Shown here: positions 1 through 64,000 of the stretch, piece by piece
How positions within the stretch are numbered: the stretch's first letter is position 1
How the letters are laid out: every line of letters begins with the position of its first letter
From: Bosea sp. OAE506
Lineage (GTDB): Bacteria > Pseudomonadota > Alphaproteobacteria > Rhizobiales > Beijerinckiaceae
NCBI RefSeq assembly: GCF_040546595.1
Contig: NZ_JBEPOB010000001.1
Span: 3,163,001-3,227,000, forward strand
Direction of reading: 5' to 3'
DNA: 64,000 nt
Made by a program: the position numbers and the translations under genes
The notes under the pieces: generated by a model
The model's database searches: none
What the model saw: only the letters and a program-made list of their open reading frames with translations
Told to the model about the DNA's origin: nothing

Positions 1-2
1 AG

Positions 3-860
3 GTCTTCGTGCAGGCCCAGGCCGAGGCACGCATGGAGGCCGAGGGGCTGCGGACGCTGAAGCTGCGGGCCAAGAGCGGCGAGATGGTGCCGCTCGGCGC
101 CATCGCCGATATCCGCCCCGGCATCGGCCCGTCGCTGATCAGCTTCCACAACCTCTACCCGGCGGCGACGCTGATCGGGGCGCCCAATCGCGATGTCAGC
201 TCAGGCGAGGGGCTCGACATCCTGGCCGAGATCGCGCGCCAGACGCTGCCGGCCGGCACGGGCTACGAGTGGTCCGCGCTCTCCTATCAGGAGAAGGAAT
301 TGGCCGGGCAGGTCTTCGTCGTCTACGCGCTCAGCCTCCTGCTGGTCTATCTGGTGCTGGCCGGCCAGTACGAGAGCTGGATCGCGCCGCTCGGCATCAT
401 CCTCTCCGTGCCGCTGGCGCTTCTGGGGACGGCGGGCGCGATGCTGGCGCTCGGGCTCTCCAGCAATCTCTACACCCAGATCGGCCTCGTGCTGCTGATC
501 GCGCTCTCGGCCAAGAACGCGATCCTGATCGTCGGCTTCGCGCGCGACCTGCACTTGAAGCAGGCCGTGCCGCTGGCGGAGGCGGCGGTCGAGGCGGCGC
601 GGCTGCGACTGCGGCCGATCGTGATGACCTCGCTCGCCTTCATCCTCGGGCTGGTGCCTCTGGTGCTGGCGAGCGGGGCGGGCGCCAATGCCCAGAAGTC
701 GATCGGCTTCGCCACGCTGACCGGGATGATCGGCTCGACGCTGCTGACCGTCGTGGTCGTGCCGTCGGTCTTCGTCGTGCTGCAGAGACTGGAAACGCGG
801 CTTCGGCCAAAGCCGAGCCTGCGACCCGCCGCCGTGACCGGCGGTGCCGGCCATGGCTGA
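3..860 (+). CDS. RND (HAE1-type) efflux transporter, C-terminal part
   Basis: The 5' end lies outside the window; about 285 codons of the C-terminal half are visible. The protein is an inner-membrane proton-driven efflux pump of the RND superfamily, AcrB/MexB-like. Visible are the end of a periplasmic porter loop (about the first 95 residues) and then five hydrophobic segments corresponding to TM8-12, including the family-typical stretches around LAGQYESW, TQIGLVLLIALSAKNAILIV and RLRPIVMTSLAFILGLVPL. It ends with a short basic, proline-rich tail. The family assignment is firm. The substrate cannot be inferred, because the adaptor and the N-terminal half are missing. Confidence 0.93.
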   Translation, partial: VFVQAQAEARMEAEGLRTLKLRAKSGEMVPLGAIADIRPGIGPSLISFHNLYPAATLIGAPNRDVSSGEGLDILAEIARQTLPAGTGYEWSALSYQEKELAGQVFVVYALSLLLVYLVLAGQYESWIAPLGIILSVPLALLGTAGAMLALGLSSNLYTQIGLVLLIALSAKNAILIVGFARDLHLKQAVPLAEAAVEAARLRLRPIVMTSLAFILGLVPLVLASGAGANAQKSIGFATLTGMIGSTLLTVVVVPSVFVVLQRLETRLRPKPSLRPAAVTGGAGHG

Positions 861-883
861 GCCGCGCCCTGACGCCTGCCGGC

Positions 884-1633
884 TCAGGGCCCGACGAGCT
901 GGCCGCCATCGACGACGATGCTCTGGCCCGTGACCCAGCTCGCACGCTCGGAGGCGAGGAAGAGCACGACTTGGGCGATCTCTTCGGGCCGGCCCATCCG
1001 ACCGAAGGGGATGGTCGCGAGCGTGCTGTTGTAGAGATCGGGATTGGAGGTCCGCCTGTCCTCCCAGGTGCCGCCAGGAAACTCGATCGAGCCCGGCGCG
1101 ACGCAGTTCACGCGGATGCCCTGCCGCGCCAGCATCTTTGCCTGGCTCGCGGTGTAGTGCATCACCGCCGCCTTGACGGCGCCATAGGGGGCCGAGCGGG
1201 CGCTGGCGCGCAGGCCCGAGATCGACGAGATGTTCACGATCGAGGAGCCGGGCTTCAGATGCGGGATCGCCGCATGGCTGCCGCGGACGACGGCCATCAT
1301 GTCGATGCCGAGCGAGGCCTCCCAACCCGCCTCGTCATCGGAATGGCCGAAGCCCGAGGCGTTGTTGACGAGAATGTCGAGCCCGCCCAGCGCCGCGACG
1401 GCCTGGGGCAGATAGGCCTGGATCGCGTCGGCCTCTGCGAGGTCGAGCGCGGCGGCATGGGCGGTGACGCCCAGCGCTTCGATCTCGCGCCGCGTTGCCT
1501 CCAGCGGACCCGGCGTGCGCGCGCAGATCGAGACCGCGGCGCCGCCGGCGGCGAAGCCCAGCGCGATGGAGCGGCCGATGCCGCGGCTGCCGCCCATGAC
1601 GACAACATGTTTGCCGGCAAATTCTTTCGTCAT
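884..1633 (-). CDS. SDR family oxidoreductase
   Basis: This 249-residue protein has the classical short-chain dehydrogenase layout. It shows an N-terminal NAD(P)-binding glycine motif (GGSRGIG, about residues 14-20), NNAS near residue 90, a catalytic Ser in SSISG, the YxxxK pair in YGAVK, and the C-terminal VDGGQ typical of FabG-like members. It is cytosolic and presumably catalyses NAD(P)-dependent alcohol/ketone interconversion on an unknown substrate. It is divergent from the kinase fusion gene at 1789 and converges on the RND gene. I see no specific link to a pathway. Confidence 0.9.
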   Translation of the reverse strand: MTKEFAGKHVVVMGGSRGIGRSIALGFAAGGAAVSICARTPGPLEATRREIEALGVTAHAAALDLAEADAIQAYLPQAVAALGGLDILVNNASGFGHSDDEAGWEASLGIDMMAVVRGSHAAIPHLKPGSSIVNISSISGLRASARSAPYGAVKAAVMHYTASQAKMLARQGIRVNCVAPGSIEFPGGTWEDRRTSNPDLYNSTLATIPFGRMGRPEEIAQVVLFLASERASWVTGQSIVVDGGQLVGP

Positions 1634-1751
1634 GACTTGAGTCTTTCTCGCATGGCAGGCTGGGGCAGGCGCCTTCCGAGGCGGCCTCGCCGTCCAGATT
1701 TAGCCGAAGCGGCGGCGCTGGTCGAACCCGCTCATGCGGTACCGGTTGCTC

Positions 1752-1765
1752 TTGATGCAGCGCAA
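1752..1765 (+). promoter_or_regulatory. Weak FixK/FNR-like box
   Basis: TTGAT-GCAG-CGCAA lies about 24 bases before the start at 1789. It matches 8 of the 10 defined positions of the FixK/FNR consensus TTGAT-N4-ATCAA. It is a weaker match than the site at 3351. I list it because the gene behind it lies in the same gene group as the fixK-like gene. The short distance to the start codon argues against a class II activator geometry unless the transcript start is close to the ATG. Confidence 0.35.
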
Positions 1766-1788
1766 CGCGGCGGGATGGAGAGACGGCG

Positions 1789-3354
1789 ATGATCGGCGGC
1801 GAGCGGGAGATGACGATGGCATGCGACGGGCTGGAGCCGATCCTTTCTCTGCTGGCCGAGACGGCAGGCGAGGGGCGAGGCGAGGCCCGGATCGTGACGA
1901 CGCATATCTCCGTCATCCTGCTGGCGGGCGAGAGCGCATTCAAGCTGAAGCGGCGGCTCAAGCTGCCCTATCTCGACTTCTCGACGCCGGAGCTGCGGCT
2001 GGCGGCCTGCGAGCGCGAACTGAGGCTCAACCGCCGGACCGCGCCCACGCTCTATCGCCGCGTGCTGCGCGTGACCCGGGAGGCGGACGGGCAGCTCGCG
2101 CTGGACGGCGAGGGCGCGCTGGTCGAGGCCGTCGTCGAGATGGGCCGCTTCGGCGACGACGACCTGTTCGACAGCATGGCCTGTGAGGGGCGGCTCACGC
2201 CCGCGCTGATGACGAGGCTCGCGCAGCGGATCGCCAGCTTCCACGAGAGCGCCGAGATCGAAAGCTGTCGCGGCGGGGCCGAGACGATGGCGGACGTGCT
2301 TGCGATCAATGCGAAGGGCTTTGCCCTGACCGACCGGCTGCCGGCCGGCGAGGTCGCGGCGCTGAGCGCCGCCTGCGAGGATGCCCTTGTGCGCCATGGC
2401 GGGCTTCTGGATGAACGAGGGCGGGTAGGGCGCATCCGGCGCTGTCATGGCGACCTGCATCTGCGCAACATCTGTCTCGTCGCGGGTGAGCCGACGCTGT
2501 TCGACGCGCTGGAATTCGACGCGAATCTCGCGACCACCGACGTCCTCTACGATCTCGCCTTCATCCTGATGGATCTCTGGCATCGCGGACTGCCCTCTTT
2601 GGCGAACCTGCTGATGAACCGGTATCTCGACGAGACGGGCGACGAGGGTGGCCTGCCGCTTCTGCCCTTCTTCATGGCGGTGCGTGCCGCGGTCCGGGCG
2701 CATGTGCTCGTCGTCCAGACCGGAGCCGACGCGGCGGTGATGGTCGAGGCGCAGGCCTATCTCGCTCTGGCCCGCCGGTGCCTCGCGCCGGGCTCGGCGC
2801 GCCTTGTGGCCGTCGGCGGTCGCTCGGGCTCCGGGAAATCGACCGTTGCCGCTGCCGTGGCCGGGCGCGTCGGGCCGGTGCCCGGCGCGCGCGTCCTCTC
2901 CAGCGACCGGCTGCGCAAGCAGCGCTTTGGCGTCGCAATGGCGACGCGTCTGCCGCCGGAGGCCTATCTTTCGACCGTCTCCGAGGCCGTCTATGCGGAA
3001 CAGGCTGGTCGCGCCGAGGCGATGCTGCGCAGCGGACATGGCGTGGTCGCCGATGCGGTGTTCGACCGCGCCGTGGATCGCGAGCGCATCGCGCAGGCTG
3101 CTCACGCCGCACAGGTGCCCTTTCACGGGATCTGGCTGGAGGCGCGGCCCGAGACCCTGATCGCGCGGGTGGAAGCGCGCCGCGGCGACCCGTCCGACGC
3201 CACGGCAGCGGTCGTGCGCGCCCAACTCGCGCAAGCCGAGGTGGGCGGGGCCGTCAGTGGCTGGACGCATCTCTCGGTCGAGGCCGATGTGGAGACGGTC
3301 TGTGGCCGGGCGTGCGACGTTCTCGCTGTCGCCGATCAGCCTGGCGCGGCTTGA
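1789..3354 (+). CDS. Phosphotransferase (APH-like)/P-loop kinase fusion protein
   Basis: This 521-residue protein has two parts. The N-terminal part (about 1-330) looks like an aminoglycoside-phosphotransferase-type kinase domain, with the catalytic-loop motif HGDLHLRN (H220, D222) followed by an acidic FDALEFD segment. The C-terminal part (about 338-521) is a gluconate-kinase-like P-loop domain with Walker A GGRSGSGKST (343-352). Such proteins are annotated as AAA-family or bifunctional ATP-binding proteins; the substrate is unknown to me. The start at 1789 has GGAGAG six bases upstream. The gene sits beside an alcohol dehydrogenase and an oxygen-sensing module, so a role in low-oxygen or stress physiology is plausible but inferred. 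Confidence 0.85.
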   Translation: MIGGEREMTMACDGLEPILSLLAETAGEGRGEARIVTTHISVILLAGESAFKLKRRLKLPYLDFSTPELRLAACERELRLNRRTAPTLYRRVLRVTREADGQLALDGEGALVEAVVEMGRFGDDDLFDSMACEGRLTPALMTRLAQRIASFHESAEIESCRGGAETMADVLAINAKGFALTDRLPAGEVAALSAACEDALVRHGGLLDERGRVGRIRRCHGDLHLRNICLVAGEPTLFDALEFDANLATTDVLYDLAFILMDLWHRGLPSLANLLMNRYLDETGDEGGLPLLPFFMAVRAAVRAHVLVVQTGADAAVMVEAQAYLALARRCLAPGSARLVAVGGRSGSGKSTVAAAVAGRVGPVPGARVLSSDRLRKQRFGVAMATRLPPEAYLSTVSEAVYAEQAGRAEAMLRSGHGVVADAVFDRAVDRERIAQAAHAAQVPFHGIWLEARPETLIARVEARRGDPSDATAAVVRAQLAQAEVGGAVSGWTHLSVEADVETVCGRACDVLAVADQPGAA

Positions 3355-3364
3355 TCTCCGTCAA
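3351..3364 (+). promoter_or_regulatory. FixK/FNR-type box upstream of the alcohol dehydrogenase
   Basis: TTGAT-CTCC-GTCAA matches the FixK/FNR consensus TTGAT-N4-ATCAA at 9 of 10 positions. Its centre is about 58 bases before the ATG at 3416. An activator centred near -41.5 would place the transcript start near 3399, inside the short gap. The box overlaps the stop codon of the upstream kinase gene. The FixK-like regulator encoded at 5862 is the obvious candidate ligand. Confidence 0.7.
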
Positions 3365-3415
3365 GGCCCGCTGCTGCGGGCAGGCTAGGATTATGGCTTC
3401 GCGGAGGAGCGGGCC

Positions 3416-4489
3416 ATGGCGACGACGATGAAGGCTGCGGTGGTGCGGGCGCTCGGCCGGCCGCTGGAGATCATGGACCTGCCGATCCCGGTGCCTGGGC
3501 CGGGCGAACTGCTGGTCAAGGTCCACGCCTGCGGCGTCTGCCACACCGATCTCCATGCCGCCGAGGGCGACTGGCCGGTCAAGCCGGTGCCGCCATTCAT
3601 CCCCGGCCACGAGGTCGCCGGGACGGTCGCGGCACTTGGGCCCGGCGTCACCGATTTCGCGCTGGGCGACGCGGTCGGCATCGCCTGGCTGCATGATTCC
3701 TGCCTGCGCTGCGAATATTGCGAGACGGGCTGGGAGACGCTCTGCGAGCACCAGCACAACACCGGCTACAGCTGCAATGGCGGTTTTGCCGAATATGCCA
3801 TCGCCTCGGCGGCCTTCGCGGCGCGCCTGCCGGCGGGCGTCGATTTCGCGGCCATGGCGCCGATCCTCTGCGCCGGCGTCACCACTTACAAGGGCCTCAA
3901 GGAAACCGAAGCGAGGCCCGGAGAATGGGTCGCGATCTCGGGCATCGGCGGGCTGGGGCAGGTCGCGATCCAGTACGCCAAGGCGATGGGGCTCAAGGTC
4001 GTGGCGCTCGACATCGCGCCGGAGAAGCTCGCGCTCGCCCGGCAGACCGGCGCAGATGTCGCGGTTGATGCGCGCTCGGCAACGGCGGTCGAGGAGGTGC
4101 TGGCGGCGACGGGCGGCGGCGCCCATGGCGTGCTCGTCACGGCGGTCTCGCCGCCGGCCTTCGCGCAGTCGGTGCGGATGGTCCGGCGAAAGGGCACGGT
4201 GGCGCTGGTCGGGTTGCCGCCGGGCGAGTTCCCGACGCCGATCTTCGACGTCGTGCTCAAGCGGATCACGCTGCGCGGCTCGATCGTCGGCACGCGGCGC
4301 GATCTCGACGAGGCCATCGCGTTTGCCGTCGAGGGCAAGGTCAGGGCGAAGATCGCGACCGTCCCGCTCAGCGACATCAACGCGGTCTTCGACCGGTTGC
4401 GGCGTGGCGAGGTCGAGGGCCGGATCGTTCTCGACCTCGCGCTGCCGATCGCTGCGGCGGCGCTGGGAGACGAGCTCGCGGCGGCATGA
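3416..4489 (+). CDS. adhP: Zinc-dependent alcohol dehydrogenase (AdhP-like)
   Basis: This 357-residue medium-chain dehydrogenase oxidises primary alcohols or reduces aldehydes with NAD in the cytosol. Visible are the catalytic zinc ligands C42 (CGVCHTDLH), H65 in GHE and C152 (LCAGVTTY), the structural zinc cysteines C96, C99, C102 and C110, and the Rossmann motif GIGGLG (176-181). Length and motifs fit AdhP (class I-like bacterial ADH). GGAG precedes the ATG. A FixK/FNR box at 3351 suggests induction under low oxygen, consistent with an aldehyde/NADH-recycling role; that regulation is inferred. Confidence 0.93.
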   Translation: MATTMKAAVVRALGRPLEIMDLPIPVPGPGELLVKVHACGVCHTDLHAAEGDWPVKPVPPFIPGHEVAGTVAALGPGVTDFALGDAVGIAWLHDSCLRCEYCETGWETLCEHQHNTGYSCNGGFAEYAIASAAFAARLPAGVDFAAMAPILCAGVTTYKGLKETEARPGEWVAISGIGGLGQVAIQYAKAMGLKVVALDIAPEKLALARQTGADVAVDARSATAVEEVLAATGGGAHGVLVTAVSPPAFAQSVRMVRRKGTVALVGLPPGEFPTPIFDVVLKRITLRGSIVGTRRDLDEAIAFAVEGKVRAKIATVPLSDINAVFDRLRRGEVEGRIVLDLALPIAAAALGDELAAA

Positions 4490-4527
4490 TTCCGGGCAGC
4501 CGCGACAGCGGGGAAAGGAGCCTCGCC

Positions 4528-5025
4528 ATGCAGGGAGCCTACACCATCGCCGGGATGAAGCCCGAGCAGGTCGATGCCGCCTATCTGCTGGTGGAGGCCG
4601 TGAACCCACCGCCGGACATCGAGAGCTGGCGGGCCTATTGCGGCACTCCCGGTGCGGTGACCGGGGCGCCGCGGGACCTGCGCGTGGCCACCAATCCGCG
4701 CGGCCACGTCAAGGGGCTGTGCCTGTGCCGGCAGGCCCGCCACGCGGTCCATGGCTCGATCCTCGACGTGCCCGTCTTCGTGGTCGCGAGTGCCGCCGAC
4801 GAACCGGGCGTCGCTTCCGCCATGGTGGAGGATCTCTGCGCGCTCGCAGGCCGCCTCGACTGTGCCGCCGTGCGCATCCGCACCGGCGCCGCGTCGCGCT
4901 CCTTCTCGCGGCTCGATGCGCCGCGGCGGATCGGGGGCGGGGTCGCACTGATCCTGGATCCGTCGCCGATGGGGGAGCCGCCCTGGCCCCTCGCTCAGGG
5001 CGTCGCCTTGCCCGTGAAGACATAG
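4528..5025 (+). CDS. Hypothetical protein downstream of adhP
   Basis: I do not recognise this 165-residue protein. The chosen ATG at 4528 has GGAAAGGAG a few bases upstream; an in-frame ATG at 4486 overlaps the adhP stop but lacks a ribosome site. The central region (RVATNPRGHVKGLCLCRQ, then PVFVVASAADEPGVASAMVEDLCALAGRL) resembles the middle of an acetyltransferase-like fold, but no acetyl-CoA signature is clear. No signal peptide or membrane segment is visible. It probably shares a transcript with adhP. Its last 31 bases overlap the 3' end of the convergent response-regulator gene. Confidence 0.65.
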   Translation: MQGAYTIAGMKPEQVDAAYLLVEAVNPPPDIESWRAYCGTPGAVTGAPRDLRVATNPRGHVKGLCLCRQARHAVHGSILDVPVFVVASAADEPGVASAMVEDLCALAGRLDCAAVRIRTGAASRSFSRLDAPRRIGGGVALILDPSPMGEPPWPLAQGVALPVKT

Positions 5026-5723
5026 CCGACGCCGCGAACCGACTTGATCAAGGTCGGCTGGCGCGGATTGGGCTCGATCTTCTTGCGCAGCCGGGCGATC
5101 TGGGCGTCGATCGTGCGGTCGAACGCGTCGAGGCTGCGGCCATGGGTCAGGTCCATCAGCACGTCGCGGGAGAGCACGCGGCCCGGCGCCCGGGCGAGGG
5201 CCGCCAGCATGTCGAATTCGCCGGTGGTGAGCACGATCTCGGCGCCCTCCGCAGTGACGAGCTGGCGACGTGCCAGATCCAGCCGCCAGCCATCGAAGCG
5301 GATCGTCTCATCCGGTTCGGATCGAGCCGGGGCGGCGGGCTGGCGCCGGCGCAGCACCGTGCGCAGCCGCGCCAGGACCTCGCGCAGATGGAAGGGCTTG
5401 GCGATGTAGTCGTCGGCGCCGACCTCGAGGCCGACGATGCGGTCGACCACGTCGTCGCGCCCGGTGAGCATGATGATCGGCGTGTCGGAGCGGGCCCGGA
5501 CCTCGCGCGCCAGCATCAGCCCGTCCTCGCCGCCCGGCAGCACGAGATCGAGCAGGATGATGTCGACGGGCTGGCGCTGCAGCGCCTCGCGCATCGCGGC
5601 CCCGTCTCCGACGGCGGTCACGCGGTAGCTCTCGTCCTCGAAATAGGTGGTCAGCATCTGCCTGATGCGGACATCGTCATCCACCACCAGGATGTGTTCG
5701 TTGCGGCCGGGCGACTCGGGCAT
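4995..5723 (-). CDS. fxkR: OmpR/PhoB-family response regulator, FxkR-like
   Basis: This 242-residue two-domain regulator has a receiver domain with acidic pocket DDD (15-17), phosphoacceptor D59 (IILLDLVLPGG), a T/K pair (TGRDD; KPF), and a C-terminal winged helix with the OmpR/PhoB signature RTIDAQIARLRKKIE ... IKSVRGVGYVF. In Rhizobium etli an OmpR-type regulator, FxkR, links hybrid FixL to fixK; the gene order here (OmpR-type regulator, divergent FixK-like gene, FixL-like hybrid kinase) matches that system, so I call it FxkR-like. The start at 5723 leaves the direct-repeat element at 5757 in the promoter; an upstream ATG at 5771 would bury that element. Confidence 0.85.
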   Translation of the reverse strand: MPESPGRNEHILVVDDDVRIRQMLTTYFEDESYRVTAVGDGAAMREALQRQPVDIILLDLVLPGGEDGLMLAREVRARSDTPIIMLTGRDDVVDRIVGLEVGADDYIAKPFHLREVLARLRTVLRRRQPAAPARSEPDETIRFDGWRLDLARRQLVTAEGAEIVLTTGEFDMLAALARAPGRVLSRDVLMDLTHGRSLDAFDRTIDAQIARLRKKIEPNPRQPTLIKSVRGVGYVFTGKATP

Positions 5724-5756
5724 GGCAGGCAGTTCGATTCTCCCACGATCGCGGCT

Positions 5757-5772
5757 GTTACAAACCGTCACA
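5757..5772. promoter_or_regulatory. K-box-like direct repeat between fxkR-like and fixK-like genes
   Basis: GTTACA-AACC-GTCACA is a direct repeat with a 10-base period, as expected for two OmpR-type monomers on one face of DNA. It matches the K-box I recall for R. etli FxkR (GTTACA-N4-GTTACA) at 11 of 12 half-site bases. Further half-site-like copies, GTCACC at 5787 and GTTACC at 5809, follow toward the fixK-like start. The element lies between the divergent regulator genes and could control both. Confidence 0.65.
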
Positions 5773-5861
5773 TCTTCGCACGAAGCGTCACCGTCGTGGC
5801 GTTCCGGCGTTACCGGGATCGTTTCAATTCGGCTCGTCGATCAGAGAAGGATGACGCGCCG

Positions 5862-6617
5862 ATGCTTTCGCAAGCCACCATGTCACAGCCGCACGGAGCT
5901 GTCAGGCGATTCGCGACGGTTCCGACCTGCCCCGTCAGCCTCAACAGCCTCTTCGGCGGCCAGCCGGTCGAGACCTTCGAGCCCGGTACCGCCGTGTTCT
6001 GGGAGGGCGACGAGGCCCGTCACGTTTTCGAAGTCGTGGAAGGCGCCCTGCGCATCTTCCGCATCCTGAGCGATGGCCGCCGCGTCATCACCGGCTTCCT
6101 CTATCCCGGCGACCTTCTCGGCGTTTCGCTGAAGGACCAGTATCTCTACACCGCCGAGGCGGTCACCCGGACGAAGCTGCGCCGCTACGAGCATGGCCGC
6201 TTCCAGGAGGAGATCAACCGCTCGCCGGAGCTACGGCCGCAGCTTTTTGCCTGCCTCTGCGACGAGATGGCGGCGGCCCAGGACCAGATGGTACTGCTCG
6301 CCCGCAAGAGCGCCGAGGAGCGGGTCGCCAGCTTCCTGCTGCTGATCGCGCGGCGCCTGGGCGGGGACGATCGGCAGCCGGTGATCGAGATCCCGATGAC
6401 GCGTCTCGACATGGCCGATTATCTCGGGCTGACGATCGAGACCGTCTCGCGCACGATGACGCGGCTGACCAATTGCGGGGTGATCGCGCCCAGCAGCCGC
6501 CATGCGATGGTGGTGCGCAAGCTCGGCAAGCTCGCTGCGCTTGCGGGCGAGGCCGATGCCGGGGATAAAGACGCCGCCGGCGGCCGCACGATCCAGCAGG
6601 CGGTGTGGCCGAACTGA
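5862..6617 (+). CDS. fixK: CRP/FNR-family transcriptional regulator, FixK-like
   Basis: This 251-residue protein has a cyclic-nucleotide-binding-like sensor domain (about 30-150) and a C-terminal winged helix. The recognition helix [10 protein letters not shown] (E193, S196, R197) carries the E..SR residues of FNR/FixK proteins that read TTGAT half-sites. The N-terminal cysteine cluster of true FNR is absent (only C23), so it is FixK-like rather than a direct oxygen sensor. AGAAGG lies 11 bases before the ATG at 5862; an ATG at 5880 is an alternative. The hybrid kinase gene follows closely and probably shares its transcript. Confidence 0.88.
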
Positions 6618-6637
6618 GTGGACCATCGAGGGAGCGC

Positions 6638-8551
6638 ATGCCGGCGACCGTGACCAGCCCGTCCACCCTGGACGAGATCGCCCATGTCCTCGACAGCGCC
6701 AACCTGATCGTTCACGGCTTCGACGGGGTCGTGACCCGCTGGACCAGCGGGTCGGAGGCTCTCTATGGCTGGAGCCGTGGCGAGGCGCTGGGGCGCATCG
6801 CCCATGACCTGCTCGAAACAACCTTTCCCGAGCCCTTCGCCGACATCGTCGCGCATCTGAACGCGCAGGGCGTCTGGACAGGCGAGCTGACACAGCGCCG
6901 CAAGGACGGCACGCCGGTCTATGTCGCCAGCCGCTGGGTGGTGGCGGGAGCCAAGGCGAGGGCCGAGCGCTCGATCGTCGAGACCAATGTCGATGTCAGC
7001 GACCTGCGCACGATGCAGGCGCATCTCGTCGCGCGCGAGGCGCATCTGCGCTCGATCCTCGACACCGTTCCCGAAGCGATGGTCGTGATCGACGAGAGCG
7101 GGACCATCACCTCCTTCAGTGCCGCGGCCGAGCGGCTCTTCGGCTTCGCCACGGGCGAGGTCATCGGCCACAACGTCAAGATGCTGATGCCCGAACCGGA
7201 TCGCGGCGCCCATGACGGCTATATGGACCGCTATCTCGAGACCGGTGAGCGACGCATCATCGGCTATGGCCGCGTCGTCACGGGGCAGAAGAAGGACGGC
7301 ACGCATTTCCCCATGGAACTCGCGATCGGCGAGGCGCGCGCCGCCGGACGGCGCATCTTCACCGGCTTCATCCGCGACCTGACCAGCCGCCACCGCATCG
7401 AGGAGGAGCTGCGGCAGGCCCACAAGATGGAGGCGGTCGGCCAGCTCACCGGCGGCATCGCGCACGATTTCAACAATCTCCTGACGGTGGTCAGCGGCAA
7501 TCTCGAGATGATCGAGCGCCGGCTCACCGATGACCGGGCACGCGCGCTGCTTCGCGAGGCGCAAGGGGCGGCGGAGGACGGGGCCAAGCTCACGGCCCAG
7601 CTCCTCGCCTTCGGGCGCAAGCAGCCGCTCAACGCCAAGCTCGCCGATGTCGGGCAACTGGTCTCGCGATTCTCGGACCTGCTGCGCCGGGCACTGGGGG
7701 AGACCGTCGAGCTGCGCACCATCGTCTCGGGCGCGCCGGGCGCGGCTCTGGTCGATGCGTCGCAGCTGCAGAACGCGCTGCTCAATCTCGCGCTCAACGC
7801 GCGCGATGCGATGCCGCGCGGTGGCCGCCTGACGGTCGAGGTCTCGGCGGCGAAGCTCGATGCCGATTACGCCAGCATGTATCCCGAGGTTCGCACCGGC
7901 AGCTATGTGCTGATCTCGGTGACCGATACCGGCGCTGGCATGCCGGCGGAGGTGCGCCAGCGCGCCTTCGAGCCCTTCTTCACCACCAAGGGCGTCGGGG
8001 CGGGGACCGGGCTGGGCCTCAGCATGGTCTACGGCTTCACCAAGCAGTCGGGCGGGCATGTCCAGCTCTACAGCGAGGTGGGGCAGGGGACGAGCGTCCG
8101 GCTGTTCCTGCCGGCAGCTAGCCTGGCGGCGCCACAGCCCGGGGCCGCGTCAGCCGACGGCTCGCTCGAGCCCTCCGGCCTTCCGGGTGGCAGCGAAACG
8201 ATTCTTGTCGTGGAGGACGATGCCCGCGTCCGCCGTGTCGCCGTCGCTCGGCTTGAGGACATGAACTACCGCGTGCTCCAGGCCGAGACCGCCGCCCAGG
8301 CGCTCGCGGTCCTCGTCGCACATCCCGAGATCGCCCTGCTGTTCACCGACATCGTCATGCCCGGCGGCATGTCGGGCGACGAGCTGGCCCGCGAGGCGCG
8401 CAGCCTGCGGCCTGGCCTCAAGATCATCATGACCTCCGGCTTTGCCGAACCCAGCGTCGCCGTGCGCGAACTCGCCGCCGAGGCGAGCTGGCTGAAGAAG
8501 CCCTACAGCGCGATGGAACTCGCGCTGCGCATCCGCGAGCTGCTCGACTAG
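6638..8551 (+). CDS. FixL-type PAS hybrid sensor histidine kinase
   Basis: This 637-residue kinase has PAS1 (about 13-125), a FixL-like heme PAS2 (136-250), a histidine kinase core with H276 in GGIAHDFNN, an ATPase domain, and a C-terminal receiver (about 525-637, FTDIVMPGG). PAS2 contains the segments around [12 protein letters not shown] and [15 protein letters not shown], which match the FixL heme pocket: H192 aligns with the proximal heme ligand and R212 with the distal arginine. No transmembrane segment is seen, so it is cytosolic. GAGGGAGC precedes the ATG at 6638; a start at 6605 would overlap the fixK-like gene. The fused receiver makes it a hybrid FixL, probably acting through the regulator at 4995. 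Confidence 0.9.
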
Positions 8552-9156
8552 GCGCCCGGCGGGCTGGTCGTCTTGCTGGCGAGCGCCTCATCGGAATCGG
8601 CCTGAGGCAGGCGCAGCAGGCTGTGCACGGCGATGCCTGCGTGATCCAGCAGGGCTCGACCCGGCATCCCCTCGAGCTCGAAGACGAAGATCGCGGTGTC
8701 GCAGCGGGCACCAAGGCGTCGCAGGAGCCGGATGCCGGCGAGAGCGGTCTGCCCGGTCATGAGACAATCATCCACGATGGCAACCGTGCTTTGGGCAATC
8801 CGTTGCGCGCGAGAGACCGCGACGCCGTCGCCGAGTTCATAGTTCTCCACGATCGTGCGGATGACTCCCGCCCTGATGGCGTCAACCTTCCGGATGTCGA
8901 GCAGGCCGAGGCCGCCGCGGTAGGCGAGGGCGCCTGCGATCCCCAGTCCGCCGATATCGATGCCGGCGACGACGGAGGTCTCATCCGGCAGAAGCTGCCC
9001 GAGCGCATCGGTCACCTGCCGCAGGGCGGTTGCGTCCGTCGCCATCGGCGAGATGTCCGGAAAGTCGATGCCTGGCTTCGGATGGTTTCTCCAGCGCCGG
9101 AAGCGCAGCGGGATCGGCGTTCCCTCGACGCCGTCGATGCTGGTGATGCGTTCCAT
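8548..9156 (-). CDS. Phosphoribosyltransferase family protein (adenine phosphoribosyltransferase-like)
   Basis: This 202-residue protein has an Apt-like N-terminal [22 protein letters not shown] segment (from residue 32) and a type I PRPP-binding motif [11 protein letters not shown] (128-138). It would join a purine-like base to PRPP in the cytosol. The start at 9156 is the conserved-looking ATG; an upstream ATG at 9207 adds 17 residues. Its TAG stop shares the palindrome CTAG (8548-8551) with the TAG of the convergent kinase gene. Substrate specificity is not certain, since the sequence is divergent from housekeeping Apt. Confidence 0.8.
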
Positions 9157-9426
9157 GATCGCCGCTTCTCGTGTCGTCGCCCGCGGGAGCCTGCATGGCT
9201 TTGGCACATGGACGCGACAAGACGACGGCGCAAGCTGTCAATCGTCCCGGTGTGGATCGCAGCAGCGACGGCCTTCGTCGCCGTCCCGCCTCGTGCACCC
9301 GGACAGAGCGCCGGGCCAGCGATGCGAGGCCAAGCCTTGACAGGGAAGGATGCTTGGGAGAGGCGTATCTCCATGCGCATCCCATTGAATGCAAACGCTT
9401 TTTTGAATTATTCCAAGGAGAAGGCG

Positions 9427-10488
<1,062 letters not shown>

Positions 10489-10491
10489 GCC

Positions 10492-10944
10492 ATGGGCGTT
10501 TCCCTCAAAGACGCGCAGGACGGCGATCTCGGCGAGGTCAGCGACATCAACGTCACGCCGTTCATCGACGTCATCCTGGTGCTGCTGATCATCTTCATGG
10601 TCGCCGCCCCGCTCTCGACGGTGGATGTCGCGGTCGACCTGCCGGTCTCGAACGCGCAGCCGCAGCCGCGGCCCGAGGCGCCGATCTTCCTGACGGTGAA
10701 GAGCGACCTCTCGCTCACGCTCGGCAATGACGGGATCGCGCGCGAGGCGCTGGGAGCGACCCTCGACCGGCAGACCAACAGCGACCGCGAGCAGCGCGTC
10801 TTCCTGCGGGCCGACGGGGGCGTGGCCTATCGCGAACTGATGGAGGTGATGAACCTGCTGTGCCAGGCCGGCTATCTCAAGGTCGGCCTGGTCGGGCTCG
10901 AGGATACCGGGCAAGGCGCAGCCGCGGGAGCGCCGCGGCCATGA
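10492..10944 (+). CDS. exbD: TonB-system energiser ExbD
   Basis: This 150-residue protein is a single-span inner-membrane partner of ExbB. The segment [23 protein letters not shown] carries the conserved membrane aspartate (D in FIDV) that conducts protons, followed by a periplasmic domain. It starts three bases after exbB and its stop overlaps the tonB start by the sequence ATGA. The three genes form one operon. Confidence 0.94.
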
Positions 10945-11864
10945 GCGGGCAGGGCACGTTCACGGGTCGCTCCGCTGGTCTCGGCGCGCGGCTGTGGCCT
11001 GCGCTGGCGCGATGGACCCTGGCGATCGCCGTCGTGGTCGGTGCGCATGGGATGGCCGGCTGGATGCTGGTGACCTGGCAGCGGGCCGAAGCGGCGATGG
11101 GCGCGCCTCCGGCCGCGGTGATGATCGAACTCGCGCCGCTGCCGGTTGCACCCGAGGCGCCGCCGCAGGAGGTTGCGCCCGGTCCCGAGATGGTCGAGGC
11201 GCAGCCCGAGCCGCCGCCCGAACCCGTGATCGAGAAGCCGCCGGAGCCCGAACCGCCGCCGCCCGAGCCGGTCGTCGAGCCGCCGCCGGTGGAACCGCCG
11301 CCCGAACCCACGCCCCAGCCCGTGGTCCAGCCGGAGCCCGAGATTAAGGTCCCGGAACTGCCGCCGCTGCCCGATGCGGCGGCCGTGCTGGCGCCGCCTC
11401 CGCCGCCTCCTCCAGTGCGGCCGAAGACCGTCGAGCGCAAGCCGCCGCCGAAGAAGGTGGTGGAGCGCCGCAAGCCGATCGACCCAGACAAGCCGCCGGC
11501 TGAGCGCACCACGGCGCCGCCGCGGGCGCAGGCTCAGGCGGCTCCGAACGCAGCCGCTCCAGCCGAAGGCGCGGCCAGTGCCTCTGCGGCCTCGCGGGCG
11601 AGCTGGCGCGGCACGCTGCTCGCCCATCTCAATCGCTTCAAGCGGTTTCCTGGTGGCGCAAATCCAGGCACCGTCCAGGTCGCTTTCAGCATCGACCGGG
11701 CCGGACGCGTGCTGTCGGCGCGTCTGGTCGGCGGTTCGGGCGATGCGATTCTGGATGAAGAGGCGGTGGCGATGATCCGCCGCGCGAGCCCCGTGCCGGC
11801 GCCGCCGGACGGGTTGGGCAGCGGCAGTATCGCGCTGTCGGTGCCGGTCAAGTTCTCGCGCTGA
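10941..11864 (+). CDS. tonB: Energy transducer TonB
   Basis: This 307-residue TonB has an N-terminal membrane anchor (about 22-45), a very long Pro/Glu/Lys-rich periplasmic spacer (about 55-190), and a C-terminal TonB domain beginning near [20 protein letters not shown], with [14 protein letters not shown] and the ending [12 protein letters not shown]. It couples the ExbBD proton channel to outer-membrane receptors for siderophores, heme or cobalamin. The ATG at 10941 overlaps the exbD stop. No TonB-dependent receptor is in the window, so the substrate is unknown. Confidence 0.93.
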
Positions 11865-11934
11865 AAACAGCTGGATGGGTGCGGGCGGGCCGCCTGCGCC
11901 CTGCATGAGGCCGTGCCGGCCATGGCCCAAACAG

Positions 11935-12014
11935 AAAAAAGGGCCGCGCGTGAGCGCAGCCCAAGTCTAGGGAGGAAACGCCCAAGGAGGGCGACGCAGC
12001 ATCGCTGCTGCGGT
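11935..12014 (-). ncRNA. Trans-acting small RNA candidate with CU-rich anti-Shine-Dalgarno loops (AbcR/ar15-like)
   Basis: Read on the minus strand, this 80-base unit has all parts of an Hfq-type sRNA. There is a promoter at 12049-12021 and a 7-bp stem CGCAGCA/TGCTGCG (12012-11995). A second stem CGCCC/GGGCG (11993-11979) exposes a UCCUU loop. Then comes a single-stranded UUUCCUCCC (11978-11970), and a terminator stem (GGGCTGCGC/GCGCGGCCC, one mismatch, 11962-11941) ending in six Ts. Paired anti-Shine-Dalgarno motifs are typical of alphaproteobacterial AbcR/ar15 sRNAs. That family name is inference; the transcription-unit structure is directly visible. The transcript start is estimated from the -10 position. 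Confidence 0.72.
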
Positions 12015-12020
12015 GCGTCA

Positions 12021-12049
12021 TAGATAGGAAACGGCGCCCAATCTCACAA
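12021..12049 (-). promoter_or_regulatory. Promoter of the small RNA
   Basis: On the minus strand TTGTGA (12049-12044) and TATCTA (12026-12021) are separated by exactly 17 bases, a good sigma70-type promoter. The predicted start is around 12014, at the first stem of the small RNA. Confidence 0.6.
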
Positions 12050-12234
12050 GAGGAAAAGGGCAGCATCGTTGTCCTAATTTTTGAGCAGGCCGCGTTCGGG
12101 CGGTCTTTTCGGTCGAGGGCGCTGGCCCGCCGGCTGCTGCCGGGCAGCGCTCCAGAGGGCCCTGCGCCTGCCTGCGCCCTGCCCAGCGCATGCCGATTTT
12201 TCGCCGTTGACAGCCAGTTTGGGCCTCTTCAAAT

Positions 12235-12252
12235 TCGTAGGCATACAAATGA
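12235..12252. promoter_or_regulatory. Putative MarR operator before the ABC importer operon
   Basis: TCGTAGGCATACAAATGA matches the strong palindrome at 23491 at 12 of 18 positions, with the core ATACAAA identical. It is flanked by ATTC/GAAT arms (12233-12254). It lies about 90 bases before the substrate-binding protein gene, just downstream of a TTGACA at 12207. It is weaker than the other two sites, so the call rests on the shared core and on the gene content behind it. Confidence 0.4.
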
Positions 12253-12340
12253 ATTCGCGGCTGACGCGGTTTCGTCGGCATGCGACATCTGTCGAAGAGC
12301 GCTGGGGCTTCCGCCACCGGGCCAGACATGGGGAACAGGC

Positions 12341-13558
12341 ATGACGATCGACCGCCGCAGTCTTCTGGCCGGTGCCTCCGCCGGCGCCGCCATCCTCGCC
12401 GCCCCCGCCCTCGTCAGGGCGCAGGGAGCTGGACCGATCAAGGTCGGCGAGATCAACAGCTACACCGCCCAGCCCGCCTTCCTGAAGCCCTATCGCCAGG
12501 GCTGGGAGCTGGCGCTGGAACAGGTCAATGCCGCGGGCGGCGCGCTCGGCCGCAAGATCGAGACAATCTTCCGCGACGATGGCGGCAAGCCCGAGGATGC
12601 GGTGCGCCATGCCGGCGATTTGATCAATGCCGAGAAGGTCGACCTGCTCTCGGGCGGGTTCCTGTCCAATGTCGGTCTCGCCATCGCCGACTTCGCCAAC
12701 CAGAACAAGCGGCTCTATGTCGCCTCCGAGCCGCTCTCCGATGCGCTCGTCTGGGCCAAGGGCAACCGCTATACCTTCCGGCTGCGGCCCTCGACCTACA
12801 TGCAGGCGGCGATGCTGGTCGAGGAGGCTGCGAAGCTGCCCGCCAAGAAATGGGCGATCGTGGCGCCGAACTACGAATACGGCCAGTCGGCCGTGAAGTG
12901 GTTCAAGGAGCTGCTGAAGAAGGCCAAGCCCGATGTCGAGTTCGTCGCCGAGCAGTTCCCGGCGCTCGGCCGCATCGATGCGGGCGCCACCGTGCAGGCG
13001 CTGGAGGCGTCCAAGCCCGACGCGATCTTCAACGTGACCTTCGGCGGCGACCTGACGAACTTCGTCCGGCAGGGTAACACCCGCGGGCTCTTCGAGGGCC
13101 GCACCGTGGTGTCGATGCTGACCGGCGAGCCGGAATATCTCGATCCGCTCGGCGCCGAGGCGCCCGTCGGCTGGATCGTCACCGGCTATCCGCAGGCCGA
13201 CATCAAGACGCCGGAACACCTCAAGTTCCGCGAGGCTTACGTCAAGAAGTTCAATGATTATCCGCGGCTCGGCTCGGTGGTCGGCTTCGACACGATGAAC
13301 TCGATCGCCGCCGCTTTGACCAAGGCCGGCTCGACCGATACCGAGAAGCTCGTCGATGCCCTGAAGGGGCTGAAGTTCCCCTCCGCTTTCGGGGCGGCCG
13401 AGTACCGCGCCATCGACCACCAGTCGACGCTCGGCGCCTATGTCGGCAAGACGGCGCTGAAGGACGGCAAGGGCACGATGGTCGACTGGCGCTACGCCGA
13501 CGGTGCCAAATACCTGCCCAGCGACGATGTGGTGAAGACGCTGCGCCCGGCCGGGTGA
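12341..13558 (+). CDS. ABC transporter substrate-binding protein (branched-chain amino acid/amide type)
   Basis: This 405-residue periplasmic binding protein belongs to the LivK-like (type I fold) family. The N-terminus has a twin-arginine signal (DRRSLLAG, hydrophobic core, cleavage after ALVRA). The mature start IKVGEINSYTAQPAFLKPYRQGWELALEQVNAAGG is typical of the family, as is DLLSGGFLSNVGLAIADFANQNKRLYV. It delivers a small substrate to the permease encoded next. Ligands in this family range from amino acids to urea and aromatic acids. Neighbouring genes suggest an N-heterocyclic acid here, which is inference. Confidence 0.9.
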   Translation: MTIDRRSLLAGASAGAAILAAPALVRAQGAGPIKVGEINSYTAQPAFLKPYRQGWELALEQVNAAGGALGRKIETIFRDDGGKPEDAVRHAGDLINAEKVDLLSGGFLSNVGLAIADFANQNKRLYVASEPLSDALVWAKGNRYTFRLRPSTYMQAAMLVEEAAKLPAKKWAIVAPNYEYGQSAVKWFKELLKKAKPDVEFVAEQFPALGRIDAGATVQALEASKPDAIFNVTFGGDLTNFVRQGNTRGLFEGRTVVSMLTGEPEYLDPLGAEAPVGWIVTGYPQADIKTPEHLKFREAYVKKFNDYPRLGSVVGFDTMNSIAAALTKAGSTDTEKLVDALKGLKFPSAFGAAEYRAIDHQSTLGAYVGKTALKDGKGTMVDWRYADGAKYLPSDDVVKTLRPAG

Positions 13559-13563
13559 GCTCC

Positions 13564-13692
13564 GTCATTCCGGGGCGATCCGCAGGATCGAACCCGGAAC
13601 CCACGACCGGGTGAGCCCGTGCCGCCGCGGTTCCTTCTGACTCGCCCAGTCGTGGGTTCAGGGTTCGACGCTGCGCGCCGCCCCGGAATGAC
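13564..13692. repeat. Palindromic intergenic repeat, copy 1
   Basis: The outer arms GTCATTCCGGGGCG (13564-13577) and CGCCCCGGAATGAC (13679-13692) are perfect inverted repeats. Inner arms (CGAACCC...CCCACGAC and GTCGTGGG...GGGTTCG) extend the pairing, so the whole 129-base element can fold into a long hairpin. It fills the gap between the binding-protein and permease genes. Related elements lie at 17119 and 18127. Confidence 0.75.
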
Positions 13693-13704
13693 AGGATTGC
13701 CCGC

Positions 13705-15594
13705 ATGATCGACCTCATCCTTACCCAGACGCTGAACGGCCTGGCCTCGGCCTCGTCGCTGTTCCTCGTGGCGTCGGGGCTGTCGATCATTTTCGGCGTC
13801 ACGCGGATCGTGAACTTCGCCCATGGCTCGCTCTACATGCTCGGCGCCTATCTGGCCTGGACGCTGGTCGGGCGCTTCGGGCCGGCGGACGCGCTCGGCT
13901 TCTGGGGCGGCGTGCTGGCGGCGGCGGCCCTGACGGGGCTGATCGGCGTCGTGATCGAGGTGCTGATCCTGCGGCGGATCTACCAGGCGCCGGAGCTGTT
14001 CCAGCTGCTCGCGACCTTCGGCGTCGTGCTGATGCTGCAGGACGTGGCGCTGGCGATCTGGGGGGCGGAGGACAAGATCGGCCCGCGCGCCCCGGGCTTC
14101 AAGAGCTTCGTCGTGATCTTCGGCAACCGCTTCCCGACCTATGAGCTGTTCCTGATCGCGGTCGGTCCCATCGTGCTGCTGATCCTGTGGCTGCTGTTCC
14201 AGAAGACGCGCTGGGGCACGTTGGTGCGGGCCGCGACGCAGGACCGCGAGATGGTCGGCGCGCTCGGCGTCAACCAGCGCCTGCTCTTCACTTCGGTCTT
14301 CGCCTTCGGCTCGATGCTGGCCGGCCTGGGTGGTGCGCTGCAGCTGCCGCGCGAGGCGGTGACGCTGCATATGGACCTCTCGATGATCTCGGAGGCCTTC
14401 GTCGTGGTCGTCGTCGGCGGGCTCGGCAGCGTCACCGGCGCCTATCTCGCGGCCGTGCTGATCGGCATCCTGCATGCCTTCGGCATCCTGATCTTTCCGA
14501 AGATCACGCTGGTGCTCGTCTTCCTGGTCATGGCGGTGGTGCTGGTGGTCAAGCCCTATGGGCTGATGGGCAAGGCGCCCGTCGGCCATCAGAGAGCCCA
14601 TGGGCCGGCGGAGCCCTTGTTGCGGCCGGCCGACGGCGCGACCAAGCTCACCGGGCTGATCGGCCTGCTGATCCTGGCGCTGGCGCCGCTGGTCACGCCC
14701 GACCACATGCTGGTGACGCTGACCGAACTGGTGATCTTCGCACTGTTTGCCGCCTCGCTGCACTTCATTATGGGGCCCGGCGGCATGGCCTCCTTCGGGC
14801 ATGCCGCCTATTTCGGGCTCGGCGCCTATGGTGCGGCGCTGGCCGTGAAATGGCTGGGCGCGCCGATGGAGCCGGCGCTGCTGCTGGCGCCGTTCCTGGC
14901 GGGCATCGCCGGAATCGTCTTCGGCTGGTTCTGTGTGCGGCTATCGGGGGTCTATCTGGCCATGCTGACGCTCGCCTTCGCGCAGATCGCCTGGGCGACG
15001 GCCTTCCAGTCGGTCGATCTCACCGGCGGCGACAACGGCATCCTCGGTGTCTGGCCGTCGGCCTGGGCGGCTTCCAAGACGGTCTATTACTACCTGACGC
15101 TGGTGATCTGCGCGGCGGCGGTGCTGGCGCTTCGCTTCACGATCTTCTCGCCCTTCGGCTACGGCCTGCGGGCGGGGCGCGACAACGCGCTGCGGGCGGA
15201 AGCGATCGGCCTCGACGTGGTGCGCATCCAGTGGGTCGCCTTCGCGGTCGCCGCCTTCTGCGCCGGCATTGCCGGCGCGCTTTTCGCCTTCTTTAAGGGC
15301 TCGGTCTTTCCGACCTACATGGCGATTCCGCGCTCGGTCGATGCGCTGCTGATGGTTCTGCTCGGCGGCGTGCAGACGGTGTCCGGGCCGATCATCGGCG
15401 CCTTCGCCTATGCCGGGCTGCACGAGCAACTGATGAAGGCGACGATGTACTGGCGCTTCGCGCTGGGGCTCTCGATCGTGCTGCTCGTCGTGCTCTTCCC
15501 GCGCGGACTCGTCGGCACGATCCTAGCCCTGCGGGAGCGCCGAGCCGGGCCCGAGCCGGTGCCAGCGACCCGGCTGGCGGAGGCGGCCCGATGA
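13705..15594 (+). CDS. Fused ABC permease (LivH-LivM type)
   Basis: Usually two proteins form the permease of branched-chain-type importers; here both are in one 629-residue chain. Residues 1 to about 290 are LivH-like (FGVTRIVNFAHGSLYMLGAYLAW; EAFVVVVVGGLGSVTGAYLAAVLIG). A hydrophilic linker around 290-310 (GHQRAHGPAEPLLRPADG) follows. The rest is LivM-like (GPGGMASFGHAAYFGLGAYGAA; DLTGGDNGI; GLRAGRDNALRAEAIGLDV). About 15-17 membrane segments are visible. It is an inner-membrane channel for the substrate bound by the 12341 product. Its 3' end overlaps the ATPase gene by ATGA. Confidence 0.92.
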   Translation: MIDLILTQTLNGLASASSLFLVASGLSIIFGVTRIVNFAHGSLYMLGAYLAWTLVGRFGPADALGFWGGVLAAAALTGLIGVVIEVLILRRIYQAPELFQLLATFGVVLMLQDVALAIWGAEDKIGPRAPGFKSFVVIFGNRFPTYELFLIAVGPIVLLILWLLFQKTRWGTLVRAATQDREMVGALGVNQRLLFTSVFAFGSMLAGLGGALQLPREAVTLHMDLSMISEAFVVVVVGGLGSVTGAYLAAVLIGILHAFGILIFPKITLVLVFLVMAVVLVVKPYGLMGKAPVGHQRAHGPAEPLLRPADGATKLTGLIGLLILALAPLVTPDHMLVTLTELVIFALFAASLHFIMGPGGMASFGHAAYFGLGAYGAALAVKWLGAPMEPALLLAPFLAGIAGIVFGWFCVRLSGVYLAMLTLAFAQIAWATAFQSVDLTGGDNGILGVWPSAWAASKTVYYYLTLVICAAAVLALRFTIFSPFGYGLRAGRDNALRAEAIGLDVVRIQWVAFAVAAFCAGIAGALFAFFKGSVFPTYMAIPRSVDALLMVLLGGVQTVSGPIIGAFAYAGLHEQLMKATMYWRFALGLSIVLLVVLFPRGLVGTILALRERRAGPEPVPATRLAEAAR

Positions 15595-16397
15595 CCGCTC
15601 TCGCTCCCGCCCCCGTCGCGAGCGCCGGTACCGCCAGCGAGCCGGTCCTCGTTGTGCGCGACCTCGCCAAATCCTTCGGTGGCGTGCGCGCGGTCGATGG
15701 CGTCTCCTTCTCGGTGCTGCCGGGCACGATGCTGGCGCTGATCGGCCCCAACGGCGCCGGCAAGACGACCTGCTTCAACATGCTCAACGGCCAGCTGCGG
15801 CCCGATGGCGGGGAGGTGCTGCTGGCGGGACGGCCGATCACCGGCCTGAAGCCGCGGCATGTCTGGCGCATGGGGGTGGGCCGCACCTTCCAGATCACCG
15901 CGACCTTCACCTCGATGACCGTGCGCGAGAACGTGCAGATGGCGCTGATCTCGCATGCCGGCGGGATCTGGAGCCCCTTCGGCCGCGCCCGCGACCGCCA
16001 TCGCGAGGAGGCGGACGGCCTGCTCGCGCAGGTCGGCATGCTCGAGCAGGCCGAGCGCGCCTGCGGCGTGCTGGCCTATGGCGACCTCAAGCGCGTCGAG
16101 CTCGCGGTCGCGCTCGCCAACCGGCCGCGGCTGCTGCTGATGGACGAGCCGACGGCCGGCATGGCCCCGCGCGAGCGCATCGAACTGATGGCGCTGACGG
16201 CGGGAATCGCCACGGCCACGGGCATCGCGGTGCTCTTCACCGAGCACGACATGGATGTCGTCTTCACCCATTCCGACAGCGTCATCGTGCTCGATCGCGG
16301 CCGGCTGATCGCCCATGGCACGGCGCAGGAGGTGCGTCAGGACCCCAATGTCCGCGCCGTCTATCTCGGCTCCGGCGCCACCTCGGGAGGGCATTGA
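15591..16397 (+). CDS. ABC transporter ATP-binding protein (LivG type)
   Basis: This 268-residue nucleotide-binding subunit of the importer has Walker A GPNGAGKTT near residue 53, a LivG-type signature region (LAYGDLKRVELAVALA in place of a classical LSGGQ), Walker B LLLMDEPTAGMAP, and the switch histidine in FTEHDMDVVF. The first 25 residues are an extra flexible tail. It is translationally coupled to the permease gene by an ATGA overlap. Confidence 0.92.
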   Translation: MTALAPAPVASAGTASEPVLVVRDLAKSFGGVRAVDGVSFSVLPGTMLALIGPNGAGKTTCFNMLNGQLRPDGGEVLLAGRPITGLKPRHVWRMGVGRTFQITATFTSMTVRENVQMALISHAGGIWSPFGRARDRHREEADGLLAQVGMLEQAERACGVLAYGDLKRVELAVALANRPRLLLMDEPTAGMAPRERIELMALTAGIATATGIAVLFTEHDMDVVFTHSDSVIVLDRGRLIAHGTAQEVRQDPNVRAVYLGSGATSGGH

Positions 16398-16398
16398 G

Positions 16399-17109
16399 AT
16401 GAGCGCGATGCTCGAGATCACCGGGCTCGACGCCTATTATGGCCGCGCCCATATCCTGCAGGGCGTGAGCCTTTCGATGCAGCGCGGCGAGGTTCTGGCC
16501 CTGATGGGCCGCAACGGCGCCGGCAAGTCGACGACGATGAAGGCGGTGATGGGGCTCGTCCCGCCCGCCGGCGGCAGCGTCAGCTTCGAGGGCCAGCGCG
16601 TCGACGGGCGCGAGCCCTTCGAGATCGCCCGCATGGGCATCGGCTATGTGCCCGAAGACCGTCGCGTCTTTTCCGAACTAACGGTGATGGAGAACCTGTC
16701 GGTGGCACAGCGCCCGCCGCGGGCGGATGCGCCGCATTGGACGCCGGAGCGGCTGTTTGCGCTGTTTCCCAATCTCGGCCGCATGCGCGACCGGCCGGGC
16801 GGGGCGATGTCGGGCGGCGAGCAGCAGATGCTGACGATCGCGCGCACGCTGATGGGCAATCCCAGGCTCGTCCTGCTCGACGAGCCATCGGAGGGGCTGG
16901 CCCCGGTCATCGTCGAGGAGATGGCCAAGACCATCCTGGCGCTAAAGAGCGAGGGGCTGACCGTGCTGATCTCGGAGCAGAACCTTCATTTCGCCGGAAA
17001 TGTCGCCGACCGCGCCGCGATCATCGAAAAGGGCATCATCCGCTTCACCGGCACGATGGACGAGCTGAAGGCCGATGAGGCGGTGCGGGCGCAGTACCTG
17101 TCGGTGTGA
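16399..17109 (+). CDS. ABC transporter ATP-binding protein (LivF type)
   Basis: This is the second nucleotide-binding subunit (236 residues), with Walker A GRNGAGKST, signature MSGGEQQMLTIARTL, Walker B LVLLDEPSEGLAP and LISEQNLHFA. The ATG at 16399 has GGGAGG eight bases upstream; longer in-frame starts lie inside livG. It is the last gene of the importer operon and converges on the UPF0280 gene. Confidence 0.92.
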   Translation: MSAMLEITGLDAYYGRAHILQGVSLSMQRGEVLALMGRNGAGKSTTMKAVMGLVPPAGGSVSFEGQRVDGREPFEIARMGIGYVPEDRRVFSELTVMENLSVAQRPPRADAPHWTPERLFALFPNLGRMRDRPGGAMSGGEQQMLTIARTLMGNPRLVLLDEPSEGLAPVIVEEMAKTILALKSEGLTVLISEQNLHFAGNVADRAAIIEKGIIRFTGTMDELKADEAVRAQYLSV

Positions 17110-17118
17110 CGGCTTGCC

Positions 17119-17246
17119 GTCATTCTCGGGCGGAGCCCTCGGGTCCGATCCTTGATCGGCCCAAGGATAAACTCCGCGCAGACCCGAGAATCTCCGGACC
17201 AGAGGACACGGGTTTCCGAGATGGTCAGGTCAAGCCCGACCATGAC
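17119..17246. repeat. Palindromic intergenic repeat, copy 2 (degenerate)
   Basis: The element starts with GTCATTCTCGGGC and ends with CCGACCATGAC. Internally TTCTCGGG pairs with CCCGAGAA (near 17185), and ATGGTC pairs with GACCAT at the right end. It resembles copies 1 and 3 in length and ends. Its right end supplies the last codons and stop of the minus-strand UPF0280 gene (stop at 17230). Confidence 0.55.
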
Positions 17247-18105
17247 GTGGCAGAGCCTCGATCCCCCCGACACTGCGCCACTCGTCCGCGAGCGCCAGCA
17301 GCGCGCCCTCGATCAACCCGTCGCGCCGCAGCGCCTCCGCCATCCTCATCCCTGAGCCGAGCGCCGCCGTCATCGCATCGGGCGACAGTGGCCCGACATC
17401 GACGGTGACGGGCAGGTCGCGCAGATCGCTGTCGGGGTCGAGGGCGCGGGCAGGGCAGCGGATGATGGCGGGGTCGGCGACATCGACCGCATTGGCGATG
17501 ACGGTCGCGGCCGCATCGGCCTCGGCGGCGCTGCGGGCGAGCACGGTGACAGCATCGGCGATGCCCCGCGAAAACGACCGGCCGCGCCAGCCGCTCGTCG
17601 CGATGCCGCAAAAATGCTGCGCAGCATGAGGTGCAGCATGAAGCCGGATGAAGCCCTCCGGCCGGGCGCGGGCGAGCGAGGGCACCACGCCGATGTCGAG
17701 CGGATTCTCCGGCGTGACCAGCACGGCGATGTCGCCGCCATTGTTGACATAGGCGCGCTCGAGGCCGGGGACGGCCTGCGCCATCGCGCCCAGCACGGTG
17801 TCGGCGACGGCCCCGGCGACGGCGGCCATCGGCGTGATGAACTGCTCGCGAAAGAACCAGCAGGCACGGGCCATGCGCCTTGCCGTGGCGCCGGCCAGTG
17901 GCGGCGGCTGCGGCCCGAGCGGCTGGCGCAGGATCGCAAGTTCGCCGGCAAGTTCGGCCAGGAGCCCCTCGAACGCAGCCTCGGCGGCGGCATAGGCGCG
18001 CTCGATCTCCGCGGGATGGCCGAAGGCCGCGATGACGAGATCGCTCGGGCCTTCCTGCAGATGCAGACGGTTGCCCGGGAGGCGGGCGACGCGGTGGGAT
18101 ATCAT
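17230..18105 (-). CDS. UPF0280 family protein (ApbE-like)
   Basis: This 291-residue protein of the UPF0280 family has a fold related to the flavin transferase ApbE. Visible family features are REQFITPMAAVAGAVADTVLGAM, the YVNNGGDIAV segment and the GIATSGWRGRSFSRGIADAVTV segment, as in ApbE-like proteins. The ATG at 18105 has GAGAGAG just upstream. It lies downstream of the 6-hydroxynicotinate reductase-like gene on the same strand. A role in flavin attachment or maturation of that flavo-iron-sulfur enzyme is attractive but only inferred. Confidence 0.85.
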   Translation of the reverse strand: MISHRVARLPGNRLHLQEGPSDLVIAAFGHPAEIERAYAAAEAAFEGLLAELAGELAILRQPLGPQPPPLAGATARRMARACWFFREQFITPMAAVAGAVADTVLGAMAQAVPGLERAYVNNGGDIAVLVTPENPLDIGVVPSLARARPEGFIRLHAAPHAAQHFCGIATSGWRGRSFSRGIADAVTVLARSAAEADAAATVIANAVDVADPAIIRCPARALDPDSDLRDLPVTVDVGPLSPDAMTAALGSGMRMAEALRRDGLIEGALLALADEWRSVGGIEALPRHGRA

Positions 18106-18126
18106 CGCTCTCTCGTGAAGCAACCC

Positions 18127-18233
18127 GTCATTCCGGACAAGCCGCGGAGCGGCGCCGATCCGGAATCCATCATAAGGCAGCGTCAGTGCCCTATGATGGA
18201 TTCCGGGTCTGCGCTTCGCTTGCCCGGAATGAC
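18127..18233. repeat. Palindromic intergenic repeat, copy 3
   Basis: The outer arms are GTCATTCCGG and CCGGAATGAC. The inner arms CCGGAATCCATCATA and TATGATGGATTCCGG form a second near-perfect inverted repeat around a short loop. The element lies between the reductase-like gene and the UPF0280 gene on the minus strand, and shares its ends with the copy at 13564. Confidence 0.75.
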
Positions 18234-18251
18234 GGCGGGAGCGCGTCTGAT

Positions 18252-19784
18252 CTAACGGACATCCCGCCGCAGCGGCCAGGGGTTCTCCGCCGCGCCGCCC
18301 TCGATCCGGGCCTGGCCGCCATGGGCGCGCAGGACCTCCTCGACCGGCACGATCTCCTCTGTATGGCCGCCGCAGGCGAGATAGAGATCGCGCGGCAAGG
18401 TGAACTCGATCGGCGCGACGATGGCGGGCGTCGGGACATAGCCGAAGGCGTTCCGGGGCATGCGCAGCACATCGACCATGACGGTGATGCCGCCGCCGGG
18501 CCAGACATAGACCGGCGCGCCGCCCATCGTGACGCGCGTCGTGCCTGATTGCACGGAGCGGGTGAGCAGGATCGGGTTCTCGGTGACGCCGGCCCGCAGC
18601 GAGCCGCCGGCCCCGGCGACGAACAGAACGCTGCAGAGCGACGGCTCGCAGTTCTCGCCGATGCGCTCGACGAACTGGCGCACGGCGGCGGGCATCTCCG
18701 CCTCTACGGGAACGAGGTTCTCGTCGAGGACGCAGTAGAGCGAATCCTCGCCGGTGGTCGAGGTCATCAACAGCCGCATGCCGGGCCAGGCCAGCGCCGG
18801 GTCGATCTTCTGGATGATCGAGAGCGGGTCGGTGATGTCTGTGCCGCCCCAGCCGAGGCCTGGCTGCGCGACCTGGAAATAGCGGCCGGGCGTCGATTTG
18901 CGGCCGCGGACGCGGATGCCGGCCGGCTTCATGTCGAGCACGCGGCCGGCCTGATGCTCGGTCAGCACGCCGGTGATGTGGTCGTCGACGACGATGACCT
19001 CGTCGACATGGTCCTGCCACTGCTTGGCGAAGATGCCGATCGTGGCCGAGCCGCAGCCGACGCGCATGCGCGTCTCGGGCTTGCCGTCGACGATCGGCGC
19101 CTGGCCGGCCTGGACGACGACGCCATGACCGCCATCAATGGTCAGTTCGACCGCCTCTCCATTGCCGAGCTTCAGCATCGTCTCGCAGGTGGTGTTGCCC
19201 TCCTTCTTGGAGCCGCCGGTGAGATGGCGCACGCCGCCGATGGAGAGCATCTGCGAACCGTATTCGGCAGTCGTGACATGGCCGACCTGCTCGCCATTGA
19301 CGCGGATCGCGGCGGTCTCCGGGCCGAGATGGCGGTCCGTGTCGATCTTCACCTTGAGGCCGCAATAGGAGAAGATGCCCTCGGTCACCACGGTCACCGT
19401 GTCGATGCCCTCATGCTGCGACGAGACGATGAAGGGGGCGGGCTTGTAGTCGGGATAGGTCGTGCCCGAGCCGATGCCGGTGACGAAGACGCGCTCGGCG
19501 GGCAGGATCGAGCCGTCCCAGTCCTGTGCGTTCTCCGCGAACGCGACGAGGGGCTGGCCGCCCTCCACCGCCTCCGCCAGCAGCACGACCGGGTCGGTGC
19601 GGATCAAGAGCCCGTTCTCGTTGGCATAGCGCGAGCAGGCGCCGGCGCGGCCCGGGCGGATCCGGCACAGCACCGGGCAGGCGTCGCAGCGAACGATGCC
19701 CTCATCGCCCTCGGCGACGCCGAATTTGCGCGAGCGCTCGGCGAGCACGCTGTCCTGTGCGCTCATCGGGTTGATCTCGTTCAC
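18252..19784 (-). CDS. hnr: 6-hydroxynicotinate reductase-like iron-sulfur flavoprotein
   Basis: This 510-residue protein resembles the 6-hydroxynicotinate reductases annotated in nicotinate degraders. Those reduce the pyridone ring to 1,4,5,6-tetrahydro-6-oxonicotinate. The N-terminus has a four-cysteine cluster motif C33-x2-C36-x3-C40-x9-C50. Later it contains YCGLKVKIDTD, a glycine-rich MRVGCGSATIGIF, and VVDDHITGVLTEHQAGR, which recalls FrhB-type proteins. Its ATG overlaps the stop of the hydroxylase gene (19781-19784). The ring-opening partner enzyme is encoded at 24207, supporting the assignment. The exact substrate is inferred. Confidence 0.78.
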   Translation of the reverse strand: MNEINPMSAQDSVLAERSRKFGVAEGDEGIVRCDACPVLCRIRPGRAGACSRYANENGLLIRTDPVVLLAEAVEGGQPLVAFAENAQDWDGSILPAERVFVTGIGSGTTYPDYKPAPFIVSSQHEGIDTVTVVTEGIFSYCGLKVKIDTDRHLGPETAAIRVNGEQVGHVTTAEYGSQMLSIGGVRHLTGGSKKEGNTTCETMLKLGNGEAVELTIDGGHGVVVQAGQAPIVDGKPETRMRVGCGSATIGIFAKQWQDHVDEVIVVDDHITGVLTEHQAGRVLDMKPAGIRVRGRKSTPGRYFQVAQPGLGWGGTDITDPLSIIQKIDPALAWPGMRLLMTSTTGEDSLYCVLDENLVPVEAEMPAAVRQFVERIGENCEPSLCSVLFVAGAGGSLRAGVTENPILLTRSVQSGTTRVTMGGAPVYVWPGGGITVMVDVLRMPRNAFGYVPTPAIVAPIEFTLPRDLYLACGGHTEEIVPVEEVLRAHGGQARIEGGAAENPWPLRRDVR

Positions 19785-22570
19785 GAGCGACCCTCCTTGG
19801 CGCGCAGCAACTCCCAGAGCCGGTGCGGCAGCACGGGCACCTGGCGTGGCGTGACGCCGGTGGCATGGCGGATCGCGCCGAGGATCGCGGGCGCGGTCGG
19901 GACCAGCGCCGGCTCGCCGATGCCCTTGGCGCCGGAGGGGCCGAGCGGCTCGGGGTCCTCGACCAGGATGATGTCGATCGGGGGCACGTCGCCGGCGGTG
20001 GGGATCAGGTAGTCATGCAGGTTCTCGGTGCGGCCGGGAAGGTATTCCTCCATCAGCGCCAGCCCGATGCCTTGGGCGATGCCACCATGAATCTGGCCCT
20101 CGACCAGCATCGGGTTGATCGCGCGGCCGACATCATGGGCGGCGACGATGCGGTTCAGCCTGATCGTGCCGAGATCGAGATCGACATCGAGCGAGGCGAT
20201 CTGCGCGGCGAAACCATAGGTGGCGTAGGGCACGCCCTGGCCCATCGCGTCGAGCGGGACGGTCGGCGGATCAAAGGAGCCGATGCCCTCGAGCACCGTG
20301 CCGTCGGCCTGGGCGGGCAGGGCGGCGAGGTCGATGCGCGCGACGACGCCGTTCTCCGCGACGGTGATGGTCGCCCCCTCCAGCGCCAGCCGCGCCGATG
20401 GCCCGGCATTGGTCAGGCGTAGGATCTCGGCGCGCAGCGCGGCGGCGGCGGCCTCGGCGGCCCGGCCGGAGACGAAGGTCTGGCGCGAGGCGGAGGTCTT
20501 GCCGGCGTCGAAGGTCAGAGCGGTATCGCCCAGCACGAGGTCGAAGCGTTCCACGGGCAGGCCGAGCGCATCGGCGGCGATCTGCGTCAGGACGGTGGTC
20601 GAGCCCTGCCCGATGTCGACGGCACCGTTCCAGAAGGTGAGGCGGCCGTCCTGCGACAGCGTCACCCGCATGGTCGAGGGGTTCGACATGCCGGTGTTGC
20701 CGATTCCGTACCACATGCAGCCGATGCCGACGCCGCGACGCGTGCGGCCTTCGCTCGCATTGAAGGCCGCCGCGTCCGCCAGCAGCCCCTGCCAGTGCGG
20801 CTTCAGCGCCTCCAGGCATTCGGCGAGGCCGGCGCTGGCTTCGAGACGCTGGCCTGATGGCGTCGTGTCGCCGGCGCGGATCGCGTTGATCAGCCGGAAC
20901 TCCAGCCGGTCGAGGCCGGCCGCAGTGGCGAGGTCGTCGAACAGGCTTTCCTGGGCGAGCGCCGCCTGCGGCACGCCGAAGCCGCGGAAGGCGCCCGAGG
21001 GCGGGCCGTTGGTGTAGATCGCCCGCGAGAGATTGCGGACATGGGGCACCTTGTAGGGCCCCGTCGCATGCACCGGCACGCGGCCGGCGACCGTCGGCCC
21101 CCAGGAGGCATAGGCGCCGGTGTCGAAATCGCCCTCCATCGCATAGGCAACGAGCCGGCCTTGCGCATCGCAGGCGGCCTTTGCCTGGATCGAGGAGGGA
21201 TGGCGCTTGGTCGAGGAGATCATCGATTCGACGCGCGAGAAGACGCAGCGCACCGGCCGGTCGAGCACCCAGGCCGCGACCGCCAGCATCGGCTGCAGCG
21301 AGACGTCGAGCTTGCCGCCGAAGCCGCCGCCGCAGGCGGAGGGAAGGATGCGGACGCTCTCCAGCGGCAGACCGAGCGCGCGGGCAACCTCGTCGCGGTC
21401 CATATAGGGCGCCTGCGTGCAGGCGAAGATCTCGATGGTGTTGCCGATGCGCTTTGCATAGCCGGCTTCGGGTTCGATATAGGCGTGCTCGACGAAGCCG
21501 GTCTCGAAGGCGCCCTGTGCGACATGGGCGGCCTGCGCGAAGCCCGCCTCGACATCGCCGCGCTCGACGCGGCCGCGCGTCAGCACATTGTCGGGCACGA
21601 AGTCGTGCAGGGTGAAGGCATCCTCGGCCAGCGCCGCGGCGCTGCCGATCATCGCCGGCAGGGGCTCCCAGGCGATCGGCATGTCGTCGATGCTGAGGGC
21701 CTCGACCGCCTCCTTCTCGCCGACCACGGCCAGCACGCATTCGCCGCGATAGCGCGTCTCTCCGACTGAGAAGACCGGCTGGTCCTTGAGATGCGGATAG
21801 ATGCCGAAGGAGTTCTCGCCCGGCACGTCCTGCGCGGTGAAGACCCGCACCAGCCCCGGCCGCGCCGCCACGAAGGCGTCGAGATCGCCCAGCGTGAAGC
21901 GCGCGCGCGGATGGGGGCAGCGGATCGCGCGCAGCCAGAGCGCATCGTCGGGAGCGCTGTCGGCGCCGTAGCGCTCGGAGCCGGCGACCTTGGGGGCGCC
22001 GTCGAGGCGGGCGAGGCGGCTGCCGATGGCCGGGCCATCAGCAGAGGATGGGGCCGTCCCGTGGCCGATGAAGCGATGCGCGTCGCGCACCGCCTCGACG
22101 ATCTTGAGATAGCCGGTGCAGCGGCAGAGCACCCCGCCGAGCGCGTCCAATGTCTCGCGCTCGCCGGGCTGCGGGTTGCGCCGGAGCAGATCATAGGCCG
22201 CCATCAGCATGCCGGGCGTGCAGATGCCGCACTGGGCCGCGCCATGGAGCTGGAAGGCCTGCTGGAGCGCGGCGCCGATCGCCGTCTCCGCCAGCCCCTC
22301 GACGGTGAGCACGTCGCGGCCGGCGATCTGTCCGACCGGCACGAGGCAGGCACAGGCCTGAGCGTCGTCGATCAGGACGGTGCAGGCGCCGCAATCGCCA
22401 GCATCGCAGCCGACCTTGGTGCCGGTGGCGCCGAGGCTGGCGCGCAGGACTTCGCTGAGGCGGCTGTCGGGGGCGTCGCCCAGCGCGACATCGGCGCCGT
22501 TGAGCCGGAAGGCGATAGCGTCCGCGGCATGAGCGGTGGCGGCGAGGGCCGAGCGGTCATGAATGGTCAC
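19781..22570 (-). CDS. Xanthine dehydrogenase-family hydroxylase, fused 2Fe-2S and molybdenum subunits
   Basis: This 929-residue protein is a fusion. Residues 1 to about 165 form a two-cluster [2Fe-2S] module (C55, C60, C63; C114, C117, C149, C151, with CGICTPGM and CRCTGY). The remainder is the molybdenum cofactor domain (GGGFGGK; catalytic-glutamate region GAKGIGEPALVP). The family hydroxylates aromatic N-heterocycles or aldehydes with water as oxygen donor. The GTG start at 22570 overlaps the FAD-subunit stop by GTGA. It is part of the minus-strand operon with the FAD subunit and the reductase-like gene; hydroxylation of nicotinate-like rings would feed that reductase. Confidence 0.9.
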   Translation of the reverse strand: MTIHDRSALAATAHAADAIAFRLNGADVALGDAPDSRLSEVLRASLGATGTKVGCDAGDCGACTVLIDDAQACACLVPVGQIAGRDVLTVEGLAETAIGAALQQAFQLHGAAQCGICTPGMLMAAYDLLRRNPQPGERETLDALGGVLCRCTGYLKIVEAVRDAHRFIGHGTAPSSADGPAIGSRLARLDGAPKVAGSERYGADSAPDDALWLRAIRCPHPRARFTLGDLDAFVAARPGLVRVFTAQDVPGENSFGIYPHLKDQPVFSVGETRYRGECVLAVVGEKEAVEALSIDDMPIAWEPLPAMIGSAAALAEDAFTLHDFVPDNVLTRGRVERGDVEAGFAQAAHVAQGAFETGFVEHAYIEPEAGYAKRIGNTIEIFACTQAPYMDRDEVARALGLPLESVRILPSACGGGFGGKLDVSLQPMLAVAAWVLDRPVRCVFSRVESMISSTKRHPSSIQAKAACDAQGRLVAYAMEGDFDTGAYASWGPTVAGRVPVHATGPYKVPHVRNLSRAIYTNGPPSGAFRGFGVPQAALAQESLFDDLATAAGLDRLEFRLINAIRAGDTTPSGQRLEASAGLAECLEALKPHWQGLLADAAAFNASEGRTRRGVGIGCMWYGIGNTGMSNPSTMRVTLSQDGRLTFWNGAVDIGQGSTTVLTQIAADALGLPVERFDLVLGDTALTFDAGKTSASRQTFVSGRAAEAAAAALRAEILRLTNAGPSARLALEGATITVAENGVVARIDLAALPAQADGTVLEGIGSFDPPTVPLDAMGQGVPYATYGFAAQIASLDVDLDLGTIRLNRIVAAHDVGRAINPMLVEGQIHGGIAQGIGLALMEEYLPGRTENLHDYLIPTAGDVPPIDIILVEDPEPLGPSGAKGIGEPALVPTAPAILGAIRHATGVTPRQVPVLPHRLWELLRAKEGRS

Positions 22571-23445
22571 GCTGCGGCCTCCATCGGCTTGCCGGCGAGT
22601 TGGGTCAGCGCCCGGCGCACCAGCACGAGCGCCGCATCGCGGCGGTAGGCTGCGCTGGCGCGGAGATCGTCGATCGGCGACAGGGCGGCGAGGTCTTCGG
22701 GCTGGACGAGCGTGGCGAGATCGCCGGCCGGCTGGCCGATGAGCCGGGCCTCCAAGGTGACCAGACGCTGCGGCGCAGCTGAGCAGGCGCCGACGGCGAT
22801 GCGAGCGGCTGAGACCTGCCTGTAGCCATCGGTCGCTAGGACGGCGGCAACGGAGGCGATGGAGATGACGAGATAGGCCCGCGCGCCGAGCTTGAGGAAG
22901 GTAGAGCTGGCGCCCTCTGGCTGGGCGGGGACATGGATCGCGGCCAGGATTTCGTCGGGCGCCAGCGCGGTGCGGCGGTTGCCCAGCACGAAGGCTGCGA
23001 GCGGCAGGCGGCGGTGGCCGCGCCGGCTCGCCAGTTCCACCTGCGCGTCGAGCGCCAGCAGCGGCGGCACGCCGTCGGCGGCCGGTGAGGCATTGCAAAG
23101 ATTGCCGCCGATCGTGCCGCGGTTCTGGATCTGCACGCCGCCGACCTGCCGGCTGGCCTGTTTCAGAGCGTCGAAGGCGGGCGGCAGCGCGGCCTCGGCA
23201 AGGGCGCTCCAGGTCGCGCCGGCCCCGATGCGCGTTCCGGCCGCGTGATGCTCGATTCCGGTGAGTTCCGGCACCGCTCCGAGGTCGAGCACATCCCGGC
23301 TGAAGGGCTGGAACCAGGCGCTCTTGTGGGTACGGACGGGGTAGACATCCGTGCCGCCGGCCAGAGGCATCAGCGGTGTGCCGTCGGCCTGCGCGCGGAG
23401 CGCCAGCGCCTCGTCCAGCGTGGTCGGCCGCAGATAGCGCGCCAT
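22567..23445 (-). CDS. Xanthine dehydrogenase-family FAD-binding subunit
   Basis: This 292-residue flavin subunit (CO dehydrogenase medium-chain type) has the FAD-binding motifs AGGTDVYP (about 30-37) and TIGGNLCNASPAAD (about 114-127). It passes electrons from the iron-sulfur clusters of the fused partner to an unknown acceptor. It is the first gene of the operon and its promoter region holds the strongest palindrome of the window (23491). Its stop overlaps the partner's GTG start. Confidence 0.92.
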   Translation of the reverse strand: MARYLRPTTLDEALALRAQADGTPLMPLAGGTDVYPVRTHKSAWFQPFSRDVLDLGAVPELTGIEHHAAGTRIGAGATWSALAEAALPPAFDALKQASRQVGGVQIQNRGTIGGNLCNASPAADGVPPLLALDAQVELASRRGHRRLPLAAFVLGNRRTALAPDEILAAIHVPAQPEGASSTFLKLGARAYLVISIASVAAVLATDGYRQVSAARIAVGACSAAPQRLVTLEARLIGQPAGDLATLVQPEDLAALSPIDDLRASAAYRRDAALVLVRRALTQLAGKPMEAAA

Positions 23446-23490
23446 GGCCAGCTCCCCTCGAATGTGACGATCCGGAACCCTTGCCGATTA

Positions 23491-23508
23491 TTGTTAGTAT
23501 ACAAACAA
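23491..23508. promoter_or_regulatory. MarR-type operator before the hydroxylase operon
   Basis: TTGTTAGTATACAAACAA pairs at 8 of 9 positions as a perfect-length palindrome. It lies 46 bases before the start codon of the FAD-subunit gene and 35 bases past the stop of marR. It is AT-rich in a GC-rich setting. A related site (14 of 18 identical) lies between marR and the enamidase gene, so the MarR product is the likely ligand. Confidence 0.7.
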
Positions 23509-23542
23509 GGTGGCGCAAGCGGATTTTGCGGGCAGGCCCTGC

Positions 23543-24037
23543 TCAATCCAGACGCGCGAGAAGAGCGAGCAGACGCTCCGCCTCCTCCCGGGAAAGCGGC
23601 GAGAGCGTCGCGGCCGTGATGGCGCGCGCCTTCTCGGTGAGGCCGGGCATCGCGTCCAGCCCGGCCGGGGTCAGGCGGACGCGGACGCGCCGCTGGTCAT
23701 CCGGGTCCGGCCGGCGCTCGACCAGCCCCCGCTCGGCCAGCCGCGCGATGACACCCTTGATCGTCGCGGGGTCCATGGCGGTCATGCGTCCGAGCTGATT
23801 CTGGGAGATTTCCTCACCCGCGCCGAGCTTGGCCATGGCGGCGAACTGGGTCGGCGTCGGGCCGTCATCGCCCATGATCCGCTGGAAGATCGCGATGTGG
23901 CGCTGCTGCGCGCGCCGCATCAGGAAGCCGACCTGCTCCTCGAGCACATAGGCTTCGGCCGGCTTTCGAGCCCGCCTGGCGGCGTCTGCCGGCGGCTCGC
24001 CTTCCGCTTCGGCGACGGGGGACTCGATGCGCGTCAT
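23543..24037 (-). CDS. MarR family transcriptional regulator
   Basis: This 164-residue winged-helix regulator has the DNA-binding core QNQLGRMTAMDPATIKGVIARLAERGLVERRPDPDDQRRVRVRLTPAG, with the MarR wing signature DDQRR. An N-terminal basic/alanine-rich tail precedes the dimerisation helix. It is divergent from the enamidase gene and upstream of the hydroxylase operon. MarR proteins beside aromatic-catabolism genes commonly act as ligand-released repressors, so it probably senses a pathway substrate. Confidence 0.9.
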   Translation of the reverse strand: MTRIESPVAEAEGEPPADAARRARKPAEAYVLEEQVGFLMRRAQQRHIAIFQRIMGDDGPTPTQFAAMAKLGAGEEISQNQLGRMTAMDPATIKGVIARLAERGLVERRPDPDDQRRVRVRLTPAGLDAMPGLTEKARAITAATLSPLSREEAERLLALLARLD

Positions 24038-24140
24038 GGCAGTATCCTAGCCTCCCCGGCGGCGTGCGCCCCGGGGCTTGCGGGGGAGGTCTTCAGGCCT
24101 CTTGCCATCCCCTTGCCAGCGGCGGCGGGCCTCTCCATGA

Positions 24141-24158
24141 TTGTTATTACACATTCAA
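24141..24158. promoter_or_regulatory. MarR-type operator between marR and enamidase
   Basis: TTGTTATTACACATTCAA is identical to the site at 23491 at 14 of 18 positions. It is enclosed by GATTG/CAATC arms. It lies in the 169-base divergent gap between marR and the enamidase gene, so it could autoregulate marR and control the ring-opening operon. Confidence 0.6.
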
Positions 24159-24206
24159 TCGCCGCCTGTCCCGTGGGGCGCCGGCGGCAGGGCTGCGGAG
24201 ATCCAG

Positions 24207-25400
24207 ATGGCTCACGACGTCGCGGCGGGACCCGCCCAGGGCAAGCTGGTGGTCCGCAACATTGGCCTGCTGCTCTCGGGCGATTTGAACAAGCCGATCC
24301 TTGATGCCGACACAATTGTCGTCGTCGACGGGCGCATCGCGGCGATCGGCAAGGCGGCCGATCTGGATCTCTCCGGCGCGGACACCGTGATCGACGCGAA
24401 GGGCTCGGGCCTGTCGCCGGGGCTGATCGATTCCCATTGCCACCCCGTTTTCGGCGACTGGACGCCGCGCCAGAACCAGCTCGGCTGGATAATCGAGATG
24501 GGGGTGAATGGCGGTGTCACTACGCTGGTCTCGGCCGGCGAGGTGCATCTGCCGGGCCGGCCGAAGGATGCCATCGGCGTCAAGGCGCTGGCCGTCACGG
24601 CGCAGCGCTGCTTCCAGAATTTCCGGCCCGCCGGCGCCAAGGTGATCGCAGGTGCGCCGGTGGCCGAGCTCGACTTCGGCCGCGAGGTCTTCGAGGAGCT
24701 AAAGGCGCTCGGCATCCGCCATATCGGCGAGATCGGGCTCGGCACCGTCGCCAAGGGGCCCGACGCCAAGCGGGTCGCCGACTGGTGCCGCGAGATCGGG
24801 CTCGAATCCATCATGCACACCGGCGGTCCGTCGATTGCCGGCTCGCATTTCGTCAACAAGGACGATGTGCTGGAGGCCCAGCCCGACGTCGTCAGCCATA
24901 TCAATGGCGGGCCGACCTCGATCGCCCACGCCGACATCCGCATTCTCTGCGAGCGGGCGAAGGGCGCGCTCGAGGTCGTCCATAACGGCAACGAGAAATC
25001 GGCGCTGGTGGCGCTGGAGGCCGCACGCGAGGCCGGGCGGCTGGCAGATGTGCTGATTGGAACCGATGCGCCCGCGGGCTCGGGCGTCCAGCCCAATGGC
25101 GTGCTGCGGATGATCACGCTGTTGTCGAGCCTGGGCGGGCTGCCGGCCGAGCAGGCGTTCTGTCTCGCCACCGGCAATGTCGCGCGCCGGCGCTCGCTCG
25201 ATGCCGGGCTGATCGCGCTGGGCTATCCCGCCGATTTTGTTTTCCTCGACAAGCCGCAGCATTCCTCGGGCAAGGGCCTGCTGGAGGCGGTCGCGCTCGG
25301 CGATATTCCCGGCATCGGCATGGTGGTGATCGACGGGCTGGTGCGGACCGGGCGCTCGCGCTCGACGCCGCCCTCGCACAGCGCCCCGGCCGTGGTCTGA
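24207..25400 (+). CDS. ena: Enamidase-like amidohydrolase
   Basis: This 397-residue binuclear amidohydrolase very closely resembles Eubacterium barkeri enamidase, which opens 1,4,5,6-tetrahydro-6-oxonicotinate to 2-formylglutarate and ammonia. Metal-ligand motifs are H77 and H79 (DSHCHPVFGDWTPRQ), MHTGGPS, SHINGGPTS and the aspartate in IGTDAPAGSG. The PGRPKDAIGVKALAVT and RPAGAKV segments also match the enamidase. The ATG at 24207 is the first with a plausible ribosome site. It begins a plus-strand operon and is divergent from marR. The function assignment is strong for the family and inferred for the substrate. Confidence 0.87.
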   Translation: MAHDVAAGPAQGKLVVRNIGLLLSGDLNKPILDADTIVVVDGRIAAIGKAADLDLSGADTVIDAKGSGLSPGLIDSHCHPVFGDWTPRQNQLGWIIEMGVNGGVTTLVSAGEVHLPGRPKDAIGVKALAVTAQRCFQNFRPAGAKVIAGAPVAELDFGREVFEELKALGIRHIGEIGLGTVAKGPDAKRVADWCREIGLESIMHTGGPSIAGSHFVNKDDVLEAQPDVVSHINGGPTSIAHADIRILCERAKGALEVVHNGNEKSALVALEAAREAGRLADVLIGTDAPAGSGVQPNGVLRMITLLSSLGGLPAEQAFCLATGNVARRRSLDAGLIALGYPADFVFLDKPQHSSGKGLLEAVALGDIPGIGMVVIDGLVRTGRSRSTPPSHSAPAVV

Positions 25401-25411
25401 AAGGCAGTCCC

Positions 25412-25999
25412 ATGAGCGTGCTCGTCGAGATTCGCCGCATCCAGACCACGGTCGAGGAGATCTTCCATGAATTCGGCCCGCTGCCCGGCCGCACCGAGCG
25501 CATCGCCTCCGTCTGCGCCGTGCTGACCAACCCCTATGCCGGCCGCTACGTGCCCGACATCATGCCGATGATGGAGGCGCTCAAGCCCGCGGGGCTGGAG
25601 ATGGCGACGCGCTGCCTGAACGCGCTCGGCGGCGATCCCGCGACCATCGAGGGCTACGGCAAGGGCGCCGTCGTCGGCTCGGCCGGCGAGTTGGAGCATG
25701 GCGCGCTCTGGCATGTGCCGGGCGGCTACGCGATGCGCGAGATCCTCGGCAACGCCAAGGCGATCGTGCCTTCGACCAAGAAGGTCGCCGGGCCGGGCGC
25801 GCGGATCGACATCCCCGTTACCCACATCAACGCCTGCTATGTGCGCAGCCATTTCGGCGCGGTGGAGGTCGGCGTGCCGGGCTCGCCCCAGGCCGACGAG
25901 ATGGTGCTCATCCTCGTCATGACCACGGGCGCGCGCATCCATGAGCGCGTCGGCGGTCTGCGCGCCGACCAGATCAGCGTCTGGGACGGGCAGCGCTAA
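25412..25999 (+). CDS. PF06684 (amino acid synthesis family) protein, copy 1
   Basis: This 195-residue cytosolic protein belongs to the PF06684/DUF1185 family, whose name is not backed by a clear function. Typical segments are TNPYAGRYVPDIMPMME, GKGAVVGSAGELEHGALWH and HINACYVRSHFGAVEVGVPGSP. It starts 11 bases after the enamidase stop and is followed by a paralogue. In this setting it may act on a product or intermediate of ring opening, which is inference. Confidence 0.85.
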   Translation: MSVLVEIRRIQTTVEEIFHEFGPLPGRTERIASVCAVLTNPYAGRYVPDIMPMMEALKPAGLEMATRCLNALGGDPATIEGYGKGAVVGSAGELEHGALWHVPGGYAMREILGNAKAIVPSTKKVAGPGARIDIPVTHINACYVRSHFGAVEVGVPGSPQADEMVLILVMTTGARIHERVGGLRADQISVWDGQR

Positions 26000-26043
26000 G
26001 CGCGCACGCCGCCCCGACACCCGCCCTTCCGCCGGAGCCCATC

Positions 26044-26628
26044 ATGCCCGCGACCATCCGCAAGATCCTCACCCAGGTCGACGAAACCCTGATCGAAGGG
26101 GGCCGATCCGTCTCGCCGCCGACGCGGCGCGCCGTCTCGATCGCCGTAATCGCCAACCCGTTTGCCGGAGGCTACCGCGACGATCTCGGGGAGCTGACCG
26201 AGATCGGCGTCGAACTCGGCGATCTCCTGACCAAGCGCTGCCTCGCGGCGCTCGGCATCGAGCCCGGCCAGGCCGAGAGCTTCGGCAAGGCGGCGATCGT
26301 CGGCGAGGGCGGCGAGCTGGAGCATGCGGCGGCGATCCTGCATCCGAAGATGGGCACGCCGGTGCGCGCCGCGCTCGGCAAGGGCCCGGCGCTGATCCCC
26401 TCCGCCAAGAAGCGCGGCGGGCTCGGCACGCCGATCGACGTGCCGCTCGGCCATAAGGACGCGGCCTATGTCCGCTCTCATTTCGACGCGGTCGAGGTGC
26501 GGGTCACGGATGCCCCGCGCTCAGGCGAAATCCTGGTCGCGATCGCGGTGACCGATTCCGGCCGCCCGCTGCCGCGCATCGGCGGGCTGACCAAGGACCA
26601 GATCAAGGGCGAGGACGGGCTGCGCTGA
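26044..26628 (+). CDS. PF06684 (amino acid synthesis family) protein, copy 2
   Basis: This 194-residue paralogue of the preceding gene shares ANPFAGGYRDDLGELTEIG, GKAAIVGEGGELEHAAAILH, HKDAAYVRSHFDAVEVRV and the C-terminal RIGGLTKDQI. The two copies align over nearly their whole length but have diverged strongly, so the duplication is old and they may form a hetero-oligomer. It lies 44 bases downstream of copy 1. Biochemical role unknown. Confidence 0.85.
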   Translation: MPATIRKILTQVDETLIEGGRSVSPPTRRAVSIAVIANPFAGGYRDDLGELTEIGVELGDLLTKRCLAALGIEPGQAESFGKAAIVGEGGELEHAAAILHPKMGTPVRAALGKGPALIPSAKKRGGLGTPIDVPLGHKDAAYVRSHFDAVEVRVTDAPRSGEILVAIAVTDSGRPLPRIGGLTKDQIKGEDGLR

Positions 26629-26728
26629 GCGCGCCGCATTCAGAATAATTCGAGGGCCGAGGAAACCGGAGGACCGGTCGGCGCGACCACCGGGCGGAGC
26701 AGGATCGCTTCGCCGGATAGGTTCCGCC

Positions 26729-27328
26729 ATGACCTTCACCCTCACGAACTTCCAGCAGGGGCGTTTTCTCGACGCCAACGACCCCGAGACGCGCGACGGG
26801 GTCTGCGTCGCGCTCTGCGACCTCTGGCTGAAATCACTGTTCGAAGCGCCTGGAGCCGCGCCGCGGCTGCGGCTGCAGGCCCTCGCTGTCGATTTCAGTC
26901 GGGCGGAGGCGCATCAGCGGCGCTACGGGCGGCTGCGCGATACCCTCGGCCGCGACGATGCGCGCCGCCAGATGGGCGCTCGCGTCGGCATCGACTTTGC
27001 GGAGCAGACCTTTGTCGACATGAAGCTGCATGCCGGACGCGAGGGCATGCGCCGGAAGGTCGCCGACGACCTGCGCGAGCCCGGCGCCGCCGCAACCTGG
27101 ACGATGCGCTTTTCAGGGGGCGGCGGCCATGCCATCGCCGGGATCAACCGGATCGAGCCGCGCCCCTATGGCCTCGAATGCCGGATCCACATCTTCGATC
27201 CGAATCTCGGCGAGTATGCCGGCGACTATGGCAGTTGCGGCGCGATCATCGAGGATCTCGTCCGGCGCATCCCGCTCTATGCCACGACGGCGATCTTTCA
27301 CCGCACGGCGGCGACGGGGACACGATAG
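26729..27328 (+). CDS. YopT-type (peptidase C58) cysteine protease-like protein
   Basis: This 199-residue protein shows the catalytic triad of the YopT/AvrPphB peptidase family in order and spacing. C26 lies in DGVCVALCDLWL, H134 in GGGGHAIAGI and D157 in IFDPNLGEY. Known members are effectors that cleave host proteins or process themselves. There is no Sec signal peptide; a type III signal cannot be judged by eye. It starts 100 bases after the PF06684 pair on the same strand and is probably functionally separate. Family assignment rests on these motifs only. Confidence 0.68.
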   Translation: MTFTLTNFQQGRFLDANDPETRDGVCVALCDLWLKSLFEAPGAAPRLRLQALAVDFSRAEAHQRRYGRLRDTLGRDDARRQMGARVGIDFAEQTFVDMKLHAGREGMRRKVADDLREPGAAATWTMRFSGGGGHAIAGINRIEPRPYGLECRIHIFDPNLGEYAGDYGSCGAIIEDLVRRIPLYATTAIFHRTAATGTR

Positions 27329-27360
27329 GGCGGACCGAAGGTCCGCCCCCGTCCTTCGTC

Positions 27361-28782
27361 TCAGCCTCCCAGCGACATCGTCAGCGGCGGCTTGACCTCG
27401 GGCGGCAGGGGCGAGGTGTAGCCTTCCGCGCCCAGGCGCTTCTTGTGATCGGCCTTGGCGGCAGCCATCAGGGCGGGATCGAGCAGGACCGCAGCGCCTG
27501 TCGCGGCCATCGCCTTGGCGACATGGACCATCGCCTTGTGGGCAGCCGGGCTCTTGCCCTGGGCGACGACCTGCCAAGTGTGGAAGGGCGTGCCGATCGC
27601 CACCGTCGGCGCATGGGCCTGGACCGTCGGCACGGCCCAGCTCACGTCGCCGATATCGGTCGAGCCGATCGCCGGGTTGCGCTTGGCGTCCATCGGCACG
27701 AGGAAATCAGCCAGCGGCGCGCCGGTGTCATCCATGCCGATGGTGCGCCAGATCGAGGCGATCTCCTGCGCCTGCAGGGTCTTGCGGATCTCCTGGGCGA
27801 AGGCGCGGTCGGCGTCGTCGAAATGCGGCGGGCCGAGCTCCTCCATCACGCCATGCATTGCCTGCTCCAGCGGGGTGTTGCCGAGGAGGTCGGAGACGGC
27901 GCTGACAATGCGCATCTCCATCTTGGTTTCCGTCATCAGCGCGGCGCCTTCGGCGATCTTCTTCACGCGCTGGACGAGTTCGAGCATGCCGCGGAGATCC
28001 CGCGCGCGGATCGAATAGCGTACGCGGGCATGGGCCTGGACGACGTTGGGGGCGATGCCGCCGGTGTCGAGCACGGCGTAATGCACGCGGGCGTCGCTTG
28101 GCATGTGCTCGCGCATGTAATTGACGCCGACATTCATCAGCTCGACGGCGTCGAGCGCGCTGCGGCCGAGATGAGGCGCGGCGGCGGCATGCGCGGTGCG
28201 GCCGGTGAAGGTGAAGTCGGCGCGGGTGTTGGCGAGCGCGAGCGGCGGCGCCACCTCCCACCAGCTCGACGGGTGCCAGGAGATCGCGACGTCGGCATCG
28301 TCGAAGGCGCCGGCGCGGACCATGAAGGCCTTGGCGGCGCCGCCTTCTTCCGCCGGGCAGCCGTAATAGCGCACGCGGCCGGGCAGCTTGTTCTCGGCGA
28401 GCCAGTTCTTCATCGCCACGGCGGCGAGAAGCGCTGCTGAGCCCAGAAGGTTGTGCCCGCAGCCATGGCCGTGGCCGCCAGTCTCGACCGGAGAGTGGCT
28501 GGCGACGCCGGCCTCCTGCGACAGGCCTGGCAGGGCGTCATATTCGCCCATGAAGGCGATGACGGGTCCGCCTTCGCCGGCCTCGCCGATGACGGAGGTC
28601 GGGATGTCGGCGATGCCCTTGGTGACGCGGAAGCCCTGATGCACTAGCTCGGCTTCATGCTCGGCGCTGGACCGCGTCTCAGTGTAGCAGACCTCGGGCA
28701 TGCCCCAGACCCGCTCGCTCAGCGCGATCAGGCGCTCCTTGTTGGCATCGACGTGGCGCCAGAGATCGTTTCGGTTGTCCAT
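27361..28782 (-). CDS. M20 family metallo-amidohydrolase (AbgB-like)
   Basis: This 473-residue zinc-dependent hydrolase belongs to the M20 family, closest in look to p-aminobenzoyl-glutamate hydrolase subunit B. Motifs are the acid in MGEYDALPG, GHGHGCGHNLLG, the catalytic EEGGAAK, a dimerisation domain (about 190-310) and a late metal-ligand region near GTPFHTWQV. It cleaves an amide bond in the cytosol. It converges on the C58 protease gene. It may process an N-acyl or amide intermediate of the neighbouring pathway, but there is no shared operator to support that. Confidence 0.88.
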   Translation of the reverse strand: MDNRNDLWRHVDANKERLIALSERVWGMPEVCYTETRSSAEHEAELVHQGFRVTKGIADIPTSVIGEAGEGGPVIAFMGEYDALPGLSQEAGVASHSPVETGGHGHGCGHNLLGSAALLAAVAMKNWLAENKLPGRVRYYGCPAEEGGAAKAFMVRAGAFDDADVAISWHPSSWWEVAPPLALANTRADFTFTGRTAHAAAAPHLGRSALDAVELMNVGVNYMREHMPSDARVHYAVLDTGGIAPNVVQAHARVRYSIRARDLRGMLELVQRVKKIAEGAALMTETKMEMRIVSAVSDLLGNTPLEQAMHGVMEELGPPHFDDADRAFAQEIRKTLQAQEIASIWRTIGMDDTGAPLADFLVPMDAKRNPAIGSTDIGDVSWAVPTVQAHAPTVAIGTPFHTWQVVAQGKSPAAHKAMVHVAKAMAATGAAVLLDPALMAAAKADHKKRLGAEGYTSPLPPEVKPPLTMSLGG

Positions 28783-28901
28783 GATGGTCCTGCCTTGGTC
28801 AGGCCGGCATATGAGCAATCGTGCCACGTCCCGTCCAGCCGGCAGACGCATGGCCGGGACGATTCCAGGGCAGCTTCATGCATGGCCGGCAGGCTGCTTC
28901 G

Positions 28902-29309
28902 TCAGCAGCAGGCGGCGGTGGGCGGCGCAGCGAGATCGCTGAGGATCGGGCAGTCGGGCCGGCCGTCGCCCTGGCAGGTCTCGGCGAGATGGCGCAGCGT
29001 GTCGGCCATGGCCTGGAGTTCGGCTGCCTTGGCTTCGAGATCGCGGACATGGCTCATCGCGAGGCGCTTCACATCGGAACTGGCGCGGCTCTTGTCGCGC
29101 CAGAGTGCCAATAGCGCGCGGCTTTCCTCCAGCGAGAAGCCGAGATGGCGGGCGCGCCGGATGAAGCGCAGCGTGTGGACGTCCTCGGCCTCGTAGACGC
29201 GGTATTGCGCCTGCGTCCGCTGCGGGGCCGCGATCAGGCCGATGCTCTCGTAGTAGCGGATCATCTTGGCGCTGACGCCCGACTGCCGTGCCGCTTCGCC
29301 GATGTTCAT
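28902..29309 (-). CDS. cueR: CueR-type MerR family copper regulator
   Basis: This 135-residue MerR protein has an N-terminal winged helix (MNIGEAARQSGVSAKMIRYYE), a coiled-coil dimer helix, and metal-site cysteines C112 and C120 in TCQGDGRPDCPIL. S77 is present, as in monovalent-ion (Cu+/Ag+) sensors. It ends in ACC. CueR proteins activate copper export genes, but no copA or oxidase is nearby. It starts 4 bases after the modE-like stop, so it may be co-transcribed with the molybdate genes. Confidence 0.85.
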   Translation of the reverse strand: MNIGEAARQSGVSAKMIRYYESIGLIAAPQRTQAQYRVYEAEDVHTLRFIRRARHLGFSLEESRALLALWRDKSRASSDVKRLAMSHVRDLEAKAAELQAMADTLRHLAETCQGDGRPDCPILSDLAAPPTAACC

Positions 29310-29313
29310 GGCG

Positions 29314-29721
29314 TCACGCCTCCGCTTCCGCCGGCTGCGCCTTGGCCGGGCGTGGGGTCGGATCGATGGCGCCGCGCAGTGCCTCGATGGGTGCGGCTGC
29401 CGCTTCCAGAACCGTGCGCTCGACCGCCCTGTAATGGGCGAGGACCTCGTGCCCGAGCGGCGTCAGCCTTGCGCCACCGCCCTGGGCGCCGCCGGGCTGC
29501 GCCTCGACCAGGGGCTGGCGGAACATGCGGTTGAGATCGTCGACCAGGAGCCAGGCGCGACGATAGGACATCGTCATCGCCCGCCCCGCACCGGAGATCG
29601 AGCCGGTCCGGCCGATCGCCTCGAGCAGATCGGCCTTGCCGGGACCGAGCCGGCCGCCGGGCATGAAATCGAGCCGCAGGCCGAGCCTGAGCTTGGGCAA
29701 GGTCTCGGGCGGTGCGGGCAT
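29314..29721 (-). CDS. modE: ModE-like winged-helix regulator without molybdate-binding domain
   Basis: This protein of about 135 residues corresponds to the N-terminal LysR-like DNA-binding domain of ModE (GPGKADLLEAIGRTGSISGAGRAMTMSYRRAWLLVDDLN). It lacks the two C-terminal TOBE domains that bind molybdate, ending in a short Ala/Pro tail. The ATG at 29721 has GAGGAC seven bases upstream; starts at 29739 or a TTG at 29790 are possible. It directly follows modC, and a ModE-like palindrome lies before modA, so autoregulation of the uptake operon is likely. Confidence 0.8.
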   Translation of the reverse strand: MPAPPETLPKLRLGLRLDFMPGGRLGPGKADLLEAIGRTGSISGAGRAMTMSYRRAWLLVDDLNRMFRQPLVEAQPGGAQGGGARLTPLGHEVLAHYRAVERTVLEAAAAPIEALRGAIDPTPRPAKAQPAEAEA

Positions 29722-29796
29722 GGCGGCGTCCTCGGGCATGCTGTCATGATAGGCATCGCGTGCGGAATGCCCAAGGCGACCATCGGCCAAAGGCCT

Positions 29797-30891
29797 CTAG
29801 GGCGTTTCGACCGAAACGCTCTTCACGATGGCCACGACCGGGCTCCCGATGCCGAGACCCATCGTGACAAGCGATTTGCGGGTCAGCCTTGCCGCCAACC
29901 TCTCGCCCCCGCAATCGATCCGCAGGTCGACAGTACTGGCATCGGGTCCGCCTGCTGCGCCGATCTCCGCCACCGTGCCGTGAAGCTGGTTGAGCGCGCT
30001 GATACCAGCGACCGGCGCGAGAGCGATCATGACGTCGCTGGCGAGGATGCGGATCCGGATCGTCTCGCCGGCAGGCAGCCCCGTTCGCACGACCTCTAGC
30101 ATGCCGGCCCGCGTCTCGATCCGCGTCAATCCGAATCCGGGATCGCGCGCGCCGACTGTGCCCTCGATCAGCGAACCCGGCTCGGCCGATCCCGGCCTGA
30201 GCGCGAGATCGAGCCGCGACAGGGTCGTCGCGGCCGGCCCGCAAGCCGTGACCATGCCGGCCTCGACGATCGCGACCGTCGTCGCCAGCCGCGCCACCTC
30301 CGCCAGCGCGTGCGAGACATAGACGATGGGGATGCCCGCCTCATCGCGCAGGCGCTCGATATAAGGGAGGATCTCGGCCTTGCGGGCCTCGTCGAGCGAG
30401 GCGAGCGGCTCGTCCATCAGCAGCAGGCGGGGGCGCGCCAGCAGCGCCCGACCGATTGCCACACGCTGCCTCTCCCCGCCGGAGAGATCGCCCGGGCGGC
30501 GCGCCAGCAGATGGCCGATTCCGAGCAGGTCCAGAACCGCCGGGAGATCGATGCGCTCGGCGCCGCCGCGCGGCGCAAACCAGCGGCCGAAGAGCAGGTT
30601 GCGGCGCACGCTGAGATGCGGGAACAGCCGCGCCTCCTGGAAGACATAGCCGATCCGGCGGCGATGCGGCGGCACGAAGACGCCCCCCGCCCGATCGAAC
30701 AGCGCCTCGCCATCGAGCCGGACATGGCCGGATTCGGGGCGGATGAGCCCCGCGATCACGTTGACGAGCGAGGTCTTGCCGGAGCCGGAGGGACCGTAGA
30801 GCGCAGTCAGGCCGCCCTGTGAGCGCAGGGTCGCGTCGAGCGTGAAGGCCCCGAGCCGGTGCCTGACGACCATGTCGAGGCCGGCGGTCAC
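29797..30891 (-). CDS. modC: Molybdate ABC transporter ATP-binding protein
   Basis: ModC (364 residues) powers molybdate import. It shows Walker A GPSGSGKTS, signature LSGGERQRVAIGRAL, Walker B LLLMDEPLASLD, the switch-histidine region YVSHALAEV, and a C-terminal TOBE domain (about 290-355). The GTG start at 30891 overlaps the modB stop (30888-30891), so it is translationally coupled. Confidence 0.93.
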   Translation of the reverse strand: MTAGLDMVVRHRLGAFTLDATLRSQGGLTALYGPSGSGKTSLVNVIAGLIRPESGHVRLDGEALFDRAGGVFVPPHRRRIGYVFQEARLFPHLSVRRNLLFGRWFAPRGGAERIDLPAVLDLLGIGHLLARRPGDLSGGERQRVAIGRALLARPRLLLMDEPLASLDEARKAEILPYIERLRDEAGIPIVYVSHALAEVARLATTVAIVEAGMVTACGPAATTLSRLDLALRPGSAEPGSLIEGTVGARDPGFGLTRIETRAGMLEVVRTGLPAGETIRIRILASDVMIALAPVAGISALNQLHGTVAEIGAAGGPDASTVDLRIDCGGERLAARLTRKSLVTMGLGIGSPVVAIVKSVSVETP

Positions 30892-31586
30892 GTGGCGCCC
30901 ACCCGCTTCGAGGCCAGCCGCGCCAGGGCTTCGGAGGCAAAGAGCGCCGAAACCGAGATCGCGATCGAGATCAGCGTCAGCCGCATCGCGCCGGCCTCGC
31001 CGCCGGGCACCTGGGTGAAGGTGTAGATCGCCGAGGGCAGGGTCTGCGTCTCGCCGGGAATGTTCGAGACGAAGGTGATGGTGGCGCCGAACTCGCCCAT
31101 CGCCTTGGCGAAGCAGAGGATCATGCCGGCCAGGATGCCGGGCAGACAGAGCGGCAGGGTCACGGTCACGAAAACCCAGACCGGGCTCGCGCCGAGTGTG
31201 CCGGCGGCGTCCTCCAGCTTGCGGTCGACCGCCTCGATCGAGAGCCGGATCGCCCGCACCATCAATGGGAAGCCCATCACCGCGCTCGCCAGCACGGCGC
31301 CCGTCCAGCGGAATGACAGGACGATGCCGAACCAGTCTTCCAGAAACTGGCCCACCGGCCCGCGCCGGCCGAACCAGATCAGCAGCAGATAGCCGGTGAC
31401 GACGGGCGGCAGGATCAGCGGCAGATGCACCGCCGCATCGAGGATCGACTTCCCCCAGAAGCGCCCGCGGGCCAGCAGCCAGGCGACGCCGAGCCCGAGG
31501 GGCAGGCTCGCGAACATGGCCGTGGCGGCGACGAGCAGGCTCAGGCGGACCGCCGTCCATTCTTCAGGGGATAGCCAGTCGGTCAC
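30888..31586 (-). CDS. modB: Molybdate ABC transporter permease
   Basis: ModB (232 residues) is the inner-membrane channel for molybdate. It has five or six membrane segments and the permease motif AMGEFGATITFVSNIPGETQTLP, which includes the EFGA loop that contacts ModC. The GTG start at 31586 overlaps the modA stop by GTGA. Confidence 0.93.
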   Translation of the reverse strand: MTDWLSPEEWTAVRLSLLVAATAMFASLPLGLGVAWLLARGRFWGKSILDAAVHLPLILPPVVTGYLLLIWFGRRGPVGQFLEDWFGIVLSFRWTGAVLASAVMGFPLMVRAIRLSIEAVDRKLEDAAGTLGASPVWVFVTVTLPLCLPGILAGMILCFAKAMGEFGATITFVSNIPGETQTLPSAIYTFTQVPGGEAGAMRLTLISIAISVSALFASEALARLASKRVGAT

Positions 31587-32386
31587 GTGGCGTTGGCGGC
31601 CTTGTTCAGGACCGTGAAGCCCTGCTTCTCGAACGCGGCCTTCGGACCTGCGCCGCGCAGATAGGTGAGGAATGCGACCGCATCGGGATGGGTCGAATCC
31701 CTGGTCACGGCGACGGGGTAGAGAATCGGCGGGTGCGAATCCGGCGGGAAGGTCGCGAGGACCTTTACTTTGGGATCTGCGGCGGCATCGGTCGTGTAGA
31801 CGATGCCGAGCGGCGCCTCGCCACGCGAAACCAGCAGCAGCGCAGCCCGCACATTGTCGGCCTGGGCGACCTTGTCCTTCACCTTGTCCCAGGCGCCGAG
31901 CTTCTCGAGTGCTGCCTTGCCATATTTGCCGGCCGGCACGGACTCGACATTGGCCATGGCGAGGCGGCCCGGACCCAGGGCCGCAGCGAGATCGAGGCCC
32001 GGCCCCATGGCAATGGTCGCGGTCGACTCGGAGGGTGCAATCAGGGCGATGCGGTTGGCGAGCAGGGTGACGCGGGTTTCGGGCCGGATCAGCCCCTTGC
32101 CGGCGGCATAGTCCATCCAGTCGAGATCGGCCGGGAGGAACAGATCGGCCGGCGCGCCGGCTTCGAGCTGCTTGGCGAGCGCGCTGCTCGCCGCATAGGA
32201 GATTCTCGGCGCCGGCTTGCCGGTTTCCCTGACCCAGGCGGTCGTCGCATCGTCGAGCGCGTTCTTCAGGCTGGCGGCCGCGAAGATAACCAGATCGCGC
32301 GGTTGCGCGAGAGCCGGGCCGGCGCCTGTTGCGAGGCCGATGGCCACAGCCATGGCCATTCCCAGAAGCGCGCGCCGCTCGAGCAT
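31583..32386 (-). CDS. modA: Molybdate-binding periplasmic protein
   Basis: ModA (267 residues) starts with a signal peptide (hydrophobic core AMAVAIGLATGAGPALA, cleavage before QPRD). The ASLKNAL and SSALAKQLEAGAPADLF segments are typical of ModA and carry oxyanion-binding serines. It is the first gene of modABC-modE, with a palindromic Mo-box-like site 22 bases upstream. It supplies molybdate for enzymes such as the hydroxylase at 19781. Confidence 0.93.
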   Translation of the reverse strand: MLERRALLGMAMAVAIGLATGAGPALAQPRDLVIFAAASLKNALDDATTAWVRETGKPAPRISYAASSALAKQLEAGAPADLFLPADLDWMDYAAGKGLIRPETRVTLLANRIALIAPSESTATIAMGPGLDLAAALGPGRLAMANVESVPAGKYGKAALEKLGAWDKVKDKVAQADNVRAALLLVSRGEAPLGIVYTTDAAADPKVKVLATFPPDSHPPILYPVAVTRDSTHPDAVAFLTYLRGAGPKAAFEKQGFTVLNKAANAT

Positions 32387-32407
32387 CTGCCGGTCCTCCG
32401 CGTGACG

Positions 32408-32433
32408 TCGCTGTGTTTCGCCGTATACAGCGA
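32408..32433 (-). promoter_or_regulatory. ModE (Mo-box)-like palindrome before modA
   Basis: The arms TCGCTGT (32408-32414) and ACAGCGA (32427-32433) are perfect inverted repeats around a 12-base spacer. Read toward modA the site begins ATCGCTGTATAC, close to the first half of the E. coli ModE operator (ATCGCTATATA). It ends 22 bases before the modA start codon, where it would block transcription. Confidence 0.6.
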
Positions 32434-32506
32434 TGGTCGCAGAGGGCGGCGCGGCGAGTCAAGGCGCGTCCGTCGGGGATAGCGATGGTTGAGGTTTTGG
32501 TCCGCG

Positions 32507-33031
32507 TCAGCCCGGCGGGTGCTTGTGGATCGGGTCGACCCAGTAGACCGATTCTGGCGCCTCGACCGGGTCGACATCGGTGATGTTCACCACGACCGCC
32601 TCGTTGTCCGAGCGGACCAGGACGCATTCGAGCGGGTTGTCGGGGTCGGCGTTGATCTCCTGATGCGGCACGAAGGGCGGCACATAGATGAAATCGCCCG
32701 GACCGGCCTCGGCGACGAATTCGAGCCGCTCGCCCCAGCGCATCCGCGCCTTGCCGCGGACCACGTAGATCACGCTTTCTAGCTCGCCATGATGGTGCAC
32801 GCCGGTCTTGGCATTGGGCTGGATCGAGACCGTGCCCGCCCAGATTTTCTGCGCGCCGACACGGGCATGGTTGATCGCCGCCTGCCGGAACATGCCCGGC
32901 GTCTGGGCGGTGTTGGGATCGAGCTTGTCGCCGGTGATGACGCGCACGCCATCATGCTTCCAGCGCGGCTCGTCGCCATGCTCATGGTCGTGCGGGTGAT
33001 CGTGCGGATGGTCGTGGTCGTGATCGCTCAT
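32507..33031 (-). CDS. Cupin domain protein with His-rich N-terminus
   Basis: This 174-residue protein begins with a histidine/aspartate-rich tail (residues 2-18, repeats of HDHPHDH), followed by a single cupin barrel. The metal-binding motifs are GVHHHGELESVIYVVRG (first) and GDFIYVPPFVPHQEIN (second). It is probably a metal-dependent enzyme or sensor of unknown substrate; the histidine tail could store or recruit metal. It stands alone between modA and the MFS gene. Confidence 0.82.
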   Translation of the reverse strand: MSDHDHDHPHDHPHDHEHGDEPRWKHDGVRVITGDKLDPNTAQTPGMFRQAAINHARVGAQKIWAGTVSIQPNAKTGVHHHGELESVIYVVRGKARMRWGERLEFVAEAGPGDFIYVPPFVPHQEINADPDNPLECVLVRSDNEAVVVNITDVDPVEAPESVYWVDPIHKHPPG

Positions 33032-33091
33032 CGGTCGGCTCCTCCGCAGCGAGGGTAGGGCAGATGCGCTGCGCGTGGAACCACCTCGCCG

Positions 33092-34636
33092 TCAGGCCGG
33101 GTGCGCGGTGGCGGTCGCCTTGCGCAGCAGGACGAGCGCCGTCAGCGCGGTGACGAAGAGTCCGACCGTCGCGACCAGCGCCGAGAGCTGCATGCCCGCG
33201 ACAAAGGCGGCCCGCGCGGCCGCCAGCAGGCTCGCGGCGAGATCGGCCGGCAGCCGCGCCGCCTCCGCGACGGCGCCGCCGAGCGTGGCCGCGGCATTGC
33301 GGGCGGTGTCGGGCGGCAGACCGGCGGGCTGGGTCAGTGCCATCTGGCCGCGATAGACGGCCGTGACGATGCTGCCGAGCACAGCGATACCGACCGCGCC
33401 GCCGAACTCGAGGCTGGTCTCGGAGATCGCCGCCGCCGAGCCGGCGCGCTCCGGTGGGGCGCTGCCGACGACGAGCTCCGTCGTCAGCGCAACGACCGGG
33501 GTGAAGCCGAGCGAGAAGATCACTCCGGCGACCACAACGATCGCGATGGGGCTGTCCACCGTAACGCGCGAGAGCAGGGCGAAGCCCAGCGCCGCGAGGG
33601 TCAGCCCCACAGCCATGATCGGTGCCGGGCGGAAGCGATGCGCCAGGACCGGCGCGATCGGGGTGCCCAGGATGAAAGCCAGCGCCGAAGGCAGGCTCCA
33701 GAGCCCGGCCTCGAGCGGCGAGAAGTCTTTCACCAGCTGCAGATACTGGCCGATGAAGAGGAAGCTGCCGAACAGGAAGAGGAAGCCGAGCACGTTGATC
33801 GCCAGCGCGGCGCTGATGACCGGATTGCGGAACAGGCGAAGGTCGAGGAAGGGATCGGCGAGCCGGCGCTGCCGGCGCAGGAAGACGCCGCCGACGGTGA
33901 GACCCGCGAGGATAGCAACGGCGGCCTCCCAGCCGCCCCCATGCTCGGCCAGATGCTTGATGCCGTAGATCACCGCCAGGACCGCCACGAGCGAGAGCAC
34001 CGCACTGGCGAGATCGACCCGGCCGGCCTCCGGGTCCTTGAACTCCGGCAGCAGAATGGGGCCGAGCGCGAGCAGCAGGATCATCACCGGCACGCCGACG
34101 AGGAAGACCGAGCCCCACCAGTAATGCTCTAGCAGGAGCCCGCCGACGAGCGGGCCGATCGCGCCGCCGGCCGAGAAGCTGGCGATCCAGATGCCGATGG
34201 CGAAGCTGCGCTCCTTGGAATCGAGGAACATGTTGCGGATCAGCGAAAGCGTCGAGGGCGCCAGCGTCGCGCCGGCGATGCCGAGCAGGGCCCGGGTCGC
34301 GATCAGCATCTCGGCGCTGGTCGAGAAGGCGGCGAGAATCGAGGCTAGACCGAAGGCTGCAGCGCCGATCAGCAGGAGCTTGCGCCGCCCGATCTTGTCG
34401 CCGAGCGTGCCCATGGTGATCAGGGAGCCCGCGACCATGAAGCCGTAGATGTCGACGATCCAGAGCAGTTGCGCCGCGCTCGGCTTAAGATCGACGCTGA
34501 GCTGCGGGATCGCGAGGTTCAGGACTGTGAGGTCCATCGAATAGAGCAGGCAGGGCAGGGCGATCACCGCCAGCCCCAGCCAGTCACGGCGCGTCGCCTT
34601 AGGCGCGGTTGCCGTCATGTCGGGGGCGGGCTTCAT
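33092..34636 (-). CDS. MFS drug-resistance transporter, DHA2 (14-TM) family
   Basis: This 514-residue inner-membrane antiporter has about 14 hydrophobic segments. It shows the DHA2 features LNLAIPQLSVDL in TM1, GDKIGRRKLLLIG (motif A) after TM2, and the motif-C-like GALIGPLVGG variant GGAIGPLVGG in TM5. QacA/SmvA-type members export cationic drugs or dyes using the proton gradient. No adjacent TetR-type regulator is present. An ATG at 34618 is an alternative start. Confidence 0.9.
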   Translation of the reverse strand: MKPAPDMTATAPKATRRDWLGLAVIALPCLLYSMDLTVLNLAIPQLSVDLKPSAAQLLWIVDIYGFMVAGSLITMGTLGDKIGRRKLLLIGAAAFGLASILAAFSTSAEMLIATRALLGIAGATLAPSTLSLIRNMFLDSKERSFAIGIWIASFSAGGAIGPLVGGLLLEHYWWGSVFLVGVPVMILLLALGPILLPEFKDPEAGRVDLASAVLSLVAVLAVIYGIKHLAEHGGGWEAAVAILAGLTVGGVFLRRQRRLADPFLDLRLFRNPVISAALAINVLGFLFLFGSFLFIGQYLQLVKDFSPLEAGLWSLPSALAFILGTPIAPVLAHRFRPAPIMAVGLTLAALGFALLSRVTVDSPIAIVVVAGVIFSLGFTPVVALTTELVVGSAPPERAGSAAAISETSLEFGGAVGIAVLGSIVTAVYRGQMALTQPAGLPPDTARNAAATLGGAVAEAARLPADLAASLLAAARAAFVAGMQLSALVATVGLFVTALTALVLLRKATATAHPA

Positions 34637-34818
34637 CGTCGCTGTCCGTGCTGCTGTCCGCGACGGTCGCAGCCGCCTCTCGGTTGGTGTGGGCTTGGAG
34701 CCTTATGCCGGACACCACGACTGGCCTGTGACAGCAGGTGTGCGCCTGCCGCCCAGGATGGTTATCTGTCCGGTTGAGTATCGTCCGATGACGCGCCGGT
34801 CAACGGGCGCCTGCACGA

Positions 34819-35676
34819 CTAGCCGCGCTTCGCCGGCCCCGTCGCGAGCGGGCGGTCGCTGGCGCCCCATTCGGCCCAGGAGCCGTCATAGAGGGCGCGC
34901 GCCGGCTTGCCGATCGTCTCCAGCGCGGTCGAGAGGATCGCCGCCGAGACGCCCGAGCCGCAGCTTGTGATCAGCGGCCGGTCGAGATCGACGCCTGCCT
35001 CCGCGAAGGCGGCGGCGATCGCCTGCGGCGATTTGAGCTGTCCGTTCTCGACGATCGCCGGGAAGGGCAGGTTGAGCGAGCCGGGCATATGGCCGGAACG
35101 GACGCCGGCGCGCGGCTCCGGCGCCTCGCCGCGGAAGCGGTCGCCCGGGCGAGCATCGACCACCTGCGCGGTTCCCTCGGCCAAGGCGCGGGCGATATCC
35201 CCGGCATCGGCGACGGCGGAATGGTCGAGACGGGCGGTGAAGCTGCGCGCGGCGCGGGTGCGCGGCGGGCCCTGCTCGATCGGGCGGTTTTCGGCCTGCC
35301 ATTTCGGGAAGCCGCCTTCGAGGATCACGACGTCCTTGGCGCCGAAGGTGCGAAACGTCCAGCGCACGCGCGGTGCCGAGAACAGGCCGAGCCCGTCATA
35401 GACGACGATGCGCATGCCATCGCCGATCCCCATGGCGCCGACCGCGGCGGCGAAGGTCTCCGGGCGCGGCAGCATGTGCGGGAGGTCGGAGCCCGCGTCC
35501 TTGACCGCGTCGATGTCGAAGCGCAGCGCGCCCGGGATGCGCCGCTCGGCGTATTCGGCATGCGGATCGCGGGCATGGACCGGCAGATACCAGGAGCCGT
35601 CGACCACGACGACGTCGGGCGCATCGAGCCGCTCGGCGAGCCACTCGGTCGAGACGAAAACGGTGTCGCTGGGCAT
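34819..35676 (-). CDS. sseA: 3-mercaptopyruvate sulfurtransferase
   Basis: This 285-residue protein consists of two rhodanese domains. The N-terminal one is inactive. The C-terminal one carries the catalytic loop CGSGVSA, close to the CGSGVTA that marks mercaptopyruvate sulfurtransferases. It transfers sulfur from 3-mercaptopyruvate to cyanide or thiols in the cytosol. The ATG at 35676 gives the usual length for the family. Confidence 0.9.
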   Translation of the reverse strand: MPSDTVFVSTEWLAERLDAPDVVVVDGSWYLPVHARDPHAEYAERRIPGALRFDIDAVKDAGSDLPHMLPRPETFAAAVGAMGIGDGMRIVVYDGLGLFSAPRVRWTFRTFGAKDVVILEGGFPKWQAENRPIEQGPPRTRAARSFTARLDHSAVADAGDIARALAEGTAQVVDARPGDRFRGEAPEPRAGVRSGHMPGSLNLPFPAIVENGQLKSPQAIAAAFAEAGVDLDRPLITSCGSGVSAAILSTALETIGKPARALYDGSWAEWGASDRPLATGPAKRG

Positions 35677-35734
35677 GTGAGCGTTTCCCCTGTGCTCGGA
35701 TTCTGTCGCCGTCGGCGGTCGGGCAAGCGCGCCC

Positions 35735-36451
35735 TCAGGCGAGCGCGATCCGGATCCGCCGGTTCTGCTTGCCCTTCTTCTCGATATCCGTGACCGCGAC
35801 AAGGCCGATCTCGGCGGTGTTGCGGACATGGGTGCCGCCGCAGGGCTGGAGATCGATGTCGCCGATCGCGACGAGCCGGATGCGGCCCGAGCCGCGCGGC
35901 GGCTGGACCGACATCGTCTTGACGAGGCCGGGATTGGCGTCGAGCTCGGCATCGGTGATCCAGCGCTCGGTCACGGCAGCGTTGCGCGCGATCAGCGCGT
36001 TCAGCTTCTCGGCGATCTCAACCTTGTCGAGTCCGCCCTCGGGAATGTCGAAATCCAGCCGTCCATCCCCGTCGCCGATCGCGCCGCCGGTGACGGGGAA
36101 GGGCAGGACGACGCTGAGCAGATGCAGGGCGGTGTGGATGCGCATGCGCTTCAGCCGCCGCTCCCAGTCGAGCACGGCCGTGACCGCTTCGCCGGGCTGG
36201 GGCGCGGACTGGCCCTCCAGCGGCACATGCAGCACGCGGCTGCGGTCCTGCGGATCATAGATCGCGCTGCCGATCGTGATGGTGGTGCCGTCGGCCCGGC
36301 GCAGCAGGCCGGCATCGCCGGGCTGGCCTCCGCCGGTGGCGTAGAACACGGTCTTGTCCAGCTCGATGCCGCCGCGCTCGTTCACCGCCAGCACGGTGGC
36401 CGGGGTCTCGGCGAGATAGGCGTCGTCGCGGAAGAGCAGGGCGGTCGTCAT
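35735..36451 (-). CDS. alaX: Alanyl-tRNA editing protein AlaX
   Basis: This 238-residue free-standing homologue of the AlaRS editing domain hydrolyses mischarged Ser- or Gly-tRNA(Ala). Zinc-site motifs are HTALHLL (HxxxH) and CGGTHV. The N-terminal TVFYATGGGQPGD segment is the AlaX-type substrate loop. The ATG at 36451 is chosen; an upstream ATG at 36535 adds an unconserved Pro-rich tail. Confidence 0.9.
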   Translation of the reverse strand: MTTALLFRDDAYLAETPATVLAVNERGGIELDKTVFYATGGGQPGDAGLLRRADGTTITIGSAIYDPQDRSRVLHVPLEGQSAPQPGEAVTAVLDWERRLKRMRIHTALHLLSVVLPFPVTGGAIGDGDGRLDFDIPEGGLDKVEIAEKLNALIARNAAVTERWITDAELDANPGLVKTMSVQPPRGSGRIRLVAIGDIDLQPCGGTHVRNTAEIGLVAVTDIEKKGKQNRRIRIALA

Positions 36452-36608
36452 GGTCGGGCAACTCGTGGCAGGGACCGGCATTCGGTCGGTCGGGCAGGGC
36501 TGCGGAGATTGCACCGGACGCGGCCGCGACGCCACCTCGCCTGTGCCGGGACTTCCGTCACGCCGCGGCTGCGCCTAGATAGGCCATGCTCTCCGCATGC
36601 GAGGTCCC

Positions 36609-37418
36609 ATGTCCCTTACGCGCCTGTCCCTGCCGCGGATGCGGCCCAGCGACGGCGTCGCCTGGATCACCGGAGCGAGCTCGGGCATCGGCGAGGCGGT
36701 CGCCCTCGAACTCGCCCGGCAGGGCTGGACAGTCGCGATCACCGCCCGACGCCTCGAGCTTCTGGAGGACATCGCCCGCCGGGCCGAGGGTCTGCCCGGC
36801 CGCGTGCTCGCCCATGCGGGTGACGTTACCGACGCCGATTCGATGAAGGCCGTCATCGAGGGCATCGAGAGCGTGCAGGGGCCGATCGCGCTCGCTTTCC
36901 TGAATGCCGGAATCGCGCCCGATTCGGATGGCATCCTCGACATGGACGCCTTCGAGCGCATCATCGCGGTCAATCTCGTCGGTGTTGCACGCGGGTTGGC
37001 GGCGCTGCTGGACCGCATGGTGGCCCGCGGCCGCGGTCAGATCGCCGTCAACGCCTCCGTCGCCGGCTATGGCGGGCTGCCGGGCGCCTCCGCCTATGGC
37101 GTGTCGAAGGCAGCCGTCATCCATCTCTGCGAGACGCTGAAATTCGACTGCGACCGGGCGGGGATCACCCTCCAGCTGGTCAATCCGGGCTGGGTGGAGA
37201 CGCCGATGACGCGCCCCAAGACGGTGCCGATGCCCTTCATCATCCCGCCGGATGTCGCGGCCCGGCGAATCGTCGAGGGGTTCGCGTCCGGCGGCTTCGA
37301 GATCACCTTCCCGCGCCGCCTGGCCTGGCCAATGAAGCTGCTCAACCTCATGCCCTATCCGGCCTATTTCTGGCTGCTGCGCCAGGCGTCGCGTCGCGGC
37401 GGCGCCCGGCCGCTCTGA
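36609..37418 (+). CDS. SDR family NAD(P)-dependent oxidoreductase
   Basis: This 269-residue short-chain dehydrogenase has TGASSGIG near residue 24, NAG, a catalytic Ser in NASVAGYGG, and YGVSK. The C-terminal region (PPDVAARRIVEGFASG, then FPRRLAWPMKLLNLMPYPAYFWLL) is the hydrophobic tail of the DltE/YqjQ-like SDR group. GAGG lies five bases before the ATG at 36609; an ATG 12 bases earlier is possible. It stops 3 bases from the convergent photolyase gene. Confidence 0.88.
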   Translation: MSLTRLSLPRMRPSDGVAWITGASSGIGEAVALELARQGWTVAITARRLELLEDIARRAEGLPGRVLAHAGDVTDADSMKAVIEGIESVQGPIALAFLNAGIAPDSDGILDMDAFERIIAVNLVGVARGLAALLDRMVARGRGQIAVNASVAGYGGLPGASAYGVSKAAVIHLCETLKFDCDRAGITLQLVNPGWVETPMTRPKTVPMPFIIPPDVAARRIVEGFASGGFEITFPRRLAWPMKLLNLMPYPAYFWLLRQASRRGGARPL

Positions 37419-37421
37419 CCG

Positions 37422-38873
37422 TCAGCCCTTGGTGCTGGCCAGTGCCGCCAGCGCCCGCTGGCGGCCGGCGTCGAGATCGACGATCGGGCTCGGGTAGGTG
37501 ACGCCCAGATCGATGCCCGCACGACGCAAGCTGACCGAAGGCGCCTTCCAGGGTTCGTGGATCTCGGCATCGCCGAGGGCCGCGATCTCGGGGATCCAGC
37601 GGCGGACATAGGCGCCGCGGGGGTCGAATTTCAGCCCCTGCGTGACGGGGTTGAAGATCCGGTAATAGGGCGCGGCATCGGCGCCCGAGCCGGCGACCCA
37701 TTGCCAGCTTGCGGCGTTGTTGGCCGGGTCGGCATCGACCAGCGTGTCCCAGAACCAGGCCTCGCCCGCGCGCCAGTCGATCAACAGATGTTTGATCAGG
37801 AAGGAGGCGACGATCATCCGGACGCGGTTGTGCATCCAGCCGGTGGTCCAGAGCTCGCGCAGGCCCGCATCGATGATCGGGTAGCCGGTGGCCCCGCGCT
37901 GCCAGGCCTTCAGCGCGGTCTCGTCGTGGCGCCAGGGGAAGACATCGAAGCGCTGGTTATAGTTGCGGGTCGCGAGATCGGGATTGTGGAAGAGGAGGTG
38001 ATACGAGAATTCCCGCCAGCCGATCTCGGAGAGGAACTTGTCCGCGTCGGATTCGGGGGCTGTCGCCTCGCCGCTTTCAATGGCGCTGCGGGTCGCATGC
38101 CAGATCTGGCGCGGGCCGATCTCACCGAAGCGCAGGTGCGGCGAGAGCCTCGAGGTCGATGCCAGATCGGGCCGGTTGCGATCCTCGCCATAGCCGGCCA
38201 AGGGACCGGAGAGGAAGCGAGCCAGGGAATCCGCCGCGCCCGCTTCGCCCGGCGTCCAGGCGTCGCGCAGACCGCCCGCCCAGTCGGGCGCGTGGGGCTC
38301 CAGCGCGAGATCCTCACGCGTGACGGCCATTGCCGCCAGCTCGGCCGGCAGGGCGGCTGCCACGATGCGGGCGGGGGCGGGCAGGGGCGCCGGCGGCTCG
38401 CCGCGGGCGCGGGCGGCGCGCCAATAGGGCGTGAACACCTTCATCGGGTCCCCGGTCTTGGTGGTGACCTGCCAGGGCTCGTTCAGGAGCGCGGCATTGA
38501 AGCTGGAAACCTTGCGGCCCGCGTTCTGGAGTTCGCTTTTGATCCGGGCGTCGAGCGCGACCGAGTCACCGTCATAGCGCCGGCTCCAGGTGACGAGCCC
38601 GGCTCCGGCGAGGTCCGCGACCTTCGGCAGCAGCGTTTCCGGGTCGCCCCTCAGCAGCATCAGGGCGCCGCCTCGGCGCTCCAGATCGGTGGCGAGTGCC
38701 GCGAGCGACCGCGAGAGCCACCAGCGGCTGGCGCCGCCGAGCGGCCGCCGCGTGGGGCTCTCGTCGAAGATGTAGAGGCCGAGCGTCGGTCCCGCGGCGA
38801 CGGCCGCCGCAAGGGCCGGGTTGTCGGCGAGACGGAGATCGTCGCGGAACCAGTGGATCGAGGGGGCTGACAT
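37422..38873 (-). CDS. phrB: Deoxyribodipyrimidine photolyase
   Basis: This 483-residue DNA photolyase of the CPD class I/cryptochrome family repairs UV pyrimidine dimers with light. It has an N-terminal antenna-binding domain starting IHWFRDDLRLADNPAL and a C-terminal FAD domain. The FAD-domain motifs include SRLSPHLRFGEIGPRQIW, EIGWREFSYHLLFH, GYPIIDAGLRELWTTGWMHNRVRM and SWQWVAGSGADAAPYYRIFNP. The ATG at 38873 is the natural start. Confidence 0.94.
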   Translation of the reverse strand: MSAPSIHWFRDDLRLADNPALAAAVAAGPTLGLYIFDESPTRRPLGGASRWWLSRSLAALATDLERRGGALMLLRGDPETLLPKVADLAGAGLVTWSRRYDGDSVALDARIKSELQNAGRKVSSFNAALLNEPWQVTTKTGDPMKVFTPYWRAARARGEPPAPLPAPARIVAAALPAELAAMAVTREDLALEPHAPDWAGGLRDAWTPGEAGAADSLARFLSGPLAGYGEDRNRPDLASTSRLSPHLRFGEIGPRQIWHATRSAIESGEATAPESDADKFLSEIGWREFSYHLLFHNPDLATRNYNQRFDVFPWRHDETALKAWQRGATGYPIIDAGLRELWTTGWMHNRVRMIVASFLIKHLLIDWRAGEAWFWDTLVDADPANNAASWQWVAGSGADAAPYYRIFNPVTQGLKFDPRGAYVRRWIPEIAALGDAEIHEPWKAPSVSLRRAGIDLGVTYPSPIVDLDAGRQRALAALASTKG

Positions 38874-39015
38874 GGGCCGAGAGGTAACGCGTGGCCGCGT
38901 GCCGCGCCAGCCGTCGCCCCGTGGCAGGAGGAAGCAGGGCGCGGAGGGATTCGCGTGCGCCCTGGCAGCCTTCGTCTCCCCGCCGATCACCGCGGCGGAC
39001 CGTCACCGTCCGGCA

Positions 39016-39050
39016 AAGAAAAAGGCCCGGGCGGTGTCGCTCGGGCCTTT
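39016..39050 (-). terminator. Rho-independent terminator after tRNA-Asn
   Basis: On the minus strand a 9-bp stem (AAAGGCCCG with CGGGCCTTT) is followed by a T run. It begins 10 bases after the tRNA 3' end. Confidence 0.8.
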
Positions 39051-39059
39051 CAGAAACAG

Positions 39060-39134
39060 TGGCTCCCGGAGCAGGATTCGAACCTGCGACCAATCGATTA
39101 ACAGTCGATTGCTCTACCGCTGAGCTATCCGGGA
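39060..39134 (-). tRNA. tRNA-Asn (GTT)
   Basis: This is a 75-base cloverleaf including the encoded CCA. The minus strand begins TCCCGGATAGCTCAG, has the anticodon loop CTGTTAA (anticodon GTT), the T-loop GGTTCGAATCC and the 3' end CCGGGAGCCA. It has its own terminator. Confidence 0.97.
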
Positions 39135-39297
39135 TCGGTGGGCGGCGTATAGCGACGCCTTTCCGGGGACGCAACCCCTTTCCGTCGATCCGTGACGGAA
39201 AGACGACGAGCCGCGCCGTCGCGCCGCTTCGCTGTTGCAGCGCGCCGCAGCTTATGGTTATTGCGGCCATCGGCGTCGTCATGCGGCGCCGACGGAA

Positions 39298-39371
39298 GGC
39301 CTCGTGGCGGAGTGGTTACGCAGAGGACTGCAAATCCTTGCACCCCGGTTCGATTCCGGGCGAGGCCTCCA
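39298..39371 (+). tRNA. tRNA-Cys (GCA)
   Basis: This is a 74-base cloverleaf with CCA encoded. It begins GGCCTCGTGGCGGAGTGG, has the anticodon loop CTGCAAA (anticodon GCA), the T-loop GGTTCGATTCC and the acceptor end CGAGGCCTCCA. Its 3' part, from the anticodon loop on, is repeated at 40263, marking it as an integration site. Confidence 0.97.
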
Positions 39372-39373
39372 AA
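39328..39373 (+). repeat. Left attachment repeat (within tRNA-Cys)
   Basis: 46-bp direct repeat starting CTGCAAATCCTTGCACC and ending GAGGCCTCCAAA. It restores the intact tRNA-Cys gene at the left junction. Confidence 0.85.
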
Positions 39374-39746
39374 TTCCTCAATAAAAACAACCACTAAGCG
39401 TTGTGCTATCCAGCTGGAACGGGCGCTTAACCCCCCTAAGTCCCCTACAGTCCCCTCGCATGTGGGGGACCAAAAGGTTGGATTGTCCTTCCACTCCTCT
39501 TCGAGTCGGCCAATGCACCGCAATCAGGCCAAATGGGGCAGGGCGGCCTCGCAAATGGTACTCGGCAGCAAACGATTTGCGACGTGTGGGGGACCAGATG
39601 GGTGTCATAGGACTTGGAGTCCTCTCCCTCTTGATTGCTTTCGGTCAGAATCATACTCTAAGTAGCGGAATACCGACTAGATTCGGCTCTATGCTGACGC
39701 TTCGAACGGACTCACAGAAATATATTGATAGGCGATAGGCTGACTG

Positions 39747-40097
39747 ATGACTGACGTTTTGACTGAGGACGAAATTAGAATTCTCATGAAGCTTAACGCT
39801 GCGATAGATATACTGCGTAGCTATGACCATAAGATACCGGCATCATACATATCCGCGGCGCTTAACGTAGCTATCAATCCTGGTAATGGCCCTACGCATT
39901 ATGCTAAGGCTATGGGTACTATCCAACCTATTGCTTCGCGGCTGCTGTTAGAAATTGGCGAGAAGGCTCGTCACAGGGATGGGCCCTTAGGTTTGGTGGA
40001 GGCTCAAATTTCACCCGAGAGCCTCAGGGATAAGCAGTATCACCTCACCGCAAAGGGCTTGGACTTAGCAAAGCGATTAGCCGACGTTCTGCGTTGA
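39747..40097 (+). CDS. MarR-like winged-helix protein in the tRNA-Cys element
   Basis: This 116-residue protein has low-GC codon usage unlike its neighbours. The sequence order helix, ALNVAINPGNGPTHYAKAMG, SRLLLEIGEKAR, a wing with ESLRDKQYHLTAKG and a terminal helix DLAKRLADVL fits a small MarR-type winged helix, as found in phages and integrative elements. The ribosome site is weak. It is the only gene I can support in the element. It may be an orphan regulator left behind after loss of the rest. Confidence 0.6.
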   Translation: MTDVLTEDEIRILMKLNAAIDILRSYDHKIPASYISAALNVAINPGNGPTHYAKAMGTIQPIASRLLLEIGEKARHRDGPLGLVEAQISPESLRDKQYHLTAKGLDLAKRLADVLR

Positions 40098-40262
40098 TTT
40101 CGTATCCAACACGGGAGGGCGCCGCAGGTACTTTCTCCTGTGATGATTTTATGTCCTAGCTATCAGATAGCGGGGACTTTGTGTTTGAATCCGTTTCAAC
40201 ACATTGTTTTAATTGCTAAATTTTGGTTTGATTGAGGGCATTTCATACGAATAGGCGTTGGT

Positions 40263-40308
40263 CTGCAAATCCTTGCACCCCGGTTCGATTCCGGGCGAGG
40301 CCTCCAAA
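40263..40308 (+). repeat. Right attachment repeat (tRNA-Cys 3' copy)
   Basis: 46-bp exact copy of the tRNA-Cys 3' half, preceded by GGT instead of GGA. It has no 5' half, so it is not a functional tRNA. Confidence 0.85.
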
Positions 40309-40375
40309 ATTCCCCCAGCAGCGCAGATGGATCGACGCCGGAGTGGCAGGCCGCCCGGCCTCCGAACGCGCTGGA

Positions 40376-41170
40376 TCACACCCCCTGTTTCCCGACGACG
40401 AGCGAGGCCGGCACGGTGTAGGGCGCGACGAGTCGCTCCAGCATGCCGGCCGTCTCCGGGTCCTTCGCGAAGCGGATCAGGCTCCAGATGTCGGCCGCCA
40501 CTTCGAGCAGATGCCGCTCGGCCAGGCTTTCGTCGAGCGCGGAGAAATCGAGCCGGGTGGCAATGCCGCCGCTGCCGGGTGCGATGAACGGCGCCAGCCG
40601 GGTGCGCAGCGCTTCGGAGTAGCGGGCGATAGCGGGGTTGGGATCGACGCGAGCGATCAGGATCCCACCTTCGGCCACGGCTGCCAGCATCCGCCGCATA
40701 AGAATCGTCCGCTCGAAAGCGGGCAGTTTCCGAAGATTGGCCTGGAGCTCAGGCAGGAACGCCGCGCGCGGGCCGGTCGCGGCCTCGACGACTGCGTCCT
40801 CCTCGGGCGACGCCGCCAGCGGCCGGAAGAATTCAAGGTCGCAGGCGGTCCCGCTGCACCACACGCGCTGGGCGCTGATCTCCACCGCCACCTTGCGGCC
40901 CGATGCGGTGCGGAGCACGGCGGGTTCGCAATCATAGAAGCCATGGCGGTCCAGAAGCATCAGGCGCCGGTCGCGCTCGCCATTGCTTATGGCCGTTCCC
41001 TTGTCGATCAGGGACTGTCCATCGAGCTCGCCCCAGACCCGCTCGATCAGCGCGAGATAGGCGGTGTTCGCGGCCAGATAGCGCGCATCGTACAGGCCGC
41101 TGGTGGAGAGGGTCGATGCGACATCCGATTTCTCGACAATGGCAACGCTAAGCGACTTCGTATCGAACAT
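40376..41170 (-). CDS. PAS-like domain protein of unknown function
   Basis: This 264-residue soluble protein is one I do not recognise. The first 120 residues (DARYLAANTAYLALIERVWGELDGQSLIDKGTA...VLRTASGRKVAVEISAQRVW) read like a PAS fold. A cysteine-containing CSGTACDLEFF segment follows, and then a helical region (about 140-264) without catalytic signatures. It is the first host gene after the tRNA-Cys element and is divergent from pcm. The 275 bases between it and pcm contain the palindrome CGCCGGGGG/CCCCCGGCG at 41302-41321 and no gene I can support. A signalling role is only a guess. Confidence 0.65.
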   Translation of the reverse strand: MFDTKSLSVAIVEKSDVASTLSTSGLYDARYLAANTAYLALIERVWGELDGQSLIDKGTAISNGERDRRLMLLDRHGFYDCEPAVLRTASGRKVAVEISAQRVWCSGTACDLEFFRPLAASPEEDAVVEAATGPRAAFLPELQANLRKLPAFERTILMRRMLAAVAEGGILIARVDPNPAIARYSEALRTRLAPFIAPGSGGIATRLDFSALDESLAERHLLEVAADIWSLIRFAKDPETAGMLERLVAPYTVPASLVVGKQGV

Positions 41171-41445
41171 AGACGGCCATCCAAGCGAATCGACATGACG
41201 CTAGGTCATGAGCGGCGTCCGCGACAGAGCGGTGAACTTGTTACGGAGGTCGGTCCTCGCGCTATGCGGGCATCGCCGGTCCGGATCGTCCCGCAACCGG
41301 CCGCCGGGGGCGCCCCCGGCGTCTTGCCTTTTGCGACGCGCTCGAACAGAAAGCAGCGACGGCTGGCATGGCGGTTAGCGGGGGCACGACAGGCCCTTGC
41401 GACGCCAGCCGGGCTCAGGATTTCGGCGGACGGAGATTTCGCGCC

Positions 41446-42084
41446 ATGGAGAGTTTCGTCGCGCTGCGCCGAATGATGGTCGATTGCCAGTTGCGGACCT
41501 ATGACGTCACTGATCGCAGCGTGCTTGCGGCGGCCGACATCGTCCCGCGCGAGGCGTTCCTGCCCACCGGCCTCTCCCATCTGGCCTATCTCGACCAGAC
41601 GGTCGCGCTGCCGGGAACGGGCCGGGCGCTGGTGACCCCGATGGTGGTCGCGCGGATGATCCAGGTGCTGGACCTGCAGCCAGGCGAAACCGTCCTCGAA
41701 TATGGCGGCGGCAGCGGCTACGGCGCAGCATTGATGGCGCAGATGGGCGCCGTTGCGACGCTGTGGGAGACAGATGCTGCGGCTCTCGAGCTCGCGAAGG
41801 CCGCCTTTGCGGCAGCGGGCGTTGCCGTCATGGCGACGACGGACCGCCCGCAGGACAGCCAGTTCGATGCGGTCCTGGTTGCAGGGGCCTGCGAGGTTAC
41901 GCCTGAGGATCTGTTCCCGCTGCTGCGCGAGGGCGGCCGGCTGATCGTCGTCGAGGGCCTCGGGCGGGCGGCGCGGGTCAATTTGTATCAGAAGAACGGT
42001 GGCAGCGTTTCCGGACGGCCTGTTTTCGACGCGGCGGCACCGGCTCTCGCCGAGTTCCGCAAGAAACCGGCCTTCGTGTTCTAA
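41446..42084 (+). CDS. pcm: Protein-L-isoaspartate O-methyltransferase family protein
   Basis: This 212-residue SAM-dependent methyltransferase related to Pcm contains the start MMVDCQLRTYDVTDRSVLAAADIVPREAFLP, ALVTPMVVARMIQVLDLQPGETVLEYGGGSGYGAAL (SAM motif I) and DAVLVAGACEVTPEDL. Many alphaproteobacterial members just before tolC lack some Pcm active-site residues, so repair of isoaspartate is not certain. The ATG at 41446 follows CGGAG by ten bases. Confidence 0.85.
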   Translation: MESFVALRRMMVDCQLRTYDVTDRSVLAAADIVPREAFLPTGLSHLAYLDQTVALPGTGRALVTPMVVARMIQVLDLQPGETVLEYGGGSGYGAALMAQMGAVATLWETDAAALELAKAAFAAAGVAVMATTDRPQDSQFDAVLVAGACEVTPEDLFPLLREGGRLIVVEGLGRAARVNLYQKNGGSVSGRPVFDAAAPALAEFRKKPAFVF

Positions 42085-42235
42085 AGCCGGGCGGTGTCGC
42101 ATTTTTGCGGCACCGGGCCGCTCATCGTGCTGCGGTCGCTCAGTGTACGTTGGCGCTTGCGCCGGCCCGGGCTATGTAACGCTTTCTTTGTATGCCGAGG
42201 CTGGGGCGATGCCTGGGCGCGACTCGAGTCCGCAC

Positions 42236-43645
42236 ATGAGGCGTCCGGTGACACGACGGAATAAGAACGGAACATTCGGCGCGCTGACGCTCGCCGCTCT
42301 GGGCCTCGTGCTCGCCTCGGGCGTCTCCCCGGGAGCGATGGCCCAGACCATGGAAGCTGCGCTGTCGCGCGCCTATTCCGGCAACCCCACGCTCAATGCC
42401 CAGCGCGCCTCGCTGCGGGCCACCAACGAGAACGTTCCCCAGGCGCTGTCGGGCTACCGCCCACGGGTGACGGCCTCGGCCGATATCGGCGCGAGCATCA
42501 CCGACGCCAACGTCCCGGGCGGCCGGACCTCGACCACGCGTCTTGCTCCGCGCGGCGGTGGCGTGCAGGTCGACCAGAACATCTTCGACGGCGGCAAGAC
42601 CCGCAACTCCGTCGGGCAGGCCGAATCGCAGGTACTGGGCGCCCGCGCCACGCTGCGCAATACCGAGCAGAACGTCCTGCTCGATGCCGCGACCTCCTAC
42701 ATGAACGTGCTGCGGGACACCGCGATCCTGACGCTCAACCGCAACAACGTCGAGGTGCTCGAGGAGCAGCTGCGCCAGACCCGCGACCGCTTCCAGGTCG
42801 GCGAGGTGACGCGCACCGACGTCGCCCAGGCCGAAGCGCGCCTGTCGCAGTCGCAATCGCAGGCGATCCTGGCCGAATCGAATCTGAAGACCTCGATCGC
42901 GCGCTACCGCCAGAATGTCGGCGCGGAGCCGAAGCAGCTGGCGCCCGGCAAGCCGGTGGAGCACCTGCTGCCGAAGTCGCTGCCATCCGCGCTCGATTCG
43001 GCCCTGTCGAGCCATCCCGCGATCGTCGCCTCGCTGCATGGCGTCGATGCGGCGGAGCTGCAGGTCAAGGTCACGGAGGCCGATCTCTATCCCGTGCTCG
43101 GCGTCCGCGGCCTCGTGCAGCAGCGCTATGATTCCACCGCATTCGGCGACAACCGGGCCTCGGCCAGTGTCGTCGGAACGCTGACGATCCCGATCTACGA
43201 GGGCGGGCAGGTCTATTCCCGCACGCGTCAGGCCAAGGAAACCGCCGGCCAGCGGCGCATCGAGGTCGACACCCAGCGCGACACAGTGCGTGCGGCGGTC
43301 GTTTCGGCCTGGGGCGGCCTCGAGGCCGCCAAGGCGCAGATCGTTGCGGCGCAGGCGCAGGTTCAGGCGGCTGAGACCGCTCTCGCCGGCGTGCGCGAGG
43401 AGGCCAAGGTCGGCCAGCGCACGACGCTGGACGTGCTGAACGCACAGCAGGAACTGGTCAGCGCGCGCTCGACACTGGTCACCGCCCAGCGCGACCGGGT
43501 CGTGGCGTCCTATTCCGTCCTGTCCGCGATCGGCCGGCTCTCGGCCAACACGCTGCGGCTCAAGACCGAGGTCTATGACGAGCGCCGGCACTACGAGCAG
43601 GTCAAGGGTCTGCTCTGGGGCACGGAGACGCCGGACGGGCGCTGA
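42236..43645 (+). CDS. tolC: Outer-membrane efflux protein TolC
   Basis: This trimeric outer-membrane tunnel protein (about 469 residues) serves type I secretion and RND efflux. It has a signal peptide with core GALTLAALGLVLASGVSPGAMA, then two internally repeated outer-membrane-factor domains (for example YSGNPTLNAQRASLRATNE, and RFQVGEVTRTDVAQAEARLSQSQ mirrored by REEAKVGQRTTLDVLNAQQELVSA). The start is uncertain: an ATG at 42209 has GAGG eight bases before it and would add nine residues. The gene sits in the conserved pcm-tolC-popZ-valS order. Confidence 0.92.
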   Translation: MRRPVTRRNKNGTFGALTLAALGLVLASGVSPGAMAQTMEAALSRAYSGNPTLNAQRASLRATNENVPQALSGYRPRVTASADIGASITDANVPGGRTSTTRLAPRGGGVQVDQNIFDGGKTRNSVGQAESQVLGARATLRNTEQNVLLDAATSYMNVLRDTAILTLNRNNVEVLEEQLRQTRDRFQVGEVTRTDVAQAEARLSQSQSQAILAESNLKTSIARYRQNVGAEPKQLAPGKPVEHLLPKSLPSALDSALSSHPAIVASLHGVDAAELQVKVTEADLYPVLGVRGLVQQRYDSTAFGDNRASASVVGTLTIPIYEGGQVYSRTRQAKETAGQRRIEVDTQRDTVRAAVVSAWGGLEAAKAQIVAAQAQVQAAETALAGVREEAKVGQRTTLDVLNAQQELVSARSTLVTAQRDRVVASYSVLSAIGRLSANTLRLKTEVYDERRHYEQVKGLLWGTETPDGR

Positions 43646-43819
43646 ACCCGGCGGCGGCTGCCCCGGGCGCCTCGCGGCGTCGACATTCGCGCAACAGGCT
43701 CGGTTTCCCTGTGGGCGGAACGGGATGGCGCCTTGCCTGACATCGCCCGCGTGAAATACTCGATGGCTGGGCGGCTTTGATTCTGTCGGTGCGCCCGGAG
43801 TCGAGTGGTCCGGATCCAG

Positions 43820-44395
43820 ATGAGCGCGCAACCGAAGGCCAACGAACCCTCGATGGAGGAGATCCTCGCCTCCATCAGGCGGATCATCTCCGATGATGAG
43901 GTGAAGCCGGCCGAGGCGGGGGTCGAACCCGCGCCGATCGCCGAAGAGCCACCGCCTTCGACCATCGATGATGACGTTCTCGATCTGGGGGCCGAGGCGG
44001 CGCTGATCCCTGCGCCCGAACCGGAACCCGCTCCGCCCGCAGACGGCGATGTCGATTTCCTCGAGCCTGTGCCGGAGCCGGAGCCCGTCGCGGTCGCGCC
44101 GCCGCCACCTCCGCCGCCGGAGCCCGCTCCTGCGCCCGTCTTCGCCGCCGCGCCTGCGCCGCCGGCCTTCGACATGGCGCAGTTGCTGTCCGACCAGACC
44201 AGCTCCGCCGTCACCAGCGCGTTCGGTCAGCTCGCACATACGGTGCTGACCAACAACGCGCGGACACTCGAAGACCTCGTCAAGGATATGCTCAAGCCGA
44301 TGCTGAAGAGCTGGCTCGACGACAACCTCCCCACCATGGTGGAGAGGCTGGTCCGGGCCGAGATCGAGCGGGTCGCGCGCGGCGGCCGTCACTGA
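43820..44395 (+). CDS. popZ: PopZ/DUF2497 polar organising protein
   Basis: This 191-residue protein has the PopZ layout. It starts with a short conserved helix (SMEEILASIRRIISDDE, residues 12-28), continues with a long Pro/Glu-rich disordered linker (about 30-120), and ends with C-terminal oligomerisation helices (LVKDMLKPMLKSWLDDNLPTMVERLVRAEIERV). PopZ forms polar condensates that anchor chromosomal centromeres in alphaproteobacteria. No clear ribosome site precedes the ATG; a GTG at 43805 is possible. It lies upstream of valS, with a convergent pair between. Confidence 0.9.
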   Translation: MSAQPKANEPSMEEILASIRRIISDDEVKPAEAGVEPAPIAEEPPPSTIDDDVLDLGAEAALIPAPEPEPAPPADGDVDFLEPVPEPEPVAVAPPPPPPPEPAPAPVFAAAPAPPAFDMAQLLSDQTSSAVTSAFGQLAHTVLTNNARTLEDLVKDMLKPMLKSWLDDNLPTMVERLVRAEIERVARGGRH

Positions 44396-44417
44396 ACGAC
44401 AGCGCTGCGCGTCGTTT

Positions 44418-44648
44418 TCAGCGTTCGCCGATGCGCTGACGGCTTTCAGCCGCCGGCGTCTTCAGCCGTTCGAAGGCACCGGCCTCGTTGAGCCGCTTGA
44501 AGGCAAGCGCCATCACCGTCATCGCCATGGTCGGGGCGCCCAGGCGCGAGACCAGCATGGAGAGGCCGACGGCGACGGGGCGGGGATAGCGGCCCGACGC
44601 GGCTTCCGCCGCGATCCAGGCGCCGACGGCGTGGACAAGCAGGTTCAT
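44418..44648 (-). CDS. Small hypothetical protein
   Basis: This 76-residue protein has one hydrophobic helix (LLVHAVGAWIAAEAA) and a second amphipathic one (GAPTMAMTVMALAFKRL). I do not recognise it. Its ATG shares one base with the stop of the upstream flavin-split-barrel gene (TGATG), which is good evidence for translation. It probably associates with the membrane. Confidence 0.6.
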   Translation of the reverse strand: MNLLVHAVGAWIAAEAASGRYPRPVAVGLSMLVSRLGAPTMAMTVMALAFKRLNEAGAFERLKTPAAESRQRIGER

Positions 44649-45133
44649 CAGAGCACCACCTTGCGGTTGACGCCGAGATCGGGCTTGGCGCCGGTCAGGG
44701 CGGCAGCCGCCATCTTCACGGTCGTCACGATCTTGCCGGGGCTCGCCCAGAACTCGGCCATGGAAGGCCGGACGCGCAGCACGCGGATGTTCGGGTCTTC
44801 CTCGCTGTCCCAGAAGGCGCGATTGCTGGCGTCCCACAGCTCCTTCACCTTGGCGCGGTCGTCGACCACGGTCGCCGTGCCCGTCACCGAGACGTAGCGC
44901 ATGCTGCTGTTGTCGGCGAAGGTCACGCAGACATTGTCGTTGATGCTGATCTCGTCATCCTTGTGATGGCGACGGTCGGTCAGGAAGAAGATCGTGTCTT
45001 CTTCGCGATCGCCATGGGCGTGCATCGGGCGGGCCCGAAGCTCGTCGCCCTCGCCGTCATGGGTCACGAGCATCGCGAATTTGATGTCGTCAATCAGGTC
45101 CCAGACCTGGGTCTGGTCGGTGTGATGGGTCAT
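44648..45133 (-). CDS. Pyridoxamine 5'-phosphate oxidase family protein (general stress protein 26-like)
   Basis: This 161-residue split-barrel flavin-binding protein has a start and core (QVWDLIDDIKFAMLVTHDGEGDELRARPMHAH, then TIFFLTDRRHHKDDEISINDNVCVTFAD) that match the stress-protein-26 branch of the PNPOx-like superfamily rather than true PdxH. The C-terminal KVKELWDASNRAFWD and ILRVRPSMAEFW-like segment is typical. AGGAG lies nine bases before the ATG at 45133. It probably binds FMN or F420-like flavins; physiological role uncertain. Confidence 0.87.
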   Translation of the reverse strand: MTHHTDQTQVWDLIDDIKFAMLVTHDGEGDELRARPMHAHGDREEDTIFFLTDRRHHKDDEISINDNVCVTFADNSSMRYVSVTGTATVVDDRAKVKELWDASNRAFWDSEEDPNIRVLRVRPSMAEFWASPGKIVTTVKMAAAALTGAKPDLGVNRKVVL

Positions 45134-45321
45134 GTCGAAGCTCCTGCTTGCTTGCAGCTTCAACCGGCGGCGGGCGTGCTGGTTCCTTGCAGCGCGGGGC
45201 GGCATATCCCGCGCATGGTTGACGCGGGGGGGCGGGTTGCGCTCTTAAGTCCGGCGACCTTTCGGGCCTCAGATTTATCCGGCCGGGCCGAGCCCCGGCC
45301 GTTTTCCGTTCGAGCGAAGCG

Positions 45322-48141
45322 ATGATGGACAAGACATTCGAGCCGGCCGCCGTCGAGGCGCGGATCAGCAAGGCCTGGGAAGAGGCGAACGCCTTTTCCG
45401 CGGGGCGCGGCGCGGCGCCTGGCGCCGAGTCCTACTGCATCGTGATCCCGCCGCCCAACGTCACCGGCTCGCTGCATATGGGCCACGCGCTCAACAACAC
45501 GCTGCAGGACGTGCTCTGCCGCTTCGAGCGCATGCGCGGCAAAGACGTGCTCTGGCAGCCCGGTACCGACCATGCCGGCATCGCGACGCAGATGGTCGTC
45601 GAGCGCCGGCTCGCCGCCGAGAACAAGACCGATCGCCGCGCGATGGGCCGCGAGGCCTTCCTGGCCGAGGTCTGGGCCTGGAAGGAGGAGTCCGGCGGGA
45701 CGATCGTCAACCAGCTCAAGCGTCTGGGGGCCTCCTGCGACTGGTCGCGCGAGCGTTTCACCATGGACGAGGGGCTGAGCCAGGCCGTCCTCAAGGTCTT
45801 CGTCGCACTGCACGAGCAGGGGCTGATCTACCGCGCCAAGCGGCTGGTGAACTGGGACCCGAAGTTCCAGACCGCGATCTCGGACCTCGAGGTCATCCAG
45901 GTCGAGAAGACCGGTTCGTTCAAATGGCAGCGCGGCGGCGAGGATGAGTTCGATTCAGCCAAGCTCGACAAGGTCCTGAGCAAGGACCCGGGCGGGCATC
46001 TCTACTACTTCAACTACCCGCTCGAAGGCGTCTCCTATGACGCCGACGACGCCTCGACCTATATCCAGGTCGCGACGACGCGGCCCGAGACGATGCTGGG
46101 CGATACCGGTGTCGCGGTGCATCCGGAGAACGAGCGCATCGGCAGCCTGATCGGCCGCAACGCGATGCTGCCGCTGGTCGGCCGCATCATCCCGATCGTC
46201 GGTGACGACTATGCCGATCCCGAGAAGGGTACCGGCGCGGTCAAGATCACCCCGGCGCATGACTTCAACGATTTCGAGGTCGGCAAGCGCCATAAGCTCG
46301 CGGTCATCAACATCCTCGACGGCGAGGCGCGCATCCTGCTGGCGGAGAACGAGGCCTTCCTCGACGGCAGCGTCCCCGAGGCCGAGACGCTGGCGCTGCA
46401 CGGGTTCGACCGTTTCGCTGCGCGCAAGGCGGTCGTCGCGCTGATGGCCAAGCGCGGCTATCTCGCCAAGATCGAGCCCAACACCAACACCGTGCCGCAT
46501 GGCGACCGCTCGGATGTCGTGATCGAGCCCTGGCTGACCGACCAGTGGTATGTCGACGTCAAGCCGTTGGCGAACCGCGCGCTCAAGGCGGTGCAGGACG
46601 GACGCACGAAGTTCACGCCCGAGAATTGGACCAAGGTTTATTACGACTGGCTGGAGAACATCGAGCCCTGGTGCGTCTCGCGCCAGCTCTGGTGGGGCCA
46701 CCAGATTCCGGCCTGGTACGGGCCCGACGGCGAATGCTTCGTCGCGGAATCGGAAGCCGCGGCGCAGGCCAAGGCGATGGGCCACTATGGCGGGGCGGTC
46801 CAGCTCACCCGCGACGAGGACGTGCTCGACACCTGGTTCTCCTCGGCGCTGTGGCCGTTCTCGACGCTCGGCTGGCCGGACGATACGGCCGAGCTGAAGC
46901 GCTATTACCCGACGGCGACGCTGGTCACCGCCTTCGACATCATCTTCTTCTGGGTCGCCCGGATGATGATGATGGGCCTCAACTTCATGGACGAGGTGCC
47001 GTTCAGGGACGTCTACATCCACGCCATCGTTCGCGACGAGAAGGGCGCGAAGATGTCGAAGTCGAAGGGCAACGTCATCGACCCGCTCACGCTGGTCGAC
47101 CAGTACGGGGCCGACGCGCTGCGCTTCACGCTGGCCGCGATGGCCGCCCAGGGGCGCGACATCAAGCTCGCGACCTCGCGGGTCGAGGGCTACCGCAACT
47201 TCGCGACCAAGATCTGGAACGCGGCGCGCTTCGCCGAGATGAATGGCTGCGCCCGCGTCGCCGGCTTCGACCCGGCGCAGGTGAAGCTGCCGCTCAACCG
47301 CTGGATCCTGAGCGAGGCGGCGACCGCAGCCGAGGGCATCGCGGCGGGCATCCCAAGCTTCAAGTTCAACGAGGCGGCAGGCTCGGCCTATCGCTTCGTC
47401 TGGAACCAGTTCTGCGACTGGTATCTGGAACTGGCGAAGCCGGTGCTGCAGAGCGAGGGCGTCGATCCGGCCGAGAAGGCCGAGACGCAGGCGACCGTTG
47501 CGCATGTCATCGACCTGATCTGCCAGCTGCTGCACCCCTTCATGCCCTTCCTCACCGAGGAGCTCTGGGCGCAGAAGGCGGGCGACGGCGCGGCGCGCGT
47601 CCTTTCCGCGGGCGATGCGTCTCTCGTCTGCCTGACCCGCTGGCCAGATCTCGCCGCGCTTAAGGATGCCGGGGCGGAGGCCGAGATCGGCTTTGTCGTC
47701 GATCTGATTTCTGACATCCGCTCGGTCCGCTCCGAGGTCAATGTCCCCGCCGGCACGCAGGCGCCGCTGGTGCTGGTGAACGCCTCGTCGGCCACGCGCG
47801 CGACGGTCGAGGCCTGGGCCCCGATGATCCAGCGCCTGGCGCGCGTGTCCGACATCGCCTTCGAGAGCGTCTCGCCGGCACAGTCGGCGCAGATCATCGT
47901 GCGGGGCGAGGTCGCCGCGCTGCCGCTCGCCGGGATCATCGATCTCGAGGTCGAGCGGAGCCGCCTGACCAAAGAGATGGCGAAGCTCGACCAGGACATC
48001 GCGGTCGTCGACAAGAAGCTTGGCAATCCCGATTTCATGGCGCGGGCGCCCGACGAGATCGTCGAGGAGAACCGCGAGCGCAAGGCGGCGGCGGAAGCCC
48101 GCAAGCTCAAGATCGCGGAGGCTCTGGCGCGGCTGTCGTAA
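45322..48141 (+). CDS. valS: Valine--tRNA ligase
   Basis: This 939-residue class I synthetase charges tRNA-Val. The HIGH motif is HMGH (52-55) in PPPNVTGSLHMGHALNNTLQD. An editing (CP1) domain includes ATTRPETMLGDTGVAVHP and GTGAVKITPAHDFNDF. KMSKSKGNVIDP is the KMSKS loop, followed by an anticodon domain. The C-terminal coiled coil (SRLTKEMAKLDQDIAVVDKKL) is typical for ValS. Length is close to E. coli ValS (951). A second ATG three bases on is possible. Confidence 0.97.
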   Translation: MMDKTFEPAAVEARISKAWEEANAFSAGRGAAPGAESYCIVIPPPNVTGSLHMGHALNNTLQDVLCRFERMRGKDVLWQPGTDHAGIATQMVVERRLAAENKTDRRAMGREAFLAEVWAWKEESGGTIVNQLKRLGASCDWSRERFTMDEGLSQAVLKVFVALHEQGLIYRAKRLVNWDPKFQTAISDLEVIQVEKTGSFKWQRGGEDEFDSAKLDKVLSKDPGGHLYYFNYPLEGVSYDADDASTYIQVATTRPETMLGDTGVAVHPENERIGSLIGRNAMLPLVGRIIPIVGDDYADPEKGTGAVKITPAHDFNDFEVGKRHKLAVINILDGEARILLAENEAFLDGSVPEAETLALHGFDRFAARKAVVALMAKRGYLAKIEPNTNTVPHGDRSDVVIEPWLTDQWYVDVKPLANRALKAVQDGRTKFTPENWTKVYYDWLENIEPWCVSRQLWWGHQIPAWYGPDGECFVAESEAAAQAKAMGHYGGAVQLTRDEDVLDTWFSSALWPFSTLGWPDDTAELKRYYPTATLVTAFDIIFFWVARMMMMGLNFMDEVPFRDVYIHAIVRDEKGAKMSKSKGNVIDPLTLVDQYGADALRFTLAAMAAQGRDIKLATSRVEGYRNFATKIWNAARFAEMNGCARVAGFDPAQVKLPLNRWILSEAATAAEGIAAGIPSFKFNEAAGSAYRFVWNQFCDWYLELAKPVLQSEGVDPAEKAETQATVAHVIDLICQLLHPFMPFLTEELWAQKAGDGAARVLSAGDASLVCLTRWPDLAALKDAGAEAEIGFVVDLISDIRSVRSEVNVPAGTQAPLVLVNASSATRATVEAWAPMIQRLARVSDIAFESVSPAQSAQIIVRGEVAALPLAGIIDLEVERSRLTKEMAKLDQDIAVVDKKLGNPDFMARAPDEIVEENRERKAAAEARKLKIAEALARLS

Positions 48142-48186
48142 AGGCGCCGCGCGGTTCGGGCCGGTTGCATCGTCGGGGAGGTCAGC

Positions 48187-49818
48187 ATGTTCCGCCGCGA
48201 CGCCTTCGGACGCTTCGACCCCGATGATTTCGTCACGGCGATCGGGACCCCGTCGCGCCGTCAGCTGCTGGGCGGGCTCGCGGCCTCGGGCCTGCTTCTT
48301 GCCGCTGCGCCCGTCCGGGCGCAGCGGCTCTGGGCCAACCCCGTCTTCGCCGCCGACCCGTTCTCGCTCGGCATTGCCTCCGGCGACCCGGCCGAAGATG
48401 GGTTCGTGATCTGGACGAAGCTCGCGCCCGAACCCCTTGCCGAGCATGGCGGCATGCCGATGCGGGCCGTCGAAGTCGCCTGGGAGGTCGCCGAGGACGA
48501 GGGCTTTGCGCGCGTCGTACAGCGCGGCACCGCGCTGGCGCGGCCCGAACTGGGCCATGCGGTTCATGTCGAGGTCGCCGGCCTGCAGCCCGACCGGTTC
48601 TATGTCTATCGCTTCGCCTGCGGAGGCGTCCGCAGCCCCATGGGGCGCGCCCGCACCTTTCCGATGGCGGGGGCGGTGGTCGAGGCGATGCGCTTTGGCG
48701 TGCTCGGCTGCCAGCGCTATGAGGACGGCTTCTTCACGGCCTTCCGCCATGTGGCGGAGGAGCGCTTCGACTTCGTCTATCATTACGGCGACTACATCTA
48801 CGAATACCGCACGATCCGGCCGGGAGACCGCCAGCTCCCGGTGGCGCGCGTGATGCCGGGCGATCCCGACGAGATCTACGCGCTGTCCGACTATCGCCGC
48901 CGCTACGCCCTCTACAAGCTCGACCCCGATCTCCAGGCCGCGCACGCCTCGGCGCCCTGGCTCGTTTCCTTCGACGACCACGAGATCGACAACAACTGGG
49001 CCAGTGCCATCTCCGAAGAGGCGGGCGTGCCGCCAGAGATCTTCGCGCTGCGACGGGCGGCCGGCTTCCAGGCCTGGTACGAGCACATGCCGCTGCGGCG
49101 CAGCGCCCTGCCGAATGGGCCGTCGATTCAGGCCTATCGGCGGTTCCGCTATGGCGATCTCGCCCGGATCGAAGTGCTCGACACGCGGCAGTTCCGCAGC
49201 GACCAGCCCTGCGGCGATGGCTGGCAGACGGGGTGCGCCGAGGCGCTGGCCCCGGAGCGCACCATGCTCGGCGCCGCGCAGGAGGCCTGGCTGCGCGAAG
49301 GCTTGCGCCTGCCGCCGCCGCGCTGGACCGTGCTGGCGCAGCAGGTGATGATGATGCGGCTGGACAGCGCGCCCGAGGCCGGCACGACCCGCTACCACAT
49401 GGACAAGTGGGATGGCGCCGTCGCGGCGCGACGGCGCCTGTTCGACGCGCTCGGCGAGGCGGGGGTGGCCAACACCGTGGTCCTGACCGGGGACATCCAC
49501 CAGAACTGGGCGGGCGAGCTGAAGGCCGATTTCGACGATGCGGGTTCGGCCACGGTCGGGGTCGAGTTCGTCGCGACGTCGATCAGCTCCGGCGGCGACG
49601 GGGCGCCGATGACCCGCGCCGGCCGGGTCGTCCTGCAGAAGAACCCGCATATCCGCTATTTCAACAACCAGCGCGGCTATCTGCGCCATCTGGTCGGCCG
49701 GGAGCGCTGGCAGGCCGACTATCGCTTGCTCGACCGCGTCAGCGAAAAAGGTGCCGGCGTCACGACCGCGGCAAGCTTCGTCGTCGAGGCAGGGCGACCG
49801 GGCCTGCGCCCCGCCTGA
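48187..49818 (+). CDS. phoD: Alkaline phosphatase D family phosphodiesterase/phosphatase
   Basis: This 543-residue exported enzyme has a twin-arginine signal (SRRQLLGGLAASGLLLAAAPVRA, residues 23-45), an N-terminal Ig-like PhoD domain (FSLGIASGDPAEDGFVIWTKL) and the metallophosphatase domain. The latter contains LGCQRYEDGFFTAFRHV, HYGDYIYEY, FDDHEIDNNWA and LTGDIHQNW. PhoD enzymes use iron and calcium to release phosphate from mono- and diesters in the periplasm. No clear Pho box is seen in the 45-base gap after valS. Confidence 0.92.
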   Translation: MFRRDAFGRFDPDDFVTAIGTPSRRQLLGGLAASGLLLAAAPVRAQRLWANPVFAADPFSLGIASGDPAEDGFVIWTKLAPEPLAEHGGMPMRAVEVAWEVAEDEGFARVVQRGTALARPELGHAVHVEVAGLQPDRFYVYRFACGGVRSPMGRARTFPMAGAVVEAMRFGVLGCQRYEDGFFTAFRHVAEERFDFVYHYGDYIYEYRTIRPGDRQLPVARVMPGDPDEIYALSDYRRRYALYKLDPDLQAAHASAPWLVSFDDHEIDNNWASAISEEAGVPPEIFALRRAAGFQAWYEHMPLRRSALPNGPSIQAYRRFRYGDLARIEVLDTRQFRSDQPCGDGWQTGCAEALAPERTMLGAAQEAWLREGLRLPPPRWTVLAQQVMMMRLDSAPEAGTTRYHMDKWDGAVAARRRLFDALGEAGVANTVVLTGDIHQNWAGELKADFDDAGSATVGVEFVATSISSGGDGAPMTRAGRVVLQKNPHIRYFNNQRGYLRHLVGRERWQADYRLLDRVSEKGAGVTTAASFVVEAGRPGLRPA

Positions 49819-49973
49819 GGCCCGCGCCCGCTTTCGGCCGCGCAGCCGTCGTCAAATTGACGTTACAGCAAGACATCACTGGCATTCTTCCCGCGACACG
49901 GTTAGATGCGCGTGGGGCGCAAGCCCGCCATGCATCTCGACGCCGATAACCCAGGACCGGTTGTTCTTCCGCC

Positions 49974-50555
49974 ATGTTGAAGCGCGCCTATGACGGGCTG
50001 GTTGCCTATTCCTCGCATCCGGCCGCCCCCTGGCTGCTGTTCTTCCTGACCTTCGTCGAGAGTTCGGTCAGTCCGCTGCCGCCGATTCCGCTCCTGATCC
50101 CGATGTGCATCGCCCGGCCGGACCGCGCCTGGTTCTATGCCGGCGTCTGTTCGCTCGGCGCGGTGCTCGGCGGCTATCTCGGCTACGCCATCGGCGCGCT
50201 GCTCTACGACTCGCTGGGCTCCTGGCTGATCAGCATCTACGGCCTGCAGGACAAGGCGGCCGAGCTGATCGCGACCTCGCAGGATTTCTGGTTCTGGGTG
50301 CTCGTCACCAAGGGCCTGACGCCGATCCCCTTCAAGATCGTGACGATCATGTCGGGCTTCCTGCACTTCGACCTGTGGAAGTTCACGATCGGGATGGTGA
50401 TCTCGCGCGTCACCTTCTTTGCGATGATCGCGATCGCGCTGCGCTACTATGGCGACAACATCCGCATCTTCATCGAGAAGCATCTGCCGATGACGGCGCT
50501 CGCGCTGGTCGTGGTCATTGTCGGCGGTTTCTTCGTGCTGCCGATGGTGCTTTGA
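49974..50555 (+). CDS. YqaA/VTT-domain (DedA-like) membrane protein
   Basis: This 193-residue inner-membrane protein has four to five hydrophobic segments. It shows the DedA/VTT motifs ESSVSPLPPIPLLIPMCIA (early Pro-rich half helix), GGYLGYAIGALLYD and LVTKGLTPIPFKIVTIMSGFLHFDLWKF. VTT proteins are linked to lipid scrambling and membrane homeostasis. Specific function here is unknown. Confidence 0.85.
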   Translation: MLKRAYDGLVAYSSHPAAPWLLFFLTFVESSVSPLPPIPLLIPMCIARPDRAWFYAGVCSLGAVLGGYLGYAIGALLYDSLGSWLISIYGLQDKAAELIATSQDFWFWVLVTKGLTPIPFKIVTIMSGFLHFDLWKFTIGMVISRVTFFAMIAIALRYYGDNIRIFIEKHLPMTALALVVVIVGGFFVLPMVL

Positions 50556-50849
50556 GGAGCGCTTGCCGCACCGCTCCCGGTGTCCGTTTGTGACATCGGC
50601 GCAACAGTTCGACGGATTGCACCGGTGGCACCGGGCGGCGATGGAACCGCCGCGATCCCGCCACAAAGCAGCCTCAGCTAGAAGGCGCGATAAGTCTCTG
50701 AGATATAGACGAATTAAAGTCTGTCTCCGGCGCTGCGGGAGCTGATCTGCGGGCGGCCGGAGAGGGTGGGGGAGCGTTGCGCCCGGCTTGGACTGCGTGG
50801 CACATCTGCCGCGCGCGTCACAGCGCAGGGTGGAACGAGGAAAAAGACG

Positions 50850-52580
50850 ATGGATGCGCGTGTTTTCGACAAGTCCCGGCTTCCCAGCCGGCATGTGAGC
50901 GTGGGACCGGCCCGCGCCCCGCACCGCTCCTACTATTACGCCATGGGCATGACCGCCCGGCAGATCTCCCAGCCCTTCGTCGGTGTCGCCTCCTGCTGGA
51001 ACGAGGCCGCGCCCTGCAACATCTCGCTGATGCGCCAGGCGCAGGCGGTGAAGAAGGGCGTCGCCTCGGCGAGTGGTACGCCGCGCGAGTTCTGCACCAT
51101 CACCGTCACGGACGGCATCGCCATGGGGCACCAGGGCATGAAGTCGTCGCTCGCCTCGCGCGAATGCATCGCCGACTCGGTCGAGCTGACCATGCGCGGG
51201 CATTGCTATGACGCGCTCGTCGGCCTCGCCGGCTGCGACAAGTCACTGCCAGGCATGATGATGGCCATGGTGCGCCTGAACGTGCCCTCGATCTTCATCT
51301 ATGGCGGCTCGATCCTGCCCGGCACCTTCAAGGGCAAGCCGGTCACGGTTCAGGACGTGTTCGAGGCCGTCGGCAAGCACTCGGTCGGCGCCATGTCCGA
51401 CGAGGATCTGCAGGAGCTCGAGGAGGCGGCCTGCCCGTCGGCCGGCTCCTGCGGCGCGCAGTTCACAGCCAACACCATGGCCACGGTCGCCGAGGCGATC
51501 GGCCTGGCGCTGCCTTATAGCTGCGGCGCGCCGGCGCCCTACGATGTGCGCGACACCTTCTGCTACACCGCCGGCGAGATGGTGATGGAGCTGATCGCGC
51601 GCAACATCCGCCCGCGCGACATCGTCACCCGCAAGGCGCTCGAGAACGCGGCGATGGTCGTGGCGGCGTCGGGCGGTTCGACCAACGGCGCGCTGCACCT
51701 GCCGGCGATCGCACATGAGTGCGGCATCGACTTCGATCTGTTTGCCGTCGCCGAGATCTTCAAGAAGACCCCCTACATCGCCGATCTCAAGCCGGGCGGG
51801 AAATACGTCGCCAAGGACATGTTCGAGGTCGGCGGCATCCCGCTGCTGATGAAGACGCTGCTCGACCATGGCTTCCTGCATGGCGACTGCATGACCGTCA
51901 CTGGCCGCACGATCGCGGAGAACCTCGCCAAGGTGAAGTGGAACGACGAGCAGGACGTGATCCGTCCCGCCAACCGCCCGCTCTCCGACAATGGCGGCGT
52001 CGTCGGCCTGCAGGGCAACCTCGCCCCTGAGGGCGCGATCGTGAAGATCGCCGGCATGACCACCGAGCAGCTGACCTTCACGGGGCCGGCGCGCTGCTTC
52101 GACTGCGAGGAGGACGCCTTCGCCTGCGTCAGCAAGCGCGAATACAAGGTCGGCGACGTGCTGGTGATCCGCTACGAGGGTCCCAAGGGCGGTCCGGGCA
52201 TGCGCGAGATGCTGTCGACCACGGCCGCCCTCTACGGGCAGGGCATGGGCGACAAGGTCGCACTGATCACGGACGGTCGCTTTTCGGGCGCCACGCGCGG
52301 CTTCTGTGTCGGCCATGTCGGGCCGGAGGCTGCCGTCGGCGGTCCGATCGGCCTGATCCGCGATGGCGACATCATCGAGCTCGACGCCATCACAGGAAAG
52401 CTCGCAGTCCGCCTTTCTGACGCCGAACTTGAGGAGCGTCGTAAGAACTGGGTGCCGCGCAAGACCGACTACAACTCCGGCGCCCTCTGGAAATACGCGC
52501 AGACCGTCGGCTCCGCCAAGGGAGGGGCCGTGACCCATCCAGGCGGCGCCGCCGAGACCCATTGTTATGCGGATATCTGA
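50850..52580 (+). CDS. ilvD: Dihydroxy-acid dehydratase
   Basis: IlvD (576 residues) dehydrates 2,3-dihydroxy-isovalerate and -methylvalerate to the 2-keto acids of valine and isoleucine. Iron-sulfur ligands and signatures visible are [40 protein letters not shown] and [23 protein letters not shown] lies ten bases before the ATG. The 294 bases upstream contain no gene and no attenuator that I could recognise. Its end overlaps the next gene by 14 bases. Confidence 0.96.
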
Positions 52581-53514
52581 GACCACGATCGCAGCATTGC
52601 TCCTCGTCCTGGGCGGCCAGCAGGCCGCCTGGGCGCAGGACGCCATGGGCGCTCGCGGTCCGGTTCCGCCCCGGCCGATTCCCGGCGTCGCGCTCCCCGA
52701 GCCCGGCGCCCTCGACGCGCCCTCCACGGGCGCGGCGACCATCGCTCCTTCTCCCGACGCGCCCGCCGCCCATACGGCGTTGCCGCTTGTCCCCTTCAGC
52801 AACGCGCGTGACGCGATCCGCGCCTGGATGCGGGACTCCACCGCCGGCAACCAGGCGGGCGCCGTGCGCGCGCTCGAATACGCCGCCGCTCAGGGCCATC
52901 TCACGGCGCAGTTCAAGCTGGGCCGGATGTATGCCGGCGGCGAGGGCGTGCCTGCCAGCGACCTCAAGGCTTTCGAGTATTTCTCGAAGATTGCGGACGA
53001 GAATGCCGACGCCACGCCCGGCACCGCCAATGGCCGCATTGTCGGCAGCGCCTTCGTCGCGCTCGGCGGCTATTTCATGGACGGGATCAAGGGCAGCTAT
53101 GTCCGCCCGAATCTCGACCGCGCCTTCGACATGTTCCACTATGCCGCCTCCTATTTCGGCGACCCGGAAGGCCAGTACAATCTAGGCCGGCTCTACATGA
53201 ACGGGCAGGGCACACGCCGCGACGCCCGCCAGGCGGCGCGCTGGATGAAGCTGTCGGCCGAGAAGGGCTATGCGCCGGCTCGCGCTGTGTTCGGCGACAT
53301 GCTGCTGCGCGGCGCCGAAGGCGTACCGCGCCAGCCGGTGCTCGGGCTGATGTGGCTGTCGCTGGCGCGCGAAAGCGCCGATCCCGATCGCGACACCTGG
53401 ATCATCGAGCGCCACGACACCGCGTTCTCGACCGCCTCCGCCAGCGACCGCACGGCGGCGCTCGCCCTGATCGAGCGCCAGCAGGTCGCCGGGGCGCGCG
53501 CGGCGCAGCGCTGA
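52567..53514 (+). CDS. Secreted Sel1-repeat (TPR-like) protein
   Basis: This 315-residue protein has a signal peptide ([13 protein letters not shown], cleaved before QD), a Pro-rich linker (about 27-75), then Sel1-type repeats: [52 protein letters not shown] and [14 protein letters not shown]. Sel1 repeats mediate protein-protein contacts in the periplasm. It starts inside the last codons of ilvD, suggesting co-transcription rather than shared function. Confidence 0.85.
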
Positions 53515-53594
53515 GGCCCCGCGCCTTTTCGACGTCGATCGCATCCGGTCGGGCCAAATCCGCGTAACGGCTGCGTCAACCGGGGCTCCGTACC

Positions 53595-53963
53595 ATGCGC
53601 ATCGCCGCCACTGCCGCCGTCCTCGCCGCGGTCCTCATCCTGCCGTCCATGCCCAGCCGAGCGCAGGTTTCCTATGAAAGCTGGCCGGTCCTGACCGATC
53701 CGTTCCCGAGCACGGGCGGCGGCGGCATCATGATCCACGACTACGATCCCGTCGTCGCCGACGGAAAATGCAGCACGAACTTCCGCGCGATCGAGACCAA
53801 CGGCACGGTCTATCGCAATGCGATCGTGTTCGATGCGGTCGAGACGCAGGGCGGCGTTCTCTGCACCAACGGCAAATGGCGCTCGCTCGACAGCGATGCG
53901 ACCGGCACCACGCCGTTCAAGGTCTTCCTCAAGGGCGGCGTGAAGCGCGGCTCGGCGGAGTGA
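53595..53963 (+). CDS. Small exported hypothetical protein
   Basis: This 122-residue protein has a clear signal peptide (AATAAVLAAVLILPSMPSRA, cleaved before QV). The mature part has two cysteines (KCSTNF; VLCTNGKW) that could form a periplasmic disulfide. No family recognised. It is 80 bases downstream of the Sel1 gene and converges on xthA. Confidence 0.7.
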   Translation: MRIAATAAVLAAVLILPSMPSRAQVSYESWPVLTDPFPSTGGGGIMIHDYDPVVADGKCSTNFRAIETNGTVYRNAIVFDAVETQGGVLCTNGKWRSLDSDATGTTPFKVFLKGGVKRGSAE

Positions 53964-53985
53964 GTGGACCCCGGTGAAGGGACCG

Positions 53986-54771
53986 TCAGGCCGCTCTCAA
54001 TTCCACCATCACCGGCACATGGTCTGACGGCTTCTCCCAGCCGCGGACATGCTTGGCGATCTGCACGCCTTCCAGCCGGTCGGCGGCCTGGGGCGAGAGC
54101 AGCAGATGGTCGATGCGTATGCCGTTGTTCCGCTGCCAGGCGCCTGCCTGATAGTCCCAGAAGGTGTAGAGGCCGGCCTCGTCGGTGGTGGCACGCAGGG
54201 CCTCGGTGAGGCCGAGGTTGATGAGGTCGCGGAACGCTGTCCGGGTCTGCGGCAGGAAGAGCGCATCCGAGACCCACGCGGCCGGGTCGCGCGCGTCGCG
54301 CGGCTCGGCGATAACATTGTAGTCGCCCGCCAGCACCAGCGGCTCCTCATGGTCGAGCAGCATCCGGGCATGGGCCGTGAGGCGCTTCATCCAGCCGAGC
54401 TTGTAGGGGTATTTCTCGGTGTTCGGCGGGTTACCGTTCGGCAGGTAGATCGAAGCCAGCCGCACGACGCCTGAGCCCAGCGGGAGCACGCCTTCGAGAT
54501 AGCGCGCCTGTTCGTCGGATTCGTCACCAGGCAGGCCGCGGCGGACATCCTCAAGCTTCGCCCGGGAGAGAATCGCGACGCCGTTGAAGGTCTTCTGGCC
54601 ATGGGTCTCGACCTGCCAGCCGGCCTCCTCGATCTCGCGGCGCGGGAAATCGGCATCGACGCATTTGATCTCCTGCAGGCAGAGCGCGTCGGGCTGCGCC
54701 TCCTTCAGGAAATCCAGCAGGTGGCCGAGCCGCTGGCGGACCGAGTTCACGTTCCAGGTGGCGATGAACAA
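53986..54771 (-). CDS. xthA: Exodeoxyribonuclease III
   Basis: This 261-residue AP endonuclease/3'-exonuclease of base excision repair has active-site motifs WNVNSVRQR (start), LQEIK with the metal-binding glutamate, GDYNVIAEPRDA, NNGIRIDHLLLS and the final SDHVPV. Length and motif order match XthA. Confidence 0.95.
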   Translation of the reverse strand: MFIATWNVNSVRQRLGHLLDFLKEAQPDALCLQEIKCVDADFPRREIEEAGWQVETHGQKTFNGVAILSRAKLEDVRRGLPGDESDEQARYLEGVLPLGSGVVRLASIYLPNGNPPNTEKYPYKLGWMKRLTAHARMLLDHEEPLVLAGDYNVIAEPRDARDPAAWVSDALFLPQTRTAFRDLINLGLTEALRATTDEAGLYTFWDYQAGAWQRNNGIRIDHLLLSPQAADRLEGVQIAKHVRGWEKPSDHVPVMVELRAA

Positions 54772-54786
54772 GGGGAAGGCTCCGGA

Positions 54787-55515
54787 TCAGAAGAGACGCA
54801 GGATAAGCGGCACGAGCGCCGCCGTGACAAGCCCGTTCAGCCCCATCGCGATGGCGGCAAAGGCGCCGGCCACGGGGTGGACCTGGAAGGCGCGCGCGGT
54901 GCCGATGCCGTGCGCCGCAAGGCCGGCCGCGAAGCCACGGGCGCGCCAGTCCGTGAAGCCGAGTGCGATCATCAGCGGTGTCACGATCACGGCGCCCAGA
55001 ATGCCCGTGGCGATCACCAGCGTCGCCGTCAGCGAGGGCTCGCCGCCGATCTCACGGGCGATGCCCATGGCGATCGCTGCCGTCACCGATTTCGGCGCGA
55101 GCGAGGCCAGGATCGGCTGCGGAATGCCGAAGGCCGCCGCGATGCCGACGGCGCTGACGACAGCAGTGAAGGCTCCGGCGAAGAGCGCCGCGAGGATCGG
55201 CAGCACGGCCTTGCGCACCAGCGGCCAGTGCCGGTGCAGCGGCAGGGCGAGCGCGACGGTGGCCGGGCCGAGCAGGAAATGGACGAACTGCGCGCCCTGG
55301 AAATAGGTCTCGAACGGAGTGCGCGTCGCCGTCAGGATCGCGGCGAGAATGGCAACGGCGATCAGGACGGGATTGGCGAGCGGATGCCGGTCGAAGCGCG
55401 CGGAGATGCGATCGGCGACGACATAGGCCGCCAGCGTCACGGTCAGCCAGAGCAGCGGGTCGGCGGCGAGATAGACCCAGAGCGTCTCGACCCGCGTCAG
55501 ATCGGGCGCCGTCAC
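54787..55515 (-). CDS. lrgB: LrgB family membrane protein
   Basis: This 242-residue protein has about seven hydrophobic segments. It shows LrgB/CidB motifs FLLGPATVALALPLH, SLAPKSVTAAIAMGIA and GLAAHGIGTARAFQ. LrgAB-type pairs act in murein-hydrolase control or as pyruvate/glycolate-type transporters in other organisms. The GTG start at 55515 overlaps the lrgA stop (GTGA). Confidence 0.9.
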   Translation of the reverse strand: MTAPDLTRVETLWVYLAADPLLWLTVTLAAYVVADRISARFDRHPLANPVLIAVAILAAILTATRTPFETYFQGAQFVHFLLGPATVALALPLHRHWPLVRKAVLPILAALFAGAFTAVVSAVGIAAAFGIPQPILASLAPKSVTAAIAMGIAREIGGEPSLTATLVIATGILGAVIVTPLMIALGFTDWRARGFAAGLAAHGIGTARAFQVHPVAGAFAAIAMGLNGLVTAALVPLILRLF

Positions 55516-55883
55516 GGGTTGGGGTCCGGGCGGCTGTCGACGAGGGCGGCGACCTTGACGAAGACAAACGCGGTGACGGCGAGCGTCAGCGCCGTCGAGA
55601 CGAGGAGCGCGGCGATGAGGCCCGGTCCATGGGCGAGCAGCGATCCGGCATGGCGGACGATGCCGGTGCCGGCCGGCACGAATAGCAGCGAGAGATGGGC
55701 GAGCAGCACGCCCGCCACCGTCGCCAGCGGCGCGCCCTCCAGAGCGGCCGAGGGACGCCAGCGCAGGCCGAGGAAGAGCAGGGCGAGCCCGATGACCGGT
55801 CCCGGCACTGGCAGCGCGAAGAGCCGCGCCAGGGCCTCGCCGGCGAGCTGGCAGGCGAGCAGAAGGGTGAGGGCGAGGATCAT
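55512..55883 (-). CDS. lrgA: CidA/LrgA family holin-like protein
   Basis: This 123-residue protein has four membrane helices and the family motifs ALFALPVPGPVIGLALLFLGL and FVPAGTGIVRHAGSL. It partners with LrgB, to which it is translationally coupled. Confidence 0.9.
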   Translation of the reverse strand: MILALTLLLACQLAGEALARLFALPVPGPVIGLALLFLGLRWRPSAALEGAPLATVAGVLLAHLSLLFVPAGTGIVRHAGSLLAHGPGLIAALLVSTALTLAVTAFVFVKVAALVDSRPDPNP

Positions 55884-55933
55884 GCGGAATGCTCCGGTGT
55901 TGACCCAGCCTATCGCCCCGCAGCGCCATCGAC

Positions 55934-55965
55934 AAAAAAACCTCCCCGCATCGCTGCGGGGAGGT
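55934..55965 (-). terminator. Rho-independent terminator after the BA14K gene
   Basis: On the minus strand a perfect 10-bp stem ACCTCCCCGC/GCGGGGAGGT with loop AGCGAT is followed by seven Ts. It lies 26 bases after the stop at 55992 and isolates that gene from lrgAB. Confidence 0.9.
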
Positions 55966-55991
55966 GTGGACGACCGACAGGTCGCGACATG

Positions 55992-56459
55992 TCAGGGGCA
56001 GGCGCGGACCACGCCGCCCGCGGCGATGTAGGTGCCCGTCTCGGGATCGTAGGTGCGGAAGCGGCGCGAGCAATAGGCCACCGCATCGACATCGGCCTCG
56101 CTGTAGCCATAGGCGCGCACGGGAGCGCCATAGACCGGGGCTGGCGCGACATAGACGGGGGCGGGCTCGACATAGCGCGGGCCGGCAAGGGCACCGGCGG
56201 CCAGCGCGCCACCGATCACGCCGGCTGCGATGCCGGCGCCGACCGCCGCACCGCGGCCGCCACGGTAATAGCCGCCACGATAGCCATAGCGCGGCCCGTA
56301 GCCGTAACGGCGATACTGGACGGTCTCGACGAGATCGCCGGCTGCGCCGGCTGTCGCCAGCGCAGGGGTTGCCATCGCCGCGATCGGTGCGGCGGAGGCC
56401 GGGGCGGCGATCAGGGCCGTGCCGATCAGGGCGGCTGCGAGGCTGAAGGTCTTGATCAT
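55992..56459 (-). CDS. BA14K family exported protein
   Basis: This 155-residue protein has a signal peptide (SLAAALIGTALIAAPASA), a Tyr/Gly/Arg-rich segment (YRRYGYGPRYGYRGGYYRGGRG), a hydrophobic glycine-rich helix (AAVGAGIAAGVIGGALAAGALAG) and a C-terminal BA14K motif (YCSRRFRTYDPETGTYIAAGGVVRAC). BA14K proteins of Brucella and relatives are immunoreactive surface proteins with lectin-like properties. It is monocistronic with a strong terminator. Confidence 0.85.
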   Translation of the reverse strand: MIKTFSLAAALIGTALIAAPASAAPIAAMATPALATAGAAGDLVETVQYRRYGYGPRYGYRGGYYRGGRGAAVGAGIAAGVIGGALAAGALAGPRYVEPAPVYVAPAPVYGAPVRAYGYSEADVDAVAYCSRRFRTYDPETGTYIAAGGVVRACP

Positions 56460-56703
56460 GGACAGATCCTCTCTTCTGAAGCGAGAGGAAGCTTGCGCGT
56501 CCTCCGAAGGGTCACAAAGCGTAATGCGGACGCCTGTATCTCGGAAGGGTGACACGGGATCGCGTCAAAATTTCGTCGTCCTTGCTCGTGTAGAGCGGCG
56601 GCCGTGACGCGGCGGAAGAGCTTGCGCGCGCCGCCATTGCATTCCATATCGCGGCGGCTGATTTTGCACTGCATCATCCGTTGCAAGGATTAAGAGGCCG
56701 ATC

Positions 56704-57288
56704 ATGGCGAACGCCGGCGAAACCCCTCCTCAGAAGACTGCGCTGGCGCCCTCGCAGCTCAGCCTGATGTCACGGATCATCTTCGGCTCGCGCTGGCTGC
56801 AGCTGCCGCTTTATCTCGGACTGATCGTGGCGCAGTGCGTCTACGTGTTCAAATTCCTGAAGGAGCTGGTGCATCTCGTCCAGCACGCGACGGATTTCAG
56901 CGAGCAGCAGATCATGCTGGTCGTGCTGGGCCTGATCGACGTGGTGATGATCTCGAACCTGCTGGTGATGGTCATCGTCGGTGGCTACGAGACCTTCGTG
57001 TCGCGGCTCAATCTGCAGGGCCATCCCGACCAGCCGGAATGGCTGAGCCACGTCAATGCGAGCGTGCTCAAGATCAAGCTCGCGATGGCGATCATTGGCA
57101 TCTCGTCGATCCACCTGCTGCGGACCTTCATCGAGGCCGGCAATATAGGCAGCGCCAACCGCACCACGGACTACACCGAGACCGGAATCATCCTGCAGAC
57201 GGTAATCCACACGGTCTTCATCATCTCCGCCATTGGCATCGCCTGGGTCGACCGGATGACGGTGCCGGCGTCCGGCAAGGGGCACTGA
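56704..57288 (+). CDS. YqhA/UPF0114 (TIGR00645) family membrane protein
   Basis: This 194-residue inner-membrane protein has three to four helices. The segments FGSRWLQLPLYLGLIVAQCVYVFKFLKEL, LGLIDVVMISNLLVMVIVGGYETFVS and KIKLAMAIIGISSIHLLRTFI are characteristic of UPF0114. Function unknown. The ATG at 56704 follows a purine-rich AAGAGG. Confidence 0.92.
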   Translation: MANAGETPPQKTALAPSQLSLMSRIIFGSRWLQLPLYLGLIVAQCVYVFKFLKELVHLVQHATDFSEQQIMLVVLGLIDVVMISNLLVMVIVGGYETFVSRLNLQGHPDQPEWLSHVNASVLKIKLAMAIIGISSIHLLRTFIEAGNIGSANRTTDYTETGIILQTVIHTVFIISAIGIAWVDRMTVPASGKGH

Positions 57289-57312
57289 CGGGTCCGCAAC
57301 AGCCCGCGCGGG

Positions 57313-58842
57313 CTACTGCCCGCGGCCGGCCCGCGAGGCGAAGCGGATGGCCTCTTCGGCGGCGCGGAACAGGGCCTTGGCCTTGTTCACGCATTCGGCC
57401 TGCTCGGAGGCGGGGTTCGAATCATAGACGATCCCGGCGCCGGCCTGGACATGCATGCGGCCGTCCTTGACCACCGCCGTCCGCAGCACGATGCAGGTGT
57501 CCATCTCACCATTGGCGCCGAAATAGCCGATGCAGCCGCCATAGGCGCCGCGTGCATCCTGTTCGAGCTCGTCGATGATCTCCATGGCGCGCACCTTCGG
57601 CGCGCCCGAGACGGTTCCGGCGGGGAAGCCCGCCGACAGCGCCGCGAGCGCGTCATGGCGCGGGTCGATCGTCCCCTCGACATTGGAGACGATGTGCATG
57701 ACCTGGCTGTAGCGCTCGATGAAGAAGGAATCGGTGACCCTCACCGATCCAATCTGAGCGACGCGGCCGACATCGTTGCGGCCGAGATCAAGCAGCATCA
57801 GGTGCTCGGCGCGCTCCTTGGGATCGGCCAGCAGCTCCTGGGCCAGGGCCTCGTCCTCGGCCGGGGTGGCGCCGCGGCGGCGCGTGCCGGCGATCGGGCG
57901 GATGGTGACCGTGTCGTCGCGCAGCCGGACCAGGATCTCCGGACTCGAGCAGACGATCTGGAAGTCGGCGAAGTCGAGATAGCACAGGAACGGCGCCGGG
58001 TTGACGCGGCGCAGCGCCCTGTAGAGCGCAAAAGGCGGAAGCTGGAACGGTGCCTCGAAGCGCTGCGACAGGACCACCTGGAAGATGTCGCCGGCGCGGA
58101 TGTAGTCCTGCGCGGCCGCCACCATCTCCTGGAAGCGCTCCTCGCTGGTGTTGGACATGACCGTCGGCTCGGGCAGGGCGGCGATGTCGATCGCCGCATC
58201 CGGGGGCAGGGGGCCCTCCAGCGCGCGCACCACCGCATCCAGCCGTTCGAGCGCCCGCTCATGGGCGGCACGGGCGGGGACACCCGGCTGGCGACGCACC
58301 GGCGTCACCACATGGATCTCGTCGCGCACCGAATCGAACACGACCATCAGCGTCGGCCGGCTCAGGATCGCATCGGGCACGCCGGTGCCGGTGTCCTTGG
58401 GCTCCGGCAGGCGCTCCATCAGGCGCACCATGTCGTAGCCGAGATAGCCGAAGACGCCCGCCGCCATCGGCGGCAGCTCGCCGGCGCCTGGCGCGTCGTC
58501 CTCGGGAATGGCGCTTTCCTCGAGGAGCGCGCGCAGGCTCTCGAAGGCGGGGCGGGGATCGGGAAGGAAGCCGTCGCCGAGCGCCGGGCGGCAGAGGGCG
58601 GCCTCGCCGTGATGGCAGCGCCAGATCAGGTCGGGCTCGAGGCCGATCATCGAATAGCGACCGCGGACCGCGCCGCCCTCGACCGATTCGAGCAGGAAGG
58701 CAGGCCCGGTCGTGGCGTGGCGCAGCTTCAGGAAGGCGGCGACCGGCGTCTCGCAATCGCCGACCAGCACCTGCCGCAGCAGTTGCGGGGTGCCGGCCTC
58801 ATAGGCGGCGGCGAAGGCCTCGCTGTCCTGCGCCTCCGCCAT
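57313..58842 (-). CDS. trpE: Anthranilate synthase component I
   Basis: TrpE (509 residues) makes anthranilate from chorismate with TrpG-supplied ammonia. The tryptophan feedback site LLES...GRYS is near residues 45-60. Chorismate-binding motifs are FQVVLSQRF, ERAEHLMLLDLGRNDVGRV, SNVEGTID and the C-terminal GYFGANGEMDTCIVLRTAVV...GAGIVYDS. It stands alone rather than fused to TrpG as in some rhizobia. It starts two bases after the ppiD stop, so it is probably translated from the ppiD transcript without a leader attenuator. Confidence 0.95.
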   Translation of the reverse strand: MAEAQDSEAFAAAYEAGTPQLLRQVLVGDCETPVAAFLKLRHATTGPAFLLESVEGGAVRGRYSMIGLEPDLIWRCHHGEAALCRPALGDGFLPDPRPAFESLRALLEESAIPEDDAPGAGELPPMAAGVFGYLGYDMVRLMERLPEPKDTGTGVPDAILSRPTLMVVFDSVRDEIHVVTPVRRQPGVPARAAHERALERLDAVVRALEGPLPPDAAIDIAALPEPTVMSNTSEERFQEMVAAAQDYIRAGDIFQVVLSQRFEAPFQLPPFALYRALRRVNPAPFLCYLDFADFQIVCSSPEILVRLRDDTVTIRPIAGTRRRGATPAEDEALAQELLADPKERAEHLMLLDLGRNDVGRVAQIGSVRVTDSFFIERYSQVMHIVSNVEGTIDPRHDALAALSAGFPAGTVSGAPKVRAMEIIDELEQDARGAYGGCIGYFGANGEMDTCIVLRTAVVKDGRMHVQAGAGIVYDSNPASEQAECVNKAKALFRAAEEAIRFASRAGRGQ

Positions 58843-58844
58843 GG

Positions 58845-60758
58845 TCAGTTCTGGTTTCCGCCGGTGGCGTTGCGGAACGCGGTCTCGTTGATCGCGACGC
58901 CGAGTTCCGCCTGGCGCTGCGTGACATACTGGGCCAGGACATCCTCGCTGACGCTGGCGGCGAGGGTGCGCGAGAAGTTCTCCGCCTCCTGGGTGGTGCG
59001 GGCATAGCTCGGCACCGTGGCGGCATCGACCTTGAACAGGATGCGCCCGCCATCGGCGACGGAAGCCGAGGCACTCTTGCCGGCCGGCGTGCCGAAGATC
59101 AGGCTGACGACGTTGCTCGGCAGGTCCGGGAGCTGGTCCTGGCGGCCAAGACCGTTGGCCTGCTCGATGGTGAGGCCGGCCGAGGCCGCGACCGCATCGA
59201 AGGCCTCGCCTTTGTCGAGCCGCTCGACCAGTTCGCGCGCCTTGGCGGAGAGGCGGGTTGCGACCTCGTCGGTGCGCCACTGCGTCTCGACCTGCGCCTT
59301 GACCTCGTCGAAGCCCTGCTCGCGCGAGGCGTCGATCTTGCGCACATCGTACCAGACATAGCCGGCGTCGCGCGGCAGGCGGATCGCCTCGTTGTCGACC
59401 CCGGGCTCCGAGCGGAAAATGCCCTGGATGGTCGCGTCACCTCCGGGCAGGGCCGGCTCGGTGCCGCCATCGGTGCGGCGCAGGCCGGCATCGACCGGGC
59501 CGACGCTGCGCAACGGCAGGTTGAACTCCTTGGCGATCTCGGCCAGCGGCTTGGCGGCGGCGCGCTGATCCTCGATGCGGTCATGGATCTCGGTGATGCG
59601 GCTCGCGGCCCGGCGGGTCGCGACCTCGCCGCGCATCTCGGCGGCGACGGCCTCGAAGGGCCGCACCGCCTCCGGCACGAGGGCGGTGACGCGCAGGAGC
59701 ACGGGGCCGAATGCGCTGGTGACGGGCGCGCTGACAGCGCCCTCCTGCAGGGCGAAGGCGGCCTCGCGCACGGCCGGGTCGAAAACCTGGGTGCGGGTGA
59801 AGGTGCCCAGCGTCAGATCGGCTGCGGCGACATTGCGGGCGGCCGCGACCGCGTCGAAGGTTTCGCCGGCCTCGATGCGGGCGCGGGCGGCCTGCGCCTC
59901 CTCGGCCGTCGGGAAGGCGATCTGCTGGATGGTGCGCGTCTCGGCTGTGGTGAAGCGCTGCGCCTTGACCTCCTCATAGCGGGCACGGGCATCGGCTTCG
60001 CTGACGGCGCCGGTATCGGCCAGGCTCTCGGCCGTGAGGGCGAGCAGATCGGCGGTGCGCCGCTCGGGCGCCCGGAAGGCGCTCTTGCGCTCGTCATAGA
60101 AGGTCTTGAGCTGAGCCTCCGTCGGCGCCGGGATCTCGCCGGCGAAGGAGGGCGCGAGGCGAACCAGCGTGACGTCGCGGCGCTCGTTGCGCAGGCGGTG
60201 GCCGAGCTCCTGCAATGCGACCGGGGACGCGACGGCGCCGACGACCATCTCGCCGATCTGCTGGCGCAGGATCGTAGCGCGCTGCTCGCGGACATAGGCC
60301 TGCTCGGTGAAGCCGTTGGCGCGCAGCAGCTCGTTGAAGCGGGCGCCGGAGAAATTGCCCGAGGCGTCGCGGAAGGCCGGATCCTCGAAGATCAGGTTGC
60401 GGATGGTGTCGTCGGAGACGGCGAGGCGCATCGCGCGCCCGGTCTGGTCGAGCACCGATTCCGTGATGAGGCGGGAGAGGACCTGCCGGTCGAGGCCGAG
60501 CGCTCGCGCCATTTCGGGGGTGATCTGCCGGCGCTGCTGGCGGGTCAGCTGCTGGACGTCGTTCTGGAAGGCGGTGCGCACCTGCTCCAGCCCGATCTCC
60601 GCCTTGCCGACGCGGGCGACGGAGTTGCGGCCATAGCCCTGGAAGATGTCGCCGATGCCCCAGATCGCGAAGGAGAAGATCAGGAAGCCGAACAGGACGA
60701 AGATCACGAGCTTGCCGAAGAAGCTCTGGCCCGCCTTGCGGATGCCCGTCATCATCAT
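58845..60758 (-). CDS. ppiD: Membrane-anchored peptidyl-prolyl isomerase (PpiD/SurA_N type)
   Basis: This 637-residue periplasmic folding factor has one N-terminal membrane helix (LVIFVLFGFLIFSFAIWGIGDIF, about 17-39), a SurA-like N-terminal chaperone region (ARVGKAEIGLEQVRTAFQNDV, EVSRLI-like helices), and a central parvulin-type rotamase region (TTAETRTIQQIAFPTAEEAQAARARIEAGETFDAVAAARNV). It assists outer-membrane protein folding. It is divergent from tpiA and linked to trpE. Confidence 0.9.
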   Translation of the reverse strand: MMMTGIRKAGQSFFGKLVIFVLFGFLIFSFAIWGIGDIFQGYGRNSVARVGKAEIGLEQVRTAFQNDVQQLTRQQRRQITPEMARALGLDRQVLSRLITESVLDQTGRAMRLAVSDDTIRNLIFEDPAFRDASGNFSGARFNELLRANGFTEQAYVREQRATILRQQIGEMVVGAVASPVALQELGHRLRNERRDVTLVRLAPSFAGEIPAPTEAQLKTFYDERKSAFRAPERRTADLLALTAESLADTGAVSEADARARYEEVKAQRFTTAETRTIQQIAFPTAEEAQAARARIEAGETFDAVAAARNVAAADLTLGTFTRTQVFDPAVREAAFALQEGAVSAPVTSAFGPVLLRVTALVPEAVRPFEAVAAEMRGEVATRRAASRITEIHDRIEDQRAAAKPLAEIAKEFNLPLRSVGPVDAGLRRTDGGTEPALPGGDATIQGIFRSEPGVDNEAIRLPRDAGYVWYDVRKIDASREQGFDEVKAQVETQWRTDEVATRLSAKARELVERLDKGEAFDAVAASAGLTIEQANGLGRQDQLPDLPSNVVSLIFGTPAGKSASASVADGGRILFKVDAATVPSYARTTQEAENFSRTLAASVSEDVLAQYVTQRQAELGVAINETAFRNATGGNQN

Positions 60759-60956
60759 GGAGATCGATCTTTCCCTGGCCTGGCGGGGCGCTCAGAGCGG
60801 CCCTGCCGGTTTTCGTCGGTGCCGCTTATAGGAACCGCGGGGCGATGCCGCAATCGCCCGCGCGGATTCGTGTCGCGAAGCCGCGGTGGACCGGTCGCCC
60901 GATTGCAGCGCGGGGCGGCGGTTGCTAGAGCCGGGCCAACCCATAGGAGGACGCAG

Positions 60957-61719
60957 GTGACGCGCAGCATCAGGCCCCTGGTGGCCGGCAACCTGGAAGA
61001 TGAACGGGCTGAAGGCGGATCTCGCCATCGCGACCGAGGTGGCCAAGGCCTATGACATCGGCCTGAAGAGCGCCGTGGATCTCGCGATCTGCCCGCCCGC
61101 CAGCCTGCTCTATCTGGCGAGCGCCGCACTGGTGGGAACGCGGATCGCGACCGGCGGCCAGGATTGCAGCATGCAGGAGGCCGGGGCTTTCACCGGCGAA
61201 GTCTCCGCTGCGATGCTGGCCGATGCCGGGGCGGCCTTCGCCATCGTCGGCCATTCCGAGCGCCGCACGCTTCATGGCGAGACCAACGCGACCGTGAAGG
61301 CCAAGGCGCACGCCGCGCAGAAGGCGCTGCTGGTGCCGATCGTCTGCGTCGGCGAAACGAAGGCGGAGCGCGAGGCCGGCAAGGCGGTCGCGGTCGTCCG
61401 CAAGCAGCTGCGCGGCTCCATTCCCGACGGCGCCACGGCGGCGACGCTGGTCGTGGCCTATGAGCCGGTCTGGGCAATCGGTACCGGGCTGACCCCGACC
61501 GCAGCCGATGTCGCGGAGATGCACGAGGCGATCCGGGCCGAGCTCGGGCGGATGCTCGGCAAGGCGGCCGCGGCCGGTGTTCGCCTGCTCTATGGCGGCT
61601 CGGTGAAGCCCTCCAACGCCGCCGAATTGATGAATGTCGCCCATGTCGACGGCGCGCTCGTCGGCGGGGCGAGCCTCAAGGCCGAGGATTTCCTGGCGAT
61701 CGCCCGGGCCTGCGCCTGA
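60957..61719 (+). CDS. tpiA: Triose-phosphate isomerase, interrupted by an apparent one-base insertion
   Basis: TpiA interconverts dihydroxyacetone phosphate and glyceraldehyde 3-phosphate. A GTG at 60957 with AGGAGG six bases before it encodes VTRSIRPLVAGN. The expected continuation WKMNGLKADL... is found one frame over, because AAC-TGG reads AACCTGG (extra C at 60992-60993). The rest is intact: the catalytic histidine in GHSERR, the catalytic glutamate in YEPVWAIGTG, and the phosphate loop YGGSVKPSN. Reading from the ATG at 61000 gives 239 residues but loses the catalytic lysine of NWKMNG. Sequencing error or a real frameshift are both possible; for a core glycolytic gene, error seems likelier. 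Confidence 0.9.
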
Positions 61720-61902
61720 GCCCAACGACGCAAAACCGCGCCCGGCGGCTATCGCCGGGGTGGTGCGGCCGTCGCTTGCATGCTATGGGCCGCGCCGACC
61801 CTGCCTGCCGGTTCCGGCCGGTAGCGGCATGAGGTGCGGGTGGCCCTTGGCGGCGGCCCGCACCAGACCCATTTCGTGAGCCTGGCTCAGTCTGTCGAGA
61901 AC

Positions 61903-62304
61903 ATGCAGAACGTCATCATCGTCATCCACCTGATCATCGTGGTCGCGCTCGTCGGCGTGGTCCTGCTGCAGCGCTCCGAAGGCGGCGGGCTTGGCATGGG
62001 CTCGGGTGGCGGCGGGGCTGGCGGCTTCATGACCGGCCGCGGCCAGGCCAACGCCCTGACGCGGGCGACCGCGATCCTGGCCGGAGCTTTCTTCCTGACC
62101 TCGATCATCCTGGCCGTGATGGCGACGCGCGGCCGCGTCCAGCGCTCGATCATCGACGGCGCGCCGACTCAGAGCGCGCCGGCCACGCCGACCGGGCCGA
62201 GCGCTCCCAACGCCGGCGGCGTGCTGGACCAGCTCCGGCAGATGCAGGCGCCGAGCGGCGGGCCGCAGCCGCCCACGCCGGCGCCTCCGGCGCCGCAGCA
62301 GTGA
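61903..62304 (+). CDS. secG: Preprotein translocase subunit SecG
   Basis: SecG (133 residues) is the small subunit of the SecYEG channel. It has two membrane helices (NVIIVIHLIIVVALVGVVLLQ and ATAILAGAFFLTSIILAVMA) around the conserved LLQRSEGGGLGMGSG...RGQANALTR loop, and a long Pro/Gln-rich tail. The ATG at 61903 is preferred; an upstream in-frame start at 61834 adds an unconserved segment. tpiA-secG-pyrG is a conserved alphaproteobacterial order. Confidence 0.93.
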   Translation: MQNVIIVIHLIIVVALVGVVLLQRSEGGGLGMGSGGGGAGGFMTGRGQANALTRATAILAGAFFLTSIILAVMATRGRVQRSIIDGAPTQSAPATPTGPSAPNAGGVLDQLRQMQAPSGGPQPPTPAPPAPQQ

Positions 62305-62317
62305 GGCAGGCACGTCC

Positions 62318-62342
62318 CGCAAAAGTGGTCTCCACTTTTGCG
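62318..62342. repeat. Perfect 25-bp palindrome after secG
   Basis: The 11-base arms CGCAAAAGTGG and CCACTTTTGCG flank a TCT loop. The sequence GCAAAAGTGG with its inverse is, as I recall, a frequent intergenic palindrome in Rhizobiales. It sits 14 bases after the secG stop, before a separate terminator hairpin. Confidence 0.7.
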
Positions 62343-62372
62343 ACAAGGACTTGGCCAAGCAAGTCTTGGCAG

Positions 62373-62399
62373 GGGCCGGGCAACCGGCCCTTCTCTTTT
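62373..62399 (+). terminator. Rho-independent terminator of secG
   Basis: The stem GGGCCGG/CCGGCCC with loop GCAA is followed by TTCTCTTTT. It separates secG from pyrG. Confidence 0.8.
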
Positions 62400-62503
62400 G
62401 TATGGGGTGCGCCGGCCGGCTGGCCGAGCGCGCCTGTGGACAAGCGTGCAGGGCAAGACGGGGCTGCACGCCTGGACTTAGCGAATCGCGCCCGTCGCTT
62501 TAG

Positions 62504-64000
<1,497 letters not shown>

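Follow-up and report, generated by a model that had tools for sequence, protein, structure and literature searches.

A reductive nicotinate-type gene cluster in Bosea sp. OAE506 and the association of UPF0280 with 6-hydroxynicotinate reductase

Introduction

What does an alphaproteobacterium do with a set of genes that resembles the nicotinate pathway of the anaerobe E. barkeri, and why does a UPF0280 protein stand in this set directly behind the 6-hydroxynicotinate reductase (Hnr)? The UPF0280 family is conserved and poorly characterised, and it is known mainly from homocysteine synthesis together with DUF39. The window analysed here is a stretch of 64,000 nucleotides from Bosea sp. OAE506 (contig NZ_JBEPOB010000001.1, positions 3,163,001 to 3,227,000), and the genome is one contig of 5.0 Mb with a single copy of Hnr. 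A preliminary description of this DNA proposed a reductive nicotinate-type pathway with its own importer, and that reading stands; its novelty does not, as the reductive nicotinate route in an aerobe is already known from Azorhizobium (Kitts, 1989, 1992, cited in PMC3511419), and the cluster in Bradyrhizobiaceae was described in 2012 (PMC3511419). That paper covers A. caulinodans (strain ORS571), B. japonicum, R. palustris HaA2 and strain SG-6C. According to its description, the cluster of these aerobes shares with the window the first three steps, along with two conserved proteins of unknown function and a putative ABC transporter.

Gene content of the cluster

All the genes named by the preliminary description (a Mo-hydroxylase, Hnr-like and enamidase-like proteins, an ABC importer, UPF0280 and two PF06684 proteins) are present in one region, 12341-26628, with matches far beyond chance in profile and sequence searches. 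The features are as follows (window coordinates).

12341..13558, plus strand: ABC importer substrate-binding protein (Peripla_BP_6; Pfam PF13458, 237 bits)
13705..15594, plus strand: fused permease LivH-LivM (PF02653, two stretches within one 629-aa reading frame)
15591..16397, plus strand: ABC ATPase LivG (PF00005, PF12399)
16399..17109, plus strand: ABC ATPase LivF (PF00005)
17230..18105, minus strand: UPF0280 (COG2122) protein, directly behind Hnr (NF003322, 339 bits against a cut-off of 290 bits; homologue of 2o34)
18252..19784, minus strand: 6-hydroxynicotinate reductase, Hnr (40% identity to E. barkeri Hnr)
19781..22570, minus strand: nicotinate dehydrogenase-type Mo-hydroxylase, [2Fe-2S] and Mo domains fused (38%, 40% and 45% identity to E. 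barkeri NdhL, NdhM and NdhS, each aligned for the greater part of its length)
22567..23445, minus strand: FAD subunit of the Mo-hydroxylase (XdhB-like; 34% to NdhF)
23543..24037, minus strand: MarR-family protein, probable local regulator (PF01047, 47.6 bits)
about 24207..25400, plus strand: enamidase, Ena (45% identity to E. barkeri Ena over 385 residues)
25412..25999, plus strand: PF06684 protein 1 (224 bits against a cut-off of 27 bits; 3byq, 206 bits)
26044..26628, plus strand: PF06684 protein 2 (235 bits against the same cut-off; with 53% identity, the nearer of the two copies to the E. barkeri family member encoded next to ena)
27361-28782: M20 amidohydrolase, the last gene of the range first described

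The enamidase matches the solved E. barkeri enamidase 2VUN with 342 bits (E 6e-101), and its HxH, MHTGG, SHINGG and DAP residues, which we take to be the amidohydrolase metal ligands, are identical in the alignment. Hnr finds no Pfam family above the family's own cut-off, with only a weak GCV_T_C match, and no NCBIfam model at E 0.01. C32, C35, C39, C49, C243 and C378 (numbering omits the start codon) are invariant in 24 of 24 sequences. Unlike the anaerobe enzymes, E. barkeri Hnr included, the window Hnr has no cysteine-rich ferredoxin-like domain at its N-terminus. MarR genes also adjoin other Hnr clusters, and the substrate-binding protein and the fused permease have counterparts in the Hnr clusters of Comamonadaceae, Sulfitobacter and Methylobacterium (55-63% and 54-58% identical, respectively). 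Genes resembling a molybdate importer and a regulator lie at 29314-32627, which we count in favour of a nicotinate cluster. The M20 hydrolase and a C58-like gene were considered as parts of the module, but this is not supported: when the 14 kb around Hnr were searched by tblastn in six plasmid clusters (E 1e-8, more than 60 bits), neither gave a match, and the M20 amidohydrolase probably lies outside the module.

Comparison with related clusters

The E. barkeri cluster (NZ_FNOU01000012.1) has in common with the window the Mo-hydroxylase, Hnr, UPF0280, Ena and PF06684. In both, the UPF0280 gene follows hnr directly and PF06684 follows ena, so that the presence of these two families, which had been remarked on for the window, is nothing peculiar to it. 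The two differ in that the hydroxylase subunits are fused only in the window, that the ABC importer is replaced in E. barkeri by one membrane protein, permease-like by eye, and that E. barkeri has one PF06684 copy instead of two. Besides the E. barkeri locus itself, eight of nine further loci retrieved with the E. barkeri enamidase have the same set, UPF0280 and PF06684 included; the remaining one (L035) breaks off within Hnr, and an eleventh locus (L041) is no true relative (25%). The plasmid cluster of Sulfitobacter pontiacus (NZ_CP084962.1) is related too (Ena 55%, Mo-hydroxylase 54%, Hnr 66% and fused LivHM 54% identical) and likewise holds UPF0280, two PF06684 genes and a MarR gene; a ferredoxin-NADP reductase and a ring-hydroxylating dioxygenase are extra genes there.

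PF06684 was also considered as an Hnr-specific family. Although all but one of the 38 Hnr genomes have it (37), it is not specific to Hnr because 37 of 359 genomes without Hnr carry it too.

Proposed pathway

The whole is best explained as a cluster for the reductive catabolism of nicotinate, of the kind known from Azorhizobium and E. barkeri, and we give this explanation a probability of roughly 0.85. From the gene identities and their synteny, we infer the substrate and the order of reactions: the ABC importer would bring in nicotinate or a closely related pyridine carboxylate, the Mo-hydroxylase would convert nicotinate to 6-hydroxynicotinate, Hnr would reduce this to 1,4,5,6-tetrahydro-6-oxonicotinate, and the enamidase would hydrolyse the ring to 2-formylglutarate and ammonia. 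PF06684 may contribute an accessory step, possibly in imine or enamine handling, that would not be exclusive to the nicotinate pathway.

The later E. barkeri genes had been called absent, which fits the window but does not follow for the formylglutarate reductase class in the genome as a whole: a genome-wide search with the E. barkeri dehydrogenase, which we take to be formylglutarate reductase, found six homologues that are 31-39% identical and three weaker ones, all outside the window. For Mgm, presumably the B12-dependent 2-methyleneglutarate mutase, the claim holds genome-wide in that Bosea sp. OAE506 has no full-length homologue: the best match of the E. barkeri protein scores 32 bits and covers about 100 of its 614 residues. 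A departure from E. barkeri after ring opening, as had been suggested, is to be expected because Azorhizobium is described as going via glutarate (PMC3511419), and the carbon would likewise reach central metabolism via glutarate in Bosea.

UPF0280 and ring opening across the phylum

Full-length Hnr and UPF0280 were counted in 397 genomes of the phylum of the window (Pseudomonadota). Hnr occurs in 38 of them and UPF0280 in exactly the same 38, in every case directly behind Hnr on the same strand, with a gap of -6 to 489 bases; the same adjacency is found in 30 of 30 loci. Nine other Hnr-bearing genomes carry one UPF0280 copy where DUF39 is missing (6/6) and two where it is present (3/3). This coupling seems to be new as a lead. 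Judging from these gene patterns, UPF0280 appears to be a maturation factor specific to its client, here Hnr, and is probably required to build it.

The opening of the ring shows a pattern of its own. Ena is present in 23 of the 38 Hnr genomes, and a close HyuA orthologue occurs in all 15 that lack Ena as against 2 of the 23 that have it; a Fuscovulum cluster with HyuAB is one example without Ena. This distribution also appears new as a lead, and HyuA is probably an ATP-dependent replacement for Ena.

What could UPF0280 do for Hnr? E. barkeri Hnr is said, in the 2006 work of Alhapel, to carry a covalent flavin, and our leading guess is that UPF0280 may attach such a flavin by an ApbE-like but altered chemistry. 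Public annotation places UPF0280 in the ApbE superfamily, and some relatives carry a precomputed PF02424 assignment. Its residues D220 and T224 (query numbering; the query is 23 residues longer than the product) are invariant in 19 of 19 sequences and form an ADxxAT motif, presumably with a metal role, which aligns with ADGLAT of the solved ApbE 6nxi/6nxj. When the UPF0280 profile was searched against the PDB, 22 listed sequences followed 2o34 at E-values of up to 10; 8 of them were ApbE, each individually not significant (E 0.23-1.4). The ApbE FAD:protein FMN transferase differs in having a base histidine and, in its client, the motif D-x-x-[S/T]-G-A-[S/T] (PMC12052999). No conserved candidate column for the histidine was found among the 19 UPF0280 sequences, where the sole column with at least 10 histidines is residue 38 (12/19); of 120 close relatives, 96 show the core motif, and 31 of these have some histidine inside it. 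The full client motif is found in 0 of 142 Hnr sequences; two of them have [S/T]GA[S/T], and 22 have a looser form. The SGTT motif of the window Hnr was considered as an ApbE-type flavin site and rejected, both on these counts and because such residues are missing at that place in E. barkeri Hnr.

We also considered whether Hnr is homologous to DUF39, since stretches of the two appear similar on inspection and each has UPF0280 as a partner. Whole profiles of Hnr and DUF39/COG1900 gave hhalign E-values of 0.13-0.37, with column-shuffled decoys scoring as high in 48 of 150 cases (10/150 and 6/150 for two segments picked by eye); the comparison is not significant and homology is not claimed.

Alternative explanations

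Several other readings deserve weight. The cluster could apply the same enzyme types to a related ring, and nicotinate would then be used poorly or not be the physiological substrate; candidates are another pyridine carboxylate, a product of a chloronicotinate or a compound resembling a pyrimidinone. The fused Mo-hydroxylase, merely 38-45% identical to NdhLMS, would suit this, as would the variation of hydroxylase, importer and ring-opening enzyme among Hnr-bearing clusters, and SG-6C is described as entering the pathway from 6-chloronicotinate. We nevertheless regard it as quite improbable: three consecutive enzymes match those that catalyse the corresponding steps in E. barkeri, and the published account names a related cluster the nicotinate cluster in a relative grown on nicotinate, with 6-hydroxynicotinate as intermediate (PMC3511419).

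As for UPF0280, it is possible, though doubtful, that the protein serves Hnr not by attaching flavin but through sulfur or Fe-S chemistry, in the assembly of a persulfide or of a cluster. COG2122 is described as required with DUF39 for homocysteine formation, and a persulfide role has been proposed for it (PMC5764234); the invariant Hnr cysteines and the missing ApbE base and target motif point the same way, whereas sulfur transfer is not expected of Hnr, and the ApbE superfamily annotation and the ADxxAT motif speak for flavin chemistry. A purely structural subunit or chaperone of Hnr, free of catalysis, would suit the strict adjacency (30/30 loci; 38/38 genomes) too, but the invariant Asp, Thr and Ser-Gly residues of UPF0280 suggest an active site, and E. 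barkeri Hnr was reportedly purified without a UPF0280-like subunit; we consider this reading unlikely. Returning to flavin attachment, a broader version takes UPF0280/COG2122 as a cofactor installer with Hnr and DUF39 as clients, adding covalent flavin by non-ApbE chemistry, next to a HyuAB-type ATP-dependent lactamase that opens the tetrahydro-oxonicotinate ring where Ena has been lost; we put it forward tentatively.

Concluding remarks

The near-exclusive pattern of Ena and HyuA predicts a second way to open the same ring. The strict coupling of UPF0280 to Hnr in the genomes examined implies a second client for this family, in a presumably dispensable catabolic pathway where its role is open to growth and cofactor testing.

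Gene organization and comparison with Eubacterium barkeri

The gene set listed in the preliminary description was borne out, and the importer, the Mo-hydroxylase, 6-hydroxynicotinate reductase (Hnr), enamidase (Ena), UPF0280 and two PF06684 genes are all located as follows.

12341-17109, plus: ABC importer of the branched-chain type, its permease a LivH-LivM fusion
23445 down to 17230, minus: Mo-hydroxylase FAD subunit, fused [2Fe-2S]/Mo subunit, Hnr and UPF0280, in that order
23543-24037, minus: MarR gene
24207-26628, plus: Ena, then two PF06684 genes

Hnr occurs as one copy in the genome, a single 5.0-Mb contig, and the nearest relatives of the UPF0280 protein reach 95% identity, several of them labelled Bosea sp., which bears out the assignment to an alphaproteobacterium. 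The E. barkeri locus (L031, NZ_FNOU01000012.1) was retrieved using the sequence of the solved enamidase. Compared with it, the window proteins show 40% identity for Hnr, 34% for UPF0280, 34% for the FAD subunit, 45% for Ena (across 385 residues) and 42% and 53% for the two PF06684 proteins, and the fused Mo-hydroxylase subunit shows 45%, 38% and 40% identity to the nicotinate dehydrogenase (NDH) subunits NdhS, NdhL and NdhM. The earlier reading of a reductive nicotinate-type pathway is right. The Mo-hydroxylase matches the separate NDH chains of 3HRD with 266 + 217 + 120 bits, an informal sum and not a statistical test, which is more than any one chain reaches (at best 380 bits, for 1dgj), and it keeps the NDH stretches MWYGIGNTG and FRGFGVPQ. 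The gene order in E. barkeri is hnr, UPF0280, NAD-binding dehydrogenase, ndhF-S-L-M, membrane protein, ena, PF06684 and mutase, where the dehydrogenase, membrane protein and mutase are named by eye and after the cluster reportedly described in Alhapel 2006. Because both UPF0280 and PF06684 sit in this order, they are members of a module common to the window and E. barkeri.

Several genes lie past the PF06684 pair. An ORF at 26729-27328 (plus) has a borderline Peptidase_C58 score (23.3 bits, cut-off 23.0) and a YopT-type NCBIfam score under its cut-off (20.1, cut-off 52.95). It is followed by an M20-family amidohydrolase (TIGR01891; 27361-28782, minus), which has no counterpart near Hnr in six plasmid clusters, and a MerR gene (28902-29309). 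Molybdate-importer-like genes (29314-32627, minus; 2.7-6 kb past the PF06684 genes) comprise an HTH_1 protein (29314-29790, ModE-like by position), a TOBE-domain ATPase, a permease and an SBP_bac_11 binding protein (31583-32386).

Co-occurrence of UPF0280 with Hnr

Our survey of the window's phylum (taken to be Pseudomonadota) covered 397 genomes. Forty of them gave an Hnr match, and 38 were kept after discarding short N-terminal matches in G072 and G288 (E 1e-5 and 1e-3); among these 38, covering 19 genera, the gene is in two abutting pieces in G016 and has a stop inside the open frame in G134. The UPF0280 profile matched 41 genomes, and 38 were kept after discarding matches spanning 33-43 positions in G119, G239 and G319 (E 3e-6 to 6e-4). 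The two sets are the same 38 genomes (Fisher p 6e-54, kinship ignored), and in all of them UPF0280 lies behind Hnr on one contig and strand, the two genes being -6 to 489 bases apart. We also searched ten genomes beyond this set, to which loci L031-L037 and L039-L041 belong (L038 was left out), for UPF0280 and for its other partner DUF39 (COG1900), a homocysteine enzyme family. In nine of the ten, the fetched locus contains Hnr: the six without DUF39 each carry one UPF0280 and the three with DUF39 each carry two, the second adjoining DUF39 in two genomes and lying on another contig in one. The tenth (G406), with no Hnr in its locus, has neither DUF39 nor UPF0280. UPF0280 therefore tracks its client. 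DUF39 has no match in the window's genome, and therefore UPF0280 cannot serve it there.

Possible function of UPF0280

With the flavin of E. barkeri Hnr reportedly covalent, our leading guess, at a probability of roughly 0.4, is that UPF0280 attaches the Hnr flavin by altered chemistry. Searched against PDB sequences, the UPF0280 profile matched 2o34 (E 4e-15); a further 22 sequences follow up to E 10, and eight of them are the FAD:protein FMN transferase ApbE, none significant singly. PMC5764234 describes COG2122 (UPF0280) as distantly related to ApbE, apparently without its flavin-binding region, and as required with DUF39 for homocysteine formation. A sulfur or Fe-S role is a somewhat doubtful alternative, and a role as chaperone or subunit is a rather unlikely one. 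D220, T224, S194 and G195 of UPF0280 are invariant in 19 of 19 sequences (numbering of a query that exceeds the gene product by 23 residues). ApbE relies on a histidine as base and modifies a D-x-x-[S/T]-G-A-[S/T] target (PMC12052999); neither this histidine in UPF0280 nor this motif in Hnr was found conserved, and some histidine occurs in the core stretch in 31 of 96 close UPF0280 relatives. No paper in the literature searched names any two of "6-hydroxynicotinate reductase", "UPF0280" and "ApbE".

Ring opening and PF06684

Full-length Ena (E below 1e-130) is found in 23 of the 38 Hnr genomes, less than 20 kb from Hnr in 20 of them; every other Ena match among those listed is weak, with E no better than 4e-7. 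A protein was scored as HyuA orthologue if it was at least 60% identical to the HyuA that neighbours Hnr in Fuscovulum; below these, identity is 47% at most, and the threshold was chosen after this gap was visible. Such an orthologue is present in 17 of the 38, namely in 15/15 without Ena and 2/23 with Ena (Fisher p 9e-9, kinship ignored, HyuA alone scored). Families f1 and f17 contain Ena-only as well as HyuA-only genomes, f2 has Ena only (10/10), and f3 has HyuA in 9/9 with Ena in addition in two. Nine of the 17 have HyuA no more than 10 kb from Hnr, two have it at 73-99 kb and six on another contig, and HyuA relatives of any identity occur in 36/38 Hnr genomes, including that of the window (best 46%). 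The HyuA family hydrolyses lactams, as reported in PMC8453981 and PMC11033972, so it is plausible by analogy that a HyuA-type enzyme opens the tetrahydro-oxonicotinate ring; among the papers listed, no title or abstract opening connects the family with this reaction. The plasmid loci L116, L117 and L121 (Fuscovulum) have annotated HyuA/HyuB-type ATP-dependent hydrolases in Hnr clusters without an Ena match. In G122 and G170 (contig C11), Ena and two PF06684 genes lie off the Hnr contig, and both genomes also have the HyuA orthologue.

Of the 38 Hnr genomes, 37 carry PF06684, as do 37 of the 359 others. The 2010 structure paper (PMC2954203) inferred amino-acid metabolism for the family partly from adjacent branched-chain-type transporters; we infer that in clusters like that of the window these more likely carry a pyridine carboxylate.

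Electron supply and later steps

In the loci fetched with E. barkeri Ena, Hnr begins with a stretch, ferredoxin-like by eye, in which two CxxCxxCxxxC-type motifs occur; this holds for 9/9 loci with that part (L033, cut off there, was left out). Unlike these, the 18 window-phylum rows of a 24-row alignment lack the stretch and keep the third cysteine motif together with C243 and C378. The electron donor of the short Hnr therefore probably differs from that of E. barkeri, judging from sequence. Three of five annotated plasmid clusters (L116, L118 and the Sulfitobacter pontiacus plasmid L119; a sixth record carries no annotation) have a ferredoxin-NADP reductase gene close to Hnr, a possible electron source; no such domain was found among the scanned subset of window proteins. 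In Anaerotruncus colihominis JM4-15 (L038, near 11218-12576), the Hnr frame misses an internal stretch that DSM 17241 (L037) has, a portion of which shows up twice in tblastn.

The claimed absence of the later E. barkeri genes stands for 2-methyleneglutarate mutase, with no full-length homologue in the window's genome, but not for the formylglutarate reductase class, with homologues elsewhere in that genome. The novelty given to such a cluster in an alphaproteobacterium was overstated, since PMC3511419 already describes the same kind in Azorhizobium caulinodans, B. japonicum, R. palustris HaA2 and strain SG-6C, and reports that SG-6C breaks down nicotinate with 6-hydroxynicotinate appearing transiently. 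What remains of lasting interest is UPF0280, together with the putative alternative enzyme for ring opening.
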